From Acidipropionibacterium acidipropionici (lineage in GTDB: Bacteria > Actinomycetota > Actinomycetes > Propionibacteriales > Propionibacteriaceae): a DNA stretch of 64,000 bases. This document shows positions 1 through 64,000 of the stretch, in pieces. The notes under the pieces were generated by a model. The model made no database searches. It saw nothing but the letters and a program-made list of their open reading frames with translations, and was not told where the DNA came from. The stretch's first letter is position 1. Every line of letters begins with the position of its first letter. The stretch is from positions 310,001-374,000 of the forward strand of contig NZ_CP013126.1 of assembly GCF_001441165.1 (NCBI RefSeq), in the 5' to 3' direction. The translations under genes and the position numbers were made by a program.

Positions 1-1128
1 CAGACGATCGAGCTGCCCAGCTGGGCGTTCGGCAACTCGGGTACCCGGTTCAAGGTGTACGGCACCCCCGGCACCCCCCGCGACCCCTTCGAGAAGGTGG
101 CCGACGCCGCCCAGGTGAACAGGTTCACCGGGATGACGCCGCGGGTCTCCCTGCACATCCCGTGGGACGAGACCGAGGACTACTCGAAGCTGCGCGCCGA
201 CGCCGAGGAGCAGGGCATCTCCCTGGGCACGATCAACTCCAACGTCTTCCAGGACGAGGACTACAAGTACGGCTCGCTCACCAACTCCGATGAGCGGATC
301 CGCCGCAAGGCCATCGACGCCCACCTGCACTGCATCGAGGTGATGAACCAGACCGGTTCCGACACCCTCAAGATCTGGCTGGGAGACGGCACCAACTACC
401 CGGGTCAGGATTCGATCAACGCCCGCCAGGGACGCCTGGCCGAGTCGCTGGCGGAGATCTACGCCGCCCTGGGGCCCGACCAGCGCCTGCTGCTGGAGTA
501 CAAGTTCTTCGAGCCGGCCTTCTACCACACCGATGTGCCGGACTGGGGCACCGCGCTGCTGCAGGTGATGGCCCTGGGCGACCGCGGCGTCGTCTGCCTG
601 GACACCGGTCATCACGCCCCGGGCACCAATATCGAGTTCATCGTCACCCAGCTGCTGCGCGCCGGACGTCTGGGAGCCTTCGACTTTAACTCCCGGTTCT
701 ACGCCGACGACGACCTCATGGTGGGTGCCGCCGACCCCTTCCAGCTGTTCCGCATCATGCGCGAGATCGTCACCTACGGGGCCCTGGACAAGAACTCGGG
801 GGTGAACTTCATGCTCGACCAGTGCCACAACCTCGAGGAGAAGATCCCCGGGGAGATCCGCTCGGCACTCAACGTCCAGGAGGCCACCGCCAAGGCCCTC
901 ATCGTCGATGAGGAGGCCCTGGCCAAGGCCCAGGCCGACCACGACGTCATGGCCGCCAACGGCATCATCATGGACGCCTTCAACACCGACGTCCGCCCGA
1001 TGCTGGCCGAGCTGCGCGCCGAGAAGGGCATCGACCCCGATCCCTACGGCGCCTTCCTGGCCTCCGGCTACCTGGAGAAGATCCGCGAGGAGCGGGTCGG
1101 CGGCCAGCAGGCCAGCTGGGGGGCCTGA
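1..1128 (+). CDS. rhaI: L-rhamnose isomerase (5' end outside window)
   Basis: Isomerises L-rhamnose to L-rhamnulose, the first cytoplasmic step of rhamnose breakdown. The reading frame is open from base 1 (reading QTIELPSWAFGNSGTRFKVY), so the N-terminus is off the left edge; the GTG at 55 is not the true start. The sequence matches the Gram-positive/Streptomyces-type rhamnose isomerase, a TIM barrel related to xylose isomerase, with conserved stretches SLHIPWD, LKIWLGDG, LLLEYKFFEPAFYHTD and CLDTGHHAPG that carry the metal-binding acidic and histidine residues of the family. It is followed 3 nt later by the kinase gene and belongs to a rhaI-rhaB-rhaD-aldA operon. Assignment is firm because all four pathway genes are adjacent. 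Confidence 0.93.
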   Translation, partial: QTIELPSWAFGNSGTRFKVYGTPGTPRDPFEKVADAAQVNRFTGMTPRVSLHIPWDETEDYSKLRADAEEQGISLGTINSNVFQDEDYKYGSLTNSDERIRRKAIDAHLHCIEVMNQTGSDTLKIWLGDGTNYPGQDSINARQGRLAESLAEIYAALGPDQRLLLEYKFFEPAFYHTDVPDWGTALLQVMALGDRGVVCLDTGHHAPGTNIEFIVTQLLRAGRLGAFDFNSRFYADDDLMVGAADPFQLFRIMREIVTYGALDKNSGVNFMLDQCHNLEEKIPGEIRSALNVQEATAKALIVDEEALAKAQADHDVMAANGIIMDAFNTDVRPMLAELRAEKGIDPDPYGAFLASGYLEKIREERVGGQQASWGA

Positions 1129-1131
1129 TCG

Positions 1132-2664
1132 ATGAGCGGATGCACCGTCGCAGCGATCGACCTGGGCGCCTCCAGCGGACGCGTCCTGCGCGGCACCCTG
1201 GACGGCGGCCGGCTGGCCGTCGAGGAGTGCTCGCGGTTCCCCAACGGCGTCGCCTTCGTCCGCACCGCCGGGCAGCCCGACCTGGTGTGGGACGTGCTGT
1301 CGCTGTGGCGGGGTATCCGCGAGGGCCTGGCCGAGGCCGCCCGCCGCGGCCCGGTCGAGGCCATCGGCATCGACACCTGGGGGGTCGACTACGGCCTCCT
1401 GGACGCCGACGGCCGGCTGATCGGCAACCCCGCCGCCTACCGGTCCCCCCGCACCGCCGACGCGGTGGTGCGGGTCCACGGCCTGATGCCCCAGAGCGAG
1501 CTGTACGGCTTCAACGGGGCCCAGCACCAGGCCTTCAACACTCTTTTCCAGCTGGTCGCCGACCGGTCGGCCGCCCAGGCCGGGCTGGCCCGCAGCGCCC
1601 TGCTGATCCCCGACCTCATCGCCTACTGGCTCACCGGCCGGCGGGTCTGCGAGGTCACCAACGCCTCGACCACCGGACTCATCGACCCGGCCACCAGGGA
1701 CTGGTCGCCGGAGCTGCTGGACCTGCTGAACGGCAGCTTCGGCGTCCCGGTGCCGGATCTGCTGGCCGAGCTGGTCGAACCCGGGACGGTCATCGGCCCG
1801 ATGGACCTGCCCGACATCTCGGTGCGCACGAGCGAGAACCGGTCGACGCCGGTGGTCGCGGTGGCCACCCACGACACGGCCTCGGCCATCGTCGGAGTCC
1901 CCGCCCCGGGCCGCTCGGGCCGGTTCGGCTTCGTGTCCTCGGGCACCTGGTCGCTGGTCGGCGTCGAACTCGACCACCCGGTCAAGACGGACGCATCGGC
2001 GGCGGCGAACTTCACCAATGAGCTGGGCGCCGACGGCACCGTCCGGTACCTGAAGAACATCATGGGCATGTGGATGCTCCAGGAGACCCTGCGCCAGTGG
2101 CGCGAGGAGGACGGCACCGAGATCTCCTGGCCACAGGCCTGCCGGATGGCGGCCTCCGCCCCGTCGATGCGGACCCTCATCGACGTCAACGATGAGATCT
2201 TCGTGGCCCCCGGGCCCATGACCGAGCGCATCGATCTGTGGGCCCTCGAGCACGGCGAACCCCTTCCCCAGGACCGGTCCCAGTACCTGCGGGCCCTCAT
2301 CGAGTCCCTGGCGGTGGCATACCGCCGGGCCCTGCGCGAGGCCCGGGAGCTCTCCGGGGCATCCCTGGAGACGGTCAACATCGTGGGCGGCGGCGGCCAG
2401 AACGAGCTGCTGTGCCGGCTCACCGCCGACGCCACCGGCCTGCCGGTGGTCGCCGGGCCCGTCGAGGGCACCTCGATGGGCAACATGGTGGTCGCGCTGC
2501 GCGCCGTTGGGGCCATCGACGGCGGCCTGGACGAGATGCGACAGGTCGTCGCCGACTCGACGTCGACCACCCGCTACGAGCCCGGCCCCGATCAGGAGAG
2601 CATCTGGGAGGCCGCCGAGGCCCGCGTCTTCTCCCCCGCCCCCGCCGCTACCGCGGCCACCTGA
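1132..2664 (+). CDS. rhaB: Rhamnulokinase (FGGY family)
   Basis: Phosphorylates L-rhamnulose to L-rhamnulose 1-phosphate using ATP. The 510-residue protein begins with the ATP-site motif AAIDLGASSGRV near residues 7-18, the GASSGR form being typical of rhamnulokinases rather than xylulo- or glycerol kinases. A second nucleotide-binding region reads FGFVSSGTWSLVG, and the C-terminal lobe contains NIVGGGGQNELLCRLTAD. The ATG start lies 3 nt after the isomerase stop codon, consistent with coupled translation. Length fits the family (about 480-510). The C-terminal tail is alanine- and proline-rich. Confidence 0.94.
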   Translation: MSGCTVAAIDLGASSGRVLRGTLDGGRLAVEECSRFPNGVAFVRTAGQPDLVWDVLSLWRGIREGLAEAARRGPVEAIGIDTWGVDYGLLDADGRLIGNPAAYRSPRTADAVVRVHGLMPQSELYGFNGAQHQAFNTLFQLVADRSAAQAGLARSALLIPDLIAYWLTGRRVCEVTNASTTGLIDPATRDWSPELLDLLNGSFGVPVPDLLAELVEPGTVIGPMDLPDISVRTSENRSTPVVAVATHDTASAIVGVPAPGRSGRFGFVSSGTWSLVGVELDHPVKTDASAAANFTNELGADGTVRYLKNIMGMWMLQETLRQWREEDGTEISWPQACRMAASAPSMRTLIDVNDEIFVAPGPMTERIDLWALEHGEPLPQDRSQYLRALIESLAVAYRRALREARELSGASLETVNIVGGGGQNELLCRLTADATGLPVVAGPVEGTSMGNMVVALRAVGAIDGGLDEMRQVVADSTSTTRYEPGPDQESIWEAAEARVFSPAPAATAAT

Positions 2665-2725
2665 CCGACCGCTCCCATCCATCCCTCCCAACCTCCCCGC
2701 ACCTGTCCCCTTCAAGGAGAAACAC

Positions 2726-3544
2726 ATGAATCACCCGACAACAGCCACTGAGATCCTGGCCTCCATGGGAGCCGCCGGCGCCCGCCTGGACCACCTGGGC
2801 GCCGTCGAGTCCGCCGCCGGGAACATCTCGGTGTCCATCCGCGAGACCCCGGCCGATCTGGACGAGTTCTTCCCCGAGACCGGCACCATCGACCTGCCCG
2901 TCGAGGTGCCCGGCCTGGCGGGCTGGACCTTCTTCGTCACCGGATCGGGCTCCCGGCTGCGCGATCTGGCCGTCGACCCGGCCGCCCAGGTCTCCGTGCT
3001 CATCGTCAACGAGGGCGGTAAGACCGCCGTGTGGCGCACCAACCCGAACCGGACCTTCGACCACCCGACCAGCGAGTTCAACTCCCACCTCGGCGTCCAC
3101 GAGGACCAGGTGGCCCGCCGCGGACTGGACTTCCAGACCGTCATCCACGCCCAGCCCCCGCACCTGGTGAGCCTGTCCCACGTGCGTGAACTGCGCAACG
3201 ACCACGACTTCAACCACGCCATCCTGCGCTGGGAGCCCGAGACCCTGGTCCAGGTGCCCAAGGGCATCAAGGTGCTCGACTTCATGGTCCCCGGCTCCGA
3301 GGAGCTCGGCAACGCCAACGTCGCCGGGCTGCGCGATCACGTCATCACTCTGTGGTCCAAGCACGGCCTCATGGTCCGCTCCGACGTCTCCCCCCTCGAC
3401 GCCGTCGACAAGGTGGAGTACCTGGAGGCCGGGGCCGCCTACGAGATCCGCAACCGTCAGATGGGCGGGGCCTGCGAGGGCCTGCTGGACTCCGAGATCA
3501 AGCGGGTCATCGAGGCATTCAACATCGACACCGACCTCTACTGA
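2726..3544 (+). CDS. rhaD: Rhamnulose-1-phosphate aldolase (class II)
   Basis: Cleaves L-rhamnulose 1-phosphate into dihydroxyacetone phosphate and L-lactaldehyde. The frame is open further upstream, but the ATG at 2726 is preceded by AAGGAGA with good spacing, giving a 272-residue protein of the usual RhaD size. It shows the AAGNIS phosphate-binding motif (residues 31-36), FVTGSGSRLRDL, the zinc-ligand pair in VIHAQPPHLVSLS and the third histidine in SKHGLM, all expected for a class II (zinc) aldolase/epimerase-fold enzyme. It sits 61 nt after rhaB and 32 nt before the dehydrogenase that removes its lactaldehyde product. Confidence 0.94.
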   Translation: MNHPTTATEILASMGAAGARLDHLGAVESAAGNISVSIRETPADLDEFFPETGTIDLPVEVPGLAGWTFFVTGSGSRLRDLAVDPAAQVSVLIVNEGGKTAVWRTNPNRTFDHPTSEFNSHLGVHEDQVARRGLDFQTVIHAQPPHLVSLSHVRELRNDHDFNHAILRWEPETLVQVPKGIKVLDFMVPGSEELGNANVAGLRDHVITLWSKHGLMVRSDVSPLDAVDKVEYLEAGAAYEIRNRQMGGACEGLLDSEIKRVIEAFNIDTDLY

Positions 3545-3576
3545 TCCAGCCCAACATCAACCACCAAGGAGCATCA

Positions 3577-5016
3577 ATGTCGATCACGCGGTACCAGAAC
3601 TTCGTCAACGGCGCCTTTACCGAGCACACCGGCGACTTCTTCCAGATCCTCAACCCCTCCACCAAGGAGGTCCTGGCCGAGGCGCCGAACACCTCCAAGG
3701 AGGACACCGACGCCGCCGTCGCGGCCGCCCGCGCCGCCCAGCCGGCCTGGGAGCACACCTCCGACGTCGAGCGCGCCGGATACCTCCACAAGATCGCGGC
3801 GCTGCTGCGCGCCGACGAGCAGAAGTTCACCGACATCATCGTGGCCGAGCAGGGCAAGACCCAGCAGCTGGCCAACGTCGAGGTGAACTTCACCGCCGAT
3901 TACATGGACTACATGGCCGAGTGGGCCCGCCGTCTGGGGGGAGAGGTGATCCCCGACGAGCGCGCCGGGGAGACCATGATCCTGGGCTACCGTCCACTGG
4001 GCGTGGTGGCCGGCATCCTGCCCTGGAACTTCCCCTTCTTCCTCATCGCCCGCAAGGCCGCCCCGGCGCTGCTGACCGGCAACACCATCGTCATCAAGCC
4101 CAGCTCCGACACCCCGATCAACGCCTTCGAGTTCGCCAAGCTGGTCGAGCGCTCCGGCCTGCCGGCCGGCGTGTTCAACCTGGTCTCGGGCCGCGGATCG
4201 GTGACCGGCGAGGCGCTGGTCCAGAACCCCGACGTCGACCTCATCACCTTCACCGGGTCGATCCCGCAGGGCAAGCACATCATGACCGAGGCGGGCAAGA
4301 ACCTCACCCGGGTCAACCTGGAGCTGGGCGGCAAGGCCCCCGCGATCGTGCTGGCCGACGCCGACCTGGACGTCGCGGTCGACTCCATCTGGCAGTCGCG
4401 GATCGGCAACTCCGGCCAGATCTGCAACTGCGCCGAGCGGGTGTACGTCGAGCGCCCGATCCATGACGCCTTCGTCGCCAAGCTCAAGGCCAAGTTCGAG
4501 GCCACGAAGTTCGGCAACCCGGCCGACGACGACACCCTCGACTACGGCCCCCTCATCAACGAGGGCGCCCTGAAGTCGGTGTCGGCGGTCGTCGACAAGG
4601 CCGTGGAGCAGGGTGCGACGGTGGTCTGCGGATCCCAGGACGGCGTCTCCGACGAGGGCTACTTCTTCGCCCCCGTGCTGCTGGACGACGCCACCACCGA
4701 GATGTCTGTGATGCAGGAGGAGACCTTCGGGCCCGTCCTGCCGATCCAGATCGTCGACAGCCTCGACGAGGCCATCGCCCTGGCCAACGACTCGGTGTAC
4801 GGGCTGACCTCCTCGGTCTTCACCGAGAACATCAACTCCGCCACCAAGGCCGCCCGCGAGCTGCAGTACGGCGAGACCTACATCAACCGGGAGAACTTCG
4901 AGTCGATGCAGGGATTCCACGCCGGACGCAAGCACTCGGGCCTCGGCGGGGCCGACGGCAAGCACGGCCTGCTGGAGTTCGTCGAGACCCACGTCACCTA
5001 CCTGCAGACCCACTGA
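3577..5016 (+). CDS. aldA: Lactaldehyde dehydrogenase (NAD-dependent aldehyde dehydrogenase)
   Basis: Oxidises the L-lactaldehyde made by RhaD to L-lactate with NAD+. The ATG at 3577 follows an AAGGAG ribosome site; the 479-residue product has the length of Escherichia coli AldA. The motif GQICNCAERVYV places the catalytic cysteine at residue 285, as in AldA, and the NCAER context distinguishes lactaldehyde/glycolaldehyde dehydrogenases from other ALDHs. Other family marks are PWNFPFFLIARK, ITFTGSIPQGK, LELGGKAP with the general-base glutamate, and EETFGPVLPI. It is the last gene of the rhamnose operon and is followed by a strong hairpin. Glycolaldehyde is a possible alternative substrate. 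Confidence 0.92.
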   Translation: MSITRYQNFVNGAFTEHTGDFFQILNPSTKEVLAEAPNTSKEDTDAAVAAARAAQPAWEHTSDVERAGYLHKIAALLRADEQKFTDIIVAEQGKTQQLANVEVNFTADYMDYMAEWARRLGGEVIPDERAGETMILGYRPLGVVAGILPWNFPFFLIARKAAPALLTGNTIVIKPSSDTPINAFEFAKLVERSGLPAGVFNLVSGRGSVTGEALVQNPDVDLITFTGSIPQGKHIMTEAGKNLTRVNLELGGKAPAIVLADADLDVAVDSIWQSRIGNSGQICNCAERVYVERPIHDAFVAKLKAKFEATKFGNPADDDTLDYGPLINEGALKSVSAVVDKAVEQGATVVCGSQDGVSDEGYFFAPVLLDDATTEMSVMQEETFGPVLPIQIVDSLDEAIALANDSVYGLTSSVFTENINSATKAARELQYGETYINRENFESMQGFHAGRKHSGLGGADGKHGLLEFVETHVTYLQTH

Positions 5017-5036
5017 TCCCGGGGCCTGAACGGACG

Positions 5037-5076
5037 GCGCGAGGGTGCGGGGCGTATTCGCCCCGCACCCTCGCGC
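5037..5076 (+). terminator. Terminator hairpin closing the rhamnose operon
   Basis: A 17-bp perfect inverted repeat (5037-5053 with 5060-5076) around a 6-nt loop lies 20 nt after the aldA stop. There is no U-tract, as is common for GC-rich actinobacterial terminators. It also lies just past the 3' end of the convergent small gene at 5127, so it may act in both directions. Confidence 0.75.
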
Positions 5077-5126
5077 TGCGTCCCGGACGCCGTGCGCCGA
5101 CCCGCGCCGTCCGTCCCGTGCGCCTC

Positions 5127-5348
5127 TCAGCGGCGGCCCTTGGTGAGATAGATGAGCGGCACGGCGCCCAACGAGTTCACGGTCATCAACCCCAGCGCCC
5201 ACAGGGCCTTGGGCCCGCGCACCCGACCTGCGGGACGCCGCGCCAGATCGATGAGACTGCAGACCTTGAGTGCGGCCTCGGCCCCTCCCAGCACCACCAG
5301 GCCCACCTGTACCGGCTTCGACAGCTCCGCCCACTTCTTCCCGGCCAT
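5127..5348 (-). CDS. Small membrane protein with two predicted helices (PLDc_N-like)
   Basis: A 73-residue protein with two hydrophobic segments (VQVGLVVLGGAEAALKVCSL and ALWALGLMTVNSLGAVPLIYL) ending in a positively charged GRR tail. The second helix resembles the short N-terminal membrane domain of cardiolipin synthase-like proteins (PLDc_N), often found alone in actinobacteria. No catalytic residues are present and no function is assigned. It converges on the rhamnose operon terminator and is divergent from the DUF1707 gene at 5425. Codon use matches the surroundings, so it is probably a real gene. Confidence 0.7.
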   Translation of the reverse strand: MAGKKWAELSKPVQVGLVVLGGAEAALKVCSLIDLARRPAGRVRGPKALWALGLMTVNSLGAVPLIYLTKGRR

Positions 5349-5424
5349 CGTCGGCCCCTTTCCGCGTCATCGCTCCTGTGCACGAAAGCCTACGGCGCAC
5401 CCGGCCCGAACTAGGCTGATCGCC

Positions 5425-6075
5425 ATGACCCAACCCCCCGACGAGCACCATCTGGCGATGCGCGCCAGTGACCTCGACCGCACCCGGGTCGCCGAACTGC
5501 TGGACGAGGCCTACGCCGACGGACGCCTCGACCGCGAGGAGCACGACGAGCGCGCCGCATCGGCGATCACGGCGCGCACCCTCGGGGACCTCTCCGTCCT
5601 CACGCGGGATCTCGATCCCACGGCCCTGGCGCCGGTGTCGTCCCCGTCGTCATCTGCTGTGGTGCCGGCCGCGAGCCGGGTCCCGGTGGTCGCCGGCCCG
5701 CCCGAGGACCGCATCGTCACCATCCTGGGCGACGTCACCCGTGGCGCCGGTCACACCCTGGCCGCCCGGACCGAGGTCGTCTCCGGTCTGGGCGACATCA
5801 GGCTCGACCTCACGTCCATGGAACTGGCCGCCCACGACGTCATCATCGATATCAAGTCGGTGATGGGCGACATCAAGATCATGGTGCCCGAGGGCATCCG
5901 GGTGATCGACCAGACGGGCCGATTCCTCGGCGACAGCAAGTTCGACGGGCTGGCCCCCACCGGGCCCGACGCCCCGTCGGTCACCCTCACCGGCTTCATC
6001 GTCATGGGCGACGTCAAGGTCTACGGGCCCGAGCACGTGTCCTTCGGCAAGAAGCTCCGCAAGTGGTTCGGCTGA
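5425..6075 (+). CDS. DUF1707 and LiaF-like C-terminal domain protein
   Basis: A 216-residue protein of unknown function. The N-terminal ~55 residues (MRASDLDRTRVAELLDEAYADGRLDREEHDER) form a DUF1707 domain, found in many actinobacterial envelope-associated proteins. The C-terminal part repeats glycine-aspartate turns (ILGDVTRG, GLGDIRLDL, VMGDIKIMVPEG, VMGDVKVYGPE), typical of the beta-helical C-terminal domain of LiaF/YvqF-type envelope stress proteins. No membrane segment is evident. The ATG at 5425 has no ribosome site, but a TAGGCT -10 hexamer ends 7 nt upstream (5412-5417), implying a leaderless mRNA. It is divergent from the gene at 5127. Confidence 0.85.
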   Translation: MTQPPDEHHLAMRASDLDRTRVAELLDEAYADGRLDREEHDERAASAITARTLGDLSVLTRDLDPTALAPVSSPSSSAVVPAASRVPVVAGPPEDRIVTILGDVTRGAGHTLAARTEVVSGLGDIRLDLTSMELAAHDVIIDIKSVMGDIKIMVPEGIRVIDQTGRFLGDSKFDGLAPTGPDAPSVTLTGFIVMGDVKVYGPEHVSFGKKLRKWFG

Positions 6076-6098
6076 CCCGGGCCCGGTCGGTCCTCGGG

Positions 6099-6176
6099 CG
6101 GCGCGCATATTGCTAGCTGGAGGGCCCGATCCGACAGATTCCGCTCGAGATCGGGCCTCCAGCGAGTGATCTGCGC
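6099..6176. repeat. Palindromic repeat, class A copy 1
   Basis: A 78-bp element whose arms CTGGAGGGCCCGATC and GATCGGGCCTCCAG pair with one bulged G. A near-identical copy lies at 7946-8024, so the two copies bracket the sugar-porter gene. It may be an interspersed palindromic element or a structured RNA; no function is known to me. Confidence 0.75.
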
Positions 6177-6272
6177 CGCTTCACACATGTCCGGTCGCCC
6201 AAGTCGCCCCCGGATGTGCGCTCCCGCCGCCAGGTGAGCAGAATTCAGGGGATTGCCATTGAGAGGCGGGCC

Positions 6273-7937
6273 ATGGGAGCACAGACACCTTCCGGGGTCG
6301 ACGTCGAGCAGTTGTGCTCCGAGGTCGCCCCGTCCGGGAAACACCACCGGATCCTTCCGGTCGCCCTGTCGGCGACACTGGGATCGATCCTCTTCGGATA
6401 CGACACCGGAGTGATCTCCGGGGCGCTGCCCTACATGTACATGCCCGGCGCCGCCAAGGGTCTGCACATCACCGCCGTCGAGGAGGGCGGCGTCACAGCG
6501 ATCCTCGCCGTCGGCGCGGCCTTCGGCGCGATCCTCGGCGGACGCCTCTCCGACCGGTACGGACGCCGCCACAACCTGCTGATGCTCGCCTTCATCTTCC
6601 TGGGGGTGGCGATCGGCGCCGCCGTCTCCCCCAACGTCTGGTGGCTCTACGCCTTCCGATTCATCATGGGATTTGCCGTCGGCGGGGCCTCCGCCACCGT
6701 GCCGGTCTACCTGTCGGAGACCGCGCCCCGCCACATCCGCGGCTCCATCGTGGCGATGGACCAGTTCATGATCGTGCTGGGCCAGCTCATCGCCTTCTCG
6801 GTCAACGGAGTCGTCGCCCAGGCCAGCGGCGGCCCGGAACTCACCGTCACCAGTGATCCCTCCGGCACACTGAGCCCGGGAGTCCACACCTGGGACTCGG
6901 TGCTCAACCTGGCGGCCTCCCACGGCGGCACCATGAGCGCCGCCGCCTGGAACCAGTTCGTCGCCAACCTGTCGATCTCCGGGGGCAACGGCGGCACCTG
7001 GCGGATCATGATCCTCATCTGCTCGGTGCCGGCCATCGCCCTGTGGATCTGCATGCACCGGATGCCCGAGTCCCCGCGCTGGTACGCCACCCAGAAGCGC
7101 TACTACGACTTCGTCGGATCCCTCAAGCGGATCCGCCCCGCCGACAGCCCGGACCTGGTCACCGAGGCGCGCGAGGGGATCGCCCTGTCCGACAGCCTGG
7201 AGAACGCTGACAGAGCCACCCTCAAGGACCTGTTCACCACCCCGTGGCTGCGCCGCATCTTCTGGATCGGGCTCGTACTCTCGCTGGCCAACAAGACCAG
7301 CGGCGTCGACACCGTGATGTTCTACGCCCCGAAAGTGCTCTCCTACGCGGGACTGGACACCTCGGCGTCCATCACCCTGCAGATCGTCAACGGGGTGGTC
7401 GGCATCGCCGGGGCGCTGATCGGGATCCTCATCATGTCGAAGCTGCCGCGCCGCCGAGTGCTGCTCACCGCCCTGGGGCTGTGCGCCGCGATCCTGCTCG
7501 CGATCGCCGGCCTTTTCGCATTCGTGATCGAGCCCCGTCTGGCAGCCGGCGGACGGCCGCCACTCGGGGTCGCCGTCGCCGTGCTCGTGCTGATGGCCCT
7601 GTTCATGCTGGTGGTCCAGGGCGGCAACGGGACGGTCGTCTGGGCCCTCCTCGGGGAGATCTTCCCCAGCCAGATCCGCGGCCTGGCCTCCGGCATCGTC
7701 ATCGCCGCCGGTTGGATCGCCAGCGCCATCACCATGTTCGCCTTCCCCTCGATGATGGCCGGCATCGGCGGCGGCTACTCCTACCTCGTCTTCGCCGCCA
7801 TCAACATTCTCTGGCTCGTCATCCTCGCGAAGATCATGCCCGAGACCTCCGGGAAGTCCCTCGAGGAGGTCGAGGTGGAATTCCGTGGCGTCTCGGGGAC
7901 CGAGGACCTCGCACGGGCTGGCGACACCTCGGTGTGA
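6273..7937 (+). CDS. MFS sugar-porter family transporter
   Basis: Predicted sugar:proton symporter of the sugar porter family (XylE/AraE/GLUT type). The ATG at 6273, preceded by GAGAGG, gives 554 residues. Family signatures are present in order: GYDTGVISGALPYM in the first helix, GGRLSDRYGRRHNLL after helix 2, PVYLSETAPRHIRGS after helix 4, PESPRWY after helix 6, and PETSGKSLEEVE at the C-terminus. Between the conserved GQLIAFSVNG and GGTWRIMILICSVPA segments is an insertion of roughly 50 residues not usual for the family, probably an extracellular loop. Substrate cannot be told; the rhamnose operon 1.3 kb away makes a pentose or deoxyhexose possible. The gene lies between two class A palindromic repeats. 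Confidence 0.9.
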   Translation: MGAQTPSGVDVEQLCSEVAPSGKHHRILPVALSATLGSILFGYDTGVISGALPYMYMPGAAKGLHITAVEEGGVTAILAVGAAFGAILGGRLSDRYGRRHNLLMLAFIFLGVAIGAAVSPNVWWLYAFRFIMGFAVGGASATVPVYLSETAPRHIRGSIVAMDQFMIVLGQLIAFSVNGVVAQASGGPELTVTSDPSGTLSPGVHTWDSVLNLAASHGGTMSAAAWNQFVANLSISGGNGGTWRIMILICSVPAIALWICMHRMPESPRWYATQKRYYDFVGSLKRIRPADSPDLVTEAREGIALSDSLENADRATLKDLFTTPWLRRIFWIGLVLSLANKTSGVDTVMFYAPKVLSYAGLDTSASITLQIVNGVVGIAGALIGILIMSKLPRRRVLLTALGLCAAILLAIAGLFAFVIEPRLAAGGRPPLGVAVAVLVLMALFMLVVQGGNGTVVWALLGEIFPSQIRGLASGIVIAAGWIASAITMFAFPSMMAGIGGGYSYLVFAAINILWLVILAKIMPETSGKSLEEVEVEFRGVSGTEDLARAGDTSV

Positions 7938-7945
7938 GCCGGTCC

Positions 7946-8024
7946 CGGCGCGCATACTGCTAGCTGGAGGGCCCCATTCCGGCAGGTTCTGGTCGAGATC
8001 GGGCCCCCAGCGAGTGATCCGCGC
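7946..8024. repeat. Palindromic repeat, class A copy 2
   Basis: A 79-bp copy of the element at 6099-6176, aligned end to end with one single-base length difference and scattered substitutions, mostly in the loop. It starts 9 nt after the transporter stop codon and could also serve as its terminator. Confidence 0.75.
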
Positions 8025-8050
8025 ACGCCACCCCCGCTACATTGGCCCCC

Positions 8051-8539
8051 ATGGACGCCCTCTTCGACCCGCCCGGAGGCCGGTGGCAACCGGTCTCGCC
8101 GAAGTACGTCACCGTCAAGAGACTGTCAGTGCTGCTCTCCTGGGGCATCCCCACCATCGTCATCGCTGTCGGCCCGGGCGTGATCTGGAGCTGGTGGGCG
8201 GCGCTGGCGGCCGGGATCGTCGGCCTGGCGATCACCGTGTGGCGCTGGCTGCGGATGCCGAAGATCGTGGCGGCCTGGGGCTGGTGCGAACGCGGCACCG
8301 ACCTGTGCATCCGCTCCGGCCCGATGTTCCGCCATCTCACCATCGTCCCCTATGGCCGGATGCAGAGCGTCGAGATCAACTCCGGACCGATCGACCGTCA
8401 TTTCGGTCTGGCCTCGGTACAGCTGGTCACCGCATCCCCGCTGTCCGACGCCGCCATCCCCGGCATGCCCCGGGCCGACGCCGTCGCCCTGCGTGATCGC
8501 ATCACCGCCGTCGCCGAGACCGCGGACGCCGGGCTGTGA
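8051..8539 (+). CDS. PH-domain membrane protein (YdbS-like)
   Basis: A 162-residue protein with two adjacent membrane helices (roughly residues 25-65, a glycine/tryptophan-rich double hairpin) followed by a bacterial PH domain (bPH2, former DUF304), seen as VPYGRMQSVEINSGPIDRHFGLASVQLVTAS. It is the short member of a YdbS/YdbT-type pair, with the long member overlapping its stop. The Bacillus pair is linked to resistance to antimicrobial peptides; that role is not demonstrated here. The ATG at 8051 is leaderless-type: TACATT lies 7 nt upstream (8038-8043). Confidence 0.87.
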   Translation: MDALFDPPGGRWQPVSPKYVTVKRLSVLLSWGIPTIVIAVGPGVIWSWWAALAAGIVGLAITVWRWLRMPKIVAAWGWCERGTDLCIRSGPMFRHLTIVPYGRMQSVEINSGPIDRHFGLASVQLVTASPLSDAAIPGMPRADAVALRDRITAVAETADAGL

Positions 8540-10050
8540 CCACTCCCGAATCCGGGCCGGCCGATCCGACCCCCACCGATCCGGTACCCACCGACCCCGC
8601 CCCGACCGAGCACCGGCCGCACTGGGCCACGCCCATCATCCGCGGCTGGCTGGTCCTGGCAGCGGTGGCTGTGGCGTCGGGGCAGCAGCTCTTCGAGAAC
8701 TGGCGGTCCGGTGACGGCCTGCCGCCGGTCGGCGCGCTGCTCATCGTCGCCGGGATCGTCGTCCTCGTCGCCCTGATCCAGGGAGTCATCGGCTACTTCC
8801 AGTGGCGCACCACCCGATTCCGCATCGACGAGGAGGAGGTGCGCGTCGACCGCAATTTCATCCAGCACAGCTCCGACCGGCTCGCGCTGTCCAAGATCCA
8901 GTCGGTCGACGTCGTCCAGCCCCTCGCCGCACGCGTCTTCGGGCTCGCCCGGCTGCACATCGACATCGGCGGGTCGAAGCCCAAGACCATCGAGTACCTC
9001 ACCCGGGCCGACGCCTACCGGTTCCGCGACTTCCTCACCACCCGCGCCCACGCCGCTGGGGCGGCCGTCCCCGCCACAGGGCCCGCCTCCCCGGGCGTCC
9101 TTCCCACCGAGCAGCCCGGTCCCGCGGTGGCATCGGGCTCGGCCTGGCAGGATCGCCGCGTCGACGAGGAGACCATCGTCTCGGTCTCCAGCCGACAGGT
9201 CGTGCTGGGCACCTTCGTCTCCGGCGGATTCCTCTTCTCCGTGCTGATGATCGCGGTCGGCATCGCCGTGCCGATCGCCCTGGACGTCGAGGCCCTGAGC
9301 ATCCCCGTCGTGCTCGGCGGCCTTGTCTCCGCGGGCGGTGTCATCGCCAGGACGCTGGTGAAGTACTGGCGATTCACCCTGCTGCGCTCATCCGGAGGGC
9401 TCAAGGCGGTGCACGGCCTCACCACCCTCACCACCCGCACCGTCCCGGTGCGGCGGGTCCAGGGGATCGTCGTGTCCCAGCCGCTCATGTGGCGGATCAC
9501 CGGCCTCTACTCGGTCAGGATGACAGTCCTCGGGGTGGCCGGCGCCGACAACGACCTGGACGCCGCCACCCTGCTGCCGATGGGGTCGGCCGACCAGGTG
9601 CGCGACGCCGTTGCGGCCCTGTGGCCGGGATTCGACATCTCCGCCGTCTCGACGATGACCCCGATACCGATGACCGGCATTCCGGCCCGGGCCCGGTGGC
9701 TGCGCTGGTTCGACCGTCAGACCTTCGCCCAGGGCATGGACGATCGCGTCATCGCGGCTCGGCGTGGCCTGATGCGCCGCGTCACCGCCGTCGTGCCCCA
9801 CTCCCGGGCCCAGTCCGTGAGGTTGGATCAGGGGCCGCTTCAGCGCCGGCTGCGACTGGCCACCCTGAGCGTCCACATCCCCGGCGGGCCGGTGCACCTG
9901 GACTGCCCCCATCTGGACGCCGGGGGGGCCCGCACTCTGCTCCTCGACGAGATGGACCGATGCCGGGCGGCGCGCGCCGCCGAACTCGGTGAGAACGGCG
10001 CAGGGGCCGGCGGGCACGGCACCGGGACCGTACCCTCTCCCGGGGGTTGA
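8536..10050 (+). CDS. Tandem PH-domain membrane protein (YdbT-like)
   Basis: A 504-residue membrane protein with repeated bPH2 modules. After a proline/threonine-rich N-terminus come two helices (about residues 35-80) and a first PH unit (SDRLALSKIQSVDVVQPLAARVFGLARL), then two further helices (about 220-265) and PH units around TVPVRRVQGIVVSQPLMWRITGLYSVRM and PHSRAQSVRLDQGPLQRRLRLATLSVH. The GTG start overlaps the stop codon of the YdbS-like gene (GTGA), indicating translational coupling. The two proteins probably form one membrane complex; this is inferred from the arrangement. Confidence 0.88.
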   Translation: MTTPESGPADPTPTDPVPTDPAPTEHRPHWATPIIRGWLVLAAVAVASGQQLFENWRSGDGLPPVGALLIVAGIVVLVALIQGVIGYFQWRTTRFRIDEEEVRVDRNFIQHSSDRLALSKIQSVDVVQPLAARVFGLARLHIDIGGSKPKTIEYLTRADAYRFRDFLTTRAHAAGAAVPATGPASPGVLPTEQPGPAVASGSAWQDRRVDEETIVSVSSRQVVLGTFVSGGFLFSVLMIAVGIAVPIALDVEALSIPVVLGGLVSAGGVIARTLVKYWRFTLLRSSGGLKAVHGLTTLTTRTVPVRRVQGIVVSQPLMWRITGLYSVRMTVLGVAGADNDLDAATLLPMGSADQVRDAVAALWPGFDISAVSTMTPIPMTGIPARARWLRWFDRQTFAQGMDDRVIAARRGLMRRVTAVVPHSRAQSVRLDQGPLQRRLRLATLSVHIPGGPVHLDCPHLDAGGARTLLLDEMDRCRAARAAELGENGAGAGGHGTGTVPSPGG

Positions 10051-10105
10051 GAGAGCCTCCACCTCACGCGCTGCCGGGGCACGGCGTCCACTAATGTGTG
10101 TGGCT

Positions 10106-10966
10106 ATGAGCAATGTGCTGGGCATCGATATCGGCGGCTCCGGAATCAAAGGCGCCCCCGTCGACCTCGAGGTGGGAGAGTTCGCGGAGCCGCGACTCCG
10201 GATCCCCACTCCCTCCAAGTCATCCCCGAAGAAGGTGGCCGAGGTTCTCCGCAAGATCGTGAAGAACTTCGAGCCGACCATCGGCGACGGACCGGTGGGG
10301 ATCTCCTTCCCCGCCCCCTCGCGCCACGGCGTCATCCCCTTCATCGCCAATCTCGACCAGGGCTGGGCGGGCCTCAATGCCGAGGAGTACCTCTCGGAGG
10401 CCCTCGACCGGCCGGTCACCGTGGTGAACGACGCCGACGCCGCCGGCCTGGGCGAGGTGCACTACGGCGCCGCCAAGGGGGTTCCCGGCGTCGTCATCCT
10501 CACCACTCTGGGCACCGGCATCGGCACCGCGATCCTCAACGACGGGATCCTGCTGCCCAACACCGAGCTCGGCCATGTGGAGATCGACGGCTATGACGCC
10601 GAGAAGCGCGCGGCGGCGTCGATCAAGGACAAGAAGCACATGTCCTACAAGTACTGGGCGCAGAAGCGGCTCCAGAAGTACTACAGCTTCATGGAGATGC
10701 TCTTCACCCCCGACCTCTTCGTCGTCGGCGGCGGCGTGAGCAAGGATCACGACAAGTTCTTCAAGTTCCTCAAGCTCGACACCCCGATCGTCCCGGCGAC
10801 TCTGTTCAACCGTGCGGGCATCATCGGCGCCGCCTTCCAGGCGGACTGGCGCATGTCCCATCCGGACACGGTGACCAGGGAGAAGACGAAGAAGGCCGCC
10901 AAGAAGGCCATCGCCGAGGCCGAGAAGGCCGAGGAGAAGAAGGACAAGGAGAAGTCCGACAAGTAG
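10106..10966 (+). CDS. ppgK: Polyphosphate glucokinase (ROK family)
   Basis: Phosphorylates glucose using inorganic polyphosphate (and usually ATP), feeding glycolysis. The start GIDIGGSGIKGAPVDLEVG is diagnostic for actinobacterial PpgK, followed by VVNDADAAGLGE (sugar-binding Asn-Asp) and LTTLGTGIGTAIL (phosphate loop). The 286-residue protein is slightly longer than usual because of a highly charged Lys/Glu/Ala C-terminal tail of about 30 residues, which could contact polyphosphate but is unverified. The ATG at 10106 has no ribosome site and lies 8 nt after TAATGT (10092-10097), so the mRNA is likely leaderless. Confidence 0.92.
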   Translation: MSNVLGIDIGGSGIKGAPVDLEVGEFAEPRLRIPTPSKSSPKKVAEVLRKIVKNFEPTIGDGPVGISFPAPSRHGVIPFIANLDQGWAGLNAEEYLSEALDRPVTVVNDADAAGLGEVHYGAAKGVPGVVILTTLGTGIGTAILNDGILLPNTELGHVEIDGYDAEKRAAASIKDKKHMSYKYWAQKRLQKYYSFMEMLFTPDLFVVGGGVSKDHDKFFKFLKLDTPIVPATLFNRAGIIGAAFQADWRMSHPDTVTREKTKKAAKKAIAEAEKAEEKKDKEKSDK

Positions 10967-11040
10967 CGGCGCCCGGTGCCCCGCCCCCACGCGAACCGGG
11001 ACGGGCACCACATTTCTGCGCCTTCGACCTGCCTGTGCGT

Positions 11041-11113
11041 TTGCTTTGCGTCTCCTTCTCCTACGTTGGCCCTCTTGCTAGGGGATGAACGCCGACTTAG
11101 AGACGCAAAGCAA
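11041..11113. repeat. Palindromic element, class B copy 1
   Basis: A 14-bp perfect inverted repeat (11041-11054 with 11100-11113) encloses 45 nt with nested pairing (GTTGGC with GCCGAC, and CCCT with AGGG). A relative with the same core CGTTGGCCCTCT and the same outer GACGCAAAGCAA lies at 29945-30014. It fills most of the 205-bp gap between ppgK and argS, which converge here. Confidence 0.75.
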
Positions 11114-11171
11114 CCTCACAACTTGCGCATGGGGCTGATGAACGCCGTAGGCGCTCAACCGCCCCCGGCGA

Positions 11172-12842
11172 TCACATCCTGTCGGGGGCGTCGATCCCCA
11201 GCAGCTCCAGGCCCGTGCCGATGACCCGCCTGGTCGCCGCGCACAGCGCCAGCCGGGAGGCCCGCACCTCGCCCTCGGACTTCAGCACCGGGCACTTCTC
11301 GTAGAAGCTCGAGTAGGCCCCGGCCAGGTCGTACAGGTAGGTGCACAGCTTGTGGGGAGTGAGGTCCGCCGCGACCACCTCGACGACCTCCCCGAACCGC
11401 GACAGCAGCAGGGCCAGCTGCTGCTCGGCCGGCTCCTCGATCACCGTCACCGCGCCCCAGTCCATCGCCGACAGGTCGGCCTGCGGGTCGACTCCTGGAT
11501 CGATCTGGGCGGCGGCCTTCCGCAGGATCTGGGAGACGCGGGCGTGGGCGTACTGCAGGTAGGGGCCGGTGTCACCGGTGGTCTGCACCATCCGCTCGGC
11601 GTCGAAGACGTAGTCCTTCTGCAGGCCGTTCGACAGATCGGCGTACTTGATCGCGGCAAGCGCGATATTCGGCGCGGCATGCTCCTCGGCCTCGTCCAGC
11701 AGACTGTTCAGCGAGACCGTGCCGCCCTCACGGGTCTTGAAGGGGTGGCCGTCGGGACCCAGCACCATGCCGTAGCCGACATGCTCGGCCGTCACATCCT
11801 CGGGCAGGAAGCCGGCCAGCCGGGCCACCTTGAAGACCATGTCGAAGTGGTGGTGCTGGCGCACATCGGTGACGTAGATGATGCGGTCGGCGTCCAGAGC
11901 GCCCACCCGGCGGCGGATCGCGGCCAGATCGGTGGCGTCGTAACCGAACCCGCCGTCCTTCTTCTGGACGATCATCGGGGCGTCCTCCCCCTCGACGAAG
12001 ACGCACAGCGCCCCCGCGTCCTCGACGGCCAGCCCGTCCGCCTTGAGCTCGGCGACCACCTTCGGCAGGTCGTCGTTGTAGGTCGACTCCCCCGCCAGGT
12101 CCTCGTCGGTGAGCTTGATGCCCAGCCGGGCGTAGGTGGCGTTGAACCCGGCCAGCGACACCGCGATGAGGGACCGCCAGGTGGCCAGGGTCTCCTCGTC
12201 GCCGGACTGCAGGGCCACCACCCGGCGGCGGGCCCGGTCCGCGAAGTCCTCGTCGGCGTCGAACTCCTTCTTGGAGTCCTTGTACAGCTGCTCGGCGGCG
12301 GGCAGATCCAGGACGGAGACGTCGACATGGTGCTCGACGATGTACTGCACCAGCATGCCGAACTGGGTGCCCCAGTCGCCGATGTGGTTCTGCGGGATGA
12401 CGGTGTGCCCCTGGGCGGTGAGCACCCGGTTGAAGCAGTCGCCGATGATGGTGGAGCGCAGATGGCCGACGTGCATCTGCTTGGCGACGTTGGGCGCCGA
12501 GTAGTCGATGACGACGCGCTGAGGCGCCTCGGCCTGGACGATCCCGGCGTGAGGATCGGAGATGAGGGCGGAGGCGACGCCGGCCAGCACGTCGGAGCGC
12601 AGCCGGAAGTTGATGAATCCAGGGCCGGCGATGTCGGGAGTCTCGACCAAGTCGTCGGCCTCCAGCTTCGCCACGATGTCGGAGGCGATCTCGCGCGGCG
12701 GACGTCCCTGCGATTTCGCCAGGCGCAGCGCCACATTGGACTGGAAATGGCCGAACTGGGGCTTGGTGGCCGGGCGCAGCTCGGGATCGACGCCGGTGAC
12801 GGACTCGATCCGCGCGGCGAGTTGAGATGGCAGAGACGACAT
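11172..12842 (-). CDS. argS: Arginyl-tRNA synthetase
   Basis: Class I aminoacyl-tRNA synthetase that charges tRNA-Arg. The 556-residue protein has the N-terminal Add-1 domain recognising the tRNA D-loop (residues 1-90), the HIGH-equivalent HVGHLRSTIIGD preceded by DYSAPNVAKQMHVGH, the QNHIGDWGTQFGML motif, the nucleotide-site region GYGMVLGPDGHPFKTREGGTV, and the C-terminal anticodon-binding DALR domain ending in LELLGIDAPDRM. The frame is open further upstream, but the ATG at 12842 is preceded by TAGACT (12855-12850 on the minus strand) 7 nt away, indicating a leaderless transcript and fixing the start. Confidence 0.95.
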   Translation of the reverse strand: MSSLPSQLAARIESVTGVDPELRPATKPQFGHFQSNVALRLAKSQGRPPREIASDIVAKLEADDLVETPDIAGPGFINFRLRSDVLAGVASALISDPHAGIVQAEAPQRVVIDYSAPNVAKQMHVGHLRSTIIGDCFNRVLTAQGHTVIPQNHIGDWGTQFGMLVQYIVEHHVDVSVLDLPAAEQLYKDSKKEFDADEDFADRARRRVVALQSGDEETLATWRSLIAVSLAGFNATYARLGIKLTDEDLAGESTYNDDLPKVVAELKADGLAVEDAGALCVFVEGEDAPMIVQKKDGGFGYDATDLAAIRRRVGALDADRIIYVTDVRQHHHFDMVFKVARLAGFLPEDVTAEHVGYGMVLGPDGHPFKTREGGTVSLNSLLDEAEEHAAPNIALAAIKYADLSNGLQKDYVFDAERMVQTTGDTGPYLQYAHARVSQILRKAAAQIDPGVDPQADLSAMDWGAVTVIEEPAEQQLALLLSRFGEVVEVVAADLTPHKLCTYLYDLAGAYSSFYEKCPVLKSEGEVRASRLALCAATRRVIGTGLELLGIDAPDRM

Positions 12843-12860
12843 GAGCCGCAGTCTATCGAG

Positions 12861-12950
12861 AAGGGGAGACCACTCCCCCCACGCTCGCGCAAGCGCTCGC
12901 TGCCCCCTCGAGCGACGGCAACCGCTCACCTCAGGTCTCCGTCGCAGGCC
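12861..12950. repeat. Degenerate dispersed repeat copy (argS upstream region)
   Basis: This stretch of the 228-bp gap between argS and the reductase gene matches, with substitutions, the 65-bp units at 61469-61598 (shared blocks: CCACGCTCGCGCA, GCGCTCGCT, then CC-rich sequence and CGA). Like other members it has a GGGG/CCCC head. Confidence 0.5.
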
Positions 12951-13070
12951 CGCCACAGCGGCACAGGTCCGCGACCGCGTCCGGCAGGGCCCGCCGACTC
13001 ATGGGAAGAGACGCGACGGCCGGTGACGTTGTAAGAAGGTAGGGCACGAACAACGATCCGGAGGTCATGC

Positions 13071-13883
13071 ATGGCAGTCCCGAACATCACTCTGAACGAC
13101 GGCACCACGATCCCGCAGCTCGGCTTCGGCACCTGGCAGGTGCCCGACGACGTCGCCGAGACCTCGGTCGCCACCGCTCTGGCGGCCGGCTACCGGCACA
13201 TCGACACCGCCGCCATCTACGGCAACGAGGAGGGGGTCGGACGCGCCCTCGCCGCATCGGGAATCCCGCGCGACGAGCTCTTCGTCACCACCAAGCTGTG
13301 GAACGACAAGCACGCCAAGGACGACGCCCGGAAGGCCATCGAGACCAGCCTCACGAAGCTCGGACTCGACCACGTCGACCTCTACCTCATCCACTGGCCC
13401 GCCACGAAGTTCCCGGGCCTCTTCGTCGAGGCATGGGACGCCATGCAGGAGTTCAAGGCCGAGGGGCTCACCCGATCCATCGGCGTCTCCAACTTCAACA
13501 CCGAGCACCTGGACGCCCTGCACGGCGCCACCCCGGCGATCAACCAGATCGAGATGCACCCGACCTTCGGGCAGCACGAGCTGCGCGAGTCGCTGCTGGC
13601 GGCCGGCATCCGCCCCGAGGCCTGGAGCCCGCTCGGCCAGTCGAAGGACCTCGAGAACCCGGTCATCGCCGGTATCGCCGCCGAAATCGGGAAGACCCCG
13701 GCCCAGGTGATCATCCGCTGGCACCTTCAGCTCGGCACCGTCGTCATCCCGAAGTCTGTGACGCCGTCGCGGATCACCTCCAACTTCGACGTCTTCGACT
13801 TCGAGCTGTCCGACGACCAGGTGGCCCGCATCACCGCCGTCGACACCGGCACCCGGCTGGGCGGGGATCCCCTCACGATGTGA
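13071..13883 (+). CDS. Aldo/keto reductase (AKR5-like)
   Basis: NADPH-dependent carbonyl reductase of 270 residues resembling 2,5-diketo-D-gluconate reductases. The catalytic tetrad is visible: Asp and Tyr in YRHIDTAAIYGNEEG, Lys in VTTKLWND, and His in YLIHWPA. The NADPH-binding end reads VIPKSVTPSRITSNFDVFDF. The ATG at 13071 is preceded by GGAGGT (13060-13065). The natural substrate is unknown; methylglyoxal and sugar-derived aldehydes are common for the group. It is monocistronic and followed by a 21-bp hairpin terminator. Confidence 0.88.
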   Translation: MAVPNITLNDGTTIPQLGFGTWQVPDDVAETSVATALAAGYRHIDTAAIYGNEEGVGRALAASGIPRDELFVTTKLWNDKHAKDDARKAIETSLTKLGLDHVDLYLIHWPATKFPGLFVEAWDAMQEFKAEGLTRSIGVSNFNTEHLDALHGATPAINQIEMHPTFGQHELRESLLAAGIRPEAWSPLGQSKDLENPVIAGIAAEIGKTPAQVIIRWHLQLGTVVIPKSVTPSRITSNFDVFDFELSDDQVARITAVDTGTRLGGDPLTM

Positions 13884-13921
13884 TCTCGGTCCGCCCGGAG
13901 CACACGGGCCCCGGCAGACAC

Positions 13922-13968
13922 GACTGCGCCCCGGCGTCGACCATCCAGGTCGACGCCGGGGCGCAGTC
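13922..13968. terminator. Bidirectional terminator hairpin
   Basis: A perfect 21-bp inverted repeat (13922-13942 with 13948-13968) with a 5-nt loop lies between two converging genes, the reductase ending at 13883 and the MFS gene ending at 13999. It is palindromic and can serve both. Confidence 0.85.
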
Positions 13969-13998
13969 CTCGTTCAGGAGATCAGCCCACCGGACCCG

Positions 13999-15336
13999 TC
14001 ATTGCGAGACCGGTTCGGGACTGGCCGGGGTCGATTCCGGGGTGCCGGTTCCGGCACCAGGTTCGTTGCCGTTGCCCTTGCTGGGCTTGAGGGCGTAGGT
14101 GAGCCCGCCACCGACGACGTGCAGCGCGGCGTAGACGATCATCAGCCCGCCGATGCCGATCGGGCCGGCCAGCGGGGCCAGGGCGGGTCCGGCGAAGTTG
14201 GACAGGCCGGCGCCCAGGTTGAGGATGGCCACCGCCGAGCCCTTACGATCGGGCGCCACCAGCAGCGGCATGATCGCCGACAGGGGCACGTAGGCCGCAA
14301 GGCCGATGCCGAAGAGGATCCCGGCGATCATCTCGGCGGCGAAGTTGGCGCCCCACATGCTCGGGAACCACCACATGAGGAAGACGGCGATGCCGCATCC
14401 CAGCCCGCCGAACCAGGCGACGGTGCGAACGCGACCGAAGGCGTCTCCGATGTAGCCGAAGACCAGATTGGCGAAGACATTGGCCAGGTTCAGCGTGCCC
14501 CAGATCGTGGCCCACTGAGCGCTGCTGAAACCGACGTCGCCCGTCATGTAGGGGGCGAAGAACACCGGGATGCCGTAGAAGGCGGCCTGGTTGATGATAC
14601 GGACGACGCCGCCGACAGCGGTCTTCGGGTAGTCCTTGAGGATCGTGACGCCGCGGACCAGTCCGCTGATCGTCTCGGACGCCGAGGGCGTCGAGCCCGA
14701 CTCGGCCGCCGTCTGCAGCTCCTTGGGCCGACGCACCAGGAGAATGGCCAGCAGCCCGCCGACGACGACGAAGGCGAAGGAGGTCCACAGGGTGGCCATC
14801 TCGCCGATAGCGCCGATCAGCGGCCCCGCGATGAACCCGCTCAGGGCTCCCATGCCCAGCGCCTGCGCGAACCAGAACCAGCCGACGCCTCGTCCCAGGT
14901 GCTCCTCAGGGGTGTCCATCGTCACCCAGGCCAGGAAGCCGTAGCAGAACAGCGGGTAGCCGAAGCCCCTCAAGGCGTAGCCGATCACCATGACCGCGTA
15001 GGAGCCGGTGGTCACACCTCCCCACAGGAAGACCAGTTCAAAGATCAGCCAGGCGCCGAAGCCCATCATCATCACGCGACGGGGCCCCCAGGCGTCGGCC
15101 AACGATCCGGAGAACCAGGAGGCGATCGCGATGACGATGCCATAGGCCATCGTCATGGTGGCCACCTGCCCCGAGCTGAGGCCCTTGGCGGACTGCAGGA
15201 AGCCGGAGTAGAAGCTCAGCTCCAGGCCGTTGCCGGTCTGGAAGAGGATGACCGCGACGAAGCCCCACAACAGGTGTTTCGCGATCCCTTGTCGTTCCAG
15301 GAGGCCCTCGGCGGGGCCCCCGCTCTGTGTACTCAT
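13999..15336 (-). CDS. MFS transporter, polyol-permease-like
   Basis: A 445-residue, 12-helix major facilitator protein. The beginning (HLLWGFVAVILFQTGNGLELSFYSGFL), the loop SGSLADAWGPRRVMM and the region YALRGFGYPLFCYGFLAWVTM resemble the RbtT/DalT/CsbX polyol-permease group, so ribitol, arabinitol or a related polyol is a candidate substrate (family inference). The ATG at 15336 follows GGAGAGG at 6-nt spacing. Its 500-bp upstream region contains a cluster of operator-like palindromes including a symmetric LacI-type site. The C-terminus is a short Gly/Pro/Ser-rich cytoplasmic tail. Confidence 0.8.
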   Translation of the reverse strand: MSTQSGGPAEGLLERQGIAKHLLWGFVAVILFQTGNGLELSFYSGFLQSAKGLSSGQVATMTMAYGIVIAIASWFSGSLADAWGPRRVMMMGFGAWLIFELVFLWGGVTTGSYAVMVIGYALRGFGYPLFCYGFLAWVTMDTPEEHLGRGVGWFWFAQALGMGALSGFIAGPLIGAIGEMATLWTSFAFVVVGGLLAILLVRRPKELQTAAESGSTPSASETISGLVRGVTILKDYPKTAVGGVVRIINQAAFYGIPVFFAPYMTGDVGFSSAQWATIWGTLNLANVFANLVFGYIGDAFGRVRTVAWFGGLGCGIAVFLMWWFPSMWGANFAAEMIAGILFGIGLAAYVPLSAIMPLLVAPDRKGSAVAILNLGAGLSNFAGPALAPLAGPIGIGGLMIVYAALHVVGGGLTYALKPSKGNGNEPGAGTGTPESTPASPEPVSQ

Positions 15337-15589
15337 GTCAACCCTCTCCACCGCATCTGCGATGACACATTCCTGTCATGTCCCGGGATCCGGCGGCCTC
15401 CAGGAAGGGCCCACAAGGGTTCGATGTCACGTGGGCGGAGTATCCCCCGCAGTCAGCGCAGGCAGCGCTGCCGAGCGTGATCGAGCGCCTCCCCTCTTCC
15501 ATGCCGTCGGACTCGACGGGTCCGAGACGCGCGGTCCGGGAGACCACAGGAAGGTCCCCCTCGACCGGCACGACAGCGGAAACGTTACG

Positions 15590-15714
15590 CTCACTCGCTC
15601 AGTGAGGTCTCCCGAGACACCACGGCTTGCACAAGTGTGCAACATTGAGCACTGTTGATTTCACACTCTTACATGATTGAACGCTCATATGAGTGAGCGA
15701 TACTTGAGCGCTCA
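15590..15714 (-). promoter_or_regulatory. Operator-rich region upstream of the MFS gene
   Basis: This AT-richer stretch within the 508-bp gap (15337-15844) contains several inverted repeats: CTCACT/AGTGAG at 15590-15606, TTGCACA/TGTGCAA at 15627-15642, TGAACGCTCA at 15678-15687, CTCATATGAG at 15684-15693 and TGAGCGCTCA at 15705-15714. The last is a perfect LacI-family-type operator and the 15678 site is a one-base variant of it. The only gene reading away from this region is the MFS gene at 13999, so it most likely holds that gene's promoter and operators. No regulator gene is adjacent. Confidence 0.6.
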
Positions 15715-15752
15715 GAGCCTCTCCGGCTTGCCGGGAGCCGGGCGGACGCGCC

Positions 15753-15783
15753 TGCGGCCCCGACCCGTGGAGCCGGGGCCGCA
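15753..15783 (-). terminator. Hairpin downstream of the betaine-binding protein gene
   Basis: A 10-bp stem (TGCGGCCCCG with CGGGGCCGCA) with an 11-nt loop lies about 60 nt past the stop codon at 15845. It separates that gene from the MFS control region. Confidence 0.6.
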
Positions 15784-15844
15784 CTGCGCTGCGCCCACGT
15801 CCGGGACTCTTCTCGGGCGGAGAGTCACCTGGTCCGGGGAGCCG

Positions 15845-16820
15845 TCACTTGATCCAGGAGTCGATGGTCGACTGGTTGGCGGCCACCCACTCCTTGGCGA
15901 TCTTCTCGGGGGAGGCGTTCGAGTCCTGCTGCTGGGCGAGGAGCTTCTCGACGTCGGTGAGGCTGATGTTGAACTTCTGCAGCATGGCGTAGTACTTCGG
16001 GGCGCGCTCCTTGAGGTCCTTGCGGGCCCCGACGTAGGCGCTCAGGGTTGGGATGGCGCAGTCGTTCTCGGAGCCCTCGAAGCATCCGGTCTGGTAGGGC
16101 TTGGGCTCCTTGAGCTGGACCAGGTCGTACTTCTCGAAGACCCAGTGCGGATGGTAGAGGTAGGCCAGCACCGGTTCCTTGCGCTGGTAGGAGCGCTTGA
16201 TCTGCGCCAGCGTGGCGGCCTCGCTGGAGGGGCTGTGGGTGATGGCCAGGTTGAAGCCCTTGATGCGCTTGTCGTTCTGCTTGGTGGTCACCCAGCCGGC
16301 GTCGGAGTCGTAGAGCTTGCCGCCGACGGCGTCGGCCCATTTCTTGTCCTTGAGCTGGTCGACGCTGGTGAGCCCCTCGGCCGCACCGCCCTTGCTCACC
16401 AGGTATTTGGGGACGAACCAGCCCTGGGTGGCCCCGCCGTAGGTCTTGGACACCAGGGAGGTCTCGCTCTTCGCCTTGTCGACGAAGGGCTGCTGGTTGG
16501 GCAGATTGACCTCCGGCATGACGTCGATATCGCCCTTCTGCATTCCGATCCAGCCGGGCGCGGGATCCAACTGCTTCGTGTCGACGGAGCCGACTCCCAG
16601 CTCGGGATGCTGCTCGGTGATGAGTTTGAGAATCTGGGTCTGAACCGCCGCACCCGTCCATGAGAACTGGCCGATGGTGATCGCCTCGCCCTTGCCTGAA
16701 CCGCCCCCCCGCGGACTGTTCGGACTGGGAATTGCTGGCCCCGCAGGCCGAGGCGACCATGAGGAGGAATGCGCAGATGAGCGCCGGCGCGACGCGTCTG
16801 GTCCGGGTCGTGAAGGGCAT
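15845..16820 (-). pseudogene. Glycine betaine/choline ABC substrate-binding lipoprotein, frameshifted
   Basis: Mature-domain sequence (AITIGQFSWTGAAVQTQILK, PGWIGMQKGDIDVMPEVN, YLYHPHWVFEKYDLVQLKEP) is that of an OpuAC-type betaine-binding protein. A lipoprotein signal peptide, RVAPALICAFLLMVASAC with the lipidated cysteine at residue 26, starts at ATG 16820 but is in a different frame. The frames meet at a run of seven C (16704-16710; G on the coding strand); six would join them in frame. It is therefore a frameshift mutation, a phase-variable homopolymer or a sequencing error. No permease or ATPase gene is adjacent. If the frame is restored the product is about 325 residues, normal for the family. 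Confidence 0.82.
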
Positions 16821-16957
16821 ACAGCCCTGCCTTCCTGCCGACACGATGACCTCGTGGTCATACTCGGTACCCCATTCACGCTAACGCGATTCCGGGCCGT
16901 GCGCGAATGCTCGACGGAAATGTATGCCGGTCGGCAGGTGAATCCTCCGGCCTGTTT

Positions 16958-17629
16958 TCACCGTTTCCCGAGGGCGTCGCGGATGCCGGTCTCCTGGGCG
17001 CCGAGGGTGGGGGTGCGATGGGTGACGACGTCGTAGAGCATCTTGAGCCGCGCCCCGAATTCGCGGGACCAGCCGTACCACCAGGTGCGGTCGTGGGCCC
17101 GGGAGGTGTCCGGGGCTCCGACGACGTTCATGCCCCCGGTCATCCGGCAGGTCGCGACCGCTCGGGTGAGGTGGTAGTCCTGCGTCACCAGCGTGGCCGA
17201 GGTGATGCCGAAGATCCTGCGGGCCCGCACGCAGGTGTCGTAGGTGTCGAATCCGGCATAGTCGGTGACGACCTTCTCGGTGGGGATGCCGCGGGAGTCG
17301 ACGAGGTAACGCTTCATGTTGTCGGGCTCGTTGTAGTACTGGGTGCTGTTGTCCCCGGAGACCAGGATGGCCCGCACCGCACCCCGCTCGTAGAGGTCTG
17401 CGGCGACGTCCAGGCGTCCGCGCAGATAGTTCGAGGGGGTGCCGTCGGGCAGCACCGCCGCCCCGAAGACGATCGCGACATCGCGCGCCGGTGCCTGCGC
17501 GGCCGGGCCGACCTTCCCCAGCGACAGCCCCTCGGCGAGCGCCCAGGGCCCGCCGAGGACCAGGATCGCCAGGCCGACGGTCCCGATGATGCCGCGCCTC
17601 AGCCACCGGAAGCGCCCGCGAGTTGCCAT
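16958..17629 (-). CDS. DUF218 (YdcF/SanA-like) membrane-anchored protein
   Basis: A 223-residue protein with one N-terminal membrane helix (about residues 14-32) and an extracytoplasmic DUF218 domain: AIVFGAAVLPDGTPS, YERGAVRAILVSGDN, VVTDYAGFDTYDTCVRAR and LVTQDYHLTRAV. SanA in enterobacteria contributes to envelope barrier function and vancomycin exclusion; the biochemical activity of the family is not settled. The ATG at 17629 lies 6 nt after TAGAAT (minus strand, 17641-17636), a leaderless arrangement. It is transcribed in the same direction as the betaine-binding gene 137 bp downstream. Confidence 0.88.
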   Translation of the reverse strand: MATRGRFRWLRRGIIGTVGLAILVLGGPWALAEGLSLGKVGPAAQAPARDVAIVFGAAVLPDGTPSNYLRGRLDVAADLYERGAVRAILVSGDNSTQYYNEPDNMKRYLVDSRGIPTEKVVTDYAGFDTYDTCVRARRIFGITSATLVTQDYHLTRAVATCRMTGGMNVVGAPDTSRAHDRTWWYGWSREFGARLKMLYDVVTHRTPTLGAQETGIRDALGKR

Positions 17630-17677
17630 GGCCCGATTCTACGGGCCAACCCCACCGACACCTCTCACGCAAGCGAC

Positions 17678-17990
17678 GAGCGCCTGAGCGCGGTCACAGA
17701 CCCCACCCGCAGCGACAGGCCCGCGACTCGAACCCAAGACGAGCGCAGGCCCCCGCCACGGGGGGTAGCGAGCGCCTGAGCGCGGTCACAGACCCCACCC
17801 GCAGCGACAGGCCCGCGACTCGAACCCAAGACGAGCGCAGGCCCCCGCTACGAGGGGTAGCGAGCGCCTGAGCGCGGTCACAGACCCCACCCGCAGCGAC
17901 AGGCCCGCGACGCGAACCCAAGACGAGCGCAGGCCCCCGCTACGAGGGGTAGCGAGCGCCTGCGCGAGCGAAGGGCGGTCGTCCCCCTTC
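17678..17990. repeat. 92-bp tandem repeat, three units plus a partial
   Basis: Units begin at 17678, 17770 and 17862 with a partial fourth at 17954, all 92 bp apart and almost identical. It fills the gap between the DUF218 gene and the end of pgi. Read on the minus strand the units contain GGTCTGTGACCG and GCGCTCGC blocks shared with repeats at 61469-61625, and the right end carries a GGGGGACGACC block, so this is an expanded member of the dispersed repeat family of this genome. There are no unique spacers, which excludes a CRISPR array. Confidence 0.85.
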
Positions 17991-17991
17991 T

Positions 17992-19674
17992 CTATGAACG
18001 GTGCGCCCTGTACCAGCTGACGAGTCCCTGGGTGGAGGAGTCCTGGGAGGCCAGGGCGGCGTCGTCACCGGAGACGGCCGGGGCGATCTCCAGGGCGAGC
18101 TTCTTGCCCAGCTCCACACCCCACTGGTCGAAGGAGTCGATGCCCCACACGACGCCCTCGACGAAGGTGATGTGCTCGTAGAGGGCGATGAGCTCGCCGA
18201 GGACCTTCGGGGAGAGCTCGTCGGCCATGATCGAGGTGGTCGGGCGGTCGCCGGAGAAGACGCGCGCCGGGACGATGCTCGCCGGGGTGCCCTCGGCCTC
18301 CACCTCCGCGGCCGTCTTGCCGAAGGCCAGGGCGGCGGTCTGCGCGAAGAAGTTCGACAGGAAGAGCTCGTGGACGTCGGTGTCGCCGTCCTTGGTGGGG
18401 TGGGCCGGGTTGGCCACCGCGATGAAGTCCGCGGGGATCACCCGGGTGCCCTGGTGGATGAGCTGGTAGAAGGCGTGCTGGCCGTTGGTGCCGGGCTCCC
18501 CCCAGAAGATCTCGCCGGTCTGGGAGGTGACCGGGGTGCCGTCCCAGCGCACCGACTTGCCGTTGGACTCCATGGTGAGCTGCTGCAGGTAGGCCGGGAA
18601 GCGGTGCATGTACTGGGAGTAGGGCAGCACCGCGTGAGAGTGGGCGTTCCAGAAGTTGACGTACCAGATGTTGAGCAGGCCCATCAGCAGGGGCACGTTC
18701 TTCTCGGGTGCGGCGGTGGCGAAGTGCTCGTCGATGGCGTGGAAGCCCGACAGGAAGTCGGCGAATCCCTCGGGTCCGATGGCCACGGCCAGGACGGTGC
18801 CGACCGCCGAGTCGACGGAGTAGCGCCCGCCCACCCAGGACCAGAATCCGAAGGCGTTGTCCGGGTCGATGCCGAAGGCGGCCACCCGGTCCAGGGCGGT
18901 GGAGACGGCGACGAAGTGCTTGGCGACCGCGGCGTTGCGGGCCTCCTCGGTGTCCTCCACGGCTCCGGCGGCGACCAGCCCGTCGAGCAGCCAGGAGCGC
19001 ACGCAGCGGGCGTTGGTGAGGGTCTCCAGGGTGGTGAAGGTCTTGGAGGCGATGATCACCAGGGTGGTCTCGGGATCCAGGTCGGCGGTCTTGACGGCGG
19101 CGTCGGTGGGATCGATGTTGGAGATGAAGCGGGCCTCCAGACCCTCCTGGACGTAGGGCTTGAGGGCCTCGTAGGCCATCACCGGGCCCAGGTCCGAGCC
19201 GCCGATGCCGATATTGACGACGGTGCGGATCGGCTTGCCGGTGACGCCCTTCCACTGCCCGGAGCGCACCTTGCGGGCGAAGTCGTAGACACGCTCGAGC
19301 ACCTCGTGGACGTCGGCCACGACGTCCTGGCCGTCGACGGTCAGCGAGTCGGTGGCCGGGCGGCGCAGCGCGGTGTGGAGGACGGCGCGATCCTCGGTGA
19401 CGTTGATGTGCTCGCCGGAGTACATGGCGTCGCGGCGCGCCGGGATCCGGACCTGGTCCGCGAGCTCCAGGAGGGCGTCGCGCACCTCGTCGGTGAGCAG
19501 GTTCTTGGACAGGTCGACGTGGAGGTCCGCGGCCTCGAAGGTGTAGCGCTGCGCACGACCGGGATCGGCGTCGAACCAGCGGCGCAGCACGTGCGGCCCG
19601 TCGACGATGGTGGGCTGGAGCTGGGCGAGCTTGTCCCATGCGGGAGTGGAGGTGGCATCAACCGGTGTCGTCAT
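17992..19674 (-). CDS. pgi: Glucose-6-phosphate isomerase
   Basis: Interconverts glucose 6-phosphate and fructose 6-phosphate. The 560-residue protein has the PGI signatures [36 protein letters not shown], the [18 protein letters not shown] motif, [18 protein letters not shown] with active-site Glu/His, and [14 protein letters not shown] near the C-terminus. The ATG lies 6 nt after TAGGCT (minus strand, 19686-19681), so the transcript is probably leaderless. With ppgK it links polyphosphate-phosphorylated glucose to glycolysis. Confidence 0.96.
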
Positions 19675-19764
19675 AGCCCCAGCCTAGACAACCTGCGATC
19701 ACCTTCGCCGGGGCCCGTGTTCCAGTTCGGAGTGCAACGGGGTGCAGGCGCGACGCCCGGCGGT

Positions 19765-20421
19765 TCAGGCTCTCTCGTCGGCGATGACCGCGAGCACCGA
19801 ACGGCAGCGCTCCCGCAGTGCGGGCAGGGCGGAGTCGGTGCAGGCGTCGCCCACCAAGATCTCGTCCAGGCAGGCCGCCGGGGCCCCCGACGAGATCCAC
19901 TTGCGAAGCGCGTAGCTGCCTACCCCGCCGCGCGGCAGGCAGGGCACCCCGGGGGCCAGTTCGACCAGTGCGGGGCCGTAGGTGGCCGAGCCGATGTCGG
20001 CGGGGACCACCTGGACGGCGTCGGCCCCGGCGGCCCAGACCGCCCGCACCTCGGTGGGGGTGAGGGCGTCGGGGACGGCCGGGACGCCGGCGGCGCGCAG
20101 GGCCGCCAGAACCTGCGGGGTGGGGCCGACGGGCAGGGCGAACTCGATGCCGGTCGCGATGAGGGCGTCGATCCCATCGGGGTCGATGACGCCGTGGACG
20201 CCGAAGCTGCCGCGGGCCCCGAAGATGGTGTGCAGGGTGGTGAGCCGCTCGACGGCGCCGGCGGGGAGGCTGAAGACCTGGATGCCCTCCTGGAGCATCA
20301 CCTCGACGGGGGCCATCATCGAGTCGACCGGCTCGTCGGGGAGAACGGCGACGACCTGGCTGGACAGCATCCGTGCTGGAAGAGGAAGGCGTCCCGATTC
20401 GGGGGCCGGCTGCGAACTCAT
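19765..20421 (-). CDS. KDPG-aldolase-fold protein lacking the Schiff-base lysine
   Basis: A 218-residue protein with the overall layout of 2-keto-3-deoxy-6-phosphogluconate/4-hydroxy-2-oxoglutarate aldolases (class I TIM barrel): VVAVLPDEPVDSMMAPVEVM, then GIEFALPVGPT, VPAVPDALTPTEV and CLPRGGVGSYALRKWISSG. In the bacterial enzyme the catalytic lysine lies in KFFPA; here the equivalent motif reads QVVPA with glutamine at about residue 137. Classical aldolase activity is therefore doubtful and the true role is unknown. The ATG at 20421 has no clear ribosome site; a GTG six bases upstream is an alternative. It is divergent from the helicase gene across two palindromic repeats. Confidence 0.72.
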   Translation of the reverse strand: MSSQPAPESGRLPLPARMLSSQVVAVLPDEPVDSMMAPVEVMLQEGIQVFSLPAGAVERLTTLHTIFGARGSFGVHGVIDPDGIDALIATGIEFALPVGPTPQVLAALRAAGVPAVPDALTPTEVRAVWAAGADAVQVVPADIGSATYGPALVELAPGVPCLPRGGVGSYALRKWISSGAPAACLDEILVGDACTDSALPALRERCRSVLAVIADERA

Positions 20422-20472
20422 GATCACATCATGCCCACCCGGGACCCCGGCCCCCAACTGGGGCCGGGGTGC

Positions 20473-20543
20473 GACGAGTTCTGCCATATATCCGGCGGCG
20501 GGTGGATAATCCGCCTCGCTCTCGCCACGTGGCAGATCTCATC
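20473..20543. repeat. Palindromic element, class C copy 1
   Basis: An imperfect palindrome (arms GACGAGTTCTGCCA and TGGCAGATCTCATC) of 71 bp. A better-conserved copy follows 91 bp further on. It occupies the upstream region of the aldolase-like gene. Confidence 0.75.
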
Positions 20544-20564
20544 GCCGACGCCCGGAACCCCGGA

Positions 20565-20632
20565 ACGAGTTCTGCCATATCTCCGGCGCCAGGTGGATAT
20601 TCCGTCCGGCGATCCCCACGTGGCAGAACTCG
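20565..20632. repeat. Palindromic element, class C copy 2
   Basis: Perfect 13-bp arms (ACGAGTTCTGCCA with TGGCAGAACTCGT) enclose about 42 bp. The interior shares CCGGCG, GGTGGATA and CCACG blocks with copy 1. It lies about 65 bp upstream of the helicase start. Confidence 0.78.
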
Positions 20633-20699
20633 TCCCTGCCCGGTCCGATACTGCCCCGTCGGATACCGTGGGCCTGTTACCGCAATGTGAGGAGACACC

Positions 20700-23294
20700 G
20701 TGCGACTGGCCGAGGCACTGGACGACATGCTGGACGCCCGCCCGCCCGTCGAGACCGACCGGGGCGAGCGGCCCGCCGGATGGGACTCCCCCGGAGCCCG
20801 GCCGATCGACCCCGACATGGCCCTGGATCACATCGAGCGGGCAGTGTCGCGCGACGGGCTGACGATGTACGACCACCAGGAGGAGGCGATCCTGGAGATC
20901 CTCACCGGATCCCACGTCATCGTCACCACCCCCACCGGATCGGGCAAATCCCTCATCGCTGCCGCCGCCCACTTCGCATGCGTCGCAGGAGGCGGCCGCT
21001 CCTACTACACCGCCCCCATCAAGGCGCTGGTCAGCGAGAAGTTCTTCGACCTGTGCGCGATCTTCGGGGCCGCCCGGGTCGGCATGGTCACAGGCGACGC
21101 CTCGGTGAACGCCGACGCCCCGATCATCTGCTGCACCGCGGAGATCCTGGCCAATATCGCGCTGCGCGAGGGCCGCCACGCCGCCGTCGACCAGGTGGTC
21201 ATGGACGAGTTCCACTTCATCGGCGACCCCGACCGCGGCTGGGCCTGGCAGGTCCCACTCTCCGAACTCCCCCAGGCCCAGCAGATCATCATGAGCGCCA
21301 CCCTCGGCGACGTCTCCCAGCTGGCTGAGGACCTCACCGCCGGGACGGGCAGGCCCACCACCGTCATCACCGGGGTCACCCGTCCCGTGCCGCTGCTCTA
21401 CGAGTGGTCGATGGAGTCCGATCACGACACCGTCGAACAGCTCGTCGAGGAGCAGAAGGCGCCGGTCTACATCGTCCATCCCTCTCAGAAGGCGGCCCTG
21501 GAGAGGGCGCAGTCACTCACCTCGATGAAGCTTGTGAGCACCGAGGAACGCCACGGGATCGCCGCCGAGATCGCCGACTTCCGCTTCTCCAAGGGGTTCG
21601 GCTCCACGGTGCGCAAATTCATCACCTCGGGCATTGGGGTCCACCACGCCGGGATGCTGCCCAAATACCGGCGGCTGGTGGAGACCCTGGCCCAGCAGGG
21701 CCGGCTCAAGGTGATCTGCGGCACCGACACCCTGGGTGTGGGGATCAACGTCCCGATCCGCACCGTGATGTTCATCGCCCTCACCAAATTCGACGGCCGC
21801 CGGATGCGGGTGCTGAAATCCCGCGAGTTCCACCAGATCGCGGGGCGGGCCGGGCGTGCCGGCTTCGACTCCGTCGGCTACGTCGTCGCCGAGGCCCCCG
21901 AGCACGTCGTCGCCAATGCCAAGGCCGCCGCCAAGGCGGGGGACGACCCGAAGAAGCAGCGCAGGATCAAGAAGCAGAAGGCGCCGGAGGGGTTCATCAA
22001 CTTCGACGAGGAGACTTTCAAGAAGCTCATCGCCTCGACCCCCGAGACCCTGCATGCGCGGATGCGGATCACCGACGCGATGCTGCTCAACCTGCTCTCG
22101 CGCGACGAGGACACCGTGGCCGCCGTCAAGCACCTGGTCGACGCTGCCACCTCCAGCGCCGCGGAGCGCAAGCGCCTCTACCGCCGCGCCATCCAGCTGG
22201 GCCGCGCCCTGCTGCACTCCGGCGTCGTCCACCGTCTCGACGAGCCCACCCCGGGAGGCCGCCGCTACGCCATGAACGAGGACCTCCAGGAGGACTTCGC
22301 CCTCAACCAGCCGCTGAGCGCCTTCGCCGCCGAGGCCATCGAGACCCTCGACCCGGACTCGGCCACCCACGCCCTGGACGTCGTCTCGGTGATCGAGGCC
22401 ACCCTCGACAACCCCATGACCCTCCTCTACGCCCAGCAGCGGCTGGCCCGCGGCGAGGCGATCGGGGAGCTGAAGGCCGAGGGCTACGACTACGAGGACC
22501 GGATGGCCGCCGTCGAGGACGTCGAGTGGCCCCGGCCGCTCGGCGAGACCCTCGACGCCCTCTTCGAGATCTTCGCCCCCTCCCATCCGTGGGTGCCGGC
22601 CGACGCCCTGTCCCCCAAGTCGATCGTCCGCGACATGTACGAGCGGGCCATGACCTTCGGCGAGTTCTGCGCCTTCTACAAGGTGCAGCGCTCCGAGGGC
22701 CTTGTGCTGCGCTACCTCACCGACGCCTACCGGGCGCTGCGCCAGACCGTCCCGGAAGCCGAGCGCACCGAGGAACTCAGCGACCTCATCTCCTGGCTGG
22801 GCGAGGTGATCCGCACCACCGACTCCTCCCTCATCGACGAGTGGGAGGCCCTCACCCACCCCGAGGAGTCCGACGAGCCCGAGGAGGTGCGCCCGGTGCA
22901 CACCTTCACCTCCAACCAGCGGGCCTTCCGGGTGGCGCTGCGCAACGCCATGTTCCGCAAGGTGATCCTGGCCGCCGACGACGACTTCGAGGGTCTGGCC
23001 GCCCTGGAGCCCGACGGGTCGCCGATGAAGGCCCGGGACTGGGAGGACGCGCTGGGCTCATACTGGGACGAGCACGAGGAGATCAACGACGGGCCCGACG
23101 CCCGCTCCCCAGCCATGCTGGTGATCGAGAACGAGTTCGGACGCCGGGACTCCCGGATCAGGCTGGTGCGCCAGATCATCGACGACCCCGAGGGCAACCA
23201 CGACTGGTCCATCACCGCCACCGTCGATCTGGACGAGTGCGACGAGGCCGACGACCTGATCCTGCGAACCCGGGCGTTCTCAAGATTGGACTGA
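20700..23294 (+). CDS. DEAD/DEAH-box helicase with DUF3516 C-terminal region
   Basis: An 864-residue superfamily 2 helicase. Motif I is TTPTGSGKSL (about residues 80-89), Ia region YYTAPIKALVSEKF, motif II VVMDEFHFI (DEFH), motif III MSATLGD, motif V GTDTLGVGINVPIRTV and motif VI FHQIAGRAGRAG. The organisation is Ski2/HelY-like, but the long C-terminal half (from about residue 420) matches the actinobacterial DUF3516 group. The GTG start follows GAGGAGA. Substrate and pathway are not known; related helicases act in RNA turnover or DNA repair. It stands alone, with dispersed repeats directly downstream. Confidence 0.9.
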   Translation: MRLAEALDDMLDARPPVETDRGERPAGWDSPGARPIDPDMALDHIERAVSRDGLTMYDHQEEAILEILTGSHVIVTTPTGSGKSLIAAAAHFACVAGGGRSYYTAPIKALVSEKFFDLCAIFGAARVGMVTGDASVNADAPIICCTAEILANIALREGRHAAVDQVVMDEFHFIGDPDRGWAWQVPLSELPQAQQIIMSATLGDVSQLAEDLTAGTGRPTTVITGVTRPVPLLYEWSMESDHDTVEQLVEEQKAPVYIVHPSQKAALERAQSLTSMKLVSTEERHGIAAEIADFRFSKGFGSTVRKFITSGIGVHHAGMLPKYRRLVETLAQQGRLKVICGTDTLGVGINVPIRTVMFIALTKFDGRRMRVLKSREFHQIAGRAGRAGFDSVGYVVAEAPEHVVANAKAAAKAGDDPKKQRRIKKQKAPEGFINFDEETFKKLIASTPETLHARMRITDAMLLNLLSRDEDTVAAVKHLVDAATSSAAERKRLYRRAIQLGRALLHSGVVHRLDEPTPGGRRYAMNEDLQEDFALNQPLSAFAAEAIETLDPDSATHALDVVSVIEATLDNPMTLLYAQQRLARGEAIGELKAEGYDYEDRMAAVEDVEWPRPLGETLDALFEIFAPSHPWVPADALSPKSIVRDMYERAMTFGEFCAFYKVQRSEGLVLRYLTDAYRALRQTVPEAERTEELSDLISWLGEVIRTTDSSLIDEWEALTHPEESDEPEEVRPVHTFTSNQRAFRVALRNAMFRKVILAADDDFEGLAALEPDGSPMKARDWEDALGSYWDEHEEINDGPDARSPAMLVIENEFGRRDSRIRLVRQIIDDPEGNHDWSITATVDLDECDEADDLILRTRAFSRLD

Positions 23295-23447
23295 GCTAAG
23301 GGGACGACCCCTTCGAAACCCCGTAGCGGCGGCTCGGCAACACATCCGGTCCGCGTCGCAGGCCTCTACCTCACAATCTCCCGGGGACGACCCCTTCGAA
23401 ACCCCGTAGCGGCGGCTCGGCAACACATCCGGTCCGCGTCGCAGGCC
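23293..23447. repeat. Two direct copies of a 65-bp dispersed repeat
   Basis: Identical units at 23300-23364 and 23383-23447 begin with the palindromic GGGGACGACCCC and end in GCGTCGCAGGCC. The first 32 bp, starting with GAGCTAA at 23293, recur exactly at 43623. They fill the 166-bp gap between the helicase and the LigT-like gene. Confidence 0.88.
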
Positions 23448-23460
23448 ATACGATCGCCTT

Positions 23461-23985
23461 GTGTCCCTCTCGGTCTGCCTGCTCTTCGATCGGCGGACCG
23501 ACCGTGCGCTGAGGGGTCTGTGGGGCCGGCTCGAGTCGATCGGCGTCTCCACCCTGCTCACCCACACCCACGAGAAACACCTTCCGCACTTGTCATACGC
23601 GGTGCTGCGGAACTGGGAGATCGACCGGGTGGTCGAGGCCGTGGCGTCCCTGCCCGCCGGAGACCCCATCCCCCTGCACTTCGACACGGTGGGGCACTTC
23701 CACCGCGGCCGAGCGGCCCTCATCGCCGCACCCCGCGCCGACCTCCTCGCCCGCCAGCAACGGGTGGTGGATGCCCTGACGAGCACCGGCGCCGACCTGC
23801 ACCACTACTACCTGCCGGGCCGATGGGTGCCCCACACCAGCCTGGCCACCCACGTCAAGGCGGCCCAGCTGGCGGCGATGACCTCCCTGGCCCACGACGT
23901 CCTCCCCCTGGACGCCACCGCGGTCGGCGCTTCGATCATCGACTCGGGAACCGGACTTCGCCACGACCTGGCGATGATCCCCTGA
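23461..23985 (+). CDS. 2'-5' RNA ligase (LigT)-family protein
   Basis: A 174-residue member of the 2H phosphoesterase superfamily. The two HxT/S motifs appear as LPHLSYAVL (about residue 44) and VPHTSLATH (about residue 123), the expected catalytic pair. LigT-like proteins act on 2',5'-linked RNA or cyclic phosphodiesters; the substrate here is unknown. The GTG at 23461 lacks a ribosome site but is 6 nt after TACGAT (23449-23454), and that -10 hexamer overlaps the end of the upstream repeat unit region. Confidence 0.82.
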   Translation: MSLSVCLLFDRRTDRALRGLWGRLESIGVSTLLTHTHEKHLPHLSYAVLRNWEIDRVVEAVASLPAGDPIPLHFDTVGHFHRGRAALIAAPRADLLARQQRVVDALTSTGADLHHYYLPGRWVPHTSLATHVKAAQLAAMTSLAHDVLPLDATAVGASIIDSGTGLRHDLAMIP

Positions 23986-24038
23986 CTCCCGCTGCGAGCC
24001 GGTGCCTGCCTCCTGACCGGTGGCTGTGGCAACCGAGC

Positions 24039-24113
24039 TGCGATTCTCGACGAGACCGCGTCCCATTCGCGCGAATCCAGCGCCAGAACCCTCCGGTTCC
24101 GTCGAGAATCGCA
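24039..24113. repeat. Palindromic element, class D
   Basis: A 75-bp element with 13-bp perfect arms (TGCGATTCTCGAC with GTCGAGAATCGCA), inner pairing ACCG/CGGT, and a central ATTCGCGCGAAT palindrome. It lies between the LigT-like and PEBP genes. Only one copy was found in the window. Confidence 0.7.
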
Positions 24114-24178
24114 CCTATCTTCACCGACCCCGCACCGGGTGGGCATGATGGGAGGACTCGTGGAAAGGATGATCCATC

Positions 24179-24640
24179 GTGGAACTCACCAGCACCTCCA
24201 TCGCTGACGGCCAGCCGATCGACAGCCGCTACGCCCACCCCAACGTGGGTGGGAGGAATGTGATCCCGCAGCTCTCCTGGACCCAGGGCCCGGTCGGCAC
24301 CCATTCCTACGCCATCACCATCTACGATCCCGACGCCCCCACCGGATCCGGGTTCTGGCACTGGATCCTGGCCGACATCCCGGCCGACGTCACCGAGATT
24401 CCCGAGGGCGGGCCGCTGCCCGAGGGGGTCCGGCAGTGGGTCAATGACGCCCAGGAGGAGGGGTACTCCGGCCCCTTCCCGCCGCCCGGCCCCTCCCACC
24501 GCTACATCCACACGGTCCACGCGATGCCCGCCGAGCACCTGCCCGCCGCCGACGAGGCCGCAAACGTCCAGGTGCGGTTCGCCATCCACACCAGCGAGCT
24601 CGCCGAGGCCAGCCTCACCGGCACCTACCAGGTCGACTGA
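24179..24640 (+). CDS. YbhB/YbcL (PEBP) family protein
   Basis: A 153-residue phosphatidylethanolamine-binding-like protein. Typical blocks are IPQLSWTQGPVGTHSYAITIYDPDAP, FWHWILADIP and the ligand-site region GYSGPFPPPGPSHRYIHTVHAM. Bacterial members have no firmly established role. The GTG at 24179 is preceded by AAAGGA. No signal peptide. The cutinase-like gene follows 23 nt later and may be co-transcribed. Confidence 0.88.
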   Translation: MELTSTSIADGQPIDSRYAHPNVGGRNVIPQLSWTQGPVGTHSYAITIYDPDAPTGSGFWHWILADIPADVTEIPEGGPLPEGVRQWVNDAQEEGYSGPFPPPGPSHRYIHTVHAMPAEHLPAADEAANVQVRFAIHTSELAEASLTGTYQVD

Positions 24641-24663
24641 CGACGCCCTGACAGACTGGGGAT

Positions 24664-25890
24664 ATGGCACTTCCCCGTCCGTCCCGATCCGCCCGCGCCC
24701 TGCCGGCACTCGTTCTGGCACTGCTCCTGGCGCTGTCCGGCGCCCCTGTCGCCGCGGCCGCCTCCCCGACCCCCGAGGCGCAGAACCTGCGGGGGCCGGG
24801 AGTGGGATGGAAGGCCGATCCGGTGGCCTCGGGGAAGGCCTCCACCCAGCCCTGCGCCTCGGTGCTCTTCGTGGGGGTGCGCGGGTCGGGCGAGGAGGAG
24901 CCCTACGGGAGGACCATCACCGGGGTGCGCGACGGCCTGGCCGCGCGCTGGGAGGGCCGCGGCTCGGTGCGCCAGGTGTGGCTCGACTACCCGGCCGTCG
25001 ACCCTCACACGCTCCAGAACGAGTCCCTGACAAGGCTGCTCTTCGACGAGAAGATGCCCTCCACGAAGTACTTCGACTCCGCCGCCACCGGCGCCTCCAG
25101 ACTCGTCTCCCTGCTGCGCGAGCAGGGCAGGCGCTGCCCCTCGGAATGGGTGGTCCTGGCCGGCTACTCCCAGGGGGCCCAGGCCATCACCTCGGCCCTC
25201 AGCCAGACCGACGTGAGCGCCCGCCTGGCCGGGGCGATCCTGGCCGGGAACCCCTCGCACTACCCGGGCCAGAACGTTCAGGAGCTCTCCGGGAGCGCCC
25301 CTCTCACCTCGATCGGGCTGGCCTCCCTGCTCTACGACCTGCGAGCCCGTGCCGCCCGCGTCGAGGGATCCCGCGACGACCAGGTCAAGGAACTCATCCA
25401 GGCCACCATCGACCTGCACAACGACGACCAGAACCTCGCCGAGCTGCGCAGCGCCATGAAACGGGAGAAGGCCGTCGTACCGGCCAGCGCCTACCCGGCC
25501 ACCTACTCGATCTGCCAGGAGGGCGATCCGGTCTGCGACGCCGCGCCGGCGATGACCCGCATCCTCACCATCCAGAGCACCTGGGAGCAGGAACTCCGCA
25601 AGGCGAGCAGCGCCCACGCCGTCTACACCCCCGAGGTGCTCAAGACCTCCCTCAATGCCACCGCGAACAGGATGAACGCCGTGGCCAGGGCGGATGCCAA
25701 GGGCAACCCGGTGCCACGGGGTCAGCAGGTGGACGTCACGGTGAACCGCTGGGGCCCGGCGCAGATCGGGGTCGCCGTGGCGGCCGGTGTGGCGGGCCTG
25801 CTCATCGGCCTCGGTGCGGCGACGCTGCGGGGGCGACGCCGTCGTGCCGTCTCCGGGCGGGCGGCCTCCAAGCGCTCGAAGCGGCACTGA
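24664..25890 (+). CDS. Cutinase-family secreted serine hydrolase
   Basis: A 408-residue exported esterase. A signal peptide (helix ALPALVLALLLALSGAPVAAAA) is followed by the cutinase domain: SVLFVGVRGSGEEEPYG as oxyanion region, AGYSQGAQAI with nucleophile Ser169, the disulfide/Asp region ICQEGDPVCD and a following histidine in SAHAVYTPE. Near the C-terminus is a membrane helix (IGVAVAAGVAGLLIGLGAATL) and an Arg/Lys-rich end, so the enzyme is probably anchored outside the membrane. Cutinase-like enzymes of actinobacteria hydrolyse lipid or polyester substrates; the natural one here is unknown. Confidence 0.86.
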   Translation: MALPRPSRSARALPALVLALLLALSGAPVAAAASPTPEAQNLRGPGVGWKADPVASGKASTQPCASVLFVGVRGSGEEEPYGRTITGVRDGLAARWEGRGSVRQVWLDYPAVDPHTLQNESLTRLLFDEKMPSTKYFDSAATGASRLVSLLREQGRRCPSEWVVLAGYSQGAQAITSALSQTDVSARLAGAILAGNPSHYPGQNVQELSGSAPLTSIGLASLLYDLRARAARVEGSRDDQVKELIQATIDLHNDDQNLAELRSAMKREKAVVPASAYPATYSICQEGDPVCDAAPAMTRILTIQSTWEQELRKASSAHAVYTPEVLKTSLNATANRMNAVARADAKGNPVPRGQQVDVTVNRWGPAQIGVAVAAGVAGLLIGLGAATLRGRRRRAVSGRAASKRSKRH

Positions 25891-25900
25891 GGGGTCCACC

Positions 25901-26614
25901 TCACAGCGCGAAGAGCCACGCTCCGGTGGCCACGGCCACCCCGACGTCGACCAGCAGCAGCACTCCGGCGAGGCCCGCGATGATCGCGACCGTGCGCCGG
26001 ACGGCCACGGCGTGCCGACCCATGACCTGGTCGACGAGCCGGTTCACCTGCTGCGGCCCGACCGCCAGGTAGCAGATCACCAGGACGATGAGCAGGCTGT
26101 GGCTGCACACCACCCAGATCGACGCCTCCAGGGCGGCCCAGCTCGCTCTCGACCATCTCGCGGCGTGCACCACCATCGCCCAGAAGGCCGGATCGGCCAG
26201 GGAGGACAGGCCCACGACCAGCCCGCTGAGTGCCAAGGCCGGGGCCGAGGCCGACCGCGGCCGTGCCCTGCCGGCCGATCCGCTGCGGTCGACGCCGGGG
26301 TCTTCGGCGCCCGATCGCCGCCGGCCGTAGAAGAGCGCCCAGACCGCCAGGCCCGCACCGACCAGGGTCACGGCCACCAGCCACACCGGGTGGGGCACAT
26401 GGGGAGGGTGGACGCCGGCGTCCCGGGCCAGGGCCGTCAGGCCGAGGGCCCCGGCCAGGCCGAGCACCTCGGAGGTCAGCACGCCGGTGACTCCCAGAGA
26501 CAGGACACCGCGCCGACCGGTTCCCATCCCGAGAGCGGCGACCAGGACGACGGAGCCGAGCGGGTCGAAGCCCGCGATGCCGAGTGCCAGGGCCCCGATG
26601 AGCAGTTGGATCAC
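25901..26614 (-). CDS. Polytopic membrane protein (LysE/GAP-like)
   Basis: A six-helix membrane protein: IQLLIGALALGIAGFDPLGSVVLV, then LSLGVTGVLTSEVLGLAGAL, PVWLVAVTLVGAGLAVWALFYG, ALALSGLVVGLSSLADPAFWAM, SLLIVLVICYLAVG and [21 protein letters not shown]. The FDPLG motif in helix 1 and overall topology resemble the GAP/Sap and LysE export superfamily; substrate unknown. Two starts are possible: GTG at 26614 (237 residues), directly before the first helix, and an upstream one at 26713 that adds a basic segment. It converges with the cutinase gene, 10 bp apart. Confidence 0.7.
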   Translation of the reverse strand: MIQLLIGALALGIAGFDPLGSVVLVAALGMGTGRRGVLSLGVTGVLTSEVLGLAGALGLTALARDAGVHPPHVPHPVWLVAVTLVGAGLAVWALFYGRRRSGAEDPGVDRSGSAGRARPRSASAPALALSGLVVGLSSLADPAFWAMVVHAARWSRASWAALEASIWVVCSHSLLIVLVICYLAVGPQQVNRLVDQVMGRHAVAVRRTVAIIAGLAGVLLLVDVGVAVATGAWLFAL

Positions 26615-26825
26615 CGGCTCACTGTCCCACGCCACCGTCCGCCGCGACGACCGGGCGGCACGGTGTGTCCCGTCGTCAGGGGCGTTCCGGGGGTCCACGC
26701 GCTCCCGGCGCAAAGCCTCTTCGGGTCCCGATGGGCGTGGATCTGCGCATCGTGAGGTCCCGATTTTTCTCGTCCGCCCCGGTTGTGCTATTTTTTCCGG
26801 GTTGGGTTCGCCGAGCGGGCCCGAT

Positions 26826-26908
26826 GCGCGAGTGGCGGAATGGCAGACGCGCTGGCTTCAGGTGCCAGTGTCCCTTGGGACGTGGAGGTTCAACTCCTCT
26901 CTCGCGCA
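26826..26908 (+). tRNA. tRNA-Leu (anticodon CAG)
   Basis: Acceptor arms GCGCGAG and CTCGCGC pair over 7 bp. The anticodon stem CTGGC/GCCAG encloses loop TTCAGGT, giving anticodon CAG. A long variable arm (GTGTCCCTTGGGACGT) marks a class II tRNA, and the T-arm contains GGTTCAACTCC. CCA is not encoded. An AT-rich stretch with GTGCTATTTT about 35 nt upstream is a plausible promoter -10, and a hairpin terminator follows. Confidence 0.96.
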
Positions 26909-26920
26909 CAGCAGGAGAGC

Positions 26921-26948
26921 CCCGCCGATCAGGCTTCTGATCGGCGGG
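26921..26948 (+). terminator. Terminator after tRNA-Leu
   Basis: A 12-bp perfect stem (CCCGCCGATCAG with CTGATCGGCGGG), GCTT loop, followed by ACTTTCC. It begins 12 nt after the tRNA. Confidence 0.88.
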
Positions 26949-27027
26949 ACTTTCCGCATCCGGAGGACAGATCCCGGCGACTCTCCGCGTAGGCTCGACG
27001 ACGAGGCCACGACGTCAGGAGGATCTG

Positions 27028-27888
27028 TTGAAGTACCGCAATCTGGGCCCCTACAAGGCCAGCGCCATCTCCTACGGCAACATGCCGCTGTCGATCGAGG
27101 GGCGCCCCGACCGCGCCACCGCCATCGACGTCATCCACGCAGCGCTGGACGCCGGCGTCACCCATATCGACACCGCCTGGGCCTACTACCCCTCCGGCGA
27201 GGAGCCGCAGTACGGCGAGGGGCTGGCCGCCGAGGCGCTGCGCACCTGGGACGGCGACCGGTCGGCGATCTCCATCGCCACCAAGGTGGGCCACTACCGC
27301 AACTTCACCGACGGCAAGCCCACCTGGGCCGTCGACGACGAGCCCGAGCACCTCAAGGAGCGGGCCCACGAGTCCGCCCGCGCGCTCGGCGTCGAGACCA
27401 TCGACCTGCTCTACTCCCACCGCCCCTCCCCCGACGTCCCCTACGAGAAGGTGATCGGCGCCCTGGCCGACCTGCTCGACGAGGGCCTGACCCGGACCGT
27501 CGGCATCTCCAACGTGAACCCGGATCAGATCCGGCTGGCCCACCGAATCCTCGGCGACCGTCTGGTGGCGGTGCAGAACCAGTTCTCGCCGGGCTTCCGC
27601 AGCTCCGAACCCGAGATCGACGTCACCGGGGAACTGGGCCTGGCCTTCGTGGCCTGGAGCCCGCTTGGCGGATACCGCAAGCCCCTCGACGAGCCGAAGT
27701 TCGCCCCCTTCCAGAAGATCGCCGACGCCCGTGGAATCTCCCGCGCGCAGGTGATCCTGGCTTGGGAGCTGGCCCGGGCCCCGCATGTGATCCCGATCCC
27801 CGGCTCCCACCGCACCGCGACGATCCTGGACTCCCTCAAGGCGGCCGACCTGGAACTCACCGACGCCGAGCTCGCCTCTCTCGGCTGA
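27028..27888 (+). CDS. Aldo/keto reductase
   Basis: A 286-residue NADP-dependent reductase. Catalytic residues are seen as Asp in THIDTAWAYYP with Tyr nearby, Lys in IATKVGHYR and His in LLYSHRPSPD; the cofactor-binding end is VIPIPGSHRTATI. It is more distant from the AKR at 13071 than two AKR5 proteins would be and fits the YajO/IolS-like branch. The TTG start is supported by AGGAGG five bases upstream. Substrate unknown. A textbook terminator follows. Confidence 0.87.
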   Translation: MKYRNLGPYKASAISYGNMPLSIEGRPDRATAIDVIHAALDAGVTHIDTAWAYYPSGEEPQYGEGLAAEALRTWDGDRSAISIATKVGHYRNFTDGKPTWAVDDEPEHLKERAHESARALGVETIDLLYSHRPSPDVPYEKVIGALADLLDEGLTRTVGISNVNPDQIRLAHRILGDRLVAVQNQFSPGFRSSEPEIDVTGELGLAFVAWSPLGGYRKPLDEPKFAPFQKIADARGISRAQVILAWELARAPHVIPIPGSHRTATILDSLKAADLELTDAELASLG

Positions 27889-27916
27889 GCCCCTCACCCG
27901 AGCCCCCATCCACAAG

Positions 27917-27947
27917 AACCTCCCGATCCCCGGATCGGGAGGTTTTT
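27917..27947 (+). terminator. Rho-independent terminator
   Basis: The stem AACCTCCCGATCC/GGATCGGGAGGTT runs straight into a five-T tract, 28 nt after the reductase stop codon. It is the clearest classical terminator in the window. Confidence 0.95.
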
Positions 27948-28162
27948 CATGTCTCGTCGAGCCCACGTTGTCGCCGCCCACATGTGTTTTGCTCAATCCT
28001 CAAACCCTCAAGTCTCACGTGAGGTTTAGGGTTATATCTCCTTGTCAACGCGGGATTGATAGGAGACTGCTGAGTTCTCTCAGAGTTCGCCGTAACATCA
28101 GCAGCGCCATTATCCAGTACTAGGTCGTGGCCGATCTGCCGCGGCGAACAGAAAGGACGACA
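27948..28162 (+). promoter_or_regulatory. AT-richer leader of the CHAP hydrolase gene
   Basis: This 215-bp stretch is clearly less GC-rich than its surroundings. It holds palindrome CTCACGTGAG flanked by AACCCT and AGGGTT arms, a TTGTCA hexamer and a TACTAG hexamer. Leaders of actinobacterial wall hydrolases often carry c-di-AMP (ydaO) riboswitches, but I could not recognise that aptamer here. It probably contains the promoter and an operator; details are unresolved. Confidence 0.4.
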
Positions 28163-29785
28163 ATGCGTCTTCCCCGCAGCAGTCAGCCATTGTCGCATCG
28201 CCTTCGCCGAGCCATCGGTGGTTCCGTGGTGCTCGCCCTGGTCGCCGGTGCCGCAGCCACCAGCACCGCGAGAGCCGAAACCCTCGACGAGAAGCAGCAG
28301 CGCCTCGAACAGGCACTGCAGACCTCCAAGGCCTCCCTGCAGAACAGCAAGGACGAGGCCGCCAGCACCCAGGACGACCTCACCACCTCCCAGACCCGGC
28401 TCTCCCGCCAGCAGCAGCTGCTCAGCCAGGCCACCGCCGACGTCACAGCGGCCAAGGCCCAGGATCAGCTGCTGGGCACCCGGCTGAAGAGCGCCCAGAC
28501 CGCGCTGGCGAAGGCCGACAAGGACGTCGCCGACGGGAAGGCCCGGCTGGACAAGGAGCGCAAGCGGTACACGACGTCGATGAACCGGCTCGTCCAGCAG
28601 TCCAGCCCGCTCCAGGGCCTCGCGCTCATCACCACCAACACCGACGCCGCCACCATGGCCCAGCGCGCCCAGTGGTCGCGGGTCGCGGTGAACGTGAGCC
28701 ACGACCAGGTCGACAAGGTCTCCCACCTGGTGACCACCCTCCAGACAGCGCAGAAGACGCAGGCCGCCGCCACCAAGCAGGCCGCCGAGCGCAAGAAGGA
28801 GTCGGCCGACCACCTGCGCACCACCACGAGCATCGAGTCGGAGGCCTCGGACGCCGCCGACGCCGTCGCCGCGACCGTCGCCCTCAACACCGCAGCCGCC
28901 GAGAACGCCAAGGCGCAGCTCGAGGCCGATCAGAACGCCACCGCGACCATCCAGGGGCAGATCGACACCACCGTCAAGCAGATCGCACAGGCCAAGGCCG
29001 AGGCCGAACGCAAGGCCGCCGAGGAGCGCGCCGCCAAGATCGCCGCCGCCAAAGCCAAGGCCGCGGCCGAACGCAAGGCCGCCCAGGAACGCGCCGCCAA
29101 GGCCGCCGCCGCCCAGAAGGCCGCCGCGGCACGGGCCGCCAAACTCGAGGCCCAGAAGGCAGCCCAGGAGAAGGCCCGGCAGGCCGCCGCGAAGCGCACC
29201 GCGGCCCAGAAGTCCGCCGCCAAGGCCGCCGCCGCGAGGGCCGCGGCCAAGGAGAGGGCGGCCAGGCAGAAGGCCAAGGCCGCCTCCAACCGGGCCGCGA
29301 AGGCCGCAGCAGCGGCCGAGCGCCGCAAGAACACCTCGAGCTCGAAGAAGTCGAGCTCCAGCGCCAAGAGGTCGTCGTACACCGCCGGCTCCTACTCCGC
29401 GGTCGCCAACTACAACGGCGTCGACCCGTGGGGCTTCTACTGGGGCCAGTGCGTGTCCTACGCCGCCTGGAAGGTCCGCACCACGACCTCCTGGTCGAAT
29501 TTCCAGAACTACACCAACGGGGTGCATTTCGGGAACGCCGTGAACTGGGGGTACGCCGCCCGCCAGATCGGCGTGCGCGTCGACACCCACCCGTCGGTCG
29601 GGTCGGTCGCCTGGCGCACCAGCGGATCGGCTGGCCACGTCGCCTGGGTCACCGCGGTGCACAGCGACGGGACGATCGACGTCTCCGAGTACAACTACCT
29701 GGTGTCCAGCGGATTCGACACCCGCAGTCACGTGGACTGGAGCGCCGGAGGATCCCAGGGGTTCGTGGGCTTCATCCACTTCTGA
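28163..29785 (+). CDS. Secreted CHAP-domain peptidoglycan hydrolase with coiled coil
   Basis: A 540-residue exported protein. The signal peptide (GGSVVLALVAGAAATSTARA) is followed by a long coiled coil (about residues 35-270), then about 130 residues almost entirely of Lys, Ala, Glu, Arg and Gln in short repeats, a Ser/Lys linker, and a C-terminal CHAP amidase/endopeptidase domain with Cys430 in YWGQCVSYAAWK and His492 in SAGHVAWV. The layout recalls PcsB- and RipA-type division hydrolases, in which the coiled coil restrains the enzyme; regulation by FtsEX here is only inference. Start ATG 28163 follows GAAAGGA. Confidence 0.9.
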   Translation: MRLPRSSQPLSHRLRRAIGGSVVLALVAGAAATSTARAETLDEKQQRLEQALQTSKASLQNSKDEAASTQDDLTTSQTRLSRQQQLLSQATADVTAAKAQDQLLGTRLKSAQTALAKADKDVADGKARLDKERKRYTTSMNRLVQQSSPLQGLALITTNTDAATMAQRAQWSRVAVNVSHDQVDKVSHLVTTLQTAQKTQAAATKQAAERKKESADHLRTTTSIESEASDAADAVAATVALNTAAAENAKAQLEADQNATATIQGQIDTTVKQIAQAKAEAERKAAEERAAKIAAAKAKAAAERKAAQERAAKAAAAQKAAAARAAKLEAQKAAQEKARQAAAKRTAAQKSAAKAAAARAAAKERAARQKAKAASNRAAKAAAAAERRKNTSSSKKSSSSAKRSSYTAGSYSAVANYNGVDPWGFYWGQCVSYAAWKVRTTTSWSNFQNYTNGVHFGNAVNWGYAARQIGVRVDTHPSVGSVAWRTSGSAGHVAWVTAVHSDGTIDVSEYNYLVSSGFDTRSHVDWSAGGSQGFVGFIHF

Positions 29786-29789
29786 TTGA

Positions 29790-29935
29790 GGCAGGGGGAC
29801 GACCCCCTTGCATCCCCCGAATCGGGGGCTCAGCCTCCCGCAGGTAGGCGTCGCTGGCCACCCGCAGCGGGTCGAGTCAGTGACCGGGTTCGACAGCAAA
29901 GGGTCAGGTCTGTTACCGGGTTCGGCCACGGACCT
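29790..29935. repeat. Dispersed repeat member after the CHAP gene
   Basis: It begins with GGGGGACGACCCCC, followed by a CCCCCG/CGGGGG hairpin, and continues with CCACCCGCAGCGGGT and the related pair GTCAGTGACCGGGTTCG and GGTCTGTTACCGGGTTCGG. These blocks align with the tails of the repeats at 43623 and 17678. Confidence 0.6.
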
Positions 29936-29944
29936 TGTGGGGTG

Positions 29945-30014
29945 GCTTTGCGCCCCGTCATCCTGCGTTGGCCCTCTAGCAACGGGCGAAAGGCAGCATG
30001 ACGGGACGCAAAGC
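29945..30014. repeat. Palindromic element, class B copy 2
   Basis: A 17-bp stem with one mismatch (29945-29961 with 29998-30014) encloses the core CGTTGGCCCTCT also present in copy 1 at 11041-11113. Arm bases differ from copy 1 in a paired manner (CCCC/GGGA against TCTC/GAGA), which preserves the stem. It lies in the 298-bp gap between the CHAP gene and the converging crcB operon. Confidence 0.75.
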
Positions 30015-30083
30015 AAGCTCACAGGGCACGGAATCCGCCAATGCGAGGACCGGAACCCCGAATGGCGATGGCGACCTCCGGCG

Positions 30084-30443
30084 TCACCCCAGAAGCATTC
30101 CGAGGGCGGCAGCCGCAGTTCCCAGCACGAGCATCCCGCCCGCGTGGAGAAGACCGGCACGGGCCCGGCCCGACAGGAAGAGCCGCGCCCCCTCGACCGA
30201 CGCGGTGCTGAAGGTGGAGTAGCCGCCGCAGAACCCGGTACCGATGACCGACGTCCATGACGCCGTCATCGTGTGATCGAGCCCCAGCCCGGTCGCCAGA
30301 CCGAGGATGAAGCACGCCGTGACGTTGATGACGATCGTCCCCATCGGCGTGTTGAGGCGGTTGTGCCGGGCGATCCAGGAGTCCACCAGGAACCGGGTCG
30401 CCGCCCCCGCTCCCCCGGCCAGGGATACGAACAGCCAGGTCAT
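30084..30443 (-). CDS. crcB: Fluoride channel CrcB/Fluc, second subunit
   Basis: A 119-residue, four-helix membrane protein that exports fluoride. The hallmark GFCGGYSTFSTAS (the phenylalanine-box helix) is present, with GGAGAATRFLVDSW near the N-terminus and INVTACFILGL containing the conserved Asn. Start ATG 30443 overlaps the upstream crcB by 4 bp. Gram-positive bacteria frequently have two adjacent crcB genes whose products form a heterodimer; the pair here fits that pattern. Confidence 0.93.
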   Translation of the reverse strand: MTWLFVSLAGGAGAATRFLVDSWIARHNRLNTPMGTIVINVTACFILGLATGLGLDHTMTASWTSVIGTGFCGGYSTFSTASVEGARLFLSGRARAGLLHAGGMLVLGTAAAALGMLLG

Positions 30444-30922
30444 CGGCCCTCCCCATCCATCGGACGCGCCCGGAAGACCTTGCGGGCCACCAGGATCCCG
30501 GAAGCCGCGCAGAGCAGCCCGGCGGCGACCGAGACCAGGGCGTACACGAGCCCGATCACCGGCGAGCCCCCTCCCAGCAGGCGGTCGGTCTCCACGGCGA
30601 AGGTCGAGTAGGTGGTAAATCCGCCGATCACCCCCGTGCCGACTCCCAGCCTGACGGCCTTTCGGGGCCCGACGTCATCGCCGGTGCGGGCCAGCCCCTC
30701 CAGGAGCAGGCCGAGCACCACCGAGCCGACAAGGTTGATCGTCAGCGTCATCACCGGGAAGTGCCCGTGATCGGCGCCGAACGCGCTCTCGAGCAGAGCC
30801 CTGACCAGTGTCCCGACGCATCCCCCGACGCCGACCAGTAGCGCCAGCGCCCACATGGGAGCCGGCCGACGAGCGGCGCCCCCTCCCCCACCACTGCTGC
30901 TGTTCCTCGTCACGGTCTCCAC
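30440..30922 (-). CDS. crcB: Fluoride channel CrcB/Fluc, first subunit
   Basis: A 160-residue Fluc channel protein with GVIGGFTTYSTFAVE and the conserved Asn in LTINLVGSVVLGLL. It carries an extra N-terminal stretch rich in Ser and Gly before the first helix. The GTG at 30922 overlaps the universal stress protein gene by 13 bp; an in-frame GTG at 30913 is an alternative. It forms an operon with the stress protein upstream and the second crcB downstream, behind a candidate fluoride riboswitch. Confidence 0.93.
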   Translation of the reverse strand: METVTRNSSSGGGGGAARRPAPMWALALLVGVGGCVGTLVRALLESAFGADHGHFPVMTLTINLVGSVVLGLLLEGLARTGDDVGPRKAVRLGVGTGVIGGFTTYSTFAVETDRLLGGGSPVIGLVYALVSVAAGLLCAASGILVARKVFRARPMDGEGR

Positions 30923-31467
30923 GGGGTCCCGGCATCCTTCCAGTCGACGACCTCGATGGGCACGGTGAGCACCGGCCGGTGCTGGTGGTGGGCCAGATGG
31001 TTCGAGACCGATCCCTCCGCCAACTCACGGATCCGGCGTCCGGGCCTGCTGGAGCGCGATCCGACCACGAAGACTGAGGCGTCCAGGGCGCGGGCCAGGT
31101 GGGTCAGGGCACGGTCGGGGCGCCCGGCCAGGTACCAGAGCCTCCACTCCACCGTCATCCCCGCGCCGTCGAATGTCGCGGCGGCCTGCTGCTCCAGCTC
31201 CTCGCGGGTGCGCCGCCAGTCGTGGGCCTCGGCGTCGGGATCGATAGGGGCGTGTCTGACCGTCCCGTCGCCGAACTCCTCGACCGCGTACCGATTGGTG
31301 TCCACGAAGGCCAGATGCACCGTGCCACCGCCCAGGGCCTCGGCCAGGCGTGCGGCGGTGACGGCCACCAGCGGATGCTGACCCGGCGAGAATCCGGCGA
31401 TCACCGGCCCGGATCTGAAATCGACCAGCCTCTCGAGTCCCGGCTGTGGGACGGACCGCTCCGCCAT
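30910..31467 (-). CDS. Universal stress protein family
   Basis: A single-domain UspA-like protein of 185 residues: PVIAGFSPGQHPLVAVTAARLAEAL at the N-terminus and the nucleotide-site region VFVVGSRSSRPGRRIRELAEGSVSNHL followed by HRPVLTVP. The ATG at 31467 follows AAGGTGG, preferable to the GTG at 31491. It is the first gene of the fluoride operon; USP genes are known neighbours of fluoride riboswitches. Its biochemical role in fluoride stress is not known. Confidence 0.88.
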   Translation of the reverse strand: MAERSVPQPGLERLVDFRSGPVIAGFSPGQHPLVAVTAARLAEALGGGTVHLAFVDTNRYAVEEFGDGTVRHAPIDPDAEAHDWRRTREELEQQAAATFDGAGMTVEWRLWYLAGRPDRALTHLARALDASVFVVGSRSSRPGRRIRELAEGSVSNHLAHHQHRPVLTVPIEVVDWKDAGTPWRP

Positions 31468-31510
31468 GCGACATCCACCTTCCGCGGGCACGATGCACCC
31501 GCCTCAACAG

Positions 31511-31550
31511 GGGCCGCGCCCGGTGCGCAGCGCGCCCGGGCATGCGGCCC
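31511..31550 (-). terminator. Strong hairpin between fluoride aptamer and stress-protein gene
   Basis: A nested stem (GGGCCGC/GCGGCCC outside, CCCGG/CCGGG inside) lies directly after the aptamer and about 45 nt before the ATG. It has no U-tract. The aptamer's closing strand GGGCCCT could alternatively pair with AGGGCC at the base of this hairpin, so it may be the expression platform. Confidence 0.5.
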
Positions 31551-31554
31551 TCCA

Positions 31555-31630
31555 CGAGACAGGGCCCATCAGCCGTGCGGCGGTTCGGAACCGGTCCTGT
31601 GACCATCGGTTCCCGGCGGGGTCCATCGCC
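31555..31630 (-). promoter_or_regulatory. Fluoride (crcB) riboswitch candidate
   Basis: Read on the minus strand, the sequence starts GGCGATGGACCCCGCC and ends AACCGCCGCACGGCTGATGGG, matching the conserved blocks of the fluoride aptamer (GGNGATGG..CC, AACCG-stem, CTGATG) in correct order and pairing. An additional hairpin GGAACCG/CGGTTCC is inserted in the joining region. It lies about 90 nt upstream of the stress protein-crcB-crcB operon, exactly where such a switch is expected. A TATACG -10-like hexamer lies about 40 nt upstream. Confidence 0.78.
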
Positions 31631-31760
31631 ATCGGAGGCCGCGGGCCTGTTCCTCCCGCCGACATCCGAGCCACAGCGTATACGAGAGATCTGCGGCCCT
31701 CGGACCCGTCCAGAACCAGCGGCCGCTCCGGCCCGCTCCCGGACTGCATAGAGTGACGCC

Positions 31761-33056
31761 ATGAACACATGGGCGGCCGAGGCGATCGCTGCAGCCGTCC
31801 TCCTCCTGGTGCTCGTCTTCGCGGTCATCCGCCCCAAGAACCTCCCGGAGGCCCTGCCCGCCGTCCCCGGCGCCCTCCTGCTGTGCCTGATCGGCGCGAT
31901 CAGCTGGTCCGAGGCCTGGTCCCAGGTGGCCCGGATGCTGCCGACCGTCCTCTTCCTGGCAGGCGTCCTCATGCTGGCCCACCTGTGCCAGGCCGAAGGG
32001 ATGTTCGACGCCGCGGGCCGGCTGATGGCCAGAGGCTCTCACGGCAGCCCGGTACGGCTGCTCGGCCTGGTCTTCGTCGTCGCATCGGTCACCACAGCCC
32101 TGCTGAGCCTGGACGCCACCATCGTGCTGCTGACGCCGGTGATCTTCACCACGGCGGCGAGAGTCGGCGCCAGGCCGAAACCCTTCATCTACGGCACCGC
32201 ACACCTGTCCAACTCGGCGTCCCTGCTGCTGCCCGTCTCCAACCTCACGAACCTGCTGGCGCTGAGCGCCGCGGGGATCTCCTTCCCGCGGTTCGCGGCC
32301 CTCATGGTCGGCCCCTGGCTGGTGGCGATCGGCGTCGAGTACGTGGCGCACCGGCGCTACTTCGCCACCGAGCTGTCGGTCTCGTCGGGGTACCCGGCCT
32401 CCTCGGGTACGATCCCCGGCACCGATGACGCCGGCCAGCCGGCGCCGGTCTTCTCCCTGGTGGTTCTGGGGCTGACCCTCGCGGGCTTCGTGGTGCTCTC
32501 GGTGCTGGGCGCCGAGCCCTTCTGGGCTGCTCTGGTCGGCGTCGTCGTGATCGGCGGCAAGCGATTGATCCGCGGAGACGGCTCGCGCCGGGATGAGCTC
32601 AAGGAGCTCGGGGCGGCCGCCAACCCGTTCTTCCTGCTCTTCGTGCTGAGCCTGTCGATCATCGTCGCCGCCGTCGTCGACCACGGCGTGGCGGCGGCGA
32701 TGCGCACCGTCGTGCCCGGCGACCAGAGCCTGCTCAGTCTTCTCATCCTGGTTCTCATCGCCGCTCTGCTGGCCAACCTGGTGAACAATCTTCCGGCCGT
32801 GCTGGTGATGCTCCCCCTGGTGGCCCCGGTAGGGCCGGTGGCCGTGCTGGCGGTGCTCATCGGCGTCAACGTCGGCCCGAACCTCACCTATGTCGGCTCC
32901 CTGGCGACCCTGCTGTGGCGCCGCATCGTGGCCGCCCACGACCACCGCACGAGCACCGGCGAGTTCACCCGCCTGGGGCTCATCACCGTCCCGATCTGCC
33001 TGGTGCTGTGCACAATGGCATTGAGCGCCGCCGCCTCTCTGATGGGAGTGAGCTGA
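31761..33056 (+). CDS. ArsB/NhaD-type (SLC13-like) ion transporter
   Basis: A 431-residue membrane protein with about 12 helices of the ion transporter superfamily. ANLVNNLPAVLVMLPL and IGVNVGPNLTYVGSLATLLWRR are the diagnostic duplicated motifs of ArsB-type arsenite permeases. No ars regulator or reductase is nearby. Its position divergent from the fluoride operon suggests an anion-related role, but substrate is uncertain. ATG 31761 lies 6 nt after TAGAGT (31749-31754), indicating a leaderless transcript that would not include a riboswitch. Confidence 0.82.
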   Translation: MNTWAAEAIAAAVLLLVLVFAVIRPKNLPEALPAVPGALLLCLIGAISWSEAWSQVARMLPTVLFLAGVLMLAHLCQAEGMFDAAGRLMARGSHGSPVRLLGLVFVVASVTTALLSLDATIVLLTPVIFTTAARVGARPKPFIYGTAHLSNSASLLLPVSNLTNLLALSAAGISFPRFAALMVGPWLVAIGVEYVAHRRYFATELSVSSGYPASSGTIPGTDDAGQPAPVFSLVVLGLTLAGFVVLSVLGAEPFWAALVGVVVIGGKRLIRGDGSRRDELKELGAAANPFFLLFVLSLSIIVAAVVDHGVAAAMRTVVPGDQSLLSLLILVLIAALLANLVNNLPAVLVMLPLVAPVGPVAVLAVLIGVNVGPNLTYVGSLATLLWRRIVAAHDHRTSTGEFTRLGLITVPICLVLCTMALSAAASLMGVS

Positions 33057-33058
33057 CC

Positions 33059-33568
33059 ATGAGAGTCCTCGCCTGGATCGCACCTGCCACCTGGCCGGCT
33101 GTCGTCGATGCCCTGCTCGAGCGCCACGGGGACGACGAGATCACGCTGGTCGCCGCGGCCGACGCCTACGCCGATTTCCCGCCCGGACGCCTCGGCGGGC
33201 TTCTGGGACGACGTCCCCCCAAGGCGGGCCCGAAGGAGTCCGAGCTGGCCTCCGAGATGGCTCGGGACCTGCTGCATCAGGCATCCGAGAGGCTGAGGGG
33301 CGACGCCTGGGCCACGGTGCTCATCGGCCCCACCGAGAGGGTGATCACCGAGGCCGCCGCCGACGCCGACCATCTGGTGATGGCCCGTGACGGCGACCGC
33401 AGCCGGCTGGGGCCGCCGAGCCTCGGCGATCACAGCAGGTTCGTCATCGACCACGCCCCGTGCACCGTCGAGCTGGTGTGGCCCGGGAAGGCCCCCGGGC
33501 TGGCGACTATCCCGCCTCCCCCCGACGACGCCCGCCAGCGTCAGCCCCGCGGCCGCAGCAACGCCTAG
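33059..33568 (+). CDS. Universal stress protein-like
   Basis: A 169-residue cytoplasmic protein with a UspA-like fold pattern: MRVLAWIAPATWPAVVDALLE, WATVLIGPTERVITEAAADADHLVMARDG and HAPCTVELVWPG. The ATG follows the transporter stop codon closely (within 5 nt), so the two are co-transcribed. Its last codon overlaps the stop codon of the converging LysR gene (shared CTAG). Divergent sequence means the nucleotide site is not clearly conserved. Confidence 0.75.
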   Translation: MRVLAWIAPATWPAVVDALLERHGDDEITLVAAADAYADFPPGRLGGLLGRRPPKAGPKESELASEMARDLLHQASERLRGDAWATVLIGPTERVITEAAADADHLVMARDGDRSRLGPPSLGDHSRFVIDHAPCTVELVWPGKAPGLATIPPPPDDARQRQPRGRSNA

Positions 33569-34449
33569 CTCATCAGGCTCAAGACCCTCCTCGCGCTATC
33601 GAGGAAGAGGCCGGGGGTGGACGCCGGATCCTGATCGGCGCGCCAGATCAGCCCGACCTCCCGCGTGCGCCTGGTCGTCAGTGGGATGAAGACGGCGCCG
33701 GGCAACTGCAGGTAGGGGTCGTCGGCCGGCAGCAGGGCCACGCCCACCCCGGAGACCACCAGCCCGGCCACGGTGGACAGCTCATCGGACTCGAATGCGA
33801 CATGGATGTCGACGCCCTCGTCGGCGGCGATCCCCTCCAGCAGGTCGCGGGAGTTGAATCCGGCCGGGGTGGAGATGAACGGTTCGGAGGCGATGTCGGC
33901 CAGCCGTATCCGGCGCCTGTGCGCCAGCCGGTGGTCGGAGGGCAGACAGGCGGCCATCGGCTGGCGCAGCACCTCGAGCCATCCGAGGTCCTCCCCCTCG
34001 GGGCGCGGGGAGCACAGTGCGACGTCGGCCTCGTCGTCGCGCACCCGGGCGATGAGATCGCGACCGATTCCCTGATGGAGGTGGATGTCGGCGCGGGGGT
34101 GGTCGTCGACGAAGCCGTGGATGAGTCGTGGCGCCAGCCAGGTGCCGAAGGAGTGCATGAAGTCGAAGCGCACCAGCCCGGTCTCCGGATCCAGCAGGCG
34201 GAGGACCTCGCTCTCAGCCAGGTCGAGCTGGATGACGGCGGCGCGGAGTCGGCGTCGCAGCGCGGCGCCGCGGGTGTTGAGCGTCAGGGACCGCCCGTGG
34301 CGATCGAACAAGGTGGTGCCGAGGCGCTGCTCCAGGCGCCCCAGACGCCGCGACAGGGTGGACTGCGGCATGCGGAGCTCAGCGGCGGCGTCGCCGATGT
34401 GTTCACTCTCCGCGAGGATGAGGAACCAGGAGAGGTCGTCCGACAGCAT
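33565..34449 (-). CDS. LysR-family transcriptional regulator
   Basis: A 294-residue LTTR. The N-terminal winged helix-turn-helix is AESEHIGDAAAELRMPQSTLSRRLGRLEQRLG, followed by TLFDRHGRSLTLNTRGAAL and the linker helix; the C-terminal two-lobe effector domain runs from about residue 90. It is divergent from the MFS gene at 34535 across 85 bp containing a palindromic LTTR-type box. The ATG at 34449 is chosen because the HTH starts within the usual distance. Confidence 0.92.
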   Translation of the reverse strand: MLSDDLSWFLILAESEHIGDAAAELRMPQSTLSRRLGRLEQRLGTTLFDRHGRSLTLNTRGAALRRRLRAAVIQLDLAESEVLRLLDPETGLVRFDFMHSFGTWLAPRLIHGFVDDHPRADIHLHQGIGRDLIARVRDDEADVALCSPRPEGEDLGWLEVLRQPMAACLPSDHRLAHRRRIRLADIASEPFISTPAGFNSRDLLEGIAADEGVDIHVAFESDELSTVAGLVVSGVGVALLPADDPYLQLPGAVFIPLTTRRTREVGLIWRADQDPASTPGLFLDSARRVLSLMS

Positions 34450-34462
34450 GCCCGCCAGACTA

Positions 34463-34477
34463 ATGCACAGAGTGCAT
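34463..34477. promoter_or_regulatory. Probable LysR-binding box
   Basis: The inverted repeat ATGCAC-AGA-GTGCAT is centred in the LysR-MFS divergent gap, 14 bp from the LysR start, as expected for autoregulation plus activation of the transporter. Confidence 0.6.
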
Positions 34478-34534
34478 GAGAACACGCGTTCATATGCATT
34501 TCCATTCGTGCAGCCGTGAGTCCACAGTATTCGG

Positions 34535-35785
34535 GTGACAACGATCACCTCCCCGGCGACCCTCCTAGTCCCGACCCCCCACTCATCCTCCCCCGACACC
34601 CTTCCCGAAGGGCTGTCCCAGGGCGAACCCGGATACCGTCGCGCCTCCTTGGCCCTGCTTGCGGCAGGGCTGGCCTCCTTCAACGCGCTGTACTGCACCC
34701 AGGCCCTCATGCCGACCCTCACCTCCCAGCTGGGGGCGACGCCGGCCCAGGCCTCGCTCACGGTCAGCGCCGCGACCGGCATCCTGGCGATCACGATCCT
34801 GCCGGTCTCCGTGCTCTCTGAGCGATTCGGGCGCGGACGGCTCATGACGATCTCCGCGATGGCCGCGGTGGTCGTCGGCCTGCTGCTGCCGCTGGCGCCG
34901 AGTCTGGGCTGGCTGGTGGTCGGACGCGGACTCCAGGGCCTGCTGGTGGCGGGAGTCCCCGCCACGGCGATGGCCTGGCTGAGCCAGGAGATCCACCCCC
35001 GCCACCTGCCCCGGGCGATGGGCCTCTATGTGGCTGGAAACACCGTCGGCGGGCTGCTCGGACGCCTGATCCCCTCAGGGGTGCTGCAGTTCACCGGCTG
35101 GCGGCCGGCACTGGGCATCGACATGGCCTTCGCCCTGGTCTGCACGGTGGCGATGGTGACCCTCATGCCGGCCGAGCGGCGGTTCGTGCCCAAACAGCTG
35201 CGCCCCGGAAATGAGCTGCGCACCATGGGCCGGCAATGGGCCGACCGCCGGCTCGCCGGTCTGTTCGGCATCGGGTTCATCTTCATGGGGGTCTTCGTCT
35301 CCCTCTACGACTTCCTGGGCTACCGCCTGACCGCCAGGTTCGGCATGCCGCCCTCTCTCATCGGCCTGGTCTTCCTGCTGTATCTCTTCGGGACGCTGGC
35401 CTCAGCCCGGGCCGGGCATCTGACGGCCACCCGCGGGAGGGGCCCGGCGATGCTCATCGGCGCCGCGATGGCCATTGTCGGGATGCCGCTGGTGGCGTCA
35501 GGCCTGCTGTGGCTGACGCTGCCGGGGGTCGCGCTGTTCACCTACGGATTCTTCACCGTGCACTCGGTCGCCTCCGGGTGGGTCGGGGCCCTGGCGCCCC
35601 GGGCCCGCGGGGAGGCCTCGGGCACCTACCTGGCCTGCTACTACCTGGGCTCCTCGATCCTGGGCTACCTGTCGGGCCACGTCATGCACGCTTTCGGCTG
35701 GACGGGCCTGGTGATGTGGCTCGTGGGACTCATCCTCATCGGGTGCGCCCTGTCGGCCATGGTGGTCCGCTCGGCCCGATCATGA
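34535..35785 (+). CDS. MFS transporter, YnfM-like
   Basis: A 416-residue, 12-helix exporter-type MFS protein. Conserved elements include SFNALYCTQALMPTLTSQLG in helix 1, ILPVSVLSERFGRGRLM and GRGLQGLLVAGVPATAMAWLSQE, close to YnfM/YybF-type permeases that are commonly paired with a divergent LysR gene, as here. Substrate unknown. The GTG at 34535 gives a 45-residue N-terminal extension before helix 1. Confidence 0.87.
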   Translation: MTTITSPATLLVPTPHSSSPDTLPEGLSQGEPGYRRASLALLAAGLASFNALYCTQALMPTLTSQLGATPAQASLTVSAATGILAITILPVSVLSERFGRGRLMTISAMAAVVVGLLLPLAPSLGWLVVGRGLQGLLVAGVPATAMAWLSQEIHPRHLPRAMGLYVAGNTVGGLLGRLIPSGVLQFTGWRPALGIDMAFALVCTVAMVTLMPAERRFVPKQLRPGNELRTMGRQWADRRLAGLFGIGFIFMGVFVSLYDFLGYRLTARFGMPPSLIGLVFLLYLFGTLASARAGHLTATRGRGPAMLIGAAMAIVGMPLVASGLLWLTLPGVALFTYGFFTVHSVASGWVGALAPRARGEASGTYLACYYLGSSILGYLSGHVMHAFGWTGLVMWLVGLILIGCALSAMVVRSARS

Positions 35786-35857
35786 GACGGAACCGAACGC
35801 GGCCGGGCTGCGTCTCATCGAGGTACTGCTCCCACGCAACACACTTGAGGAGTCCTG

Positions 35858-36895
35858 TTGAGCCCCATCGTCTGGACGCTGACCATCGTCGGCCTGCTGG
35901 CCCTGCTGGCCGTCGACTTCATGACCCACGTCCGCAAGGCCCACGCGCCGACGCTGAAGGAGGCGGCGATCTGGTCGGCGGTCTTCGTCGGGGTCGCGCT
36001 GGCCTTCGGCGCGGGGGTCTGGCTCACCGGGGGCGCTGAACTCGGCAAGGAGTACTTCGCCGGTTACGTGACGGAGAAGGCGCTCAGCGTCGATAACCTC
36101 TTCCTCTTCCTGGTCATCATGACCAGCTTCGCGGTGCCGCGGGCCAATCAGCAGAAGGTGCTGATGTTCGGCGTCATCTTCTCCCTGATCGCCCGCACCG
36201 GCCTCATCCTGGCCGGCGCCGCCCTGGTGAACTCCTTCTCCTGGGTCTTCTACATCTTCGGCATCATCCTGCTGTTCACCGCCGGGAGCATGGTCAAGGG
36301 CCACGGCAAGGAGGAGGATCCGGAGGCCGGGGACAACGTCATGGTGCGCCTGGCCCGCAGGTTCATCCACTCCACCGACTACTACGACGGCGACCGGATG
36401 ACCACGATCCACGAGGGCCGGCGGGCCATGACCCCGATGATGCTCGTGATGGTCGCGATCGCCGGCACCGACGTGCTCTTCGCGGTCGACTCCATCCCGG
36501 CGATCTTCGGCCTCACCCAGAACGCTTACATCGTCTTCACGGCGACCGCCTTCTCGCTGCTGGGTCTCCGTCAGCTGTACTTCCTGCTCGACGGCCTGCT
36601 GGACCGTCTGGTCCACCTGTCCATCGGCCTGTCGGTGATCCTCGGGTTCATCGGCGTGAAACTCATCCTCCACGCCCTCCACGAGAACCAGATCCCCTTC
36701 ATCAACGGCGGGCAGCCGCTGCACGTGCCCGAGGTCTCCACGGATCTGTCGCTGCTGGTGATCCTCGGCGTCCTGACCGTCACAGTCATCACCTCGCTCA
36801 TCAGCACTCGACGCGCCGAGAAGCGCGAGGCGGTCGACGCCGAGAGCTCGGGCGAGCCCGCTGACGAGCCGCAGAGCGTCAACTCCCCGTCCTGA
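35858..36895 (+). CDS. TerC-family membrane protein
   Basis: A 345-residue membrane protein with about nine helices. The paired acidic motifs of the family are visible: TEKALSVDNLFLFLVIM and AIAGTDVLFAVDSIPAIFG. Members are linked to tellurium resistance or manganese export (Alx/MeeY/YkoY groups). No yybP-ykoY manganese riboswitch was recognised upstream. The TTG at 35858 is preceded by GAGGAG. A hydrophilic tail follows the last helix; a hairpin terminator comes 8 nt after the stop. Confidence 0.92.
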   Translation: MSPIVWTLTIVGLLALLAVDFMTHVRKAHAPTLKEAAIWSAVFVGVALAFGAGVWLTGGAELGKEYFAGYVTEKALSVDNLFLFLVIMTSFAVPRANQQKVLMFGVIFSLIARTGLILAGAALVNSFSWVFYIFGIILLFTAGSMVKGHGKEEDPEAGDNVMVRLARRFIHSTDYYDGDRMTTIHEGRRAMTPMMLVMVAIAGTDVLFAVDSIPAIFGLTQNAYIVFTATAFSLLGLRQLYFLLDGLLDRLVHLSIGLSVILGFIGVKLILHALHENQIPFINGGQPLHVPEVSTDLSLLVILGVLTVTVITSLISTRRAEKREAVDAESSGEPADEPQSVNSPS

Positions 36896-36902
36896 CGGCC
36901 CG

Positions 36903-36925
36903 GGGGCCGGGATGCGCCCGGCCCC
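36903..36925 (+). terminator. Terminator hairpin after the TerC gene
   Basis: A 9-bp GC-only stem (GGGGCCGGG/CCCGGCCCC) with a 5-nt loop directly follows the stop codon. No U-tract. Confidence 0.65.
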
Positions 36926-37030
36926 GGCTCGGCCGAGAGGCGGGCGCCCGGCGTCATGTGATCCCGCGTTCGCGACACTCTGAGGGGGCCATGTTCGGCA
37001 TAGCACCTCCCGGAACGTAACCTGTGTGCC

Positions 37031-38668
37031 GTGAACTTGACGCGCCGTGGCTTCATCGGGGCGAGCAGTGGCCTGCTCGCCGCCCTCTCGCTGTCTGCCT
37101 GCAACGGATCCGACGACAGACCGGGATCCTCCGGAGCGGGGAACAAGGGCTCCAAGGGCACGCCGGCTCCGGCGTCCATGACCAAGGTCGACGCGGCGCT
37201 GGTGTCCGGTGCGATCCCCACGAAGCTGACGGCGTCGAACCCGCGCACGGTGAGCGCCGCCGTGCCCCAGATCCCCAAGGCCCGTAATCTCACCCAGGCC
37301 CTCGAGGTGGTGCGGGAGCGCACCCTGCGGCAGGCGGCATGGGACAAGGCCAGCGCGGTCGACATCTCCACCAGCTATGTCGCAGCCTCGGCCGACGTCA
37401 TCGGGGTGCTCGTCAAGGCCACCACCACGAAGGCCGGGAAGGAGACGACCGCACTCACATCGCTGTGGTACAACGCCCAGCTGTCCCAGACCTTCTCCCC
37501 CTCGGTCCTCATCTCGTGGCCCGGATGGGCGGACTTCGCGAAGGCCGTCGGCAAGGCGGCCTCCGACGCGTCACTCGACAAGGCCAAGGTGCTCAAGGCC
37601 CTTCAGGACACCCCGGCTCCCTACGGCACGGGTCCGGCCATCGCCTTCGACACCGCCGGCGGCGTGGTCGTCAACTTCCCGCCCGGCGCCGTCAAGGCCG
37701 AGCCCACGGAGGTGCGCGTCCCGAAGAAGACCGTGACCCCCCTGCTCTCGGACTTCGGCGTCCTGGCCGAGGGGGCGTCGAATCATCCGAGCGCCTTCTC
37801 GGGGACGCCGACCACCACCCTGACCTGGTGGAAGCCCGGCCAGAACAAGCCCAGGCCCAGCGGCTCCCCGAACCTTCGCCCCCTGCCGGGGGACTCGACC
37901 GGCCCGGTCACCACCCAGTCGGCCGCACCGTCCGCCTCTGCGAGCCCTTCTGCGAGCCCCTCGCCCTCGGCCGGCGCATCGGGCCCCGAGCACCCGAGCA
38001 CCGCCATCGGCATCGACTGCGTGGCGAACAAGGCGGTCGCCCTCACCTACGACGACGGTCCTGGCCCTGAGACGGCCACGGTGCTGGCGGCCCTGGAGAA
38101 GCACAAGGGTGCGGCGACCTTCTTCGAGATGGGCAACTCCATCGACGCCTATCCCAAGACCACCGTCCTGGTCGCGGCCTCCGGTTACGAGATCGGCTCC
38201 CACACCGTCACCCACCCGGATCTGGCGACCCTGGGCTCCGAGCGGCTCAAGCAGGAGATCACCGGCAACAGCGCCCGGATCAAGAAGCTCATCGGACGGT
38301 CCCCGCTTCTGCTCCGCCCGCCCTACGGCTCCCACAACGAGGCTGCCGACGAGGTGGCCAGCGCCGACGGCATGGCCATCGTCAACTGGAGCGTGGACAC
38401 CGAGGACTGGAAGACCAAGAGCACCAGCGCCACCGAGCAGAAAGTCTTCAACGACGTCAAGATCTACACCGAGCCCATCATCCTGATGCACGACATCCAC
38501 GACTTCACGGTCGCGGCTGCGGGGCCCATCATCGAGAAGCTCACCGCCGAGGGGTACAAGCTGGTCACCGTCTCGGAGATGACGCTCAACACGGGCGGCT
38601 TCCGCACCGGTCACGGCTACTGCCGGGGCACCTCGCTGGTGCAGGACGGCTATCTCTGCAAGGGATGA
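37031..38668 (+). CDS. Lipoprotein polysaccharide deacetylase (NodB domain)
   Basis: A 545-residue exported protein. The N-terminus has a twin-arginine motif (TRRGFIG) and lipobox LSAC, predicting Tat export and lipid anchoring. Residues 45-255 form an uncharacterised domain; a Pro/Ser-rich linker (about 270-315) leads to a NodB deacetylase domain with TYDDGPGPET (Asp341, Asp342), HTVTH (His391, His395), RPPYGSHN and a late LMHDIHD. It probably removes N-acetyl groups from peptidoglycan or another wall glycan. The GTG start lies 7 nt after TAACCT (37018-37023), so it is leaderless. Confidence 0.9.
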   Translation: MNLTRRGFIGASSGLLAALSLSACNGSDDRPGSSGAGNKGSKGTPAPASMTKVDAALVSGAIPTKLTASNPRTVSAAVPQIPKARNLTQALEVVRERTLRQAAWDKASAVDISTSYVAASADVIGVLVKATTTKAGKETTALTSLWYNAQLSQTFSPSVLISWPGWADFAKAVGKAASDASLDKAKVLKALQDTPAPYGTGPAIAFDTAGGVVVNFPPGAVKAEPTEVRVPKKTVTPLLSDFGVLAEGASNHPSAFSGTPTTTLTWWKPGQNKPRPSGSPNLRPLPGDSTGPVTTQSAAPSASASPSASPSPSAGASGPEHPSTAIGIDCVANKAVALTYDDGPGPETATVLAALEKHKGAATFFEMGNSIDAYPKTTVLVAASGYEIGSHTVTHPDLATLGSERLKQEITGNSARIKKLIGRSPLLLRPPYGSHNEAADEVASADGMAIVNWSVDTEDWKTKSTSATEQKVFNDVKIYTEPIILMHDIHDFTVAAAGPIIEKLTAEGYKLVTVSEMTLNTGGFRTGHGYCRGTSLVQDGYLCKG

Positions 38669-38754
38669 CGATCTGCGATGTTGACGGCCGTACTCGTGCA
38701 ACGCGTGACCATGTGTTCACGGGTGGCTGACACGACGTCTTGCCTCATGTCAAG

Positions 38755-40093
38755 ATGTCCGGATGAGCGCAGCGCTTGCCTCAGCTGAAATGTCCGGATG
38801 GAGATGAGTCAGGCGGCGGGTTGGTCGGTCTGGGTGCGACGTTCGGCTAGGCGGATGAGCTGGTTCTGGATGTCGGTGATCCGCCGGGCCAGATCGGCGG
38901 GGTTGAGCCTGTCGTGCTCGGCTGCCAGGCGGGCCCGTGTGGCGGGGTCCAGGACACCGGAGTCGACCAGCCGCTGGTAAGGGGTCTTGGGCTTGTCGTA
39001 GACCCGCTTCTTGCGCCCCGCGGAGGTGGTGGTCCAGCCGATGGCCTTGACGCAGGGCAGTAGGTGGTTCTTGCGGGCCATCACCAGGGGCCACAACTGG
39101 TTGAGCAGCTGAAGCTCGGTTGCGGTCTCGTAGCGGTATCTGAAGGCGTGGCGGCGGACCCAGTCGCCGTTGCGCTGCTCGACGTGGGCGTTGTCGTTCT
39201 TCTTGTAGGGCCGCGAGCGGGACATCGCGATGTCGTGGCCCTTCGCCCAGTCGATGAGGCCCCAGTTGATGAACTCCGACCCGTTGTCGACGTGGACCTC
39301 CGCCACGGGCACGGGCATCTGGTCGACGATCCGGTCCATGCCGGCCCCGATGTGGACGAATGCCTTGTTCTTGACCGTGGTCAGGACCGTGTAGCCGGAG
39401 ACGGGCAGGGTGGCCGACAAGGTCCACAGGAATTCCCCGACCAGGGTGTGGCCGCAGTGGGCCACGGTGTCGACCTCTACCAGCCCGGGATCGGTGATCG
39501 GCCCGTCCAGGCTGGTGCGCAGCGGCACCGCGGCACGCAGGATGTGAGGGGCGGGTCGGGTGGCTGACAGGCCGGCGGCCGGGTAGGCGGCGTCCTTGAA
39601 GGGTTTCAGGTACCTGTCGATGGTGGCCGCCGACATGGAGCGCAGTTCGGTCAGCACCGCGGGGGTGGCCCGGCGGGTGACTTTCCCGAACTCCTTGAAG
39701 CGTTCCAGCCTGTTCAGGGTGTCGTCCATCACGGGGGCCAGGTACTTCCCGGAGGGCTGACCCGTCACGCTCCACACGTGCTGGAGGACCTTCACGGCGT
39801 CGTAGGAGTACTTGCGGGGCCGGGGCCGGCGCTTCTGCTGGGACGCGGCACCTTTCCGCGTCAGGGCTGCCCGGATCGCGCGGCGGGCGTGGTCACGGGT
39901 CCAGCCTGTGGTGGCGGTCAGGGAGTCCAGCAGCACCGACTTGTCCTTCTTCGATGCGGCCCGGTACTGGTGGGCGTACTTCTTGGTGATCTCACGGCGT
40001 GCGGCCATCGACAGCTCCCGATCCATGGCCCGGGCCTACACCGTCAGTACGCGGACATCCTCATCTGAGGCACGTGCTGCCGCATCCGGACCT
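38755..40093 (-). mobile_element. Insertion sequence, about 1.34 kb
   Basis: The element encodes one DDE transposase. Both ends carry related inverted repeats of about 45 bp (38755-38799 and 40048-40092) sharing GTCCGGATG at the tip, TGCCTCAG in the middle and an inner ATGTCCG. The left end therefore holds two TGTCCGGATG copies (38756, 38791), a two-site transposase-binding layout. No clear target-site duplication was seen. Its right tip is about 25 bp from the -35 box of the 6C RNA gene. Confidence 0.85.
38809..40026 (-). CDS. Transposase with integrase (rve) catalytic core
   Basis: A 405-residue transposase. After an N-terminal helix-turn-helix region (TATTGWTRDHARRAIRAAL) and a basic linker, the retroviral-integrase-type core shows Asp in VEVDTVAHCG, Asp in VHVDNGSEF and Glu in DNAHVEQRN, the DDE triad. 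The spacing and intact frame suggest an active or recently active element. IS family assignment (IS481-like or related) is not certain. ATG 40026 is used; the second in-frame ATG (MAARRE) is six codons later. Confidence 0.93.
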   Translation of the reverse strand: MDRELSMAARREITKKYAHQYRAASKKDKSVLLDSLTATTGWTRDHARRAIRAALTRKGAASQQKRRPRPRKYSYDAVKVLQHVWSVTGQPSGKYLAPVMDDTLNRLERFKEFGKVTRRATPAVLTELRSMSAATIDRYLKPFKDAAYPAAGLSATRPAPHILRAAVPLRTSLDGPITDPGLVEVDTVAHCGHTLVGEFLWTLSATLPVSGYTVLTTVKNKAFVHIGAGMDRIVDQMPVPVAEVHVDNGSEFINWGLIDWAKGHDIAMSRSRPYKKNDNAHVEQRNGDWVRRHAFRYRYETATELQLLNQLWPLVMARKNHLLPCVKAIGWTTTSAGRKKRVYDKPKTPYQRLVDSGVLDPATRARLAAEHDRLNPADLARRITDIQNQLIRLAERRTQTDQPAA

Positions 40094-40116
40094 TTTACGT
40101 GAGTCTCGTCGCACGA

Positions 40117-40146
40117 TTGACCCGTCAAACATCGACCGTCTACTCT
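40117..40146 (+). promoter_or_regulatory. Promoter of the 6C RNA
   Basis: TTGACC (40117-40122) and TACTCT (40141-40146) are separated by 18 bp, close to the sigma-A consensus. Transcription would start near 40153. It is the best -35/-10 pair in the window. Confidence 0.8.
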
Positions 40147-40152
40147 AGGAGT

Positions 40153-40266
40153 CACCGCGGGAACTCCCCCCAGATCCCGCGAAGGGCCCGATATGCCACC
40201 CCCTCCCCCGGCGGTGGCGGGCCGCGGGAGGCTCGGTCTTCGGACCGAGCCTCCCGCTTCTTCTTT
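40153..40266 (+). ncRNA. 6C small RNA
   Basis: Two hairpins with cytosine-rich loops define the actinobacterial 6C RNA: GCGGGA/TCCCGC around a loop with six consecutive C (40166-40171), and GCCACC/GGTGGC (40195-40218) around CCCTCCCCC. They are followed by a 15-bp terminator stem with a TTCG loop (40224-40257) and a T-rich tail. 6C RNAs are implicated in growth and stress control in mycobacteria and streptomycetes by base pairing through the C-rich loops. The gene lies between the IS and murJ, which is on the other strand. Confidence 0.92.
40224..40266 (+). terminator. Rho-independent terminator of 6C RNA
   Basis: A perfect 15-bp stem with a TTCG tetraloop is followed by TTCTTCTTT. The stem can also stop murJ transcripts arriving from the other strand. 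Confidence 0.92.
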
Positions 40267-40279
40267 CCCCGACATCCTG

Positions 40280-42220
40280 CTACTTGACGACGTGGAGCTT
40301 TCGCAGGATCGGGGTGACGAGGCTGGCGACCTCCTCGATCTTCAGCAGCTTCGCCACCAGGAGGAACAGGCCGACGAAGAGGCATCCCCCGACGGCCAGG
40401 TTCAGCAGATTCAGCAGGCGTCCTTCACCCAGCAGCCCGATCGCCCAGACCGCGACGCCGGTCGGCACCCCGGCAGCAACGGCAGCGGCCAGCAGACGCA
40501 GCCACTGCCTGGCGATCGACCGCATTCCCAGGCCGTTCATCTGACGCGACGCCACCACGATCCACACCACCGACACGGCGATGTTCGCGAGGGTCTGGGC
40601 CGCGGCCACCGTCCACAGAGCGATGGATGCCGGGACGACGAACACCAGACTCGCCACCAGAAGCTGTGTTCCCGACAGGATGGACTGCATGATGAGGTTC
40701 TGGCGGCCGTCCTCCCGGGCGAAGCAGTAGCGCTGCTGAAGGGTGGAGATACCGAAGGGAAGCAGGCCGATCCCCATGATCGCCACGGCTCCGGCCTGCG
40801 GAATGACCTGCTCGGGTTGCAGACTCAGAATCGTCTGGACGCCGGGACGGGCCAGCACCACCATGGCGATGGAGCACGGGATGATGGCGACCGCGGGCGA
40901 GGTCAGGCCTCTGCGCACCAGGGAGCGTAGCCCGTCGGTGTCGCCGTCGGCGTGGGCAGAACTCATCCTCGGGAACAGGGCGGTGAGGATCGACACGGTG
41001 ATGAGCCCGTGGGGCAGCATGAAGATGAGGAAGGCGTTGTCGTAGGCGCTGATCGAGGACGCCTGCGGATTGTGCACCCGCACCCAGGAGAGCATCTTCT
41101 TGGTGGCGATGCCCACCATCTGCGCAATGAGCAGGGCCGAAAAGGTCCACATGGTCAGCCGTCCGGCCGCCCCCAGCCCGTACCCGCGGATCCCCCACCG
41201 CGGCCTCCAGCGGAACCCTCCGCGCCACAGCGGGATGATGAGGGACAGGCCCTGGACGGCGATGCCCAGCGTGGTCGTCCCGGCCACCACCCACACCATC
41301 GGGGAGCTCCAGCCAGCGGGGTCGCCGTGGCGGCCGAACTGCGCCACGCACCACACCAGGCCGCTGATCTGGATGACGTTGGCCAGCACCGGACTCCACA
41401 TGAAGGCGGCGAACTGCCCCCTCGCGTTGAGCACCTGTCCGAGGATGGCGTAGACCCCGTAGAACAGGATCTGCGGCATGCAGATGAACCCGAACATGAC
41501 GGCGAGCGTGCGTGCCGGGCCGGTTCCCGAGAACGAGAGATTGAGGAGCCACGGCGTGCCCACCGTCGCCAGGACGGCGACGAGGACCACTGCCGCGAAG
41601 GAGACCGTCAACAGCCGGTCGACGAACTCCCGCCCGCCGTCCTTACGTTTCATCGCCTTGACGATCTGCGGGATGAGGATGGCGTTCAGGACGCCGGCCG
41701 AGAGCAGGTTGAAGATGACATTGGGCAGCGTGTTGGCGGCCTGGAAGGTGTCATAGGCCAGTCCGGTGCCGAGCATGACGAAGCTGAGCAGGAATCCGCG
41801 AATCAACCCCAGGATCTTGGAGATGAGCGTCCCGGCGGCCATGATCGAGCTCTCCCGCTTGAGCGACGCCGTCTGCTCGGCCTCGCTCTTGGCGGCCTCT
41901 CCCGGCAGGGTGCCGGCGGCGATCTCGGTGCCGTCTGCAGCTACTGGTGTCCCGACAGCCGGAAGACCCATCCCTGTCGTGGCTGAATCCGGGGAGGCGG
42001 CCCGCCTCGGACCGCGGGCAGCCTCGCGCCGCATCCGGGCCCGGCGCTCCTGGTCCTCGGCCCTCTCGATGGCATGGATGCGCGCCACCAGATCCGAGCG
42101 CAGCATCGTGGCGTCGACGTCCAGAGAGTCGTAGACATCGAAGAATCCGGTGGGGCTGCGGGGCCCCTCGGGCACCTTCAGCAGGTCGTAGACGTCGGTC
42201 TCGGCGAACGACGACCCCAC
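40280..42220 (-). CDS. murJ: Lipid II flippase MurJ (MviN)
   Basis: An integral membrane protein moving lipid II across the membrane for peptidoglycan synthesis. From about residue 122 it has 14 predicted helices, starting RESSIMAAGTLISKILGLIRGFLL with the conserved Ser-Arg-Gly pattern, then YDTFQAANTLPNVIFNLLSAGVLNA, and LPHGLITVSILTALFPRMS. The first ~120 residues are a hydrophilic, charged cytoplasmic extension not present in E. coli MurJ. The GTG at 42220 follows AAGGG; 646 residues. Unlike the mycobacterial protein there is no C-terminal pseudokinase. Confidence 0.93.
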   Translation of the reverse strand: MGSSFAETDVYDLLKVPEGPRSPTGFFDVYDSLDVDATMLRSDLVARIHAIERAEDQERRARMRREAARGPRRAASPDSATTGMGLPAVGTPVAADGTEIAAGTLPGEAAKSEAEQTASLKRESSIMAAGTLISKILGLIRGFLLSFVMLGTGLAYDTFQAANTLPNVIFNLLSAGVLNAILIPQIVKAMKRKDGGREFVDRLLTVSFAAVVLVAVLATVGTPWLLNLSFSGTGPARTLAVMFGFICMPQILFYGVYAILGQVLNARGQFAAFMWSPVLANVIQISGLVWCVAQFGRHGDPAGWSSPMVWVVAGTTTLGIAVQGLSLIIPLWRGGFRWRPRWGIRGYGLGAAGRLTMWTFSALLIAQMVGIATKKMLSWVRVHNPQASSISAYDNAFLIFMLPHGLITVSILTALFPRMSSAHADGDTDGLRSLVRRGLTSPAVAIIPCSIAMVVLARPGVQTILSLQPEQVIPQAGAVAIMGIGLLPFGISTLQQRYCFAREDGRQNLIMQSILSGTQLLVASLVFVVPASIALWTVAAAQTLANIAVSVVWIVVASRQMNGLGMRSIARQWLRLLAAAVAAGVPTGVAVWAIGLLGEGRLLNLLNLAVGGCLFVGLFLLVAKLLKIEEVASLVTPILRKLHVVK

Positions 42221-42297
42221 CCCTTGCGGACCGTCATTGGTCCTGCGGGGTGCCCGATCGTCGTCGGGCAGGCCGGAGCCCGCCCTTCTGCGCGGAG

Positions 42298-43572
42298 TCA
42301 GCGTCCTGTCCCCGCGTAGACGACGGCCTCACCCTCGGAGTCCAGCCCGAAGGCGGTGTGGGCCACCCGCACCGCCTGGTCGACCTGGTCGGCGGCGACC
42401 ACGACCGAGATGCGGATCTCAGAGGTGGAGATCATCTGAAGGTTGATCCCCGCGCCGGCCAGTGCGTTGAAATAGGTGGAGGTGACGCCGGGGTGGGAGC
42501 GCATCCCGACCCCGATCACCGACACCTTGCCGACCTGGTCGTCGTAGAGCAGCTGCTCGAATCCGATCGACTCCTGGGCGTTGTTGAGGGCCTCGACAGC
42601 GGTGCGCCCGTCGGACATCGGCAGGGTGAAGGAGAGGTCGGTGCGGCCGTTCATCACCCGCGACGCGTTCTGGACGATCATGTCGATGTTGATGTCGGCG
42701 TCCGCGATGATCTGGAAGATCTGCGCGGCCCGGCCCACGGCGTCCGGAATGCCGGCGATGGTGATCTTCGCCTCCGAGCGGTCGTGGGCGACTCCGGAGA
42801 TGATGGCCTCTTCCACAGCTGATCCCTTCGTGATGTCTGCCAGGTCCCGGACCCAGGTGCCCGGCTTGTCGGAGAAGGAGGACCGGACGTGGACGGGCAC
42901 GTCCTCGCGGCGCGCGTACTCGACGCACCGCAGGTGCAGGATCTTGGCGCCGCAGGCGGCCATCTCCAGCATCTCCTCGTAACTGATCTCGGGTATCCGC
43001 CGTGCTCCGGGCACGATCCGCGGATCGGCGGTGAAGACGCCGTCGACGTCGGAGTAGATCTCGCAGTACTCGGCACCCAGTGCGCTCGCCAGCGCGACGG
43101 CGGTGGTGTCGGAGGCGCCTCGGCCCAGGGTGGTGACGTCCTTGGTGGTCTGCGAGACCCCCTGGAAGCCGCACACGATGACCACATTGCCGGCGTCCAG
43201 GGACTTCTCGACCCGGCCGGGGGTGATGTCGATGATGCGGGCGTTGCCGTGGGCGGCGGTGGTGATGACGCCGGCCTGCGATCCGGTGTAGCTGCGGGCC
43301 GGCACGCCCAGATCCGACAGGGCCATCGCCAGCAGGGAGGCCGACTGCCGCTCGCCGGTGGTCAGCAGCATGTCGAGCTCCCGGGGAGCGGGCTGCGGAG
43401 ACACCTGGAGGGCCAGGTCCATGAGGTCGTCGGTGGAGTCGCCCATCGCCGAGATGACGATCACGACCTCATTCCCGGCCTGCCTGGTGGCGGCGATCCT
43501 CTTGGCCACCCGCTTGATGGAGCCGGCATCGGCCACCGAGGACCCACCGAACTTCTGGACGACGCGCGTCAT
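42298..43572 (-). CDS. lysC: Aspartate kinase
   Basis: Phosphorylates L-aspartate, first step of the lysine/threonine/methionine pathway and of diaminopimelate for the wall. The 424-residue protein has the kinase signature [53 protein letters not shown], and two ACT regulatory domains at the C-terminus ([20 protein letters not shown] and [19 protein letters not shown]). An internal start for a separate beta subunit is possible, as in corynebacteria. ATG 43572 follows GGGAGGG. The usual partner asd is not in the window. Confidence 0.95.
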
Positions 43573-43622
43573 CAACCCTCCCGTGAATGCGGACACTGCA
43601 GTCTATCCAGCTGCTCTGCGCG

Positions 43623-43700
43623 GAGCTAAGGGGACGACCCCTTCGAAACCCCGTGGCGACGGCTCTGAACTACTCAGAACAGCGTCGCAGGCCTCCCGCT
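43623..43700. repeat. Dispersed repeat copy upstream of aspartate kinase
   Basis: The first 32 bp are identical to 23293-23324, including GGGGACGACCCC; the middle diverges (CTGAACTACTCAGAACAG) and the end regains GCGTCGCAGGCCT and CCGCTGCGGGTT. It lies in the divergent gap between aspartate kinase and the DUF1707 gene. Confidence 0.82.
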
Positions 43701-43766
43701 GCGGGTTCAGACAGTGTCCGCGTTCAGAGACAGGGGTCTGGACCGGACCGTCCTACCCTGTTCGTC

Positions 43767-44258
43767 ATGGACCCCAGTGAGCAGCGCATCGGCGACGCGG
43801 AGCGGGACGCCGCGGTGGAGGCGCTGCGCGACCACCATGTCGCCGGACGGCTGACCCCCGAGGAGTTCGACGAACGGATGAGCGCTGCGCTGGCGGCACG
43901 CACCCGCGGGGACCTCGAACCGCTCTTCGCCGACCTTCCCGACGATCGGCCGGCACGGGCGAGCCTGGCGAAGGCCCCGACGGCCAAGGAGGTCGCTCCC
44001 GCCGACGGGGGGAATCGCTACCACCGGGTGGTCGAGGTGCTCAGCGCGATCGCCTGGCCGGCGGCCCTCATCATCAACTTCGCCACCGGATGGCAGTGGT
44101 GGTGGATCATCTTCATCCCGATATTCCTGGTCCCGGCGCTGGTCGGCGAGGACCGCGGCCACCGGGCGCGGCAGCGTCGGCAGATGCGCGAGGACCGGCG
44201 CCGCCAGATCGGGACCGGAGGCGAGGGCGACCAGGACGACGATCCCCCAAGCCGCTAG
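43767..44258 (+). CDS. DUF1707 protein with two membrane helices
   Basis: A 163-residue protein. Residues 4-60 are a DUF1707 domain (RIGDAERDAAVEALRDHHVAGRLTPEEFDERM), followed by a short linker and a pair of helices (VLSAIAWPAALIINFATG, WWWIIFIPIFLVPALVG) and an Arg/Asp-rich tail. It is related to the protein at 5425 only in the first domain. Function unknown. The ATG lies 7 nt after TACCCT (43754-43759), leaderless. Confidence 0.85.
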   Translation: MDPSEQRIGDAERDAAVEALRDHHVAGRLTPEEFDERMSAALAARTRGDLEPLFADLPDDRPARASLAKAPTAKEVAPADGGNRYHRVVEVLSAIAWPAALIINFATGWQWWWIIFIPIFLVPALVGEDRGHRARQRRQMREDRRRQIGTGGEGDQDDDPPSR

Positions 44259-44361
44259 TCGCACCGCGAACCGCGGCTGTCGGCGTCGTCCCTGAATATC
44301 GCATCGACGAGTTCCCTCGTCTGCCGGACGCACGGCGCGCGGCGCGCCTACAGTTTTCCCC

Positions 44362-45381
44362 ATGGACACGATCGGATGGGGTATCGCGGGCACCGGGCGG
44401 ATCGCTCGCACCGTCCTGCCCGATTTCGCCCATGTCCCGGAGGCGCGAGTGGCCGCCGTGGCGTCCCGCACACAGGAGCACGCCGACTCTCTGGTCGGCC
44501 TGGCGGAGTCCACCCTGCCCGGCCAGCCGCGGCCGAAGGCCTACTCCTCCTACGCCCGGATGATGGAGGACCCCGACGTCGACGCCGTCTACGTCGCCAC
44601 TCCCCATCCCCAGCACAAGCCGATCGCGCTGGCGGCCCTGGCCGCCGGAAAGGCCGTCCTGGTGGAGAAGTCCTTCGCCGCCACCTACGCCGGCGCAGGA
44701 CAGATCGTCGCTGCGGCCAGGGACCGGGGCCTGTTCGCCATGGAGGGCATCTGGAGCCGGTTCCTGCCGGTGATCCGCGAGATGGATCTGGCGGTGGAGG
44801 CCGGGGAGATCGGCGAGGTGACGTCGGTCCAGGGAGATCTCTTCGCGCTGCGGGACTTCGACCCTGAGGACCGCCTCTTCAACCCCCAGCTCGGCGGCGG
44901 CGCCACCCTAGATCTCGGCGTCTACGCCATCAACTTCGCCGTAGGCCACCTGGGCTGCCCCATCCGGGTGACGGCGTCGGGCAGCCTGTTCCCCAACGGC
45001 GTCGACTCCGACGTGGCCATGCTGTTGGAGCACCGCGGGCAGCGCACCGCCACCCTGGCGGTGTCCCTGCGGGCCGACGGGCCCGGGCGCATGACCATCA
45101 ACGGCACCAATGGCTGGATCGAGGTGGAGCCGCGGTTCCACCACCCGAGCCGGATCGTGGTTCACCGCCGCGGCGTCATCCCGCAGGTCCATGAGGCCCC
45201 GCAGATGGGCCGCGGATACGCCCACGAGTTCATCGAGGTGGGCCGATGCCTCAGAGAAGGGCTCACCGAGAGCGCCATCATGCCGCTGGACGACACCCTG
45301 GCGGTGTCGAAGGTAATGCAATCAGCACTTGAACAGGTGGGGGTCACCCACCACGACGACGAGGAACTACCACATGGTTGA
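44362..45381 (+). CDS. Gfo/Idh/MocA-family oxidoreductase
   Basis: A 339-residue NAD(P)-dependent dehydrogenase. The N-terminal Rossmann fold begins GWGIAGTGRIARTVLPDF; AVYVATPHPQHKPIALAALAAGKAVLVEKSFAA carries the conserved EK(S/P) motif; the C-terminal alpha/beta domain includes GGGATLDLGVYAINFAVGHLG with the catalytic-region Asp and Tyr. Likely substrate is a sugar or inositol derivative, not identifiable. The ATG lies 7 nt after TACAGT (44349-44354). Its end overlaps the GNAT gene by 8 bp. Confidence 0.9.
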   Translation: MDTIGWGIAGTGRIARTVLPDFAHVPEARVAAVASRTQEHADSLVGLAESTLPGQPRPKAYSSYARMMEDPDVDAVYVATPHPQHKPIALAALAAGKAVLVEKSFAATYAGAGQIVAAARDRGLFAMEGIWSRFLPVIREMDLAVEAGEIGEVTSVQGDLFALRDFDPEDRLFNPQLGGGATLDLGVYAINFAVGHLGCPIRVTASGSLFPNGVDSDVAMLLEHRGQRTATLAVSLRADGPGRMTINGTNGWIEVEPRFHHPSRIVVHRRGVIPQVHEAPQMGRGYAHEFIEVGRCLREGLTESAIMPLDDTLAVSKVMQSALEQVGVTHHDDEELPHG

Positions 45382-45691
45382 CCTCCACCACGATCTGAAG
45401 GTCCGGTGGAATCGCTCGGCGACGGCCGTCAACGGCGACCGCACGGGCGAGTTCGTGCTCACAGTGGCCGATTCTGAGGCCGCCGGAATCGCCCTGGAAC
45501 AGGTCGAGCCCGGGGTCGTGAAACTGCCGGCCGCCTATGTGCACCCCCGGTTCGGATCGGGAATGCGCTCGGCACTGGTCAAGGCCACCCTGGACCTGCT
45601 GCGCGACGACGGTTACCGGGTGATCCCGGTCTCGCCCTATGTGACGTCCTGGATCCAGGACCATCCCGGCTACGCCGACCTGGTGAAGTAG
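45374..45691 (+). CDS. Small GNAT-type N-acetyltransferase (YjdJ-like)
   Basis: A 105-residue protein of the short Gcn5-related group (PF14542 type), ending in the conserved HPRFGSGMRSALVKATLDLLRDDG and PVSPYVTSWIQDHPGYADLV; the arginine/glycine loop is the CoA-binding part. It overlaps the dehydrogenase gene by 8 bp and must be co-transcribed. Substrate unknown. Confidence 0.88.
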   Translation: MVDLHHDLKVRWNRSATAVNGDRTGEFVLTVADSEAAGIALEQVEPGVVKLPAAYVHPRFGSGMRSALVKATLDLLRDDGYRVIPVSPYVTSWIQDHPGYADLVK

Positions 45692-45750
45692 CGCGGAGAA
45701 GTAGCTCCCCGCCATAGCGCGGTGAAATAGCTCCGGACGCCGGGAGTTTT

Positions 45751-45808
45751 TACTCCCTACACACCGTCCCGGAGCCCCTGCGGGCGCCGGGACGGCGTGT
45801 TGGGAGTA
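45751..45808. terminator. Bidirectional terminator between GNAT gene and ileS
   Basis: A long stem: TACTCCC/GGGAGTA outside, then ACAC-CCGTCCCGG against CCGGGACGG-GTGT with one mismatch, and GCCC/GGGC at the tip. A third GGGAGT at 45742 can form an alternative short hairpin with ACTCCC around TTTT. Confidence 0.85.
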
Positions 45809-45818
45809 GATTCCTCGC

Positions 45819-48800
45819 TCAGGCCTTGACGACGCTGATCGACAGGCCGAGATCGGGCTCGGTGGCCCAGGCGTCGTCGGGAGTTCCCTCCCCCATCGAC
45901 GTGGCCAGCACCTCGTCGGCGATCTCACCGGCGTGATCGCGGATCGCCTCGGCCAGGTCGCCGTCGGCGTGCCAGGTCAGAGAGATCCGGTCGGAGACCT
46001 CCAGACCGACGTGCTTGCGGGTGTCCTGGATGAACCGGACGGCCTCGCGGGCCAGGCCGGCGCGCGCCAGTTCGGGGGTGATCTCCAGATCCAGGGCGAC
46101 GGTCTCGCCCTGCTCGTTGACCACACTCCAGCCCTCGCGGGGCCGCTCGGAGATGATGACGTCGTCGGCGCCGATGGTGGCCTTCCCGCCCTCAGCCTCC
46201 GGGACGTCGAGGGTCACCTCGTGGCCCGCGGCCAGCTCAGTGGCCAGCATGGAGGCGTCGCAGGCCGCCACGGCGGCGGCGACCTTCGGCGTCGCCTTGC
46301 CGAAGCGCTTGCCCAGTGACCGGAAGTTCCCCTTGGCGGAGTGATCCACCAGGTCGCCCGAGGAGCCGAATGCCTCCAGGGCGCCGATGTTGAGCTCGGC
46401 GCGGATCTCGGCCTGCAGCGGCTCGTCCAGCTTGGCCAGAGCCGAACCGGCGATGAGGGCCCGGCTCAGCGGCTGGCGCACCTTCATCTTCGCCTCGGCG
46501 CGGGCGCCGCGTCCCAGCTCGACGACGCGGCGGGCCAGATCCATCGCGTGATCCAGATCCTCATCGATGACCGACTCGTCGGCGACCGGCCAGGAGGCCA
46601 GGTGCACCGACTCGGGTGCGTTCGGATCCGTGGGGACGAAGAGGTCCTGCCAGACCCGCTCGGTGATGAACGGAACCATCGGGGCCATCAGCCGGGTCAG
46701 CACGTTCAGCGTCTCGTGAAGGGTCCACAGGGCGCTGGGATCCCCGTCCCAGAAGCGGCGACGGGACCGGCGAACGTACCAGTTCGACAGCTCGTCGATG
46801 AACTCCTGGATGAGAGCGCCGGCGTGCTGGGTGTTGAAGTCGTTGAGCGAGGCGGTGACGTCACGGACAAGGACATTGGTCGCCGACGTCAGCCACCGGT
46901 CCAGGACGTGGCGATCCTCCAGAGCGGGGGGGACGACCCCCCCGAGCCCCCTCGGCGCACCAGTCTGCGCACAATCGCCTTCGCCCGCGGTGGCCGCTGC
47001 AGGGCTCCAGTCATTCGCCCGGGCGTAGAGAGCGTGGAAAGAGACGGTGTTCCAGTAGGTGAGCAGGATCTTGCGGACCGTCTCCTGGATCGTGTCATCG
47101 CCCACCCTTCGTGCGCTCCACGGGGAGCCGTCGGCGGCCATGAACCAGCGCACGGCGTCCGCCCCGTGCTTGTCCATCAGCGGGATGGGCAGCAGGATGT
47201 TGCCCAGATGCTTACTCATCTTGCGGCCGTCGGCCGCCAGGATGTGGCCCAGGCAGAGCACGTTCTTGTACGACGACTGGTCGAAGACCAGGGTGCCGAC
47301 CGCCATCAGCGTGTAGAACCAGCCGCGGGTCTGGTCGATGGCCTCGCAGATGAAGTCGGCCGGGTAGTGGGCCAGGAACTTCTCCTCAGAACCGGGCACG
47401 TGCGGGTAGCCCCACTGTGCGAAGGGCATCGAGCCCGAGTCCAGCCAGGCGTCGGCCACCTCGGGGACGCGGTGGTAGATGTGGCCGTTCCGCTCGAAGG
47501 TGATCTCGTCGATGAAGGGACGGTGCGGGTCCAGCCCGGACAGGTCGCGCCCGACGTACTGGGACAGCTCCTTGAGCGAGCCGACGCAGATGACGTCGTC
47601 GCGGTCGTCGTCATTGCGCCACAGCGGCAGCGGGGTGCCCCAGTACCGGGTGCGCGAGACCGCCCAGTCGATGTTATTCTCCAGCCAGTCGCCGTAGCGG
47701 CCGTGCTTGATGGTCTCGGGGTACCAGGTGGTGGCCTCGTTCTGGGCCAGCAGCTGATCCTTGATCTGCGTGGTGCGGATGTACCAGGAGGGCTGGGCGT
47801 AGTAGATGAGCGGGGTGTCGCAGCGCCAGCAGTGCGGGTAGGAGTGCCAGTGCATCTCCAGGCGCCACAGGATCCCGCGCTTCTCGAGGTCCTCGCACAG
47901 GGGCTTGTCGGCGGTCTTGAAGAAGACCCCTCCGACCATCGGGATGTCGGCCTCGAAGGTGCCGTCGGGACGCACCGGGTTGACCATCGGCAGCCCGTAG
48001 GCGCGGCAGGTCGCGAAGTCGTCGGCGCCGAAGGCAGGGGCCTGGTGCACCAGGCCGGTGCCGTCCTCGACGGTGACGTAGTCGGCGAGGATGACGAAGT
48101 TGGCGTCGGCCGGGGTTTCGCGACCGTCGAGGGTGCGGTGCTCGGTGGCCGGCCACTTCACCCAGTCGTAGGGGCGCTCGTAGGTCCAGAACTCCATCTC
48201 GGTGCCCTGGAAGGACTCGCCGGTGCGCGACCACTCCTCGCCCAGCACGGCGTCGAAGAGGGGCTCGGCGATGACCAGATCCTCCCCCGGATCGGCCTCG
48301 GCGGTCGTCTCGGAGTCGGCGTCGGTCTGGGGGGCCGGGTTGCGGTGGGCGACGACGTAGGTGACGTCGGGGTGGACGGCCACCGCGGTGTTGGAGACCA
48401 GGGTCCACGGGGTGGTGGTCCACACCAGCAGCTTCGCCCGACCGGCCAGCGGGCCCGAGGTGATCGGGAACTGCACGTAGATCGAGGGGTCGCGGTCGTC
48501 CTGGTAGCCCTGGGCGAGCTCGTGGTCGGACAGGGTGGTGCCGCAGCGCGGGCAGTAGGGGGCGACGCGGTAGTCCTCGCCGAGCAGGCCCTTGTTGAAG
48601 ACCTGCTTGAGGCCCCACCACACCGACTCGACGTACTGGGGGTGCATCGTCCAGTAGGCCTCGTCCATGTTGACCCAGTAGCCCATCCGCTCGGTGAGCT
48701 CGGAGAAGGCGTCGACGTGGCGGGTCACCGACTCGCGGCACTTGGCATTGAAGGGCTCGACGCCGTACTTCTCGATGTCGGGCTTGCCGGAGAATCCGAG

Positions 48801-49148
48801 CTCCCGCTCGACGGCCAGCTCGACGGGCAGGCCGTGGCAGTCCCATCCCGCCTTGCGGTCGACGCGGTAGCCCTGCATGGACTTGAACCGGGGGAAGACG
48901 TCCTTGAAGACACGGGCCTCGATGTGGTGGGTACCGGGCTGGCCGTTGGCGGTCGGCGGGCCCTCGAAGAAGGTCCAGGGCTGGCCGTCCGCGGTCTGCT
49001 CCAGGGACTTCTCGAAGGTGTGGTTCTCATGCCACAGGTCGATGATCTCGTGCTCCATCGCCGGCAGATCGATCTGCGGCGGGACCGAGTTGTAGGTACC
49101 CGGGCTCGATGTGCCCGGGCTCTGCTGTGCGCTGGTGGCGTCGCTCAT
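45819..49148 (-). CDS. ileS: Isoleucyl-tRNA synthetase
   Basis: Charges tRNA-Ile. The 1109-residue class I enzyme has the HIGH-region GPPTANGQPGTHHIEAR, the WDCHGLPVE motif, the CP1 editing domain (about residues 200-420, with TTTPWTLVSN), GRKMSKHLGN as KMSKS loop, a C-terminal anticodon-binding domain and a zinc-type CPRCGTTL motif. The frame is open to 49247, but that region is the T-box leader; ATG 49148 is the start. At about residues 714-743 there is an extra Gly/Pro-rich segment (GDCAQTGAPRGLGGVVPP) encoded by a copy of the dispersed GGGGACGACCCC-type repeat. Confidence 0.95.
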   Translation of the reverse strand: MSDATSAQQSPGTSSPGTYNSVPPQIDLPAMEHEIIDLWHENHTFEKSLEQTADGQPWTFFEGPPTANGQPGTHHIEARVFKDVFPRFKSMQGYRVDRKAGWDCHGLPVELAVERELGFSGKPDIEKYGVEPFNAKCRESVTRHVDAFSELTERMGYWVNMDEAYWTMHPQYVESVWWGLKQVFNKGLLGEDYRVAPYCPRCGTTLSDHELAQGYQDDRDPSIYVQFPITSGPLAGRAKLLVWTTTPWTLVSNTAVAVHPDVTYVVAHRNPAPQTDADSETTAEADPGEDLVIAEPLFDAVLGEEWSRTGESFQGTEMEFWTYERPYDWVKWPATEHRTLDGRETPADANFVILADYVTVEDGTGLVHQAPAFGADDFATCRAYGLPMVNPVRPDGTFEADIPMVGGVFFKTADKPLCEDLEKRGILWRLEMHWHSYPHCWRCDTPLIYYAQPSWYIRTTQIKDQLLAQNEATTWYPETIKHGRYGDWLENNIDWAVSRTRYWGTPLPLWRNDDDRDDVICVGSLKELSQYVGRDLSGLDPHRPFIDEITFERNGHIYHRVPEVADAWLDSGSMPFAQWGYPHVPGSEEKFLAHYPADFICEAIDQTRGWFYTLMAVGTLVFDQSSYKNVLCLGHILAADGRKMSKHLGNILLPIPLMDKHGADAVRWFMAADGSPWSARRVGDDTIQETVRKILLTYWNTVSFHALYARANDWSPAAATAGEGDCAQTGAPRGLGGVVPPALEDRHVLDRWLTSATNVLVRDVTASLNDFNTQHAGALIQEFIDELSNWYVRRSRRRFWDGDPSALWTLHETLNVLTRLMAPMVPFITERVWQDLFVPTDPNAPESVHLASWPVADESVIDEDLDHAMDLARRVVELGRGARAEAKMKVRQPLSRALIAGSALAKLDEPLQAEIRAELNIGALEAFGSSGDLVDHSAKGNFRSLGKRFGKATPKVAAAVAACDASMLATELAAGHEVTLDVPEAEGGKATIGADDVIISERPREGWSVVNEQGETVALDLEITPELARAGLAREAVRFIQDTRKHVGLEVSDRISLTWHADGDLAEAIRDHAGEIADEVLATSMGEGTPDDAWATEPDLGLSISVVKA
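46925..46965. repeat. Dispersed repeat core inside ileS
   Basis: The sequence GGGGGGGACGACCCCCCC followed by CGAG, a C-run and CTCGG aligns with the heads of the intergenic repeats at 23300, 29790 and 43627. It keeps the reading frame and encodes a Gly/Val/Pro stretch between two conserved synthetase segments. Confidence 0.6.
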
Positions 49149-49154
49149 CGCGAT

Positions 49155-49368
49155 GGTCGCGTCCTTCGTCGTCGTCTCGACGAGGGACGAGAGGCCGGAA
49201 CGTCTCCGGAACACCCGCGGTACCACCCTCATTGCATCGACGCCCACGTGGCGGGGCCGATGCCGCTTCCTTGACCGCCGCTGCCGGTTCTAATGAGGCC
49301 TCATCCCGGTGGGCGGGCCCGTTCTTCCGGCGGCTCCGGGGTGATGGCCCCATCCACGCCTGCGACGC
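49155..49368 (-). promoter_or_regulatory. T-box riboswitch of ileS
   Basis: The minus strand contains the canonical T-box AGGGTGGTACCGCGG (49229-49215). Upstream, a short stem I (GGGG-CCATCA-CCCC) exposes ATC, an isoleucine codon that fits the specifier. Downstream, GTCCCTCGTCG can pair with CGACGAAGGAC and mask the AAGGA ribosome site just before the ileS ATG, so control is probably on translation, as known for actinobacterial ileS T-boxes. A TAGAAT hexamer at 49379-49374 is the likely -10. Confidence 0.93.
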
Positions 49369-49548
49369 TGGCGATTCTACGACTCGTGTCAATCGGCATG
49401 TCCCCATGTCCACCGGCGCTCCGACCGCCCGGACCCCGGGGAAGGGCACGAGGGCCCCGATCGCAGGGCCCGGAATCCCGGTCAAGGGCCTCTTTCGTCT
49501 CCGTGGAGCCGAAAACACCCGTTGACCGGGAATTCCGGCCCCCCGACC
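49369..49548 (-). promoter_or_regulatory. ileS upstream region
   Basis: Remaining part of the 400-bp gap between ileS and the HAD gene. It holds TAGAAT (49379-49374) and TTGACA (49392-49387), too close together to be one promoter, another TTGACC, and the palindrome CCGGGAATTCCGG. No gene is seen. Confidence 0.4.
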
Positions 49549-50367
49549 TCAGGCGACTGTCGCGTTCCGCTGCTCCAGAAGCTCCTCGATGACCTGGGCG
49601 ACGCCGTCCTCGGCGTTCGAGCCGGCGATCTTCCCGGCGGCCTCCAGGGCGGCCGGGACGGCATTGGCCACCGCCCAGGATCTCCCGGCCCATCGCAGCA
49701 TCTCGACGTCGTTCTCCCCGTCCCCGAAGGCCACCGCGTCGGCGCCGGTCATGCCGAGGTGGTCGGCGAACACCTGCAGCCCCGCGGACTTCGTCACCCC
49801 GGCGGCGCTGATCTCCAGCATCCCGGCGCCGGAACTGGTGATGTGCACCGCCGAGGCGCTGGGCAGCCGGCGGGCCACCGCGGCCAGCTCCTGTACCGAG
49901 AGGCTCGGATGGCGCGCCACCAGCTTGAGGGTCGGGGCCCCCACGACCTCCTCGATGCCGAGCCTGGGCATGTCGGCGGGGTCGCGGTGGTGGTCGGTGA
50001 ACACGCACAGGTCGGCGTACCCGGCCTGGGAGGCGAAGAAGGCGCCGTCGCGCTGGATGGAGGCGAAACGGGTCCGGGGCTCGACGGCGAGCAGCTCGCG
50101 GGCGAAGGTGGAGGCCACCTCGGCACTGGTCTCCAGGTGGAAGAGCACGGTCTCGGCGTGCAGGTCCCAGCACACCGCGCCGTTGCTGCACAGCGCCCAG
50201 CGGCCCAGCCGGGAGCGCAGGTCGTCCAGGCCGTAGAGCTGGCGGGCGGTGACCGGCACCACGGGGACGCCGGCCTCCTCGGCGGCGGCGATGGCGGCGG
50301 CCGAGCGTGCCGAGATGGTGCCCGAGGGGGTGAGCAGGGTGCCGTCAAGATCGGTGGCGATGAACAT
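49549..50367 (-). CDS. HAD-superfamily phosphatase, Cof type (copy 2)
   Basis: A 272-residue class IIB HAD hydrolase. Motif I ATDLDGTLL supplies the nucleophile (Asp6) and acid (Asp8), motif II is in VPVVPVTARQLYGL, motif III is LKLV, and motif IV AVAFGDGENDVEMLRWAG binds magnesium. Cof-type enzymes dephosphorylate sugar phosphates or cofactors; substrate unknown. The ATG overlaps the stop codon of the paralogue upstream (TGATG), giving translational coupling. The sequence similarity between the two indicates a tandem duplication. Confidence 0.9.
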   Translation of the reverse strand: MFIATDLDGTLLTPSGTISARSAAAIAAAEEAGVPVVPVTARQLYGLDDLRSRLGRWALCSNGAVCWDLHAETVLFHLETSAEVASTFARELLAVEPRTRFASIQRDGAFFASQAGYADLCVFTDHHRDPADMPRLGIEEVVGAPTLKLVARHPSLSVQELAAVARRLPSASAVHITSSGAGMLEISAAGVTKSAGLQVFADHLGMTGADAVAFGDGENDVEMLRWAGRSWAVANAVPAALEAAGKIAGSNAEDGVAQVIEELLEQRNATVA

Positions 50368-51170
50368 CAGAGGGTCTCCAGAAGGGACTCGACGACCTGG
50401 GCGAAGCCGTCCTCGTCGGCCGGCGGGGCGACGTCGGTGGCGGCGTCCCTGGCCACCTGCTGGCCGTCGGCCATCGCGAAGGAGCGCCCCGCCCAGCCGA
50501 GCATCTCGACGTCGTTTCCGCCATCCCCAAGGGCCACGACATCGGCCCTCGTCATCCCGAGCAGCCGGGTGAGACGATCCAGCCCGGTGGCCTTGGTGAG
50601 CCCGTCGGCGCACATCTCGACCATCGGGAAGCCGGACCATGAGGTGTGGGCGCCGGCGACCCCCAGCCCCAGGGTGCGCGCGACGAACTCCTCGAGGGGC
50701 ATCTCGGCGCTGCGCACCATGAGCTTGAGGCAGTCCTGGGTCCCGATCTCGGCGACCTCGACCCGCCGGTACTCGGCCGGGTCCTTGATGAGCTCGTCGG
50801 GGCGGGTGAGTTCCAGATAGCCGTCGGTGTGGGCGAAGACCCGGCCCTCCTCGCGCACCGCGGCGAAGGAGGCTTTCGGGGAGTACTCGCGCACAGCGTC
50901 CACGAATGCCGCCACGGTGGCGGCCGGGGTGGTCTCGCAGAACATGGTCCGCTGCCCGTCGGCCAGGTCGACGCCCATCGACCCGTTGTTCACCAGGGCG
51001 TACCGGGAGAAGGCGCCGAGGATGTCCCGCAGCCCGCCGAACTGGCGACCGGTCACCGGCACCACCGGCACCCCCGCCTCCTCGGCCGCGGCGATGGCCT
51101 TCAGAGCCCGCGGTGAGATGGTGTTGTCGGAGCGGACGAGGGTCCCGTCGAGATCGGTGGCGATGAGCAC
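50367..51170 (-). CDS. HAD-superfamily phosphatase, Cof type (copy 1)
   Basis: A 267-residue paralogue of the next gene: ATDLDGTLV, VPVVPVTGRQFGGL, CLKLMV and VVALGDGGNDVEMLGWAG are the four HAD motifs. The glutamate of the usual GDGENDVEM is replaced by glycine here (GDGGNDVEM), a common tolerated variant. The GTG at 51170 lies 6 nt after TAGGCT (minus strand, 51182-51177), so it is leaderless. Confidence 0.9.
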   Translation of the reverse strand: MLIATDLDGTLVRSDNTISPRALKAIAAAEEAGVPVVPVTGRQFGGLRDILGAFSRYALVNNGSMGVDLADGQRTMFCETTPAATVAAFVDAVREYSPKASFAAVREEGRVFAHTDGYLELTRPDELIKDPAEYRRVEVAEIGTQDCLKLMVRSAEMPLEEFVARTLGLGVAGAHTSWSGFPMVEMCADGLTKATGLDRLTRLLGMTRADVVALGDGGNDVEMLGWAGRSFAMADGQQVARDAATDVAPPADEDGFAQVVESLLETL

Positions 51171-51326
51171 CCCGACAGCCTATCGGGACCCCCGCCGGCG
51201 GCGCACCGGAGCGGGTTTGTGGGGCCCGCCGCGATGTGCTGAAGTGGCCTGCTGGAATTGACGGTGGACGGACCCGCGGCCGGTGGAGGAATCGGACCTG
51301 CGGGACGACCCGAAGGGGTGGTAGCG

Positions 51327-52985
51327 GTGTCGGGGACTCAGGGCGGGACGCCGTCGCGCAGTCGGCGGCTGTGGCGGGTGCCTCTGGAGAGGTATCTGCG
51401 CGACGCCCGTCCGCTGCCTCCCAGCCGCGATCTCGAATCGGTGTGCGAGGACGAGATGGCCGCCGCCCAGGCCCGGGAGGTCTTCGACCTCATCATGCGG
51501 GTAACGGTGGTGGCGGTCTCGGTGGGCGCCTCCTCGGCGGAGGCCATCGCGATGGGGCTGCGGATCGCCGACGCCTACGGCATCAACGTCCACATCGACA
51601 TCACCAACAGCTCGGTGATCGTCACCCAGCACCGCTCCCTGGACGACGACCCCATCACCGCGCTGCGGGTGGTCCGCACCCGCACAGCCGACTATCAGCG
51701 ACTCGGACGCCTCGAGCAGCTGGTCGCCGACGTCAGCGCCCGGCGGATCGAGCCGGCCCCGGCCCGCGAGCGCCTCAATGACCTGATGACGGCCCCCAGG
51801 CTGTACAAGAAGTGGTTCGTCACGGTGAACATGGGCGTGATGGGGGCCGCGATGGCCGCCCTCTACGGCGCCTCGGTGCTCGACGTCGTCATCGCCTTCG
51901 CGGCCATCTGCCTGGTCGACATCGCCGTCCAGGGGCTGGCCCGGCGCCGGGTCGCCAGCTTCTTCGTGCAGGCCGTCGGCGGGGCGATCCCGACCGCCGT
52001 GGCGCTGGTTCTGATGCTGCTGCGCACGGCGACCGGCATGAGGCTGGACCTCTCCCCCTCGCTGGTGGTCGCCGCCGGGATGATCTCCCTGCTGGCCGGC
52101 ACCGGCGCGGTGGCCGCCGCCCAGGACGCCCTGGACGGCTACTACGTCACGAGCGCGGGACGTTTCCTCGAGGTGCTCTTGCAGACCGGCGGCATCATCT
52201 TCGGGGTCATGACCACCCTGTGGATCGGCCTGAAACTCGGCGTCCCCGGCTACATCTCCCCCCAGCTGGTGTGGACCAGTGCACCGTGGGTGCAGATCGT
52301 CGCCTCCGTGATCGCCTCGATCGCCTTCGGGGCCACCGCCCACTCCGGGCCGCGGACCCTGGGGGTCTGCGGGATCCTCGGTGGGCTCGGATGGAGCGAG
52401 TACCTGGTCGGCATGTGGCTCACCGACTCGATGGTCATCGCCTCGGGGATCGGGGCCGTGGCCATCGGCCTGGTCTCGGCGGCGGCCGCGAAACGGTGGC
52501 GGGTGCCGCAGGTGGCCCTGGTGACCATCTCCGTCGTCCCCCTGATGCCCGGCATGATGCTCTACCGCGGCCTGTACATGACGATGGCCGGTCAGCTCGG
52601 CATCCCCGCCCCGGGCACCGGCGTGACGGTCCTGGCCCAGTCCCTGCTCATCGGCGTGGCCCTGGCGGCCGGATCGAGCCTGGGAGCGCTGGCCGCCCGG
52701 CCCTTCGCGATCCCGTCGGATCACCGCACCCGCCGGGCGGTGATGGCGTCCTGGTTCCGCGGATCGGCGGTGCCCCGCGACTGGGTGCCTCGTCGGCACC
52801 GTCGCCGGACCCCTCGGCCGGTCCCCACGGCTGAGCCGGACGGACCCGAGGCGACGGCGTCAGTCCCGGCGCCTCAGCATCGGACGGGCGGCGGGGACGA
52901 GCGCCCGCACGGCGAGGCCCGTGAGGGCCGGGACGCCCAGTGCCAGAGCGACCAGGTATCCCCAGGGGATCGCGAGGGTCATTGA
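51327..52985 (+). CDS. Threonine/serine exporter, ThrE family
   Basis: A 552-residue membrane protein of the ThrE family, with the N-terminal hydrophilic protease-like domain (FDLIMRVTVVAVSVGASSAEA, DITNSSVIVTQHRS) and about ten helices including the C-terminal ThrE_2 half (PQVALVTISVVPLMPGMMLYRG). It exports threonine and serine in corynebacteria. GTG 51327 follows GAAGGGG; TTG 51258 would add 23 residues. The last ~45 residues are low-complexity and hydrophilic, and the gene overlaps the convergent ABC permease by 126 bp. Confidence 0.87.
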   Translation: MSGTQGGTPSRSRRLWRVPLERYLRDARPLPPSRDLESVCEDEMAAAQAREVFDLIMRVTVVAVSVGASSAEAIAMGLRIADAYGINVHIDITNSSVIVTQHRSLDDDPITALRVVRTRTADYQRLGRLEQLVADVSARRIEPAPARERLNDLMTAPRLYKKWFVTVNMGVMGAAMAALYGASVLDVVIAFAAICLVDIAVQGLARRRVASFFVQAVGGAIPTAVALVLMLLRTATGMRLDLSPSLVVAAGMISLLAGTGAVAAAQDALDGYYVTSAGRFLEVLLQTGGIIFGVMTTLWIGLKLGVPGYISPQLVWTSAPWVQIVASVIASIAFGATAHSGPRTLGVCGILGGLGWSEYLVGMWLTDSMVIASGIGAVAIGLVSAAAAKRWRVPQVALVTISVVPLMPGMMLYRGLYMTMAGQLGIPAPGTGVTVLAQSLLIGVALAAGSSLGALAARPFAIPSDHRTRRAVMASWFRGSAVPRDWVPRRHRRRTPRPVPTAEPDGPEATASVPAPQHRTGGGDERPHGEAREGRDAQCQSDQVSPGDREGH

Positions 52986-55601
52986 GGGCCCCGCTCCCCA
53001 GATGGCCAGGGCCATCGGCGCGGCTCCCACGAGAGCTCCGAGGACGCTTCCGAGCCCCACGGTGACCAGGGCCTGGACGGCGGCGATCCCCCTCAGCGAT
53101 CCGCTCGAGGCCCCCACCGAGGCCAGCGCCGAACGGGAGGCCCGCGAGTCCGACAGGCTGAGAGCCAGCACGACCACGGCCACCGTCAACGCCAGCACCG
53201 CCGCCAGGCCGGCACCCCAGCGCAGATATGCCAGGGCGGTGCGGCTCGGCCCGGTCTCGTAGCTGAATCCCTGCTGCAGCGACGTCGCCCGCGCGATGGA
53301 GGCGTTGATGCGGTCGGACTGGGCCTGGGTCGGGGTGTCCTGGAGGCGCATCCAGGTGCGCCCTCCCGCCAGATTCAACCTTCCCGGGGCGACGCCCATC
53401 AGGCGGGCCGCGGCGTCGCGCCCGATGAGCGCGGGGACGCCGCTCCCGGGGGTTCCCGGGACGACCGTCGCCGGCACCACGGTGCGGGTGATGGCGAGGT
53501 CCTCGGCCGAGGTGCTGCGCTCCGCCACGACGGCGGTGGTGCCCCTGGGCGCGAAATGCCGGTCGAAGACGACGACGCCGCGGCTCAGCGCGGCCTCCAC
53601 CCGCTGATCGGGCGCTCTGCCCGTCAGCACCCGGTAAAGGGATCCGTCATCGACCATGAGGTGTTGCGAGTCGAAGGAGAAGGAGCCCTCGGCGTCGGGG
53701 TCGGTCGCGCCGGCCCCGGCCACCGCCGAGGTGCGCACCATGATGGTCATCGCCTCCTCGCAGTAGCGGCGTCCGGTGTCGCCGATGTGCTGATCGGAAT
53801 TGCCGGAGGCGGCGCATCTCATCACCGCGCTCTCCCGCACCGGTTCCCCGGAGACGCCGACCTCGGCTCGCACAGCCGCCAGCTGCTGATCGGCCGCCCG
53901 GTCGTCGATCGGGTGCATGGAGTCGTCGCTGCCCTTCAGGACGCCGACACCGGTCGGGAGGGAGGGACGGTAGGCCGCCACGTCGGTGCGGTCCTGGGTG
54001 GCCATCAGCACGAGCACCGCGCTGAACAGCGTCATGACGGCCATCGAGGCGGCGACGCAGGCGACCCCGCGGCCTCGGTTGCGGGCCAGGTCGCGCAGCG
54101 CGAAGCGGAGGGCCAGGGGCCCGCGGAAGCCGGGCCGGGCGATCCTCGACAGCATCCACGACAGGCTCGCGACCGCCCCGACGAAGAGCGCCACAATGCC
54201 GATCACCAGCGGGATCATGAGCTGCTCGGTGCCGGAGACGTCATCGGGCGAGGGATGGCTGCGGTGATAGCCGACCACAGCCCAGGTGCCCACCGCGATT
54301 CCGACCACGATGAGCCCGAGCCCGACCCACGGGAACCGGGCCGGCCTCGATGCCGTCTCGGCGCTGCGCACCCCGGCCAGCACGTCCTGCCGGGCGACGG
54401 CGTGCGCGGGAACCCAGGCCGCGACGGTGGCAGCGGCCACGCCGAGCACCACGGCCCCGGCCAGCGGCGCCCAGGGGATCGCCAGGGGCTGGGGAAAGTT
54501 GAGGGTCCTCGCGTTGCGCCAGGCGACGAAGCCCTCGCCCAGGGCGGTGCCGAGGGCAGCCCCTGCCAGCGCACCGCCCAGACCGAGCAGCACCCCCTGT
54601 GATCTCACCAGCCGCACGAGCACCCGCCGGTCGGCGCCGGTGGCCCCCAGGAGGGCCAGGCCGCGGCGCTGCTGCCGGGCCCCGACGGCGAAGGCGGCCC
54701 CGGCGATGGTGGCAGTCACCAGGGCGGCCAGGGCTCCGATGGCGAAGGCGACGGCGATCCTGGTCGTCTCCTCAGTTGCGGTCCCGGCCATCTGCACCGT
54801 CCGGTAGCCGGCGCGATCCATAACCCCCAGGCCCTCGTCGTTGAGGCCCTTGACCCGGACCGACGACGGCGTGGGGCCGGTGCCGTACCAGGTGAGGTCT
54901 CCCCCGGCGGCCAGCGGATGATCGGGGCCCACCCAGATCTGCACCGCGGGCCAGGAGGCGGCACGCACCAGGCCCGTGACCCGGTAGGTGGCCCCGGAGA
55001 CCTGCACTGTGGCACCCACATCCCATCCGTAGCGGTGGGCCGCCTCCGCATTGATCCAGATCTCGTGGGCACCCGGCATGGCCGTGGCGCCCTTGGGAAG
55101 GGAGATCTGCTGGGTGCGCAGCCTCAGCTGGTCGGCCCCGGTGACCTGGGCGTCGACGTCGAGCCCCTTCCAGTGCGCGGTGACCCCCTTGGTGCGTACC
55201 GGGTGAAGGGTGTCGCCGGGAATCCGGACGGTTGCCAGGGTGGCCTTCTTCCGGGCGGCGTCTGCCGCCGACAGCTTCTTGGACCCGTCTGCGCAGGATC
55301 CGTCGCCCAGACTGATCTGGCGGCAGTGCCCGTCCCAGTCGCTCAGCGGGGCAACGATGACGTCCGCGTCGCCGAACTGCTGCTCGACGTAGTCGTCGAC
55401 GGTGCTGCCGGTGAGATTCCAGATCACCGCCAGCCCGCAGATCATCGCCACGGGGAGCGCTACAAGCACCATGACCAGGACTGCCCGGGCCCGGTGCCGG
55501 GCGATGTCGCGGCGGGCCAGCCTCACCACCAGTCGCCGGGAGGCGCGTCCCCGTCCCTGCGCCGCGCCCGGACGCCCGGCCGGGAGGGCACGGCGGTGCA
55601 T
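52860..55601 (-). CDS. ABC transporter permease, FtsX/MacB-like
   Basis: A 913-residue permease with the duplicated FtsX layout: an N-terminal helix (LVMVLVALPVAMICGLAVIWNL), a large extracytoplasmic domain, three helices (around residues 240-370), a second copy starting at LALRFALRDLARNRGRGVACVAASMAV, another external domain and three final helices. This architecture is typical of lipoprotein/antimicrobial-peptide export or mechanotransmission systems. The ATG overlaps the ATPase stop codon (TGATG). The stop lies inside the convergent ThrE gene. Substrate unknown. Confidence 0.9.
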   Translation of the reverse strand: MHRRALPAGRPGAAQGRGRASRRLVVRLARRDIARHRARAVLVMVLVALPVAMICGLAVIWNLTGSTVDDYVEQQFGDADVIVAPLSDWDGHCRQISLGDGSCADGSKKLSAADAARKKATLATVRIPGDTLHPVRTKGVTAHWKGLDVDAQVTGADQLRLRTQQISLPKGATAMPGAHEIWINAEAAHRYGWDVGATVQVSGATYRVTGLVRAASWPAVQIWVGPDHPLAAGGDLTWYGTGPTPSSVRVKGLNDEGLGVMDRAGYRTVQMAGTATEETTRIAVAFAIGALAALVTATIAGAAFAVGARQQRRGLALLGATGADRRVLVRLVRSQGVLLGLGGALAGAALGTALGEGFVAWRNARTLNFPQPLAIPWAPLAGAVVLGVAAATVAAWVPAHAVARQDVLAGVRSAETASRPARFPWVGLGLIVVGIAVGTWAVVGYHRSHPSPDDVSGTEQLMIPLVIGIVALFVGAVASLSWMLSRIARPGFRGPLALRFALRDLARNRGRGVACVAASMAVMTLFSAVLVLMATQDRTDVAAYRPSLPTGVGVLKGSDDSMHPIDDRAADQQLAAVRAEVGVSGEPVRESAVMRCAASGNSDQHIGDTGRRYCEEAMTIMVRTSAVAGAGATDPDAEGSFSFDSQHLMVDDGSLYRVLTGRAPDQRVEAALSRGVVVFDRHFAPRGTTAVVAERSTSAEDLAITRTVVPATVVPGTPGSGVPALIGRDAAARLMGVAPGRLNLAGGRTWMRLQDTPTQAQSDRINASIARATSLQQGFSYETGPSRTALAYLRWGAGLAAVLALTVAVVVLALSLSDSRASRSALASVGASSGSLRGIAAVQALVTVGLGSVLGALVGAAPMALAIWGAGPSMTLAIPWGYLVALALGVPALTGLAVRALVPAARPMLRRRD

Positions 55602-56380
55602 CACCAGCTCCCCCGGCGCGGACCCTCGGCCAGCAGGCTCATCGGGTCGGACTCGGACTCGGACTCGTCGACGAGCCTGCCGTCGCGCAGGAAGACGACG
55701 CGGTCGGCCCATGCGGCGTGGCGGGCCTCATGGGTGACCAGCACCACGGCGACGCCCTCGTCGGCCAGTTTCCGGATGAGCGCCATGATCTCGTCTCCGG
55801 TGGCCGAGTCGAGCGCCCCGGTGGGCTCGTCGGCCAACAGCAGGCGCCGGTCGCCGACGATGGCCCGCCCGATCGCGACCCGCTGCTGCTGACCTCCGGA
55901 CATCTCCTCGATGAAGCGGTCTCCCAGTTCGGGCAGCCCCACCCGGTCCAGGGCCTCCTCGGCTACCGTCCTGGCCTGGCGGGCCCCCACCCCGTCCAGT
56001 TCCAGGGGAAGGGCGACATTCTCCAGGGCGGTGAGGGTCGAGACGAGATTGAAGTCCTGGAAGACGAAGCCGAGCTGACGGCGTCTGATCCTCGCCAAGT
56101 CGTCCCGGGACAGGCCGGCCAGGGGCTGCCCGCACACCGACACCGCTCCGGCGGTCGGCTGGTCGAGGCCGCCGGCCAGCGCCAGCAGGGTGGATTTGCC
56201 CGACCCGGAGGGCCCCATCACCGAGATGAAGGCCCCGGGGTCGACGCCGATGCAGACATCGCTCAGGGCGTGGACGGGCTGGGACCCGGCCTCGAAGGTG
56301 CGGCTCACGTGGTCCAGGGACAGGACAGTGCGCCCCGCCGGGGCCTCGGGCCGGTCGGCGGCCCTCACCGGGGCGGTCAT
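55601..56380 (-). CDS. ABC transporter ATP-binding protein (MacB/LolD-like)
   Basis: A 259-residue ATPase. Walker A is GPSGSGKSTLL, the Q-loop FVFQDFNLVSTL, the signature MSGGQQQRVAIGRAI, Walker B RRLLLADEPTGALD and the H-loop VLVTHE. The subgroup pairs with FtsX-type permeases such as the one downstream. It starts inside the padR stop region (4-bp overlap), so padR, ATPase and permease form one operon. Confidence 0.95.
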   Translation of the reverse strand: MTAPVRAADRPEAPAGRTVLSLDHVSRTFEAGSQPVHALSDVCIGVDPGAFISVMGPSGSGKSTLLALAGGLDQPTAGAVSVCGQPLAGLSRDDLARIRRRQLGFVFQDFNLVSTLTALENVALPLELDGVGARQARTVAEEALDRVGLPELGDRFIEEMSGGQQQRVAIGRAIVGDRRLLLADEPTGALDSATGDEIMALIRKLADEGVAVVLVTHEARHAAWADRVVFLRDGRLVDESESESDPMSLLAEGPRRGSW

Positions 56381-57003
56381 CGCGCGTCCCTGGTGATCCT
56401 GGTGGCCCGCTTCCCTGCCGGTGCGGCCGCGTCGGCACCGGTTGCCCGCGGTGTTCCAGCGCCCCCAGGTCCCCCGGCGCCCCGGGATGCGCTGCGGGAG
56501 GCGCGCAGCGCGGCGGTCTCGCAGTGGTCGAGCCAGCGGATCTGTGCCTCGGAGGAGTAGATGAGGCTCTGGATCACCAGCTCGCCGGCGAGGTCCTCCT
56601 CGTCGATGCCGCGCAGCGCCTGATGGTGGTTCTGCAGGGCTCTCATCGACTCGCGACGCTGATTCTGGATGATCGCCCCGACGTCGCAGCCGGGCCGGGT
56701 CGCGGCCATGGCGATCTTGATGGCCAGCTCGTCGCGCTGGGGATAGTCCGGTATCACCGAGGCGAACCAGTCGGAGACCGCCCGGGACCCTCCCGGGGTG
56801 ATCTCGTACATGACCCGGCCCTCGGCGTTCTCAGAGCCCCGCGAAACCAGCTGGTCGCGCTCGAGGCGGTCGAGAGTCGTGTAGACCTGCCCGATATTGA
56901 GCGGCCACGTCCGGTTCGTCCGACGGTCGAACTCCGCCTTGATCTCATATCCGTAGCTCGCCCGCTCATCGAGCAGGGCCAGGATCGCGAATCTGATGGA
57001 CAT
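56377..57003 (-). CDS. PadR-family transcriptional regulator
   Basis: A 208-residue regulator with the PadR winged helix (ILALLDERASYGYEIKAEFD, LNIGQVYTTLDRLERDQLVSR, YEITPGGSRAVSDWF), a C-terminal helical dimerisation domain and a basic Ala/Gly-rich tail. PadR proteins next to ABC exporters usually repress them and respond to an antimicrobial compound. ATG 57003 follows GGGAGGG. Two palindromes lie between it and the beta-galactosidase. Confidence 0.92.
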   Translation of the reverse strand: MSIRFAILALLDERASYGYEIKAEFDRRTNRTWPLNIGQVYTTLDRLERDQLVSRGSENAEGRVMYEITPGGSRAVSDWFASVIPDYPQRDELAIKIAMAATRPGCDVGAIIQNQRRESMRALQNHHQALRGIDEEDLAGELVIQSLIYSSEAQIRWLDHCETAALRASRSASRGAGGPGGAGTPRATGADAAAPAGKRATRITRDAR

Positions 57004-57072
57004 CGTCCCTCCCTTGTCATGCCGACCGTGCGCCTTCGCGGAGGCCGGATGCCGGGTCGATATGCCTCGGAT

Positions 57073-57112
57073 ACATATCTAGTATGTGTTCGATCCTGGC
57101 ATACCCGGTATG
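57073..57112. promoter_or_regulatory. Paired PadR-type operators
   Basis: ACATA-TCTAG-TATGT (57073-57087) and CATAC-CCG-GTATG (57100-57112) are inverted repeats with the ACAT/ATGT character of PadR sites, centred 26 bp apart. They sit between padR and the divergent beta-galactosidase, about 50 bp from its leaderless start, so both could be controlled. Confidence 0.65.
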
Positions 57113-57157
57113 TGTCCGTCAAGGAGGCGACGCCGTCCGATCGCCTATCCTTCGGCC

Positions 57158-58990
57158 ATGGCCGAAAATGCCGCCCTGATCAGGGCTGACGGCGCACTGC
57201 TGCGCGTCACCGACGACGGTGCGCTCACCCGCGCCGGCGCCCCCCACCGGATCATGTCCGGATCCATGCACTACTTCCGCGTCCACCCCGGCCAGTGGCG
57301 CGACCGGCTGCGCAGACTCGTCGACATGGGGCTCAACACCCTCGACACCTATGTCGCCTGGAACTTCCACCAACCGCAGGAGGGCCGCCCGGCCACCTTC
57401 GACGGCTGGTGCGACGTCGAGAGGTTCATCGGGATGGCCGGCGAGGAGGGGCTCGACGTCATCGTGAGGCCCGGGCCCTACATCTGCGCCGAATGGTCCA
57501 ACGGCGGCCTGCCGAGCTGGCTCACCCGCCGCACCGCCTCGGAGAACGGCGTCGGCCGCCGCCCGCTGGTGCCGCGCAGCAGCGACCCCGGATTCACCAG
57601 ACGGGTCGCCCGATGGTTCGACGACCTCATCCCCCGGATCGCCGCCCTCCAGGCCTGCCACGGCGGCCCGGTGGTCGCCGTCCAGGTTGAGAACGAGTAC
57701 GGCTCCTACGGCGATGACGCCGCCTACCTCACCTGGCTGCGCACCGCCCTGGTGGAGAGGGGCGTCACCGAACTGCTGTTCACCGCCGACGGACCCACCG
57801 AACTCATGCTCGACGGCGGCACCCTCGACGGCACCCTGGCCGCCGTGACCCTCGGCTCGGGGGCCCGGGCGGCCCGGGAGCTCCAGCAATCCCGACGGCC
57901 CGGCGAACCCTTCCTGGCCGCCGAGTTCTGGGACGGATGGTTCGACCACTGGGGCGAGAAGCACCACGTCCGCAGCGCCGATTCGGCAACCGCGGCACTC
58001 TCCGAGATCCTCGACGCCGGTTCGGTGAGCATCTACATGGCTCACGGCGGCACCAACTTCGGGCTGTGGGCGGGATCCAACGAGGACAACGGGAAGATCC
58101 AGCCCACGGTGACCAGCTACGACTCGGACGCGCCGATCGCCGAGGACGGACGCCTCACCCCGAAGTTCCACGCCTTCCGGGAGCTGTTGGGAGCCACCGG
58201 GCCGCTGCTCTCCACCGAACCTCGATTCCTGCCCGAGACCTCGGTGCCGCTGACCCCCGCTGCGGGCCTGCTGCCCGGCCTGATGGCCAACGGCATCCCG
58301 ACCCCTCGGACGCCCGCCCCGGCCTCCTTCGAGCAGCTGCGCCTCGACGCCGGGATCTCGGTGCACCGCGCCCGCCCGGTGCTGCCCCACGGCCCGGTGA
58401 CGCTGCGGATCACCGACCTGGCCGATCGCGCCGTCGTCTTCGTCGACGGGGAGCGGGTCGGCGCGCTGGAGGGGCCGGGCCAGATCACCGTCGAGGGCCA
58501 CGGGCGCCGGGTCGACCTGCTCCTCATCGTGGAGGCCTACGGACGGATCAACTACGGGCCCCTGCTGGGCGCCCCGAAGGGACTCCTGGGGCCGGTCATG
58601 GTGGAGCGCCGGATGATTCACGGCTGGTGGAACCGCGCGGTGCCCCTGCAGGACTGGGGAGACCTGGAACTGGCCCGGGCGATGGCCGCGGGCGACGACG
58701 TCAACAACGAGGGCACCGGATTCGCCACCGCGTCATGGAGCGTCGAGGAGCCCGCCGACACGCACCTCATGCTTCCCGGATCGGGCCGGGGGTACTGCTG
58801 GATCAACGGCTTCCTGCTGGGACGCTATGACGAGCGCGGGCCGCAGTGCAGCCTCTACTGCCCCGCCCCGCTGCTGCATCCGGGCTCCAACACTGTCACC
58901 GTCCTGGAGACCGAGCACCTCGGCGACTCGGTCGAGATGAGGCAGCACCCCGATCTGGGGCCGACCGAGGAGTACATCGAGCAGTTCTGA
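57158..58990 (+). CDS. Beta-galactosidase, glycoside hydrolase family 35
   Basis: A 610-residue cytoplasmic GH35 enzyme (no signal peptide). The catalytic TIM barrel shows MSGSMHYFRVHPGQWRDRL, VRPGPYICAEWSNGGLPSWL, the acid/base Glu180 in VQVENEYGSYG and the nucleophile Glu256 in AAEFWDGWFDHWG; the C-terminal beta-sandwich domains follow (YGRINYGPLLGAPKGLLGPV, GYCWINGFLLGRYDERGPQ). It releases galactose from beta-galactosides, probably imported disaccharides. The ATG lies 6 nt after TATCCT (57146-57151), leaderless. The MFS gene downstream could supply substrate. Confidence 0.93.
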   Translation: MAENAALIRADGALLRVTDDGALTRAGAPHRIMSGSMHYFRVHPGQWRDRLRRLVDMGLNTLDTYVAWNFHQPQEGRPATFDGWCDVERFIGMAGEEGLDVIVRPGPYICAEWSNGGLPSWLTRRTASENGVGRRPLVPRSSDPGFTRRVARWFDDLIPRIAALQACHGGPVVAVQVENEYGSYGDDAAYLTWLRTALVERGVTELLFTADGPTELMLDGGTLDGTLAAVTLGSGARAARELQQSRRPGEPFLAAEFWDGWFDHWGEKHHVRSADSATAALSEILDAGSVSIYMAHGGTNFGLWAGSNEDNGKIQPTVTSYDSDAPIAEDGRLTPKFHAFRELLGATGPLLSTEPRFLPETSVPLTPAAGLLPGLMANGIPTPRTPAPASFEQLRLDAGISVHRARPVLPHGPVTLRITDLADRAVVFVDGERVGALEGPGQITVEGHGRRVDLLLIVEAYGRINYGPLLGAPKGLLGPVMVERRMIHGWWNRAVPLQDWGDLELARAMAAGDDVNNEGTGFATASWSVEEPADTHLMLPGSGRGYCWINGFLLGRYDERGPQCSLYCPAPLLHPGSNTVTVLETEHLGDSVEMRQHPDLGPTEEYIEQF

Positions 58991-59017
58991 GGCCTCCTCG
59001 CCCTCGGGGGCGACAAT

Positions 59018-59031
59018 TTCTGGGTCCAGAA
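59018..59031. promoter_or_regulatory. Operator-like palindrome before the MFS gene
   Basis: TTCTGG-GT-CCAGAA is a perfect inverted repeat about 100 bp upstream of the transporter start, inside a region that also has weak terminator pairing (ACCCC/GGGGT at 59031-59046). Confidence 0.35.
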
Positions 59032-59134
59032 CCCCTCATCCGGGGTCGTCGAGGCCGTCCGAGGGCTTCTGGAACGATTTCTTGCCAACCCCGGCGGGGT
59101 GCGGGCCCGCGATGAGGCCGTAGGCTGGAGCGCT

Positions 59135-60358
59135 GTGACATCCGCCGCCTCCGCCACCCGTTTCGCCCCTCCCCGTCAGGCGGTGAGAGCCAGGATGGGC
59201 ACCCTGATGCTCTTCGCCACCAACGGGCTCACCTTCGCCTCCCTGATCCCCCGGTACCCCGAGATCAAGGCGGATCTGGGCGCCTCCCAGACCCTGTGGG
59301 GCCTGGCTGTGGGGATCGGGCCGATCGGCGGGCTGGCCCTGGGACTGGCGACCGCCCGGCTCATGTCCCGGTTCGGATCGCGCAATGTCGCAGCCTGGCC
59401 GCAGATCCTGTCGACGGCCGGGCTGCTGCTGATGGCCAACGCCCCCCACGTGGGCTGGGTCTTCGTGGCGATGATCGCGATGAGCGCCTTCGACGCCGTC
59501 ACCGACACCGCGATGAACTACCAGGCGCTGCGCGTCCAGGAGATGTACAAACGCTCCATCATCAACACCTTCCACGGCTGGTGGTCGGTGGGGGCGGTGC
59601 TCGGCGGATTCATCGGATCGGCGATGGCCCAGTGGCGGGTCGACATCAACCTTCAGGCGAGCCTCACCATGGTGGTCCTGGCCCTGGTGTGCGCCCTGTC
59701 GTGGTCGCTCATGCTGCCGGGCCGCGACACCGGAACCGATCGCTCGACCTCTGACGGTGACCAGCGCAGGGCCCGGGTGCCGGCCACCACCTGGCTCCAC
59801 ATCATCGGGCTGGGACTGCTCGGGGCGCTCGCCGGGGGCATCGAGATCGGCGGCTCCACCTGGGCGCCGCTGTACATGGACGCCCAGTTCAACTCGACCC
59901 CGTTCATCGCTGGGATGGGCTTCACCATCCTCATGGTCGCCGAGACGGCCGGGCGACTCATCGGGGACCTCATCGTCAACCGCTTCGGTCAGGCCTTCGC
60001 GGTGGCCCAAGGTTCGGTGATCTGCCTGGTCGGGATGGCGGTGGCGATCGCCTGGCCGACGACGGCGTCCACCCTGATCGGATTCGCCGCGGCCGGCTGG
60101 GGAGTGGCCACCATCATCCCGTTGGCCATGAACGTCGCCGACAGCCTGCCCGGGGTGCGCTCCGGGGCTGGGCTGACCATCGCCACCTGGGTGATGCGGC
60201 TCGGCTTCATGCTCTTCCCGATCGGCATCGGCGCCCTGGGCGACGCCGTCGCCCTGCGCTGGGCGATGATCTGCCTGCCTGCCGGGGCCCTGGTGATGCT
60301 CGCCCTGGTGCCCCTCGTCGGTGCCGGGCGACGACGTCGCGCCCCTGAGGCTGTCTGA
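59135..60358 (+). CDS. MFS transporter, YbjJ-like
   Basis: A 407-residue major facilitator protein with 12 helices. LMLFATNGLTFASLIPRYPEIKADLG, AMNYQALRVQEMYKRSIINTFHGWWSVGAV and ETAGRLIGDLIVNRFG recall YbjJ/FucP-like members. GTG 59135 lies 8 nt after TAGGCT (59121-59126) and is preferred over the upstream GTG at 59099. Location after the GH35 gene suggests, but does not prove, sugar transport. Confidence 0.85.
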   Translation: MTSAASATRFAPPRQAVRARMGTLMLFATNGLTFASLIPRYPEIKADLGASQTLWGLAVGIGPIGGLALGLATARLMSRFGSRNVAAWPQILSTAGLLLMANAPHVGWVFVAMIAMSAFDAVTDTAMNYQALRVQEMYKRSIINTFHGWWSVGAVLGGFIGSAMAQWRVDINLQASLTMVVLALVCALSWSLMLPGRDTGTDRSTSDGDQRRARVPATTWLHIIGLGLLGALAGGIEIGGSTWAPLYMDAQFNSTPFIAGMGFTILMVAETAGRLIGDLIVNRFGQAFAVAQGSVICLVGMAVAIAWPTTASTLIGFAAAGWGVATIIPLAMNVADSLPGVRSGAGLTIATWVMRLGFMLFPIGIGALGDAVALRWAMICLPAGALVMLALVPLVGAGRRRRAPEAV

Positions 60359-60394
60359 GGGCAGACCGCCAGAGGGGCCCGGAACGTCCGGAGA

Positions 60395-60709
60395 TCAGGC
60401 CTGCTTGGAGATCTCGGCCTCGAGGCGCTCCAGCTTCCCGGTCATCTCGCCGGTGCGTCCCGGCCGGATGTCGGCCTTGAGCACCAGGGAGACCCGGGTG
60501 CCGTACTCGGCGACCGCCTCGGTGGCCTTCTTGACGACGTCCATGCACTCGTCCCAGCTGCCCTCGATCTCGGTGAACATCGAGTTCGTGCGGTTCGGCA
60601 GGCCGGACTCGCGGATCACCCGCACGGCGGCGGCCACCGCCTCGGCCACCCCGCCGTCCTCGCGGGAGGCCCGTCCGCCACTGGGTACCAGACTGAATGC
60701 TGCGATCAT
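60395..60709 (-). CDS. Thiamine-binding protein, MTH1187/YqgV family
   Basis: A 104-residue protein of the DUF77/Thiamine_BP family with a ferredoxin-like fold: IAAFSLVPSG at the start, then AAAVRVIRESGLPNRTNSMFTEIEG and the long helix WDECMDVVKKATEAVAEYGTRVSLVLKADIR. Members bind hydroxymethylpyrimidine or thiamine; physiological role is unclear. ATG 60709 lies 7 nt after TAGCAT (minus strand, 60722-60717), leaderless. Confidence 0.88.
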   Translation of the reverse strand: MIAAFSLVPSGGRASREDGGVAEAVAAAVRVIRESGLPNRTNSMFTEIEGSWDECMDVVKKATEAVAEYGTRVSLVLKADIRPGRTGEMTGKLERLEAEISKQA

Positions 60710-60767
60710 GTGAGCGATGCTAGTTCGTTGAGGAGGGGGATGACCCCGCTGCGCTCGCGCGGGATCC

Positions 60768-61388
60768 TCAGGCGGTACGGGCGTCCGGCTCCGCGCTCAC
60801 ATAGCGACGCCCCTCGAAGGCACGGCCCAGCGTCACCTCGTCGGCGTACTCCAGATCGCCGCCGACCGGAAGGCCCGACGCCAGCCGCGACACCTTGACC
60901 CCCATCGGTGTCAGCAGCCGCGAGAGGTAGGAGGCCGTCGCCTCGCCCTCCAGGTTCGGGTTCGTGGCCAGGATCACCTCGGTGACGACGCCGTCGGCCA
61001 GCCTGGTGCACAGCTCGCGAATGTGAAGATCGGCAGGGCCCTTGCCGTCCAGCGGTGAGATCGCCCCGCCCAGGACGTGATACAGCCCTCGGAACTCCCG
61101 GGTGCGCTCCACCGCGATGACGTCCTTCGACTCCTCGACGACGCAGATCACCGACTGGTCGCGCCGGGAGTCACGGCAGTAGCGACAGGTCTCGTCGGCC
61201 GAGACGTTGAAGCACACCGAGCAGAACTTCGCCTTCTCCTTGACCTCGCGCAGGGTGTCGGCGAGGGCGTCCACCTCCTCCTGCGATGCGTCGAGGATGT
61301 GGAACGCGATGCGCTGCGCCCCCTTCGGACCGATCCCGGGCAGCCGGGAGAGGGCGTCGATGAGGTCTTGCAGCGGACCGTCGTACAT
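60768..61388 (-). CDS. recR: Recombination protein RecR
   Basis: Acts with RecF/RecO to load RecA at gaps. The 206-residue protein has the N-terminal helix-hairpin-helix ([20 protein letters not shown]), a four-cysteine zinc motif ([17 protein letters not shown]), the Toprim domain ([16 protein letters not shown], with acidic residues) and the C-terminal Walker-B-like region. ATG 61388 is preceded by GGAAGGAG. It follows ebfC and dnaX in the conserved dnaX-ebfC-recR order, but is separated from ebfC by a 243-bp repeat region. Confidence 0.96.
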
Positions 61389-61460
61389 CTGGGCTCCTTC
61401 CGATGGCCGTCCCCGACCATCACAGCAATGCTACGGCGCCCGCCGGACAATCTTGTCAAT

Positions 61461-61625
61461 GGAAGGGGCAGCCCCTCCACGCTCGCGCAGGCGCTCGCTT
61501 CCTCCCCGAACGAGTCGGGTCTGTGACCGAGCCCAGCCCCTCCACGCTCGCGCAGGCGCTCGCTTCCTCCCCGAACAGGTTGGGTCTGTGACCGAGCCCG
61601 GCCCTCCACACTCGGGCAAGCGCGA
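61461..61625. repeat. 65-bp tandem repeat, two units plus a partial
   Basis: Units start at 61469, 61534 and (partial) 61599, exactly 65 bp apart. They contain CCACGCTCGCGCAGGCGCTC and GGGTCTGTGACCGAGCCC and are preceded by GGAAGGGGCAGCCCC. Related to the repeats at 12861 and 17678. They separate ebfC from recR. Confidence 0.85.
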
Positions 61626-61631
61626 AGCGCC

Positions 61632-61961
61632 TCACATCCCCAGGCCGGGGATCTTCGGGACGAGCGACGCCTGCTTGGCCGCGGCCTTCGCCGAGGCGTC
61701 GCGGACCGCGGCGACGATGAGATCCGACAGGGTCTCGGTGTCCTCGGGATCGACCGCCTCAGGCTTGATGACGAGCGCCTGGAGCTCCCCCGAGCCGCTC
61801 ACCGTGGCCGTCACCAGACCGCCGCCGGCCGAGCCCTCGAAGGTCGCGGCGGCGAGCTCCTGCTGGGCCTGGGCGAGCTGGGCCTGCATCGCCTGAGCCT
61901 GAGCCAGCAGCCCGTTCATGTCGAAGCCGCTCATGTCGAAGCCGCCCTCGGGAGTGGTCAT
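61632..61961 (-). CDS. ebfC: Nucleoid-associated protein YbaB/EbfC
   Basis: A 109-residue DNA-binding protein. The central helix ([20 protein letters not shown]) forms the dimer tweezers, followed by [40 protein letters not shown] typical of the family. An unusual N-terminal MSGFDMNG segment is slightly extended. It lies between dnaX and recR, the standard order. Confidence 0.95.
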
Positions 61962-62060
61962 GCGGTTCCCTTCACAGCCCCCGGGCGCACCGCGGGGACG
62001 TCGTCATCCATTGCGTTCATGAAACTACCCGACAGGTCGGGCACAACCCAGCCCAGACCT

Positions 62061-64000
62061 CTACTGCTCCGCCAACGGGTCGTCGATCACCACGCCGCCG
62101 AGCTCGGCCATGATGAGCTGGGCCGGGGACTGCTGGGGCGCCTCGACGATCTCCGAATCCGTCCAGTCGGCCTCCTCCGGCGGCTCCTCGGGCGGCGCCT
62201 CATCGACACGGTGGGACATCGCGCGGATGTTCTCCTTGGCCCGCGCCGACCAGCGGTGGGTCATGACGTGGTGGGCCGCGTCGTCGATCGCCCCGGCATC
62301 CTTCCCGCCCGCCGGATCACCGGCAGCCCGTTCCGGCGGGGTCGATGCGCTGGCCGGGCTCGGGCCGCTCGCCGGGCTCGGTCCACTAGACGGGCTCGGT
62401 CCACTAGACGGCATGGGAACACCGGCCGGTGACGGAGCACTGGCCCGCACCCCGTCGGAGATCGGCGTCGAATCAGGGGCCGGAACGGGCGAATCGGGCC
62501 GCGCGGCCACGGATTCCCGGTCGGCCGCGTCCCGGGCCGGGACGGGCACTCCGCCGGCAGGGTCGACGACGACGCCGACCGGTCCGTCCACCGCCCGGTC
62601 ACGATCGGTCTGGTCGCGGCCGGGCTCAGAAGGGTCCGGAGGGGCCTCCTGCGGGCCGCCGGGTTCCGAGCCGTATCCGGGCCCGGAGCCTCCCCCGGGT
62701 CCGGCGGAATACGGTTCCGGCTGGGAGGGCCCCGACGGAGCGGGACCGGCGGGCCCCTGCCCGCCGCCGAGCACCGGAGTGAAGGTGAGATCGACGCCCA
62801 GCACCTCCACCACCGCGTCATGGAGAGTCGCCTGGTCCGGGCCGCTCTCGAACATCTGACGGGCGCCGGGATTGGCGAAGGCGATGGTCGCGGAACGTCC
62901 GTGCACCTCGACCACCTGGGCGTACTGGGACAGCACCATCCAGGCCACCTTCCGCCGTCCCCTCACGACGTCGAGGACCTGCGGCCAGGCGCGACGCACC
63001 ATCGCGATGTCCACCTGACCCTGGCCGGACGGCGCGGGCCCGGAGGCCTGCTCCCCGGGCCGGGGGCCGGCGTCGGGCCGGGGAGACGACGGACTCTCCT
63101 GCCGGGACCGGTCCTGGCGAGGCTGCTCGGGCCGGTTCTCCTGAGGTCGAGCCTGCGGCTGATCCCGGCGCGCCTCGGGGCCCTGCCCACCGGGGGCGTA
63201 GTCACGGCTGCTGGGCCGTGGACGACGCCGCGGCTGCGAGGGCTGTTGGGGCGACGTCGCGGACGCCCCGGAGGACCGCGGAGGCGGCGCTCCGGCGCCG
63301 CTGGTGTCAAGCTCCTGAGGCGGCTGCGGAGAGGCCTGACGCGGGGACTCCTGCCACCGAGACTGCGGCGTCTCACCCCCGGCGGTCCTCGACGGCTGCG
63401 ACGTCTCCGCCGACGCCACCGGCGCAGCGGACCCCGTACTCTGAACAGGCGTTACGGGTACAGGTGCCGCCGGCATCTCGCCCGCCACGCCGTCACCCAT
63501 CCCCATCCGACGTTCCAGACGCTCCAGACGGGCGCTGTAGCCACGATCACCGGCGTCGGCACCGGGCAGCAGGATCCGTGAACACATGAGCTCCAGATGG
63601 AGCCGCGGCGCCGTCGTCCCCCTCATCTGCGTCAGCCCGGTGGCCAGCACCTCGGCCGCCCGGGTGAGCTCCCCGGACCCCAGCCCGGCGACCTGATGGG
63701 ACAGCCGCCCGGCCTGCTCGGGAGAGACGTCGATCAGCCCGCTCGTGCAGGCGTCGGGAACCGCCGCGAGGATGACGAGATCGCGCATCCGGCGCAGCAG
63801 GTCCTCGGCGAACCGCCGCGGGTCCTGGCCGACCTCGATCACCTTGTCGATCGTGGCGAAGACCTCGTGGGCGTCGCCGGCCGCGAAGGCGTCGACGATC
63901 TGGTCGAGCAGCGCGTCGGGGGTGTACCCGAGCAGCGCCGCGGCCTGCTCGTAGGAGACGCCGTCCGCCTGGGCGCCGCCGAGCAGCTGGTCGAGCACCG
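62061..64000 (-). CDS. dnaX: DNA polymerase III subunits gamma/tau (N-terminus outside window)
   Basis: The C-terminal about 646 residues of the clamp-loader ATPase. The frame runs off the right edge, so the ATPase domain is missing; visible are the end of the AAA+ lid and domain III (ALLDQIVDAFAAGDAHEVFATIDKVIEVGQDPRRFAEDLLRRM, LHLELMCSRILLPGAD), a long Pro/Gln/Ser/Arg-rich linker of about 180 residues, a conserved globular segment (MVRRAWPQVLDVVRGRRKVAWMVLSQ) that is the tau C-terminal region, and a second low-complexity stretch with GPSPASGPSPAS repeats. No frameshift site for a separate gamma form was recognised. Confidence 0.92.
   Translation of the reverse strand, partial: VLDQLLGGAQADGVSYEQAAALLGYTPDALLDQIVDAFAAGDAHEVFATIDKVIEVGQDPRRFAEDLLRRMRDLVILAAVPDACTSGLIDVSPEQAGRLSHQVAGLGSGELTRAAEVLATGLTQMRGTTAPRLHLELMCSRILLPGADAGDRGYSARLERLERRMGMGDGVAGEMPAAPVPVTPVQSTGSAAPVASAETSQPSRTAGGETPQSRWQESPRQASPQPPQELDTSGAGAPPPRSSGASATSPQQPSQPRRRPRPSSRDYAPGGQGPEARRDQPQARPQENRPEQPRQDRSRQESPSSPRPDAGPRPGEQASGPAPSGQGQVDIAMVRRAWPQVLDVVRGRRKVAWMVLSQYAQVVEVHGRSATIAFANPGARQMFESGPDQATLHDAVVEVLGVDLTFTPVLGGGQGPAGPAPSGPSQPEPYSAGPGGGSGPGYGSEPGGPQEAPPDPSEPGRDQTDRDRAVDGPVGVVVDPAGGVPVPARDAADRESVAARPDSPVPAPDSTPISDGVRASAPSPAGVPMPSSGPSPSSGPSPASGPSPASASTPPERAAGDPAGGKDAGAIDDAAHHVMTHRWSARAKENIRAMSHRVDEAPPEEPPEEADWTDSEIVEAPQQSPAQLIMAELGGVVIDDPLAEQ

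Follow-up and report, generated by a model that had tools for sequence, protein, structure and literature searches.

Why does one short palindromic sequence occur both between genes and, in frame, within the isoleucyl-tRNA synthetase gene ileS of Acidipropionibacterium acidipropionici? The question is raised by a stretch of 64,000 nucleotides (the window, meaning the whole stretch of DNA analyzed, G000:C1:310001-374000) from the single-contig genome of this organism (G000; 3,651,382 bp), which we compared with other Acidipropionibacterium genomes (G001 to G004, with G001 as the sister species). The palindromic head GGGGACGACCCC lies five times in the window, at 23300, 23383, 29795, 43630, and 46929, and at up to one mismatch there are 9 matches compared with a shuffled mean of 2.73 (0 of 100 shuffles reach 9). 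A sequence-only reading of this DNA had already described a dispersed repeat family with heads at 23300 and 23383, which are exact, and at 29790 and 43627, which we correct to 29795 and 43630; the 32-bp identity that it reported between 23293-23324 and 43623-43654 is confirmed. That the family is multicopy genome-wide is borne out by 50 exact copies of the head in 3.65 Mb compared with 2 of a reversed control. Units at 12857-12990, 17678-17993 (an array on the minus strand), and 61456-61594 were absent from that reading (Table 1). Three of the 50 exact heads (L001, L025, and L055) have neither stem extension nor family flanks and are probable chance matches; they were omitted, and 47 remain. 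We propose that the units are probably lineage-specific hairpin elements, REP-like and MIRU-like, that are able to enter tolerant protein loops in the manner of Rickettsia palindromic elements (RPEs).

Table 1. Repeat units and host gene in the window (R1, beta covariance model; R2, alpha covariance model).
Feature	Position	Strand	Description
Unit with degenerate beta head and alpha-like tail	12857..12990	+	R1 E 5.4e-9, R2 E 6e-8; absent in G001
Tandem array, units ~92 bp apart	17678..17993	-	R1/R2 matches; head at stop codon; absent in G001
Alpha unit 1	23292..23372	+	Directly 3' of TGA stop 23292-23294; head 23300-23311; R2 E 8.3e-13 (copy belonged to training set); absent in G001
Alpha unit 2	23375..23469	+	Tandem copy 83 bp on; head 23383-23394; R2 E 2.2e-11; 65 bp the same as in alpha unit 1 (23383-23447 identical to 23300-23364)
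Full-length alpha unit	29787..29899	+	Behind TGA stop; head 29795-29806; R2 E 1.7e-22 (member of training set); not in G001
Full-length alpha unit	43622..43733	+	Head 43630-43641; R2 E 2.8e-22 (training-set member); place holds a tandem version in G001
ileS, isoleucyl-tRNA synthetase, host of insertion	45819..49247	-	Open frame of 1142 aa; Pfam tRNA-synt_1, Anticodon_1, DUF5915; solved relatives
Alpha-like unit in ileS	46920..47003	+, antisense to gene	Head 46929-46940; codes GAPRGLGGVVPP segment; R2 E 1.8e-4, R1 E 1.3e-4 (both models trained without the ileS unit)
Weak candidate unit	60729..60791	+	Head GGGGATGACCCC; R1 E 0.025
Two tandem beta units	61456..61594	+	R1 E 1.8e-14 and 9.2e-9; common to G001

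The family comprises two sub-kinds, alpha and beta, with a common hairpin head and differing tails. Beta units start with TCAA or similar, followed by the head and then by GCTCGC...GCTCGCTG, CCCCGAGCGGG, and GGGTCTGCGACCGCG; alpha units start with GAGGCAG or GAGCTAA, followed by the head and then by TTGCAACCC, CGTAGCGG, GCGTCGCNGGCC, and CGCTGCGGG. The beta alignments have 21 rows and the alpha alignments 19 and 15, one row (L033) being without the exact 12-mer, and several of the 47 exact-head copies are in neither. Tandem units are spaced 63 to 105 bp apart, e.g., in the arrays at 2035665, 2495772, 2278191, 2465004, and 1534128. Comparison among copies indicates that the head stem is held paired by compensatory changes. 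The 21 beta copies used for the covariation analysis were picked by the 12-mer, so that inner stem and loop are fixed by selection and the outer stem is the informative part, where the two sides change in step (AU/GC, GC/AU, and CG/GC/UA/AU). Across these copies 94.0% of cells are paired compared with 84.1 in shuffles, and there are 21 double-change cells compared with 7.4 (0 of 500 shuffles as high for either measure); of the five covariation measures, double-change pairs and further pair types do not exceed shuffles, 381 and 492 of 500 of which, respectively, score as high. Among 60 further units chosen without the 12-mer, changes of the inner stem are paired as well (by eye, GGAGGAG/CTCCTCC and GGCGG/CCGCC) and other loops appear; the usual loop is ACGA, and ACAA also occurs. 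Folding of whole units as RNA, done for five units, with both strands for that in ileS, gave z near 0 in five of six folds and -2.27 in the sixth. We also considered whether open reading frames explain the entry of units into coding sequence and rejected this, since alpha units (16 including the ileS one; 35/48 frames open in sense and 38/48 in antisense) and beta units (51/63 and 56/63) are barely more open than random sequence (68%).

A census of 20 genomes with 150 candidates scored per genome, in which counts are lower bounds and zeros are valid for that sensitivity, gave at least 120 beta matches (R1) in G000, at least 45 in G001, at least 3 in G002, at least 8 in G003, and at least 2 in G004. 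The corresponding alpha matches (R2) number at least 100, 36, 2, 39, and 8, some units matching both models, and units are thus numerous in three of the five genus members. The 15 genomes outside the genus, no Cutibacterium among them, contributed a single beta match of marginal score (E 0.005) and none to the alpha model. Bare copies of the 12-mer number 10, 5, 18, and 11 in the four other genus genomes, and at least one is found in 32 of 37 genomes of the order, with up to 13 outside the genus, so that the bare 12-mer is not diagnostic of the genus. Unlike the bare 12-mer, whole units appear to be peculiar to Acidipropionibacterium at the sensitivity used.

Most commonly the units sit immediately 3' of a stop codon, with the head leading and in the sense of the gene. 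We measured distances between the stop codons of genes, called by a custom codon-usage script, and the model start, which precedes the head by approximately 8 nt. The first G000 set of 85 units was hand-picked among the matches listed; after removal of two without a locus and one within a gene, it comprised 82 intergenic units. For 56 of these the upstream gene is co-directional, and in 47 of the 56 the unit starts within 10 nt of its stop; in 18 of the 56 the unit overlaps the stop codon and may itself be its source, and 30 of the other 38 start within 10 nt of it. Uniform placement would give 10.8 such starts (13.0 when the free play is limited to 150 nt) among the 55 rows used, one of the 56 having been dropped for want of a downstream gene, compared with 46 observed and a largest value of 24 in 20,000 simulations. 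A second set, again hand-picked among the matches listed (33 G000 and 27 G001 units, counting L354, which by eye is not a family head), placed the start within 10 nt of a co-directional stop in 20 of 25 cases in G000 and 18 of 20 in G001. The other unit ends and gene ends rarely come this close: the tail end lies within 10 nt of a convergent stop in 2 of 38 cases and of a start codon in 0 of 42, and the head end within 10 nt of a divergent start codon in 1 of 26. Only 1 of 116 placed G000 units, which did not include the ileS unit as the model lists did not contain it, lies inside a gene call (a DEDD exonuclease), and none of 27 further G001 units does. In a hand-chosen set from other genomes (24 loci with 25 heads: 16 co-directional, 5 in gene calls, 3 divergent, and 1 unplaced), 14 of the 16 co-directional heads lie within 14 nt of the stop. 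Two of the 5 in-gene heads, L066 and L069, are coding units described here, and the other three score weakly.

Such regular placement could mean that the heads regulate from the 3' UTR, as transcription terminators or otherwise, and are under selection and copied by recombination, i.e., functional rather than selfish. This reading, which we regard as possible though on balance doubtful, would account for the sense orientation and the starts at stops in all three sets (47/56, 20/25, and 18/20), for the compensatory stem changes, and for loci in Cutibacterium sp. (G038, apparently one genome with G016, as the ileS coordinates are the same) and Propionibacteriaceae UBA4569, where similar heads with other tails take the same place behind stop codons. 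It fits less well with the upstream gene being divergent for 26 of the 82 units (40 of the 82 downstream genes are likewise not in the sense of the unit), with units within two protein genes, and with four of seven window places that hold a G000 unit being empty in G001. An Rfam search of 10000-64000 returned tRNA only, with no match for the units at the gathering score. As to intrinsic terminators in particular (a G+C-rich hairpin plus a T run), a scan of 28000-46000 reports neither of the heads there, 29795 and 43630, and the other heads were judged by eye; we rejected this candidate.

The comparison with the sister species reveals that the two genomes differ in which places are occupied. 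Within the G001-syntenic stretch, units are found only in G000 at 12857, 17678-17993, 23292-23469, and 29787, only in G001 at stretch position 38803, and in both at 43622, in ileS, and at 61456. The two alpha units at 23296-23461 (approximately 166 bp) are cleanly missing in G001, where the genes abut as TGAGATG. The stops at 23292 and 29787 are also present in G001 with no unit behind them, and at 17993 the G001 gene has a different stop codon in the corresponding position (by eye), so that at these three places the unit stands behind a pre-existing stop. We infer insertion rather than loss for such differences; at 29787, where G001 has the same TGA and a short remaining TGAGGCAGGGG resembling the start of the unit, loss is possible. 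No clear target duplication is visible at the few difference sites compared.

Judged from linker lengths, the unit within ileS is a real in-frame insertion. It occupies residues 756 to 773 of the 1142-aa frame (minus strand, window 46929-46982); the earlier range of about 714 to 743 fits a later start codon. The linker between the FxALY and LDRW motifs has 16 to 21 residues in 80 of 88 loci, 33 in 2, and 40 to 48 in 6, with 40 in G000, in a survey for which 101 loci were tried, 13 gave no linker match, G003 is included twice (L087 and L174), and identical linkers in L086/L180, L090/L181, and L092/L186 perhaps stem from the same genomes. The refuting case named in the earlier reading, conservation of this segment in relatives lacking the repeat, did not arise: the segment is absent from most relatives measured. 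It lies at the border of catalytic core and anticodon-binding domain, where the solved IleRS 8c8w has a linker of 8 residues. An AlphaFold2 model gives residues 754 to 770 a pLDDT below 50, as for six other segments (mean 73.8, 20 sequences), and thus predicts the linker to be disordered.

Heads in the ileS linker occur in 7 of 14 Acidipropionibacterium and Cutibacterium species, some of them doubled and one inverted. In Acidipropionibacterium they are present in G000, G001, and G003 and absent from G002 and G004, while the nine Cutibacterium ileS genes include four with a pair of heads (plus a partial third in G043), two in which remnants resembling heads can be made out by eye, and three with an empty linker; the heads of C. 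modestum have the loop ACAA. On an IleRS tree built with the linker excluded, the head label shows no clustering (202 of 500 shuffles as low) and needs 5 changes, at least 3 of them on well-supported branches. R2, whose training set had no ileS copy, recognizes the units of G000 (E value in Table 1), G003 (E 4.4e-4), and G001 (3.8e-3) as well as the four Cutibacterium loci with heads (5.5e-8 to 2.5e-4), compared with a best E of 0.08 in seven headless loci.

The distance from head to tail mark is 83 bp in G000, G001, and G003, with the orientation reversed in G001. Local alignment to the G001 unit scores 72 inverted versus 30 in the same sense for G000 and 64 versus 31 for G003, most of the inverted score coming from the common head; the tail beyond the head shows similarity for G000-G001 (4 of 2000 shuffles as good), less of it for G003-G001 (47), and none for G000-G003 (895). 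The case for inversion rests on these alignment scores, the palindrome GGTGGCCACC alone being weak proof. In G001, it would seem that either the segment was flipped or another unit entered in the opposite sense, and we considered recombination at the GCGGGGG/CCCCCGC repeats as a route to the former.

Could the ileS repeats instead be a home-grown coding minisatellite that merely resembles the intergenic heads? Doubled units would suit this idea, as would the situation in Cutibacterium: in C. modestum three ACGA copies and one ACAA copy outside ileS do not look family-like, leaving its ileS units with no visible dispersed source, and an ileS-unit query gives only weak matches outside ileS in G043, G046, and G049. 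We nevertheless consider it unlikely, since R2, with its ileS-free training, matches the G000 and Cutibacterium ileS units over model positions 1 to 114, the G000 ileS unit shares 78% identity over query positions 8-76 with an intergenic unit of G003 located 4 nt past a stop, and slippage does not give an inversion of an 83-bp unit such as that in G001. Given the weak matches elsewhere, the Cutibacterium units are either old, with their source family lost, or home-grown.

A second coding gene further weakens the minisatellite idea and, together with the repeated placement result, strengthens the reading as REP-like hairpin elements. A 612-aa open frame for a DEDD exonuclease domain protein (NCBIfam NF005907, score of 754.7 bits compared with a cut-off of 454) contains the beta unit G000:C1:3320813-3320886, which here runs in the same direction as the gene. 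In the comparison, which covered G000, G001, G002, and a Nonomuraea, the G001 homologue (81% identical) has two beta units with the repeat DPSTLARARFLPEQVGTA (R1 E 2.9e-18 and 8.8e-9, this copy being outside the training data of R1), the G002 homologue (62% identical) has no unit and a 21-residue gap at its place, and that of Nonomuraea is also without the segment. From these alignments we take the unit at 3320813 to be a real second coding unit.

We picture the elements of Acidipropionibacterium as units of approximately 65 to 115 bp, single or in tandem, with a hairpin start followed by one of two tail types. Behind a stop, such a unit in the mRNA would put a stable hairpin a few nucleotides from the terminating ribosome, at the start of the 3' UTR. 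E. coli REPs up to 15 nt from a stop codon are described in PMC12306157 as stalling ribosomes. By analogy with E. coli REPs, the units would be likely to slow translation of the upstream gene mildly and to protect the 3' end, and many of them are probably near-neutral passengers. An occasional unit without stops in the frame used may come to sit in a tolerant inter-domain linker, alpha-like in IleRS and beta in the exonuclease, and that coding units are found doubled, decayed, absent, or inverted across species suggests functional tolerance. More specifically, the units might be a mobile 3' UTR device that is inserted at stops and in sense by a mechanism reading gene ends and that acts as a ribosome brake, with protein linkers as a second landing place and the IleRS linker of two genera gaining, doubling, and inverting the hairpin because it pauses translation between domains; we give this elaboration little credence.

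As no transposase was found associated with the family, mobilization would presumably occur in trans or through recombination between copies. The possibility that the units are GTAG-type REPs mobilized by a RAYT (an IS200-like Y1 transposase) draws on the single Y1_Tnp gene of the genome and on GTAGCG inside 8 of 15 alpha units (alpha alignment). It appears very doubtful to us, as the GTAG is internal and not conserved, no beta unit lies within approximately 1.5 kb of the Y1 gene (R1 beta model only), and the Y1 gene as read has no HxH motif; we therefore set aside an assignment to this type.

Among known systems, REPs are small multicopy hairpins outside genes; some of them lie up to 15 nt 3' of a stop, and intragenic units occur (PMC12306157 and PMC3733652). 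The present units are likewise short, palindromic, present in many copies, and mostly extragenic. They differ in having neither a terminal GTAG nor a terminal CGTC tag, a loop with the usual sequence ACGA, arrays in direct tandem instead of head-to-head pairs, and no RAYT link found. CGTC-type REPs, which according to PMC3733652 carry a terminal CGTC tag and a stem of 8 to 9 bp with AT pairs first, were rejected for units that begin with TCAA, GAGG, GAGC, and the like. The presence of small multicopy units that varies between species recalls MITEs as outlined in PMC10969869, though no terminal inverted repeats or target duplications are seen here (few sites) and the palindrome is at one end only.

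The family also resembles the RPEs. According to PMC10969869, which cites Ogata et al. 2000, these palindromic repeats lie in frame in genes and add an extra peptide absent in relatives, and nearly half of those of R. conorii are in genes. The proposed resemblance to such protein-invading elements holds for the ileS and exonuclease units, which are in-frame insertions in conserved genes, absent in relatives (from most of those measured for ileS), and akin to a dispersed palindromic family; it does not extend to the family at large, where two genes stand against more than 100 extragenic units (1 of 116 plus the ileS unit, and thus no large in-gene share) and the usual place behind stops is REP- and MIRU-like. 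Our family is also G+C-rich and from Actinobacteria, and the likeness drawn here is one of description.

The MIRUs of Mycobacterium are intergenic tandem units of tens of base pairs found at stop/start junctions, usually oriented like the upstream gene. Our units resemble them, again by description, in the intergenic tandem arrangement (spacing 63 to 105 bp), the placement at stops, and the position at gene junctions, and differ in their palindromic covarying head, their in-gene cases, and the 26 upstream and 40 downstream genes of 82 that do not run in their sense.

A literature search of titles and abstract openings gave no description of these repeats or of the ileS insertion. A. thoenii appears in a table of palindrome counts in PMC12306157, whose available portions do not describe the family itself, and the P. 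acidipropionici genome paper (PMC3534718), in the portions available, mentions palindromic repeats only as CRISPR. The family extends the entry of palindromic repeats into proteins, a phenomenon described in Rickettsia, to a high-G+C bacterium that is employed in food fermentation. The rule that units stand head first within approximately 10 nt of the stop makes the role of REP-like hairpins behind genes directly testable. Moreover, one IleRS loop is found across 14 related species in full, doubled, inverted, decayed, and empty form, with a second gene in parallel, so that the birth of a protein segment from a repeat can be traced step by step.

Separate from the hairpin-headed alpha/beta units, a further repeat family is composed of inverted repeats of about 90 bp, and its first tabulated copy is cleanly absent from the syntenic stretch of the sister species (G001), a genome that also carries copies resembling this family. 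The same comparison revealed a near-perfect empty site in G001 for the pair of related units, no counterpart of the ca. 150-bp segment, which lies directly after a TGA, and no counterpart of about 1.38 kb at window 38735-40112. The long palindrome is found in both species alike.

Features of the source genome (G000) and its relatives; L numbers are extracted loci
Feature	Position	Strand	Sequence or remark
~90-bp inverted-repeat family	window 10951-11168; about 29960-30060		arms TTTGCTTTGCGTC / GACGCAAAGCAA, middle GCGTTGGCCCTCTAGC-like
Two related units	window 20466-20655		CGACGAGTTCTGCCATAT...CACGTGGCAGA.CTC.TCG
~150-bp segment	window 23985-24139		inverted arms GATTCTCGACG
Near-perfect long palindrome	L021 about 1690-1740; G001 stretch 60597-61065		TTTTCAC.TCGGCAGCGG..TACCGCTGCCGA.GTGAAAA
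IleRS linker, Propionibacteriaceae MAG Md513_bin121	L200 about 3556-3711		47 aa
IS200-like Y1_Tnp gene	L122:1345-1875	+	sole one found in G000

The long IleRS linker of Md513_bin121 contains an internal repeat of another kind (GTGGCGAGCGA), and the GGGGAC head is not present in it. In the MAG Acidipropionibacterium sp. UW_MP_PROP1_1, ileS (G003:C11:72407, L087/L174) is broken into two frames near residue 955, which may reflect a fault in the assembly. Seven GGGGACGACCCC copies spaced by exactly 161 bp in an 8.5-Mb genome of the same order (G035:C1:3145291-3146268) may form an unrelated tandem array. As read, the Y1_Tnp gene seemingly misses the HxH motif and may be decayed or repurposed.
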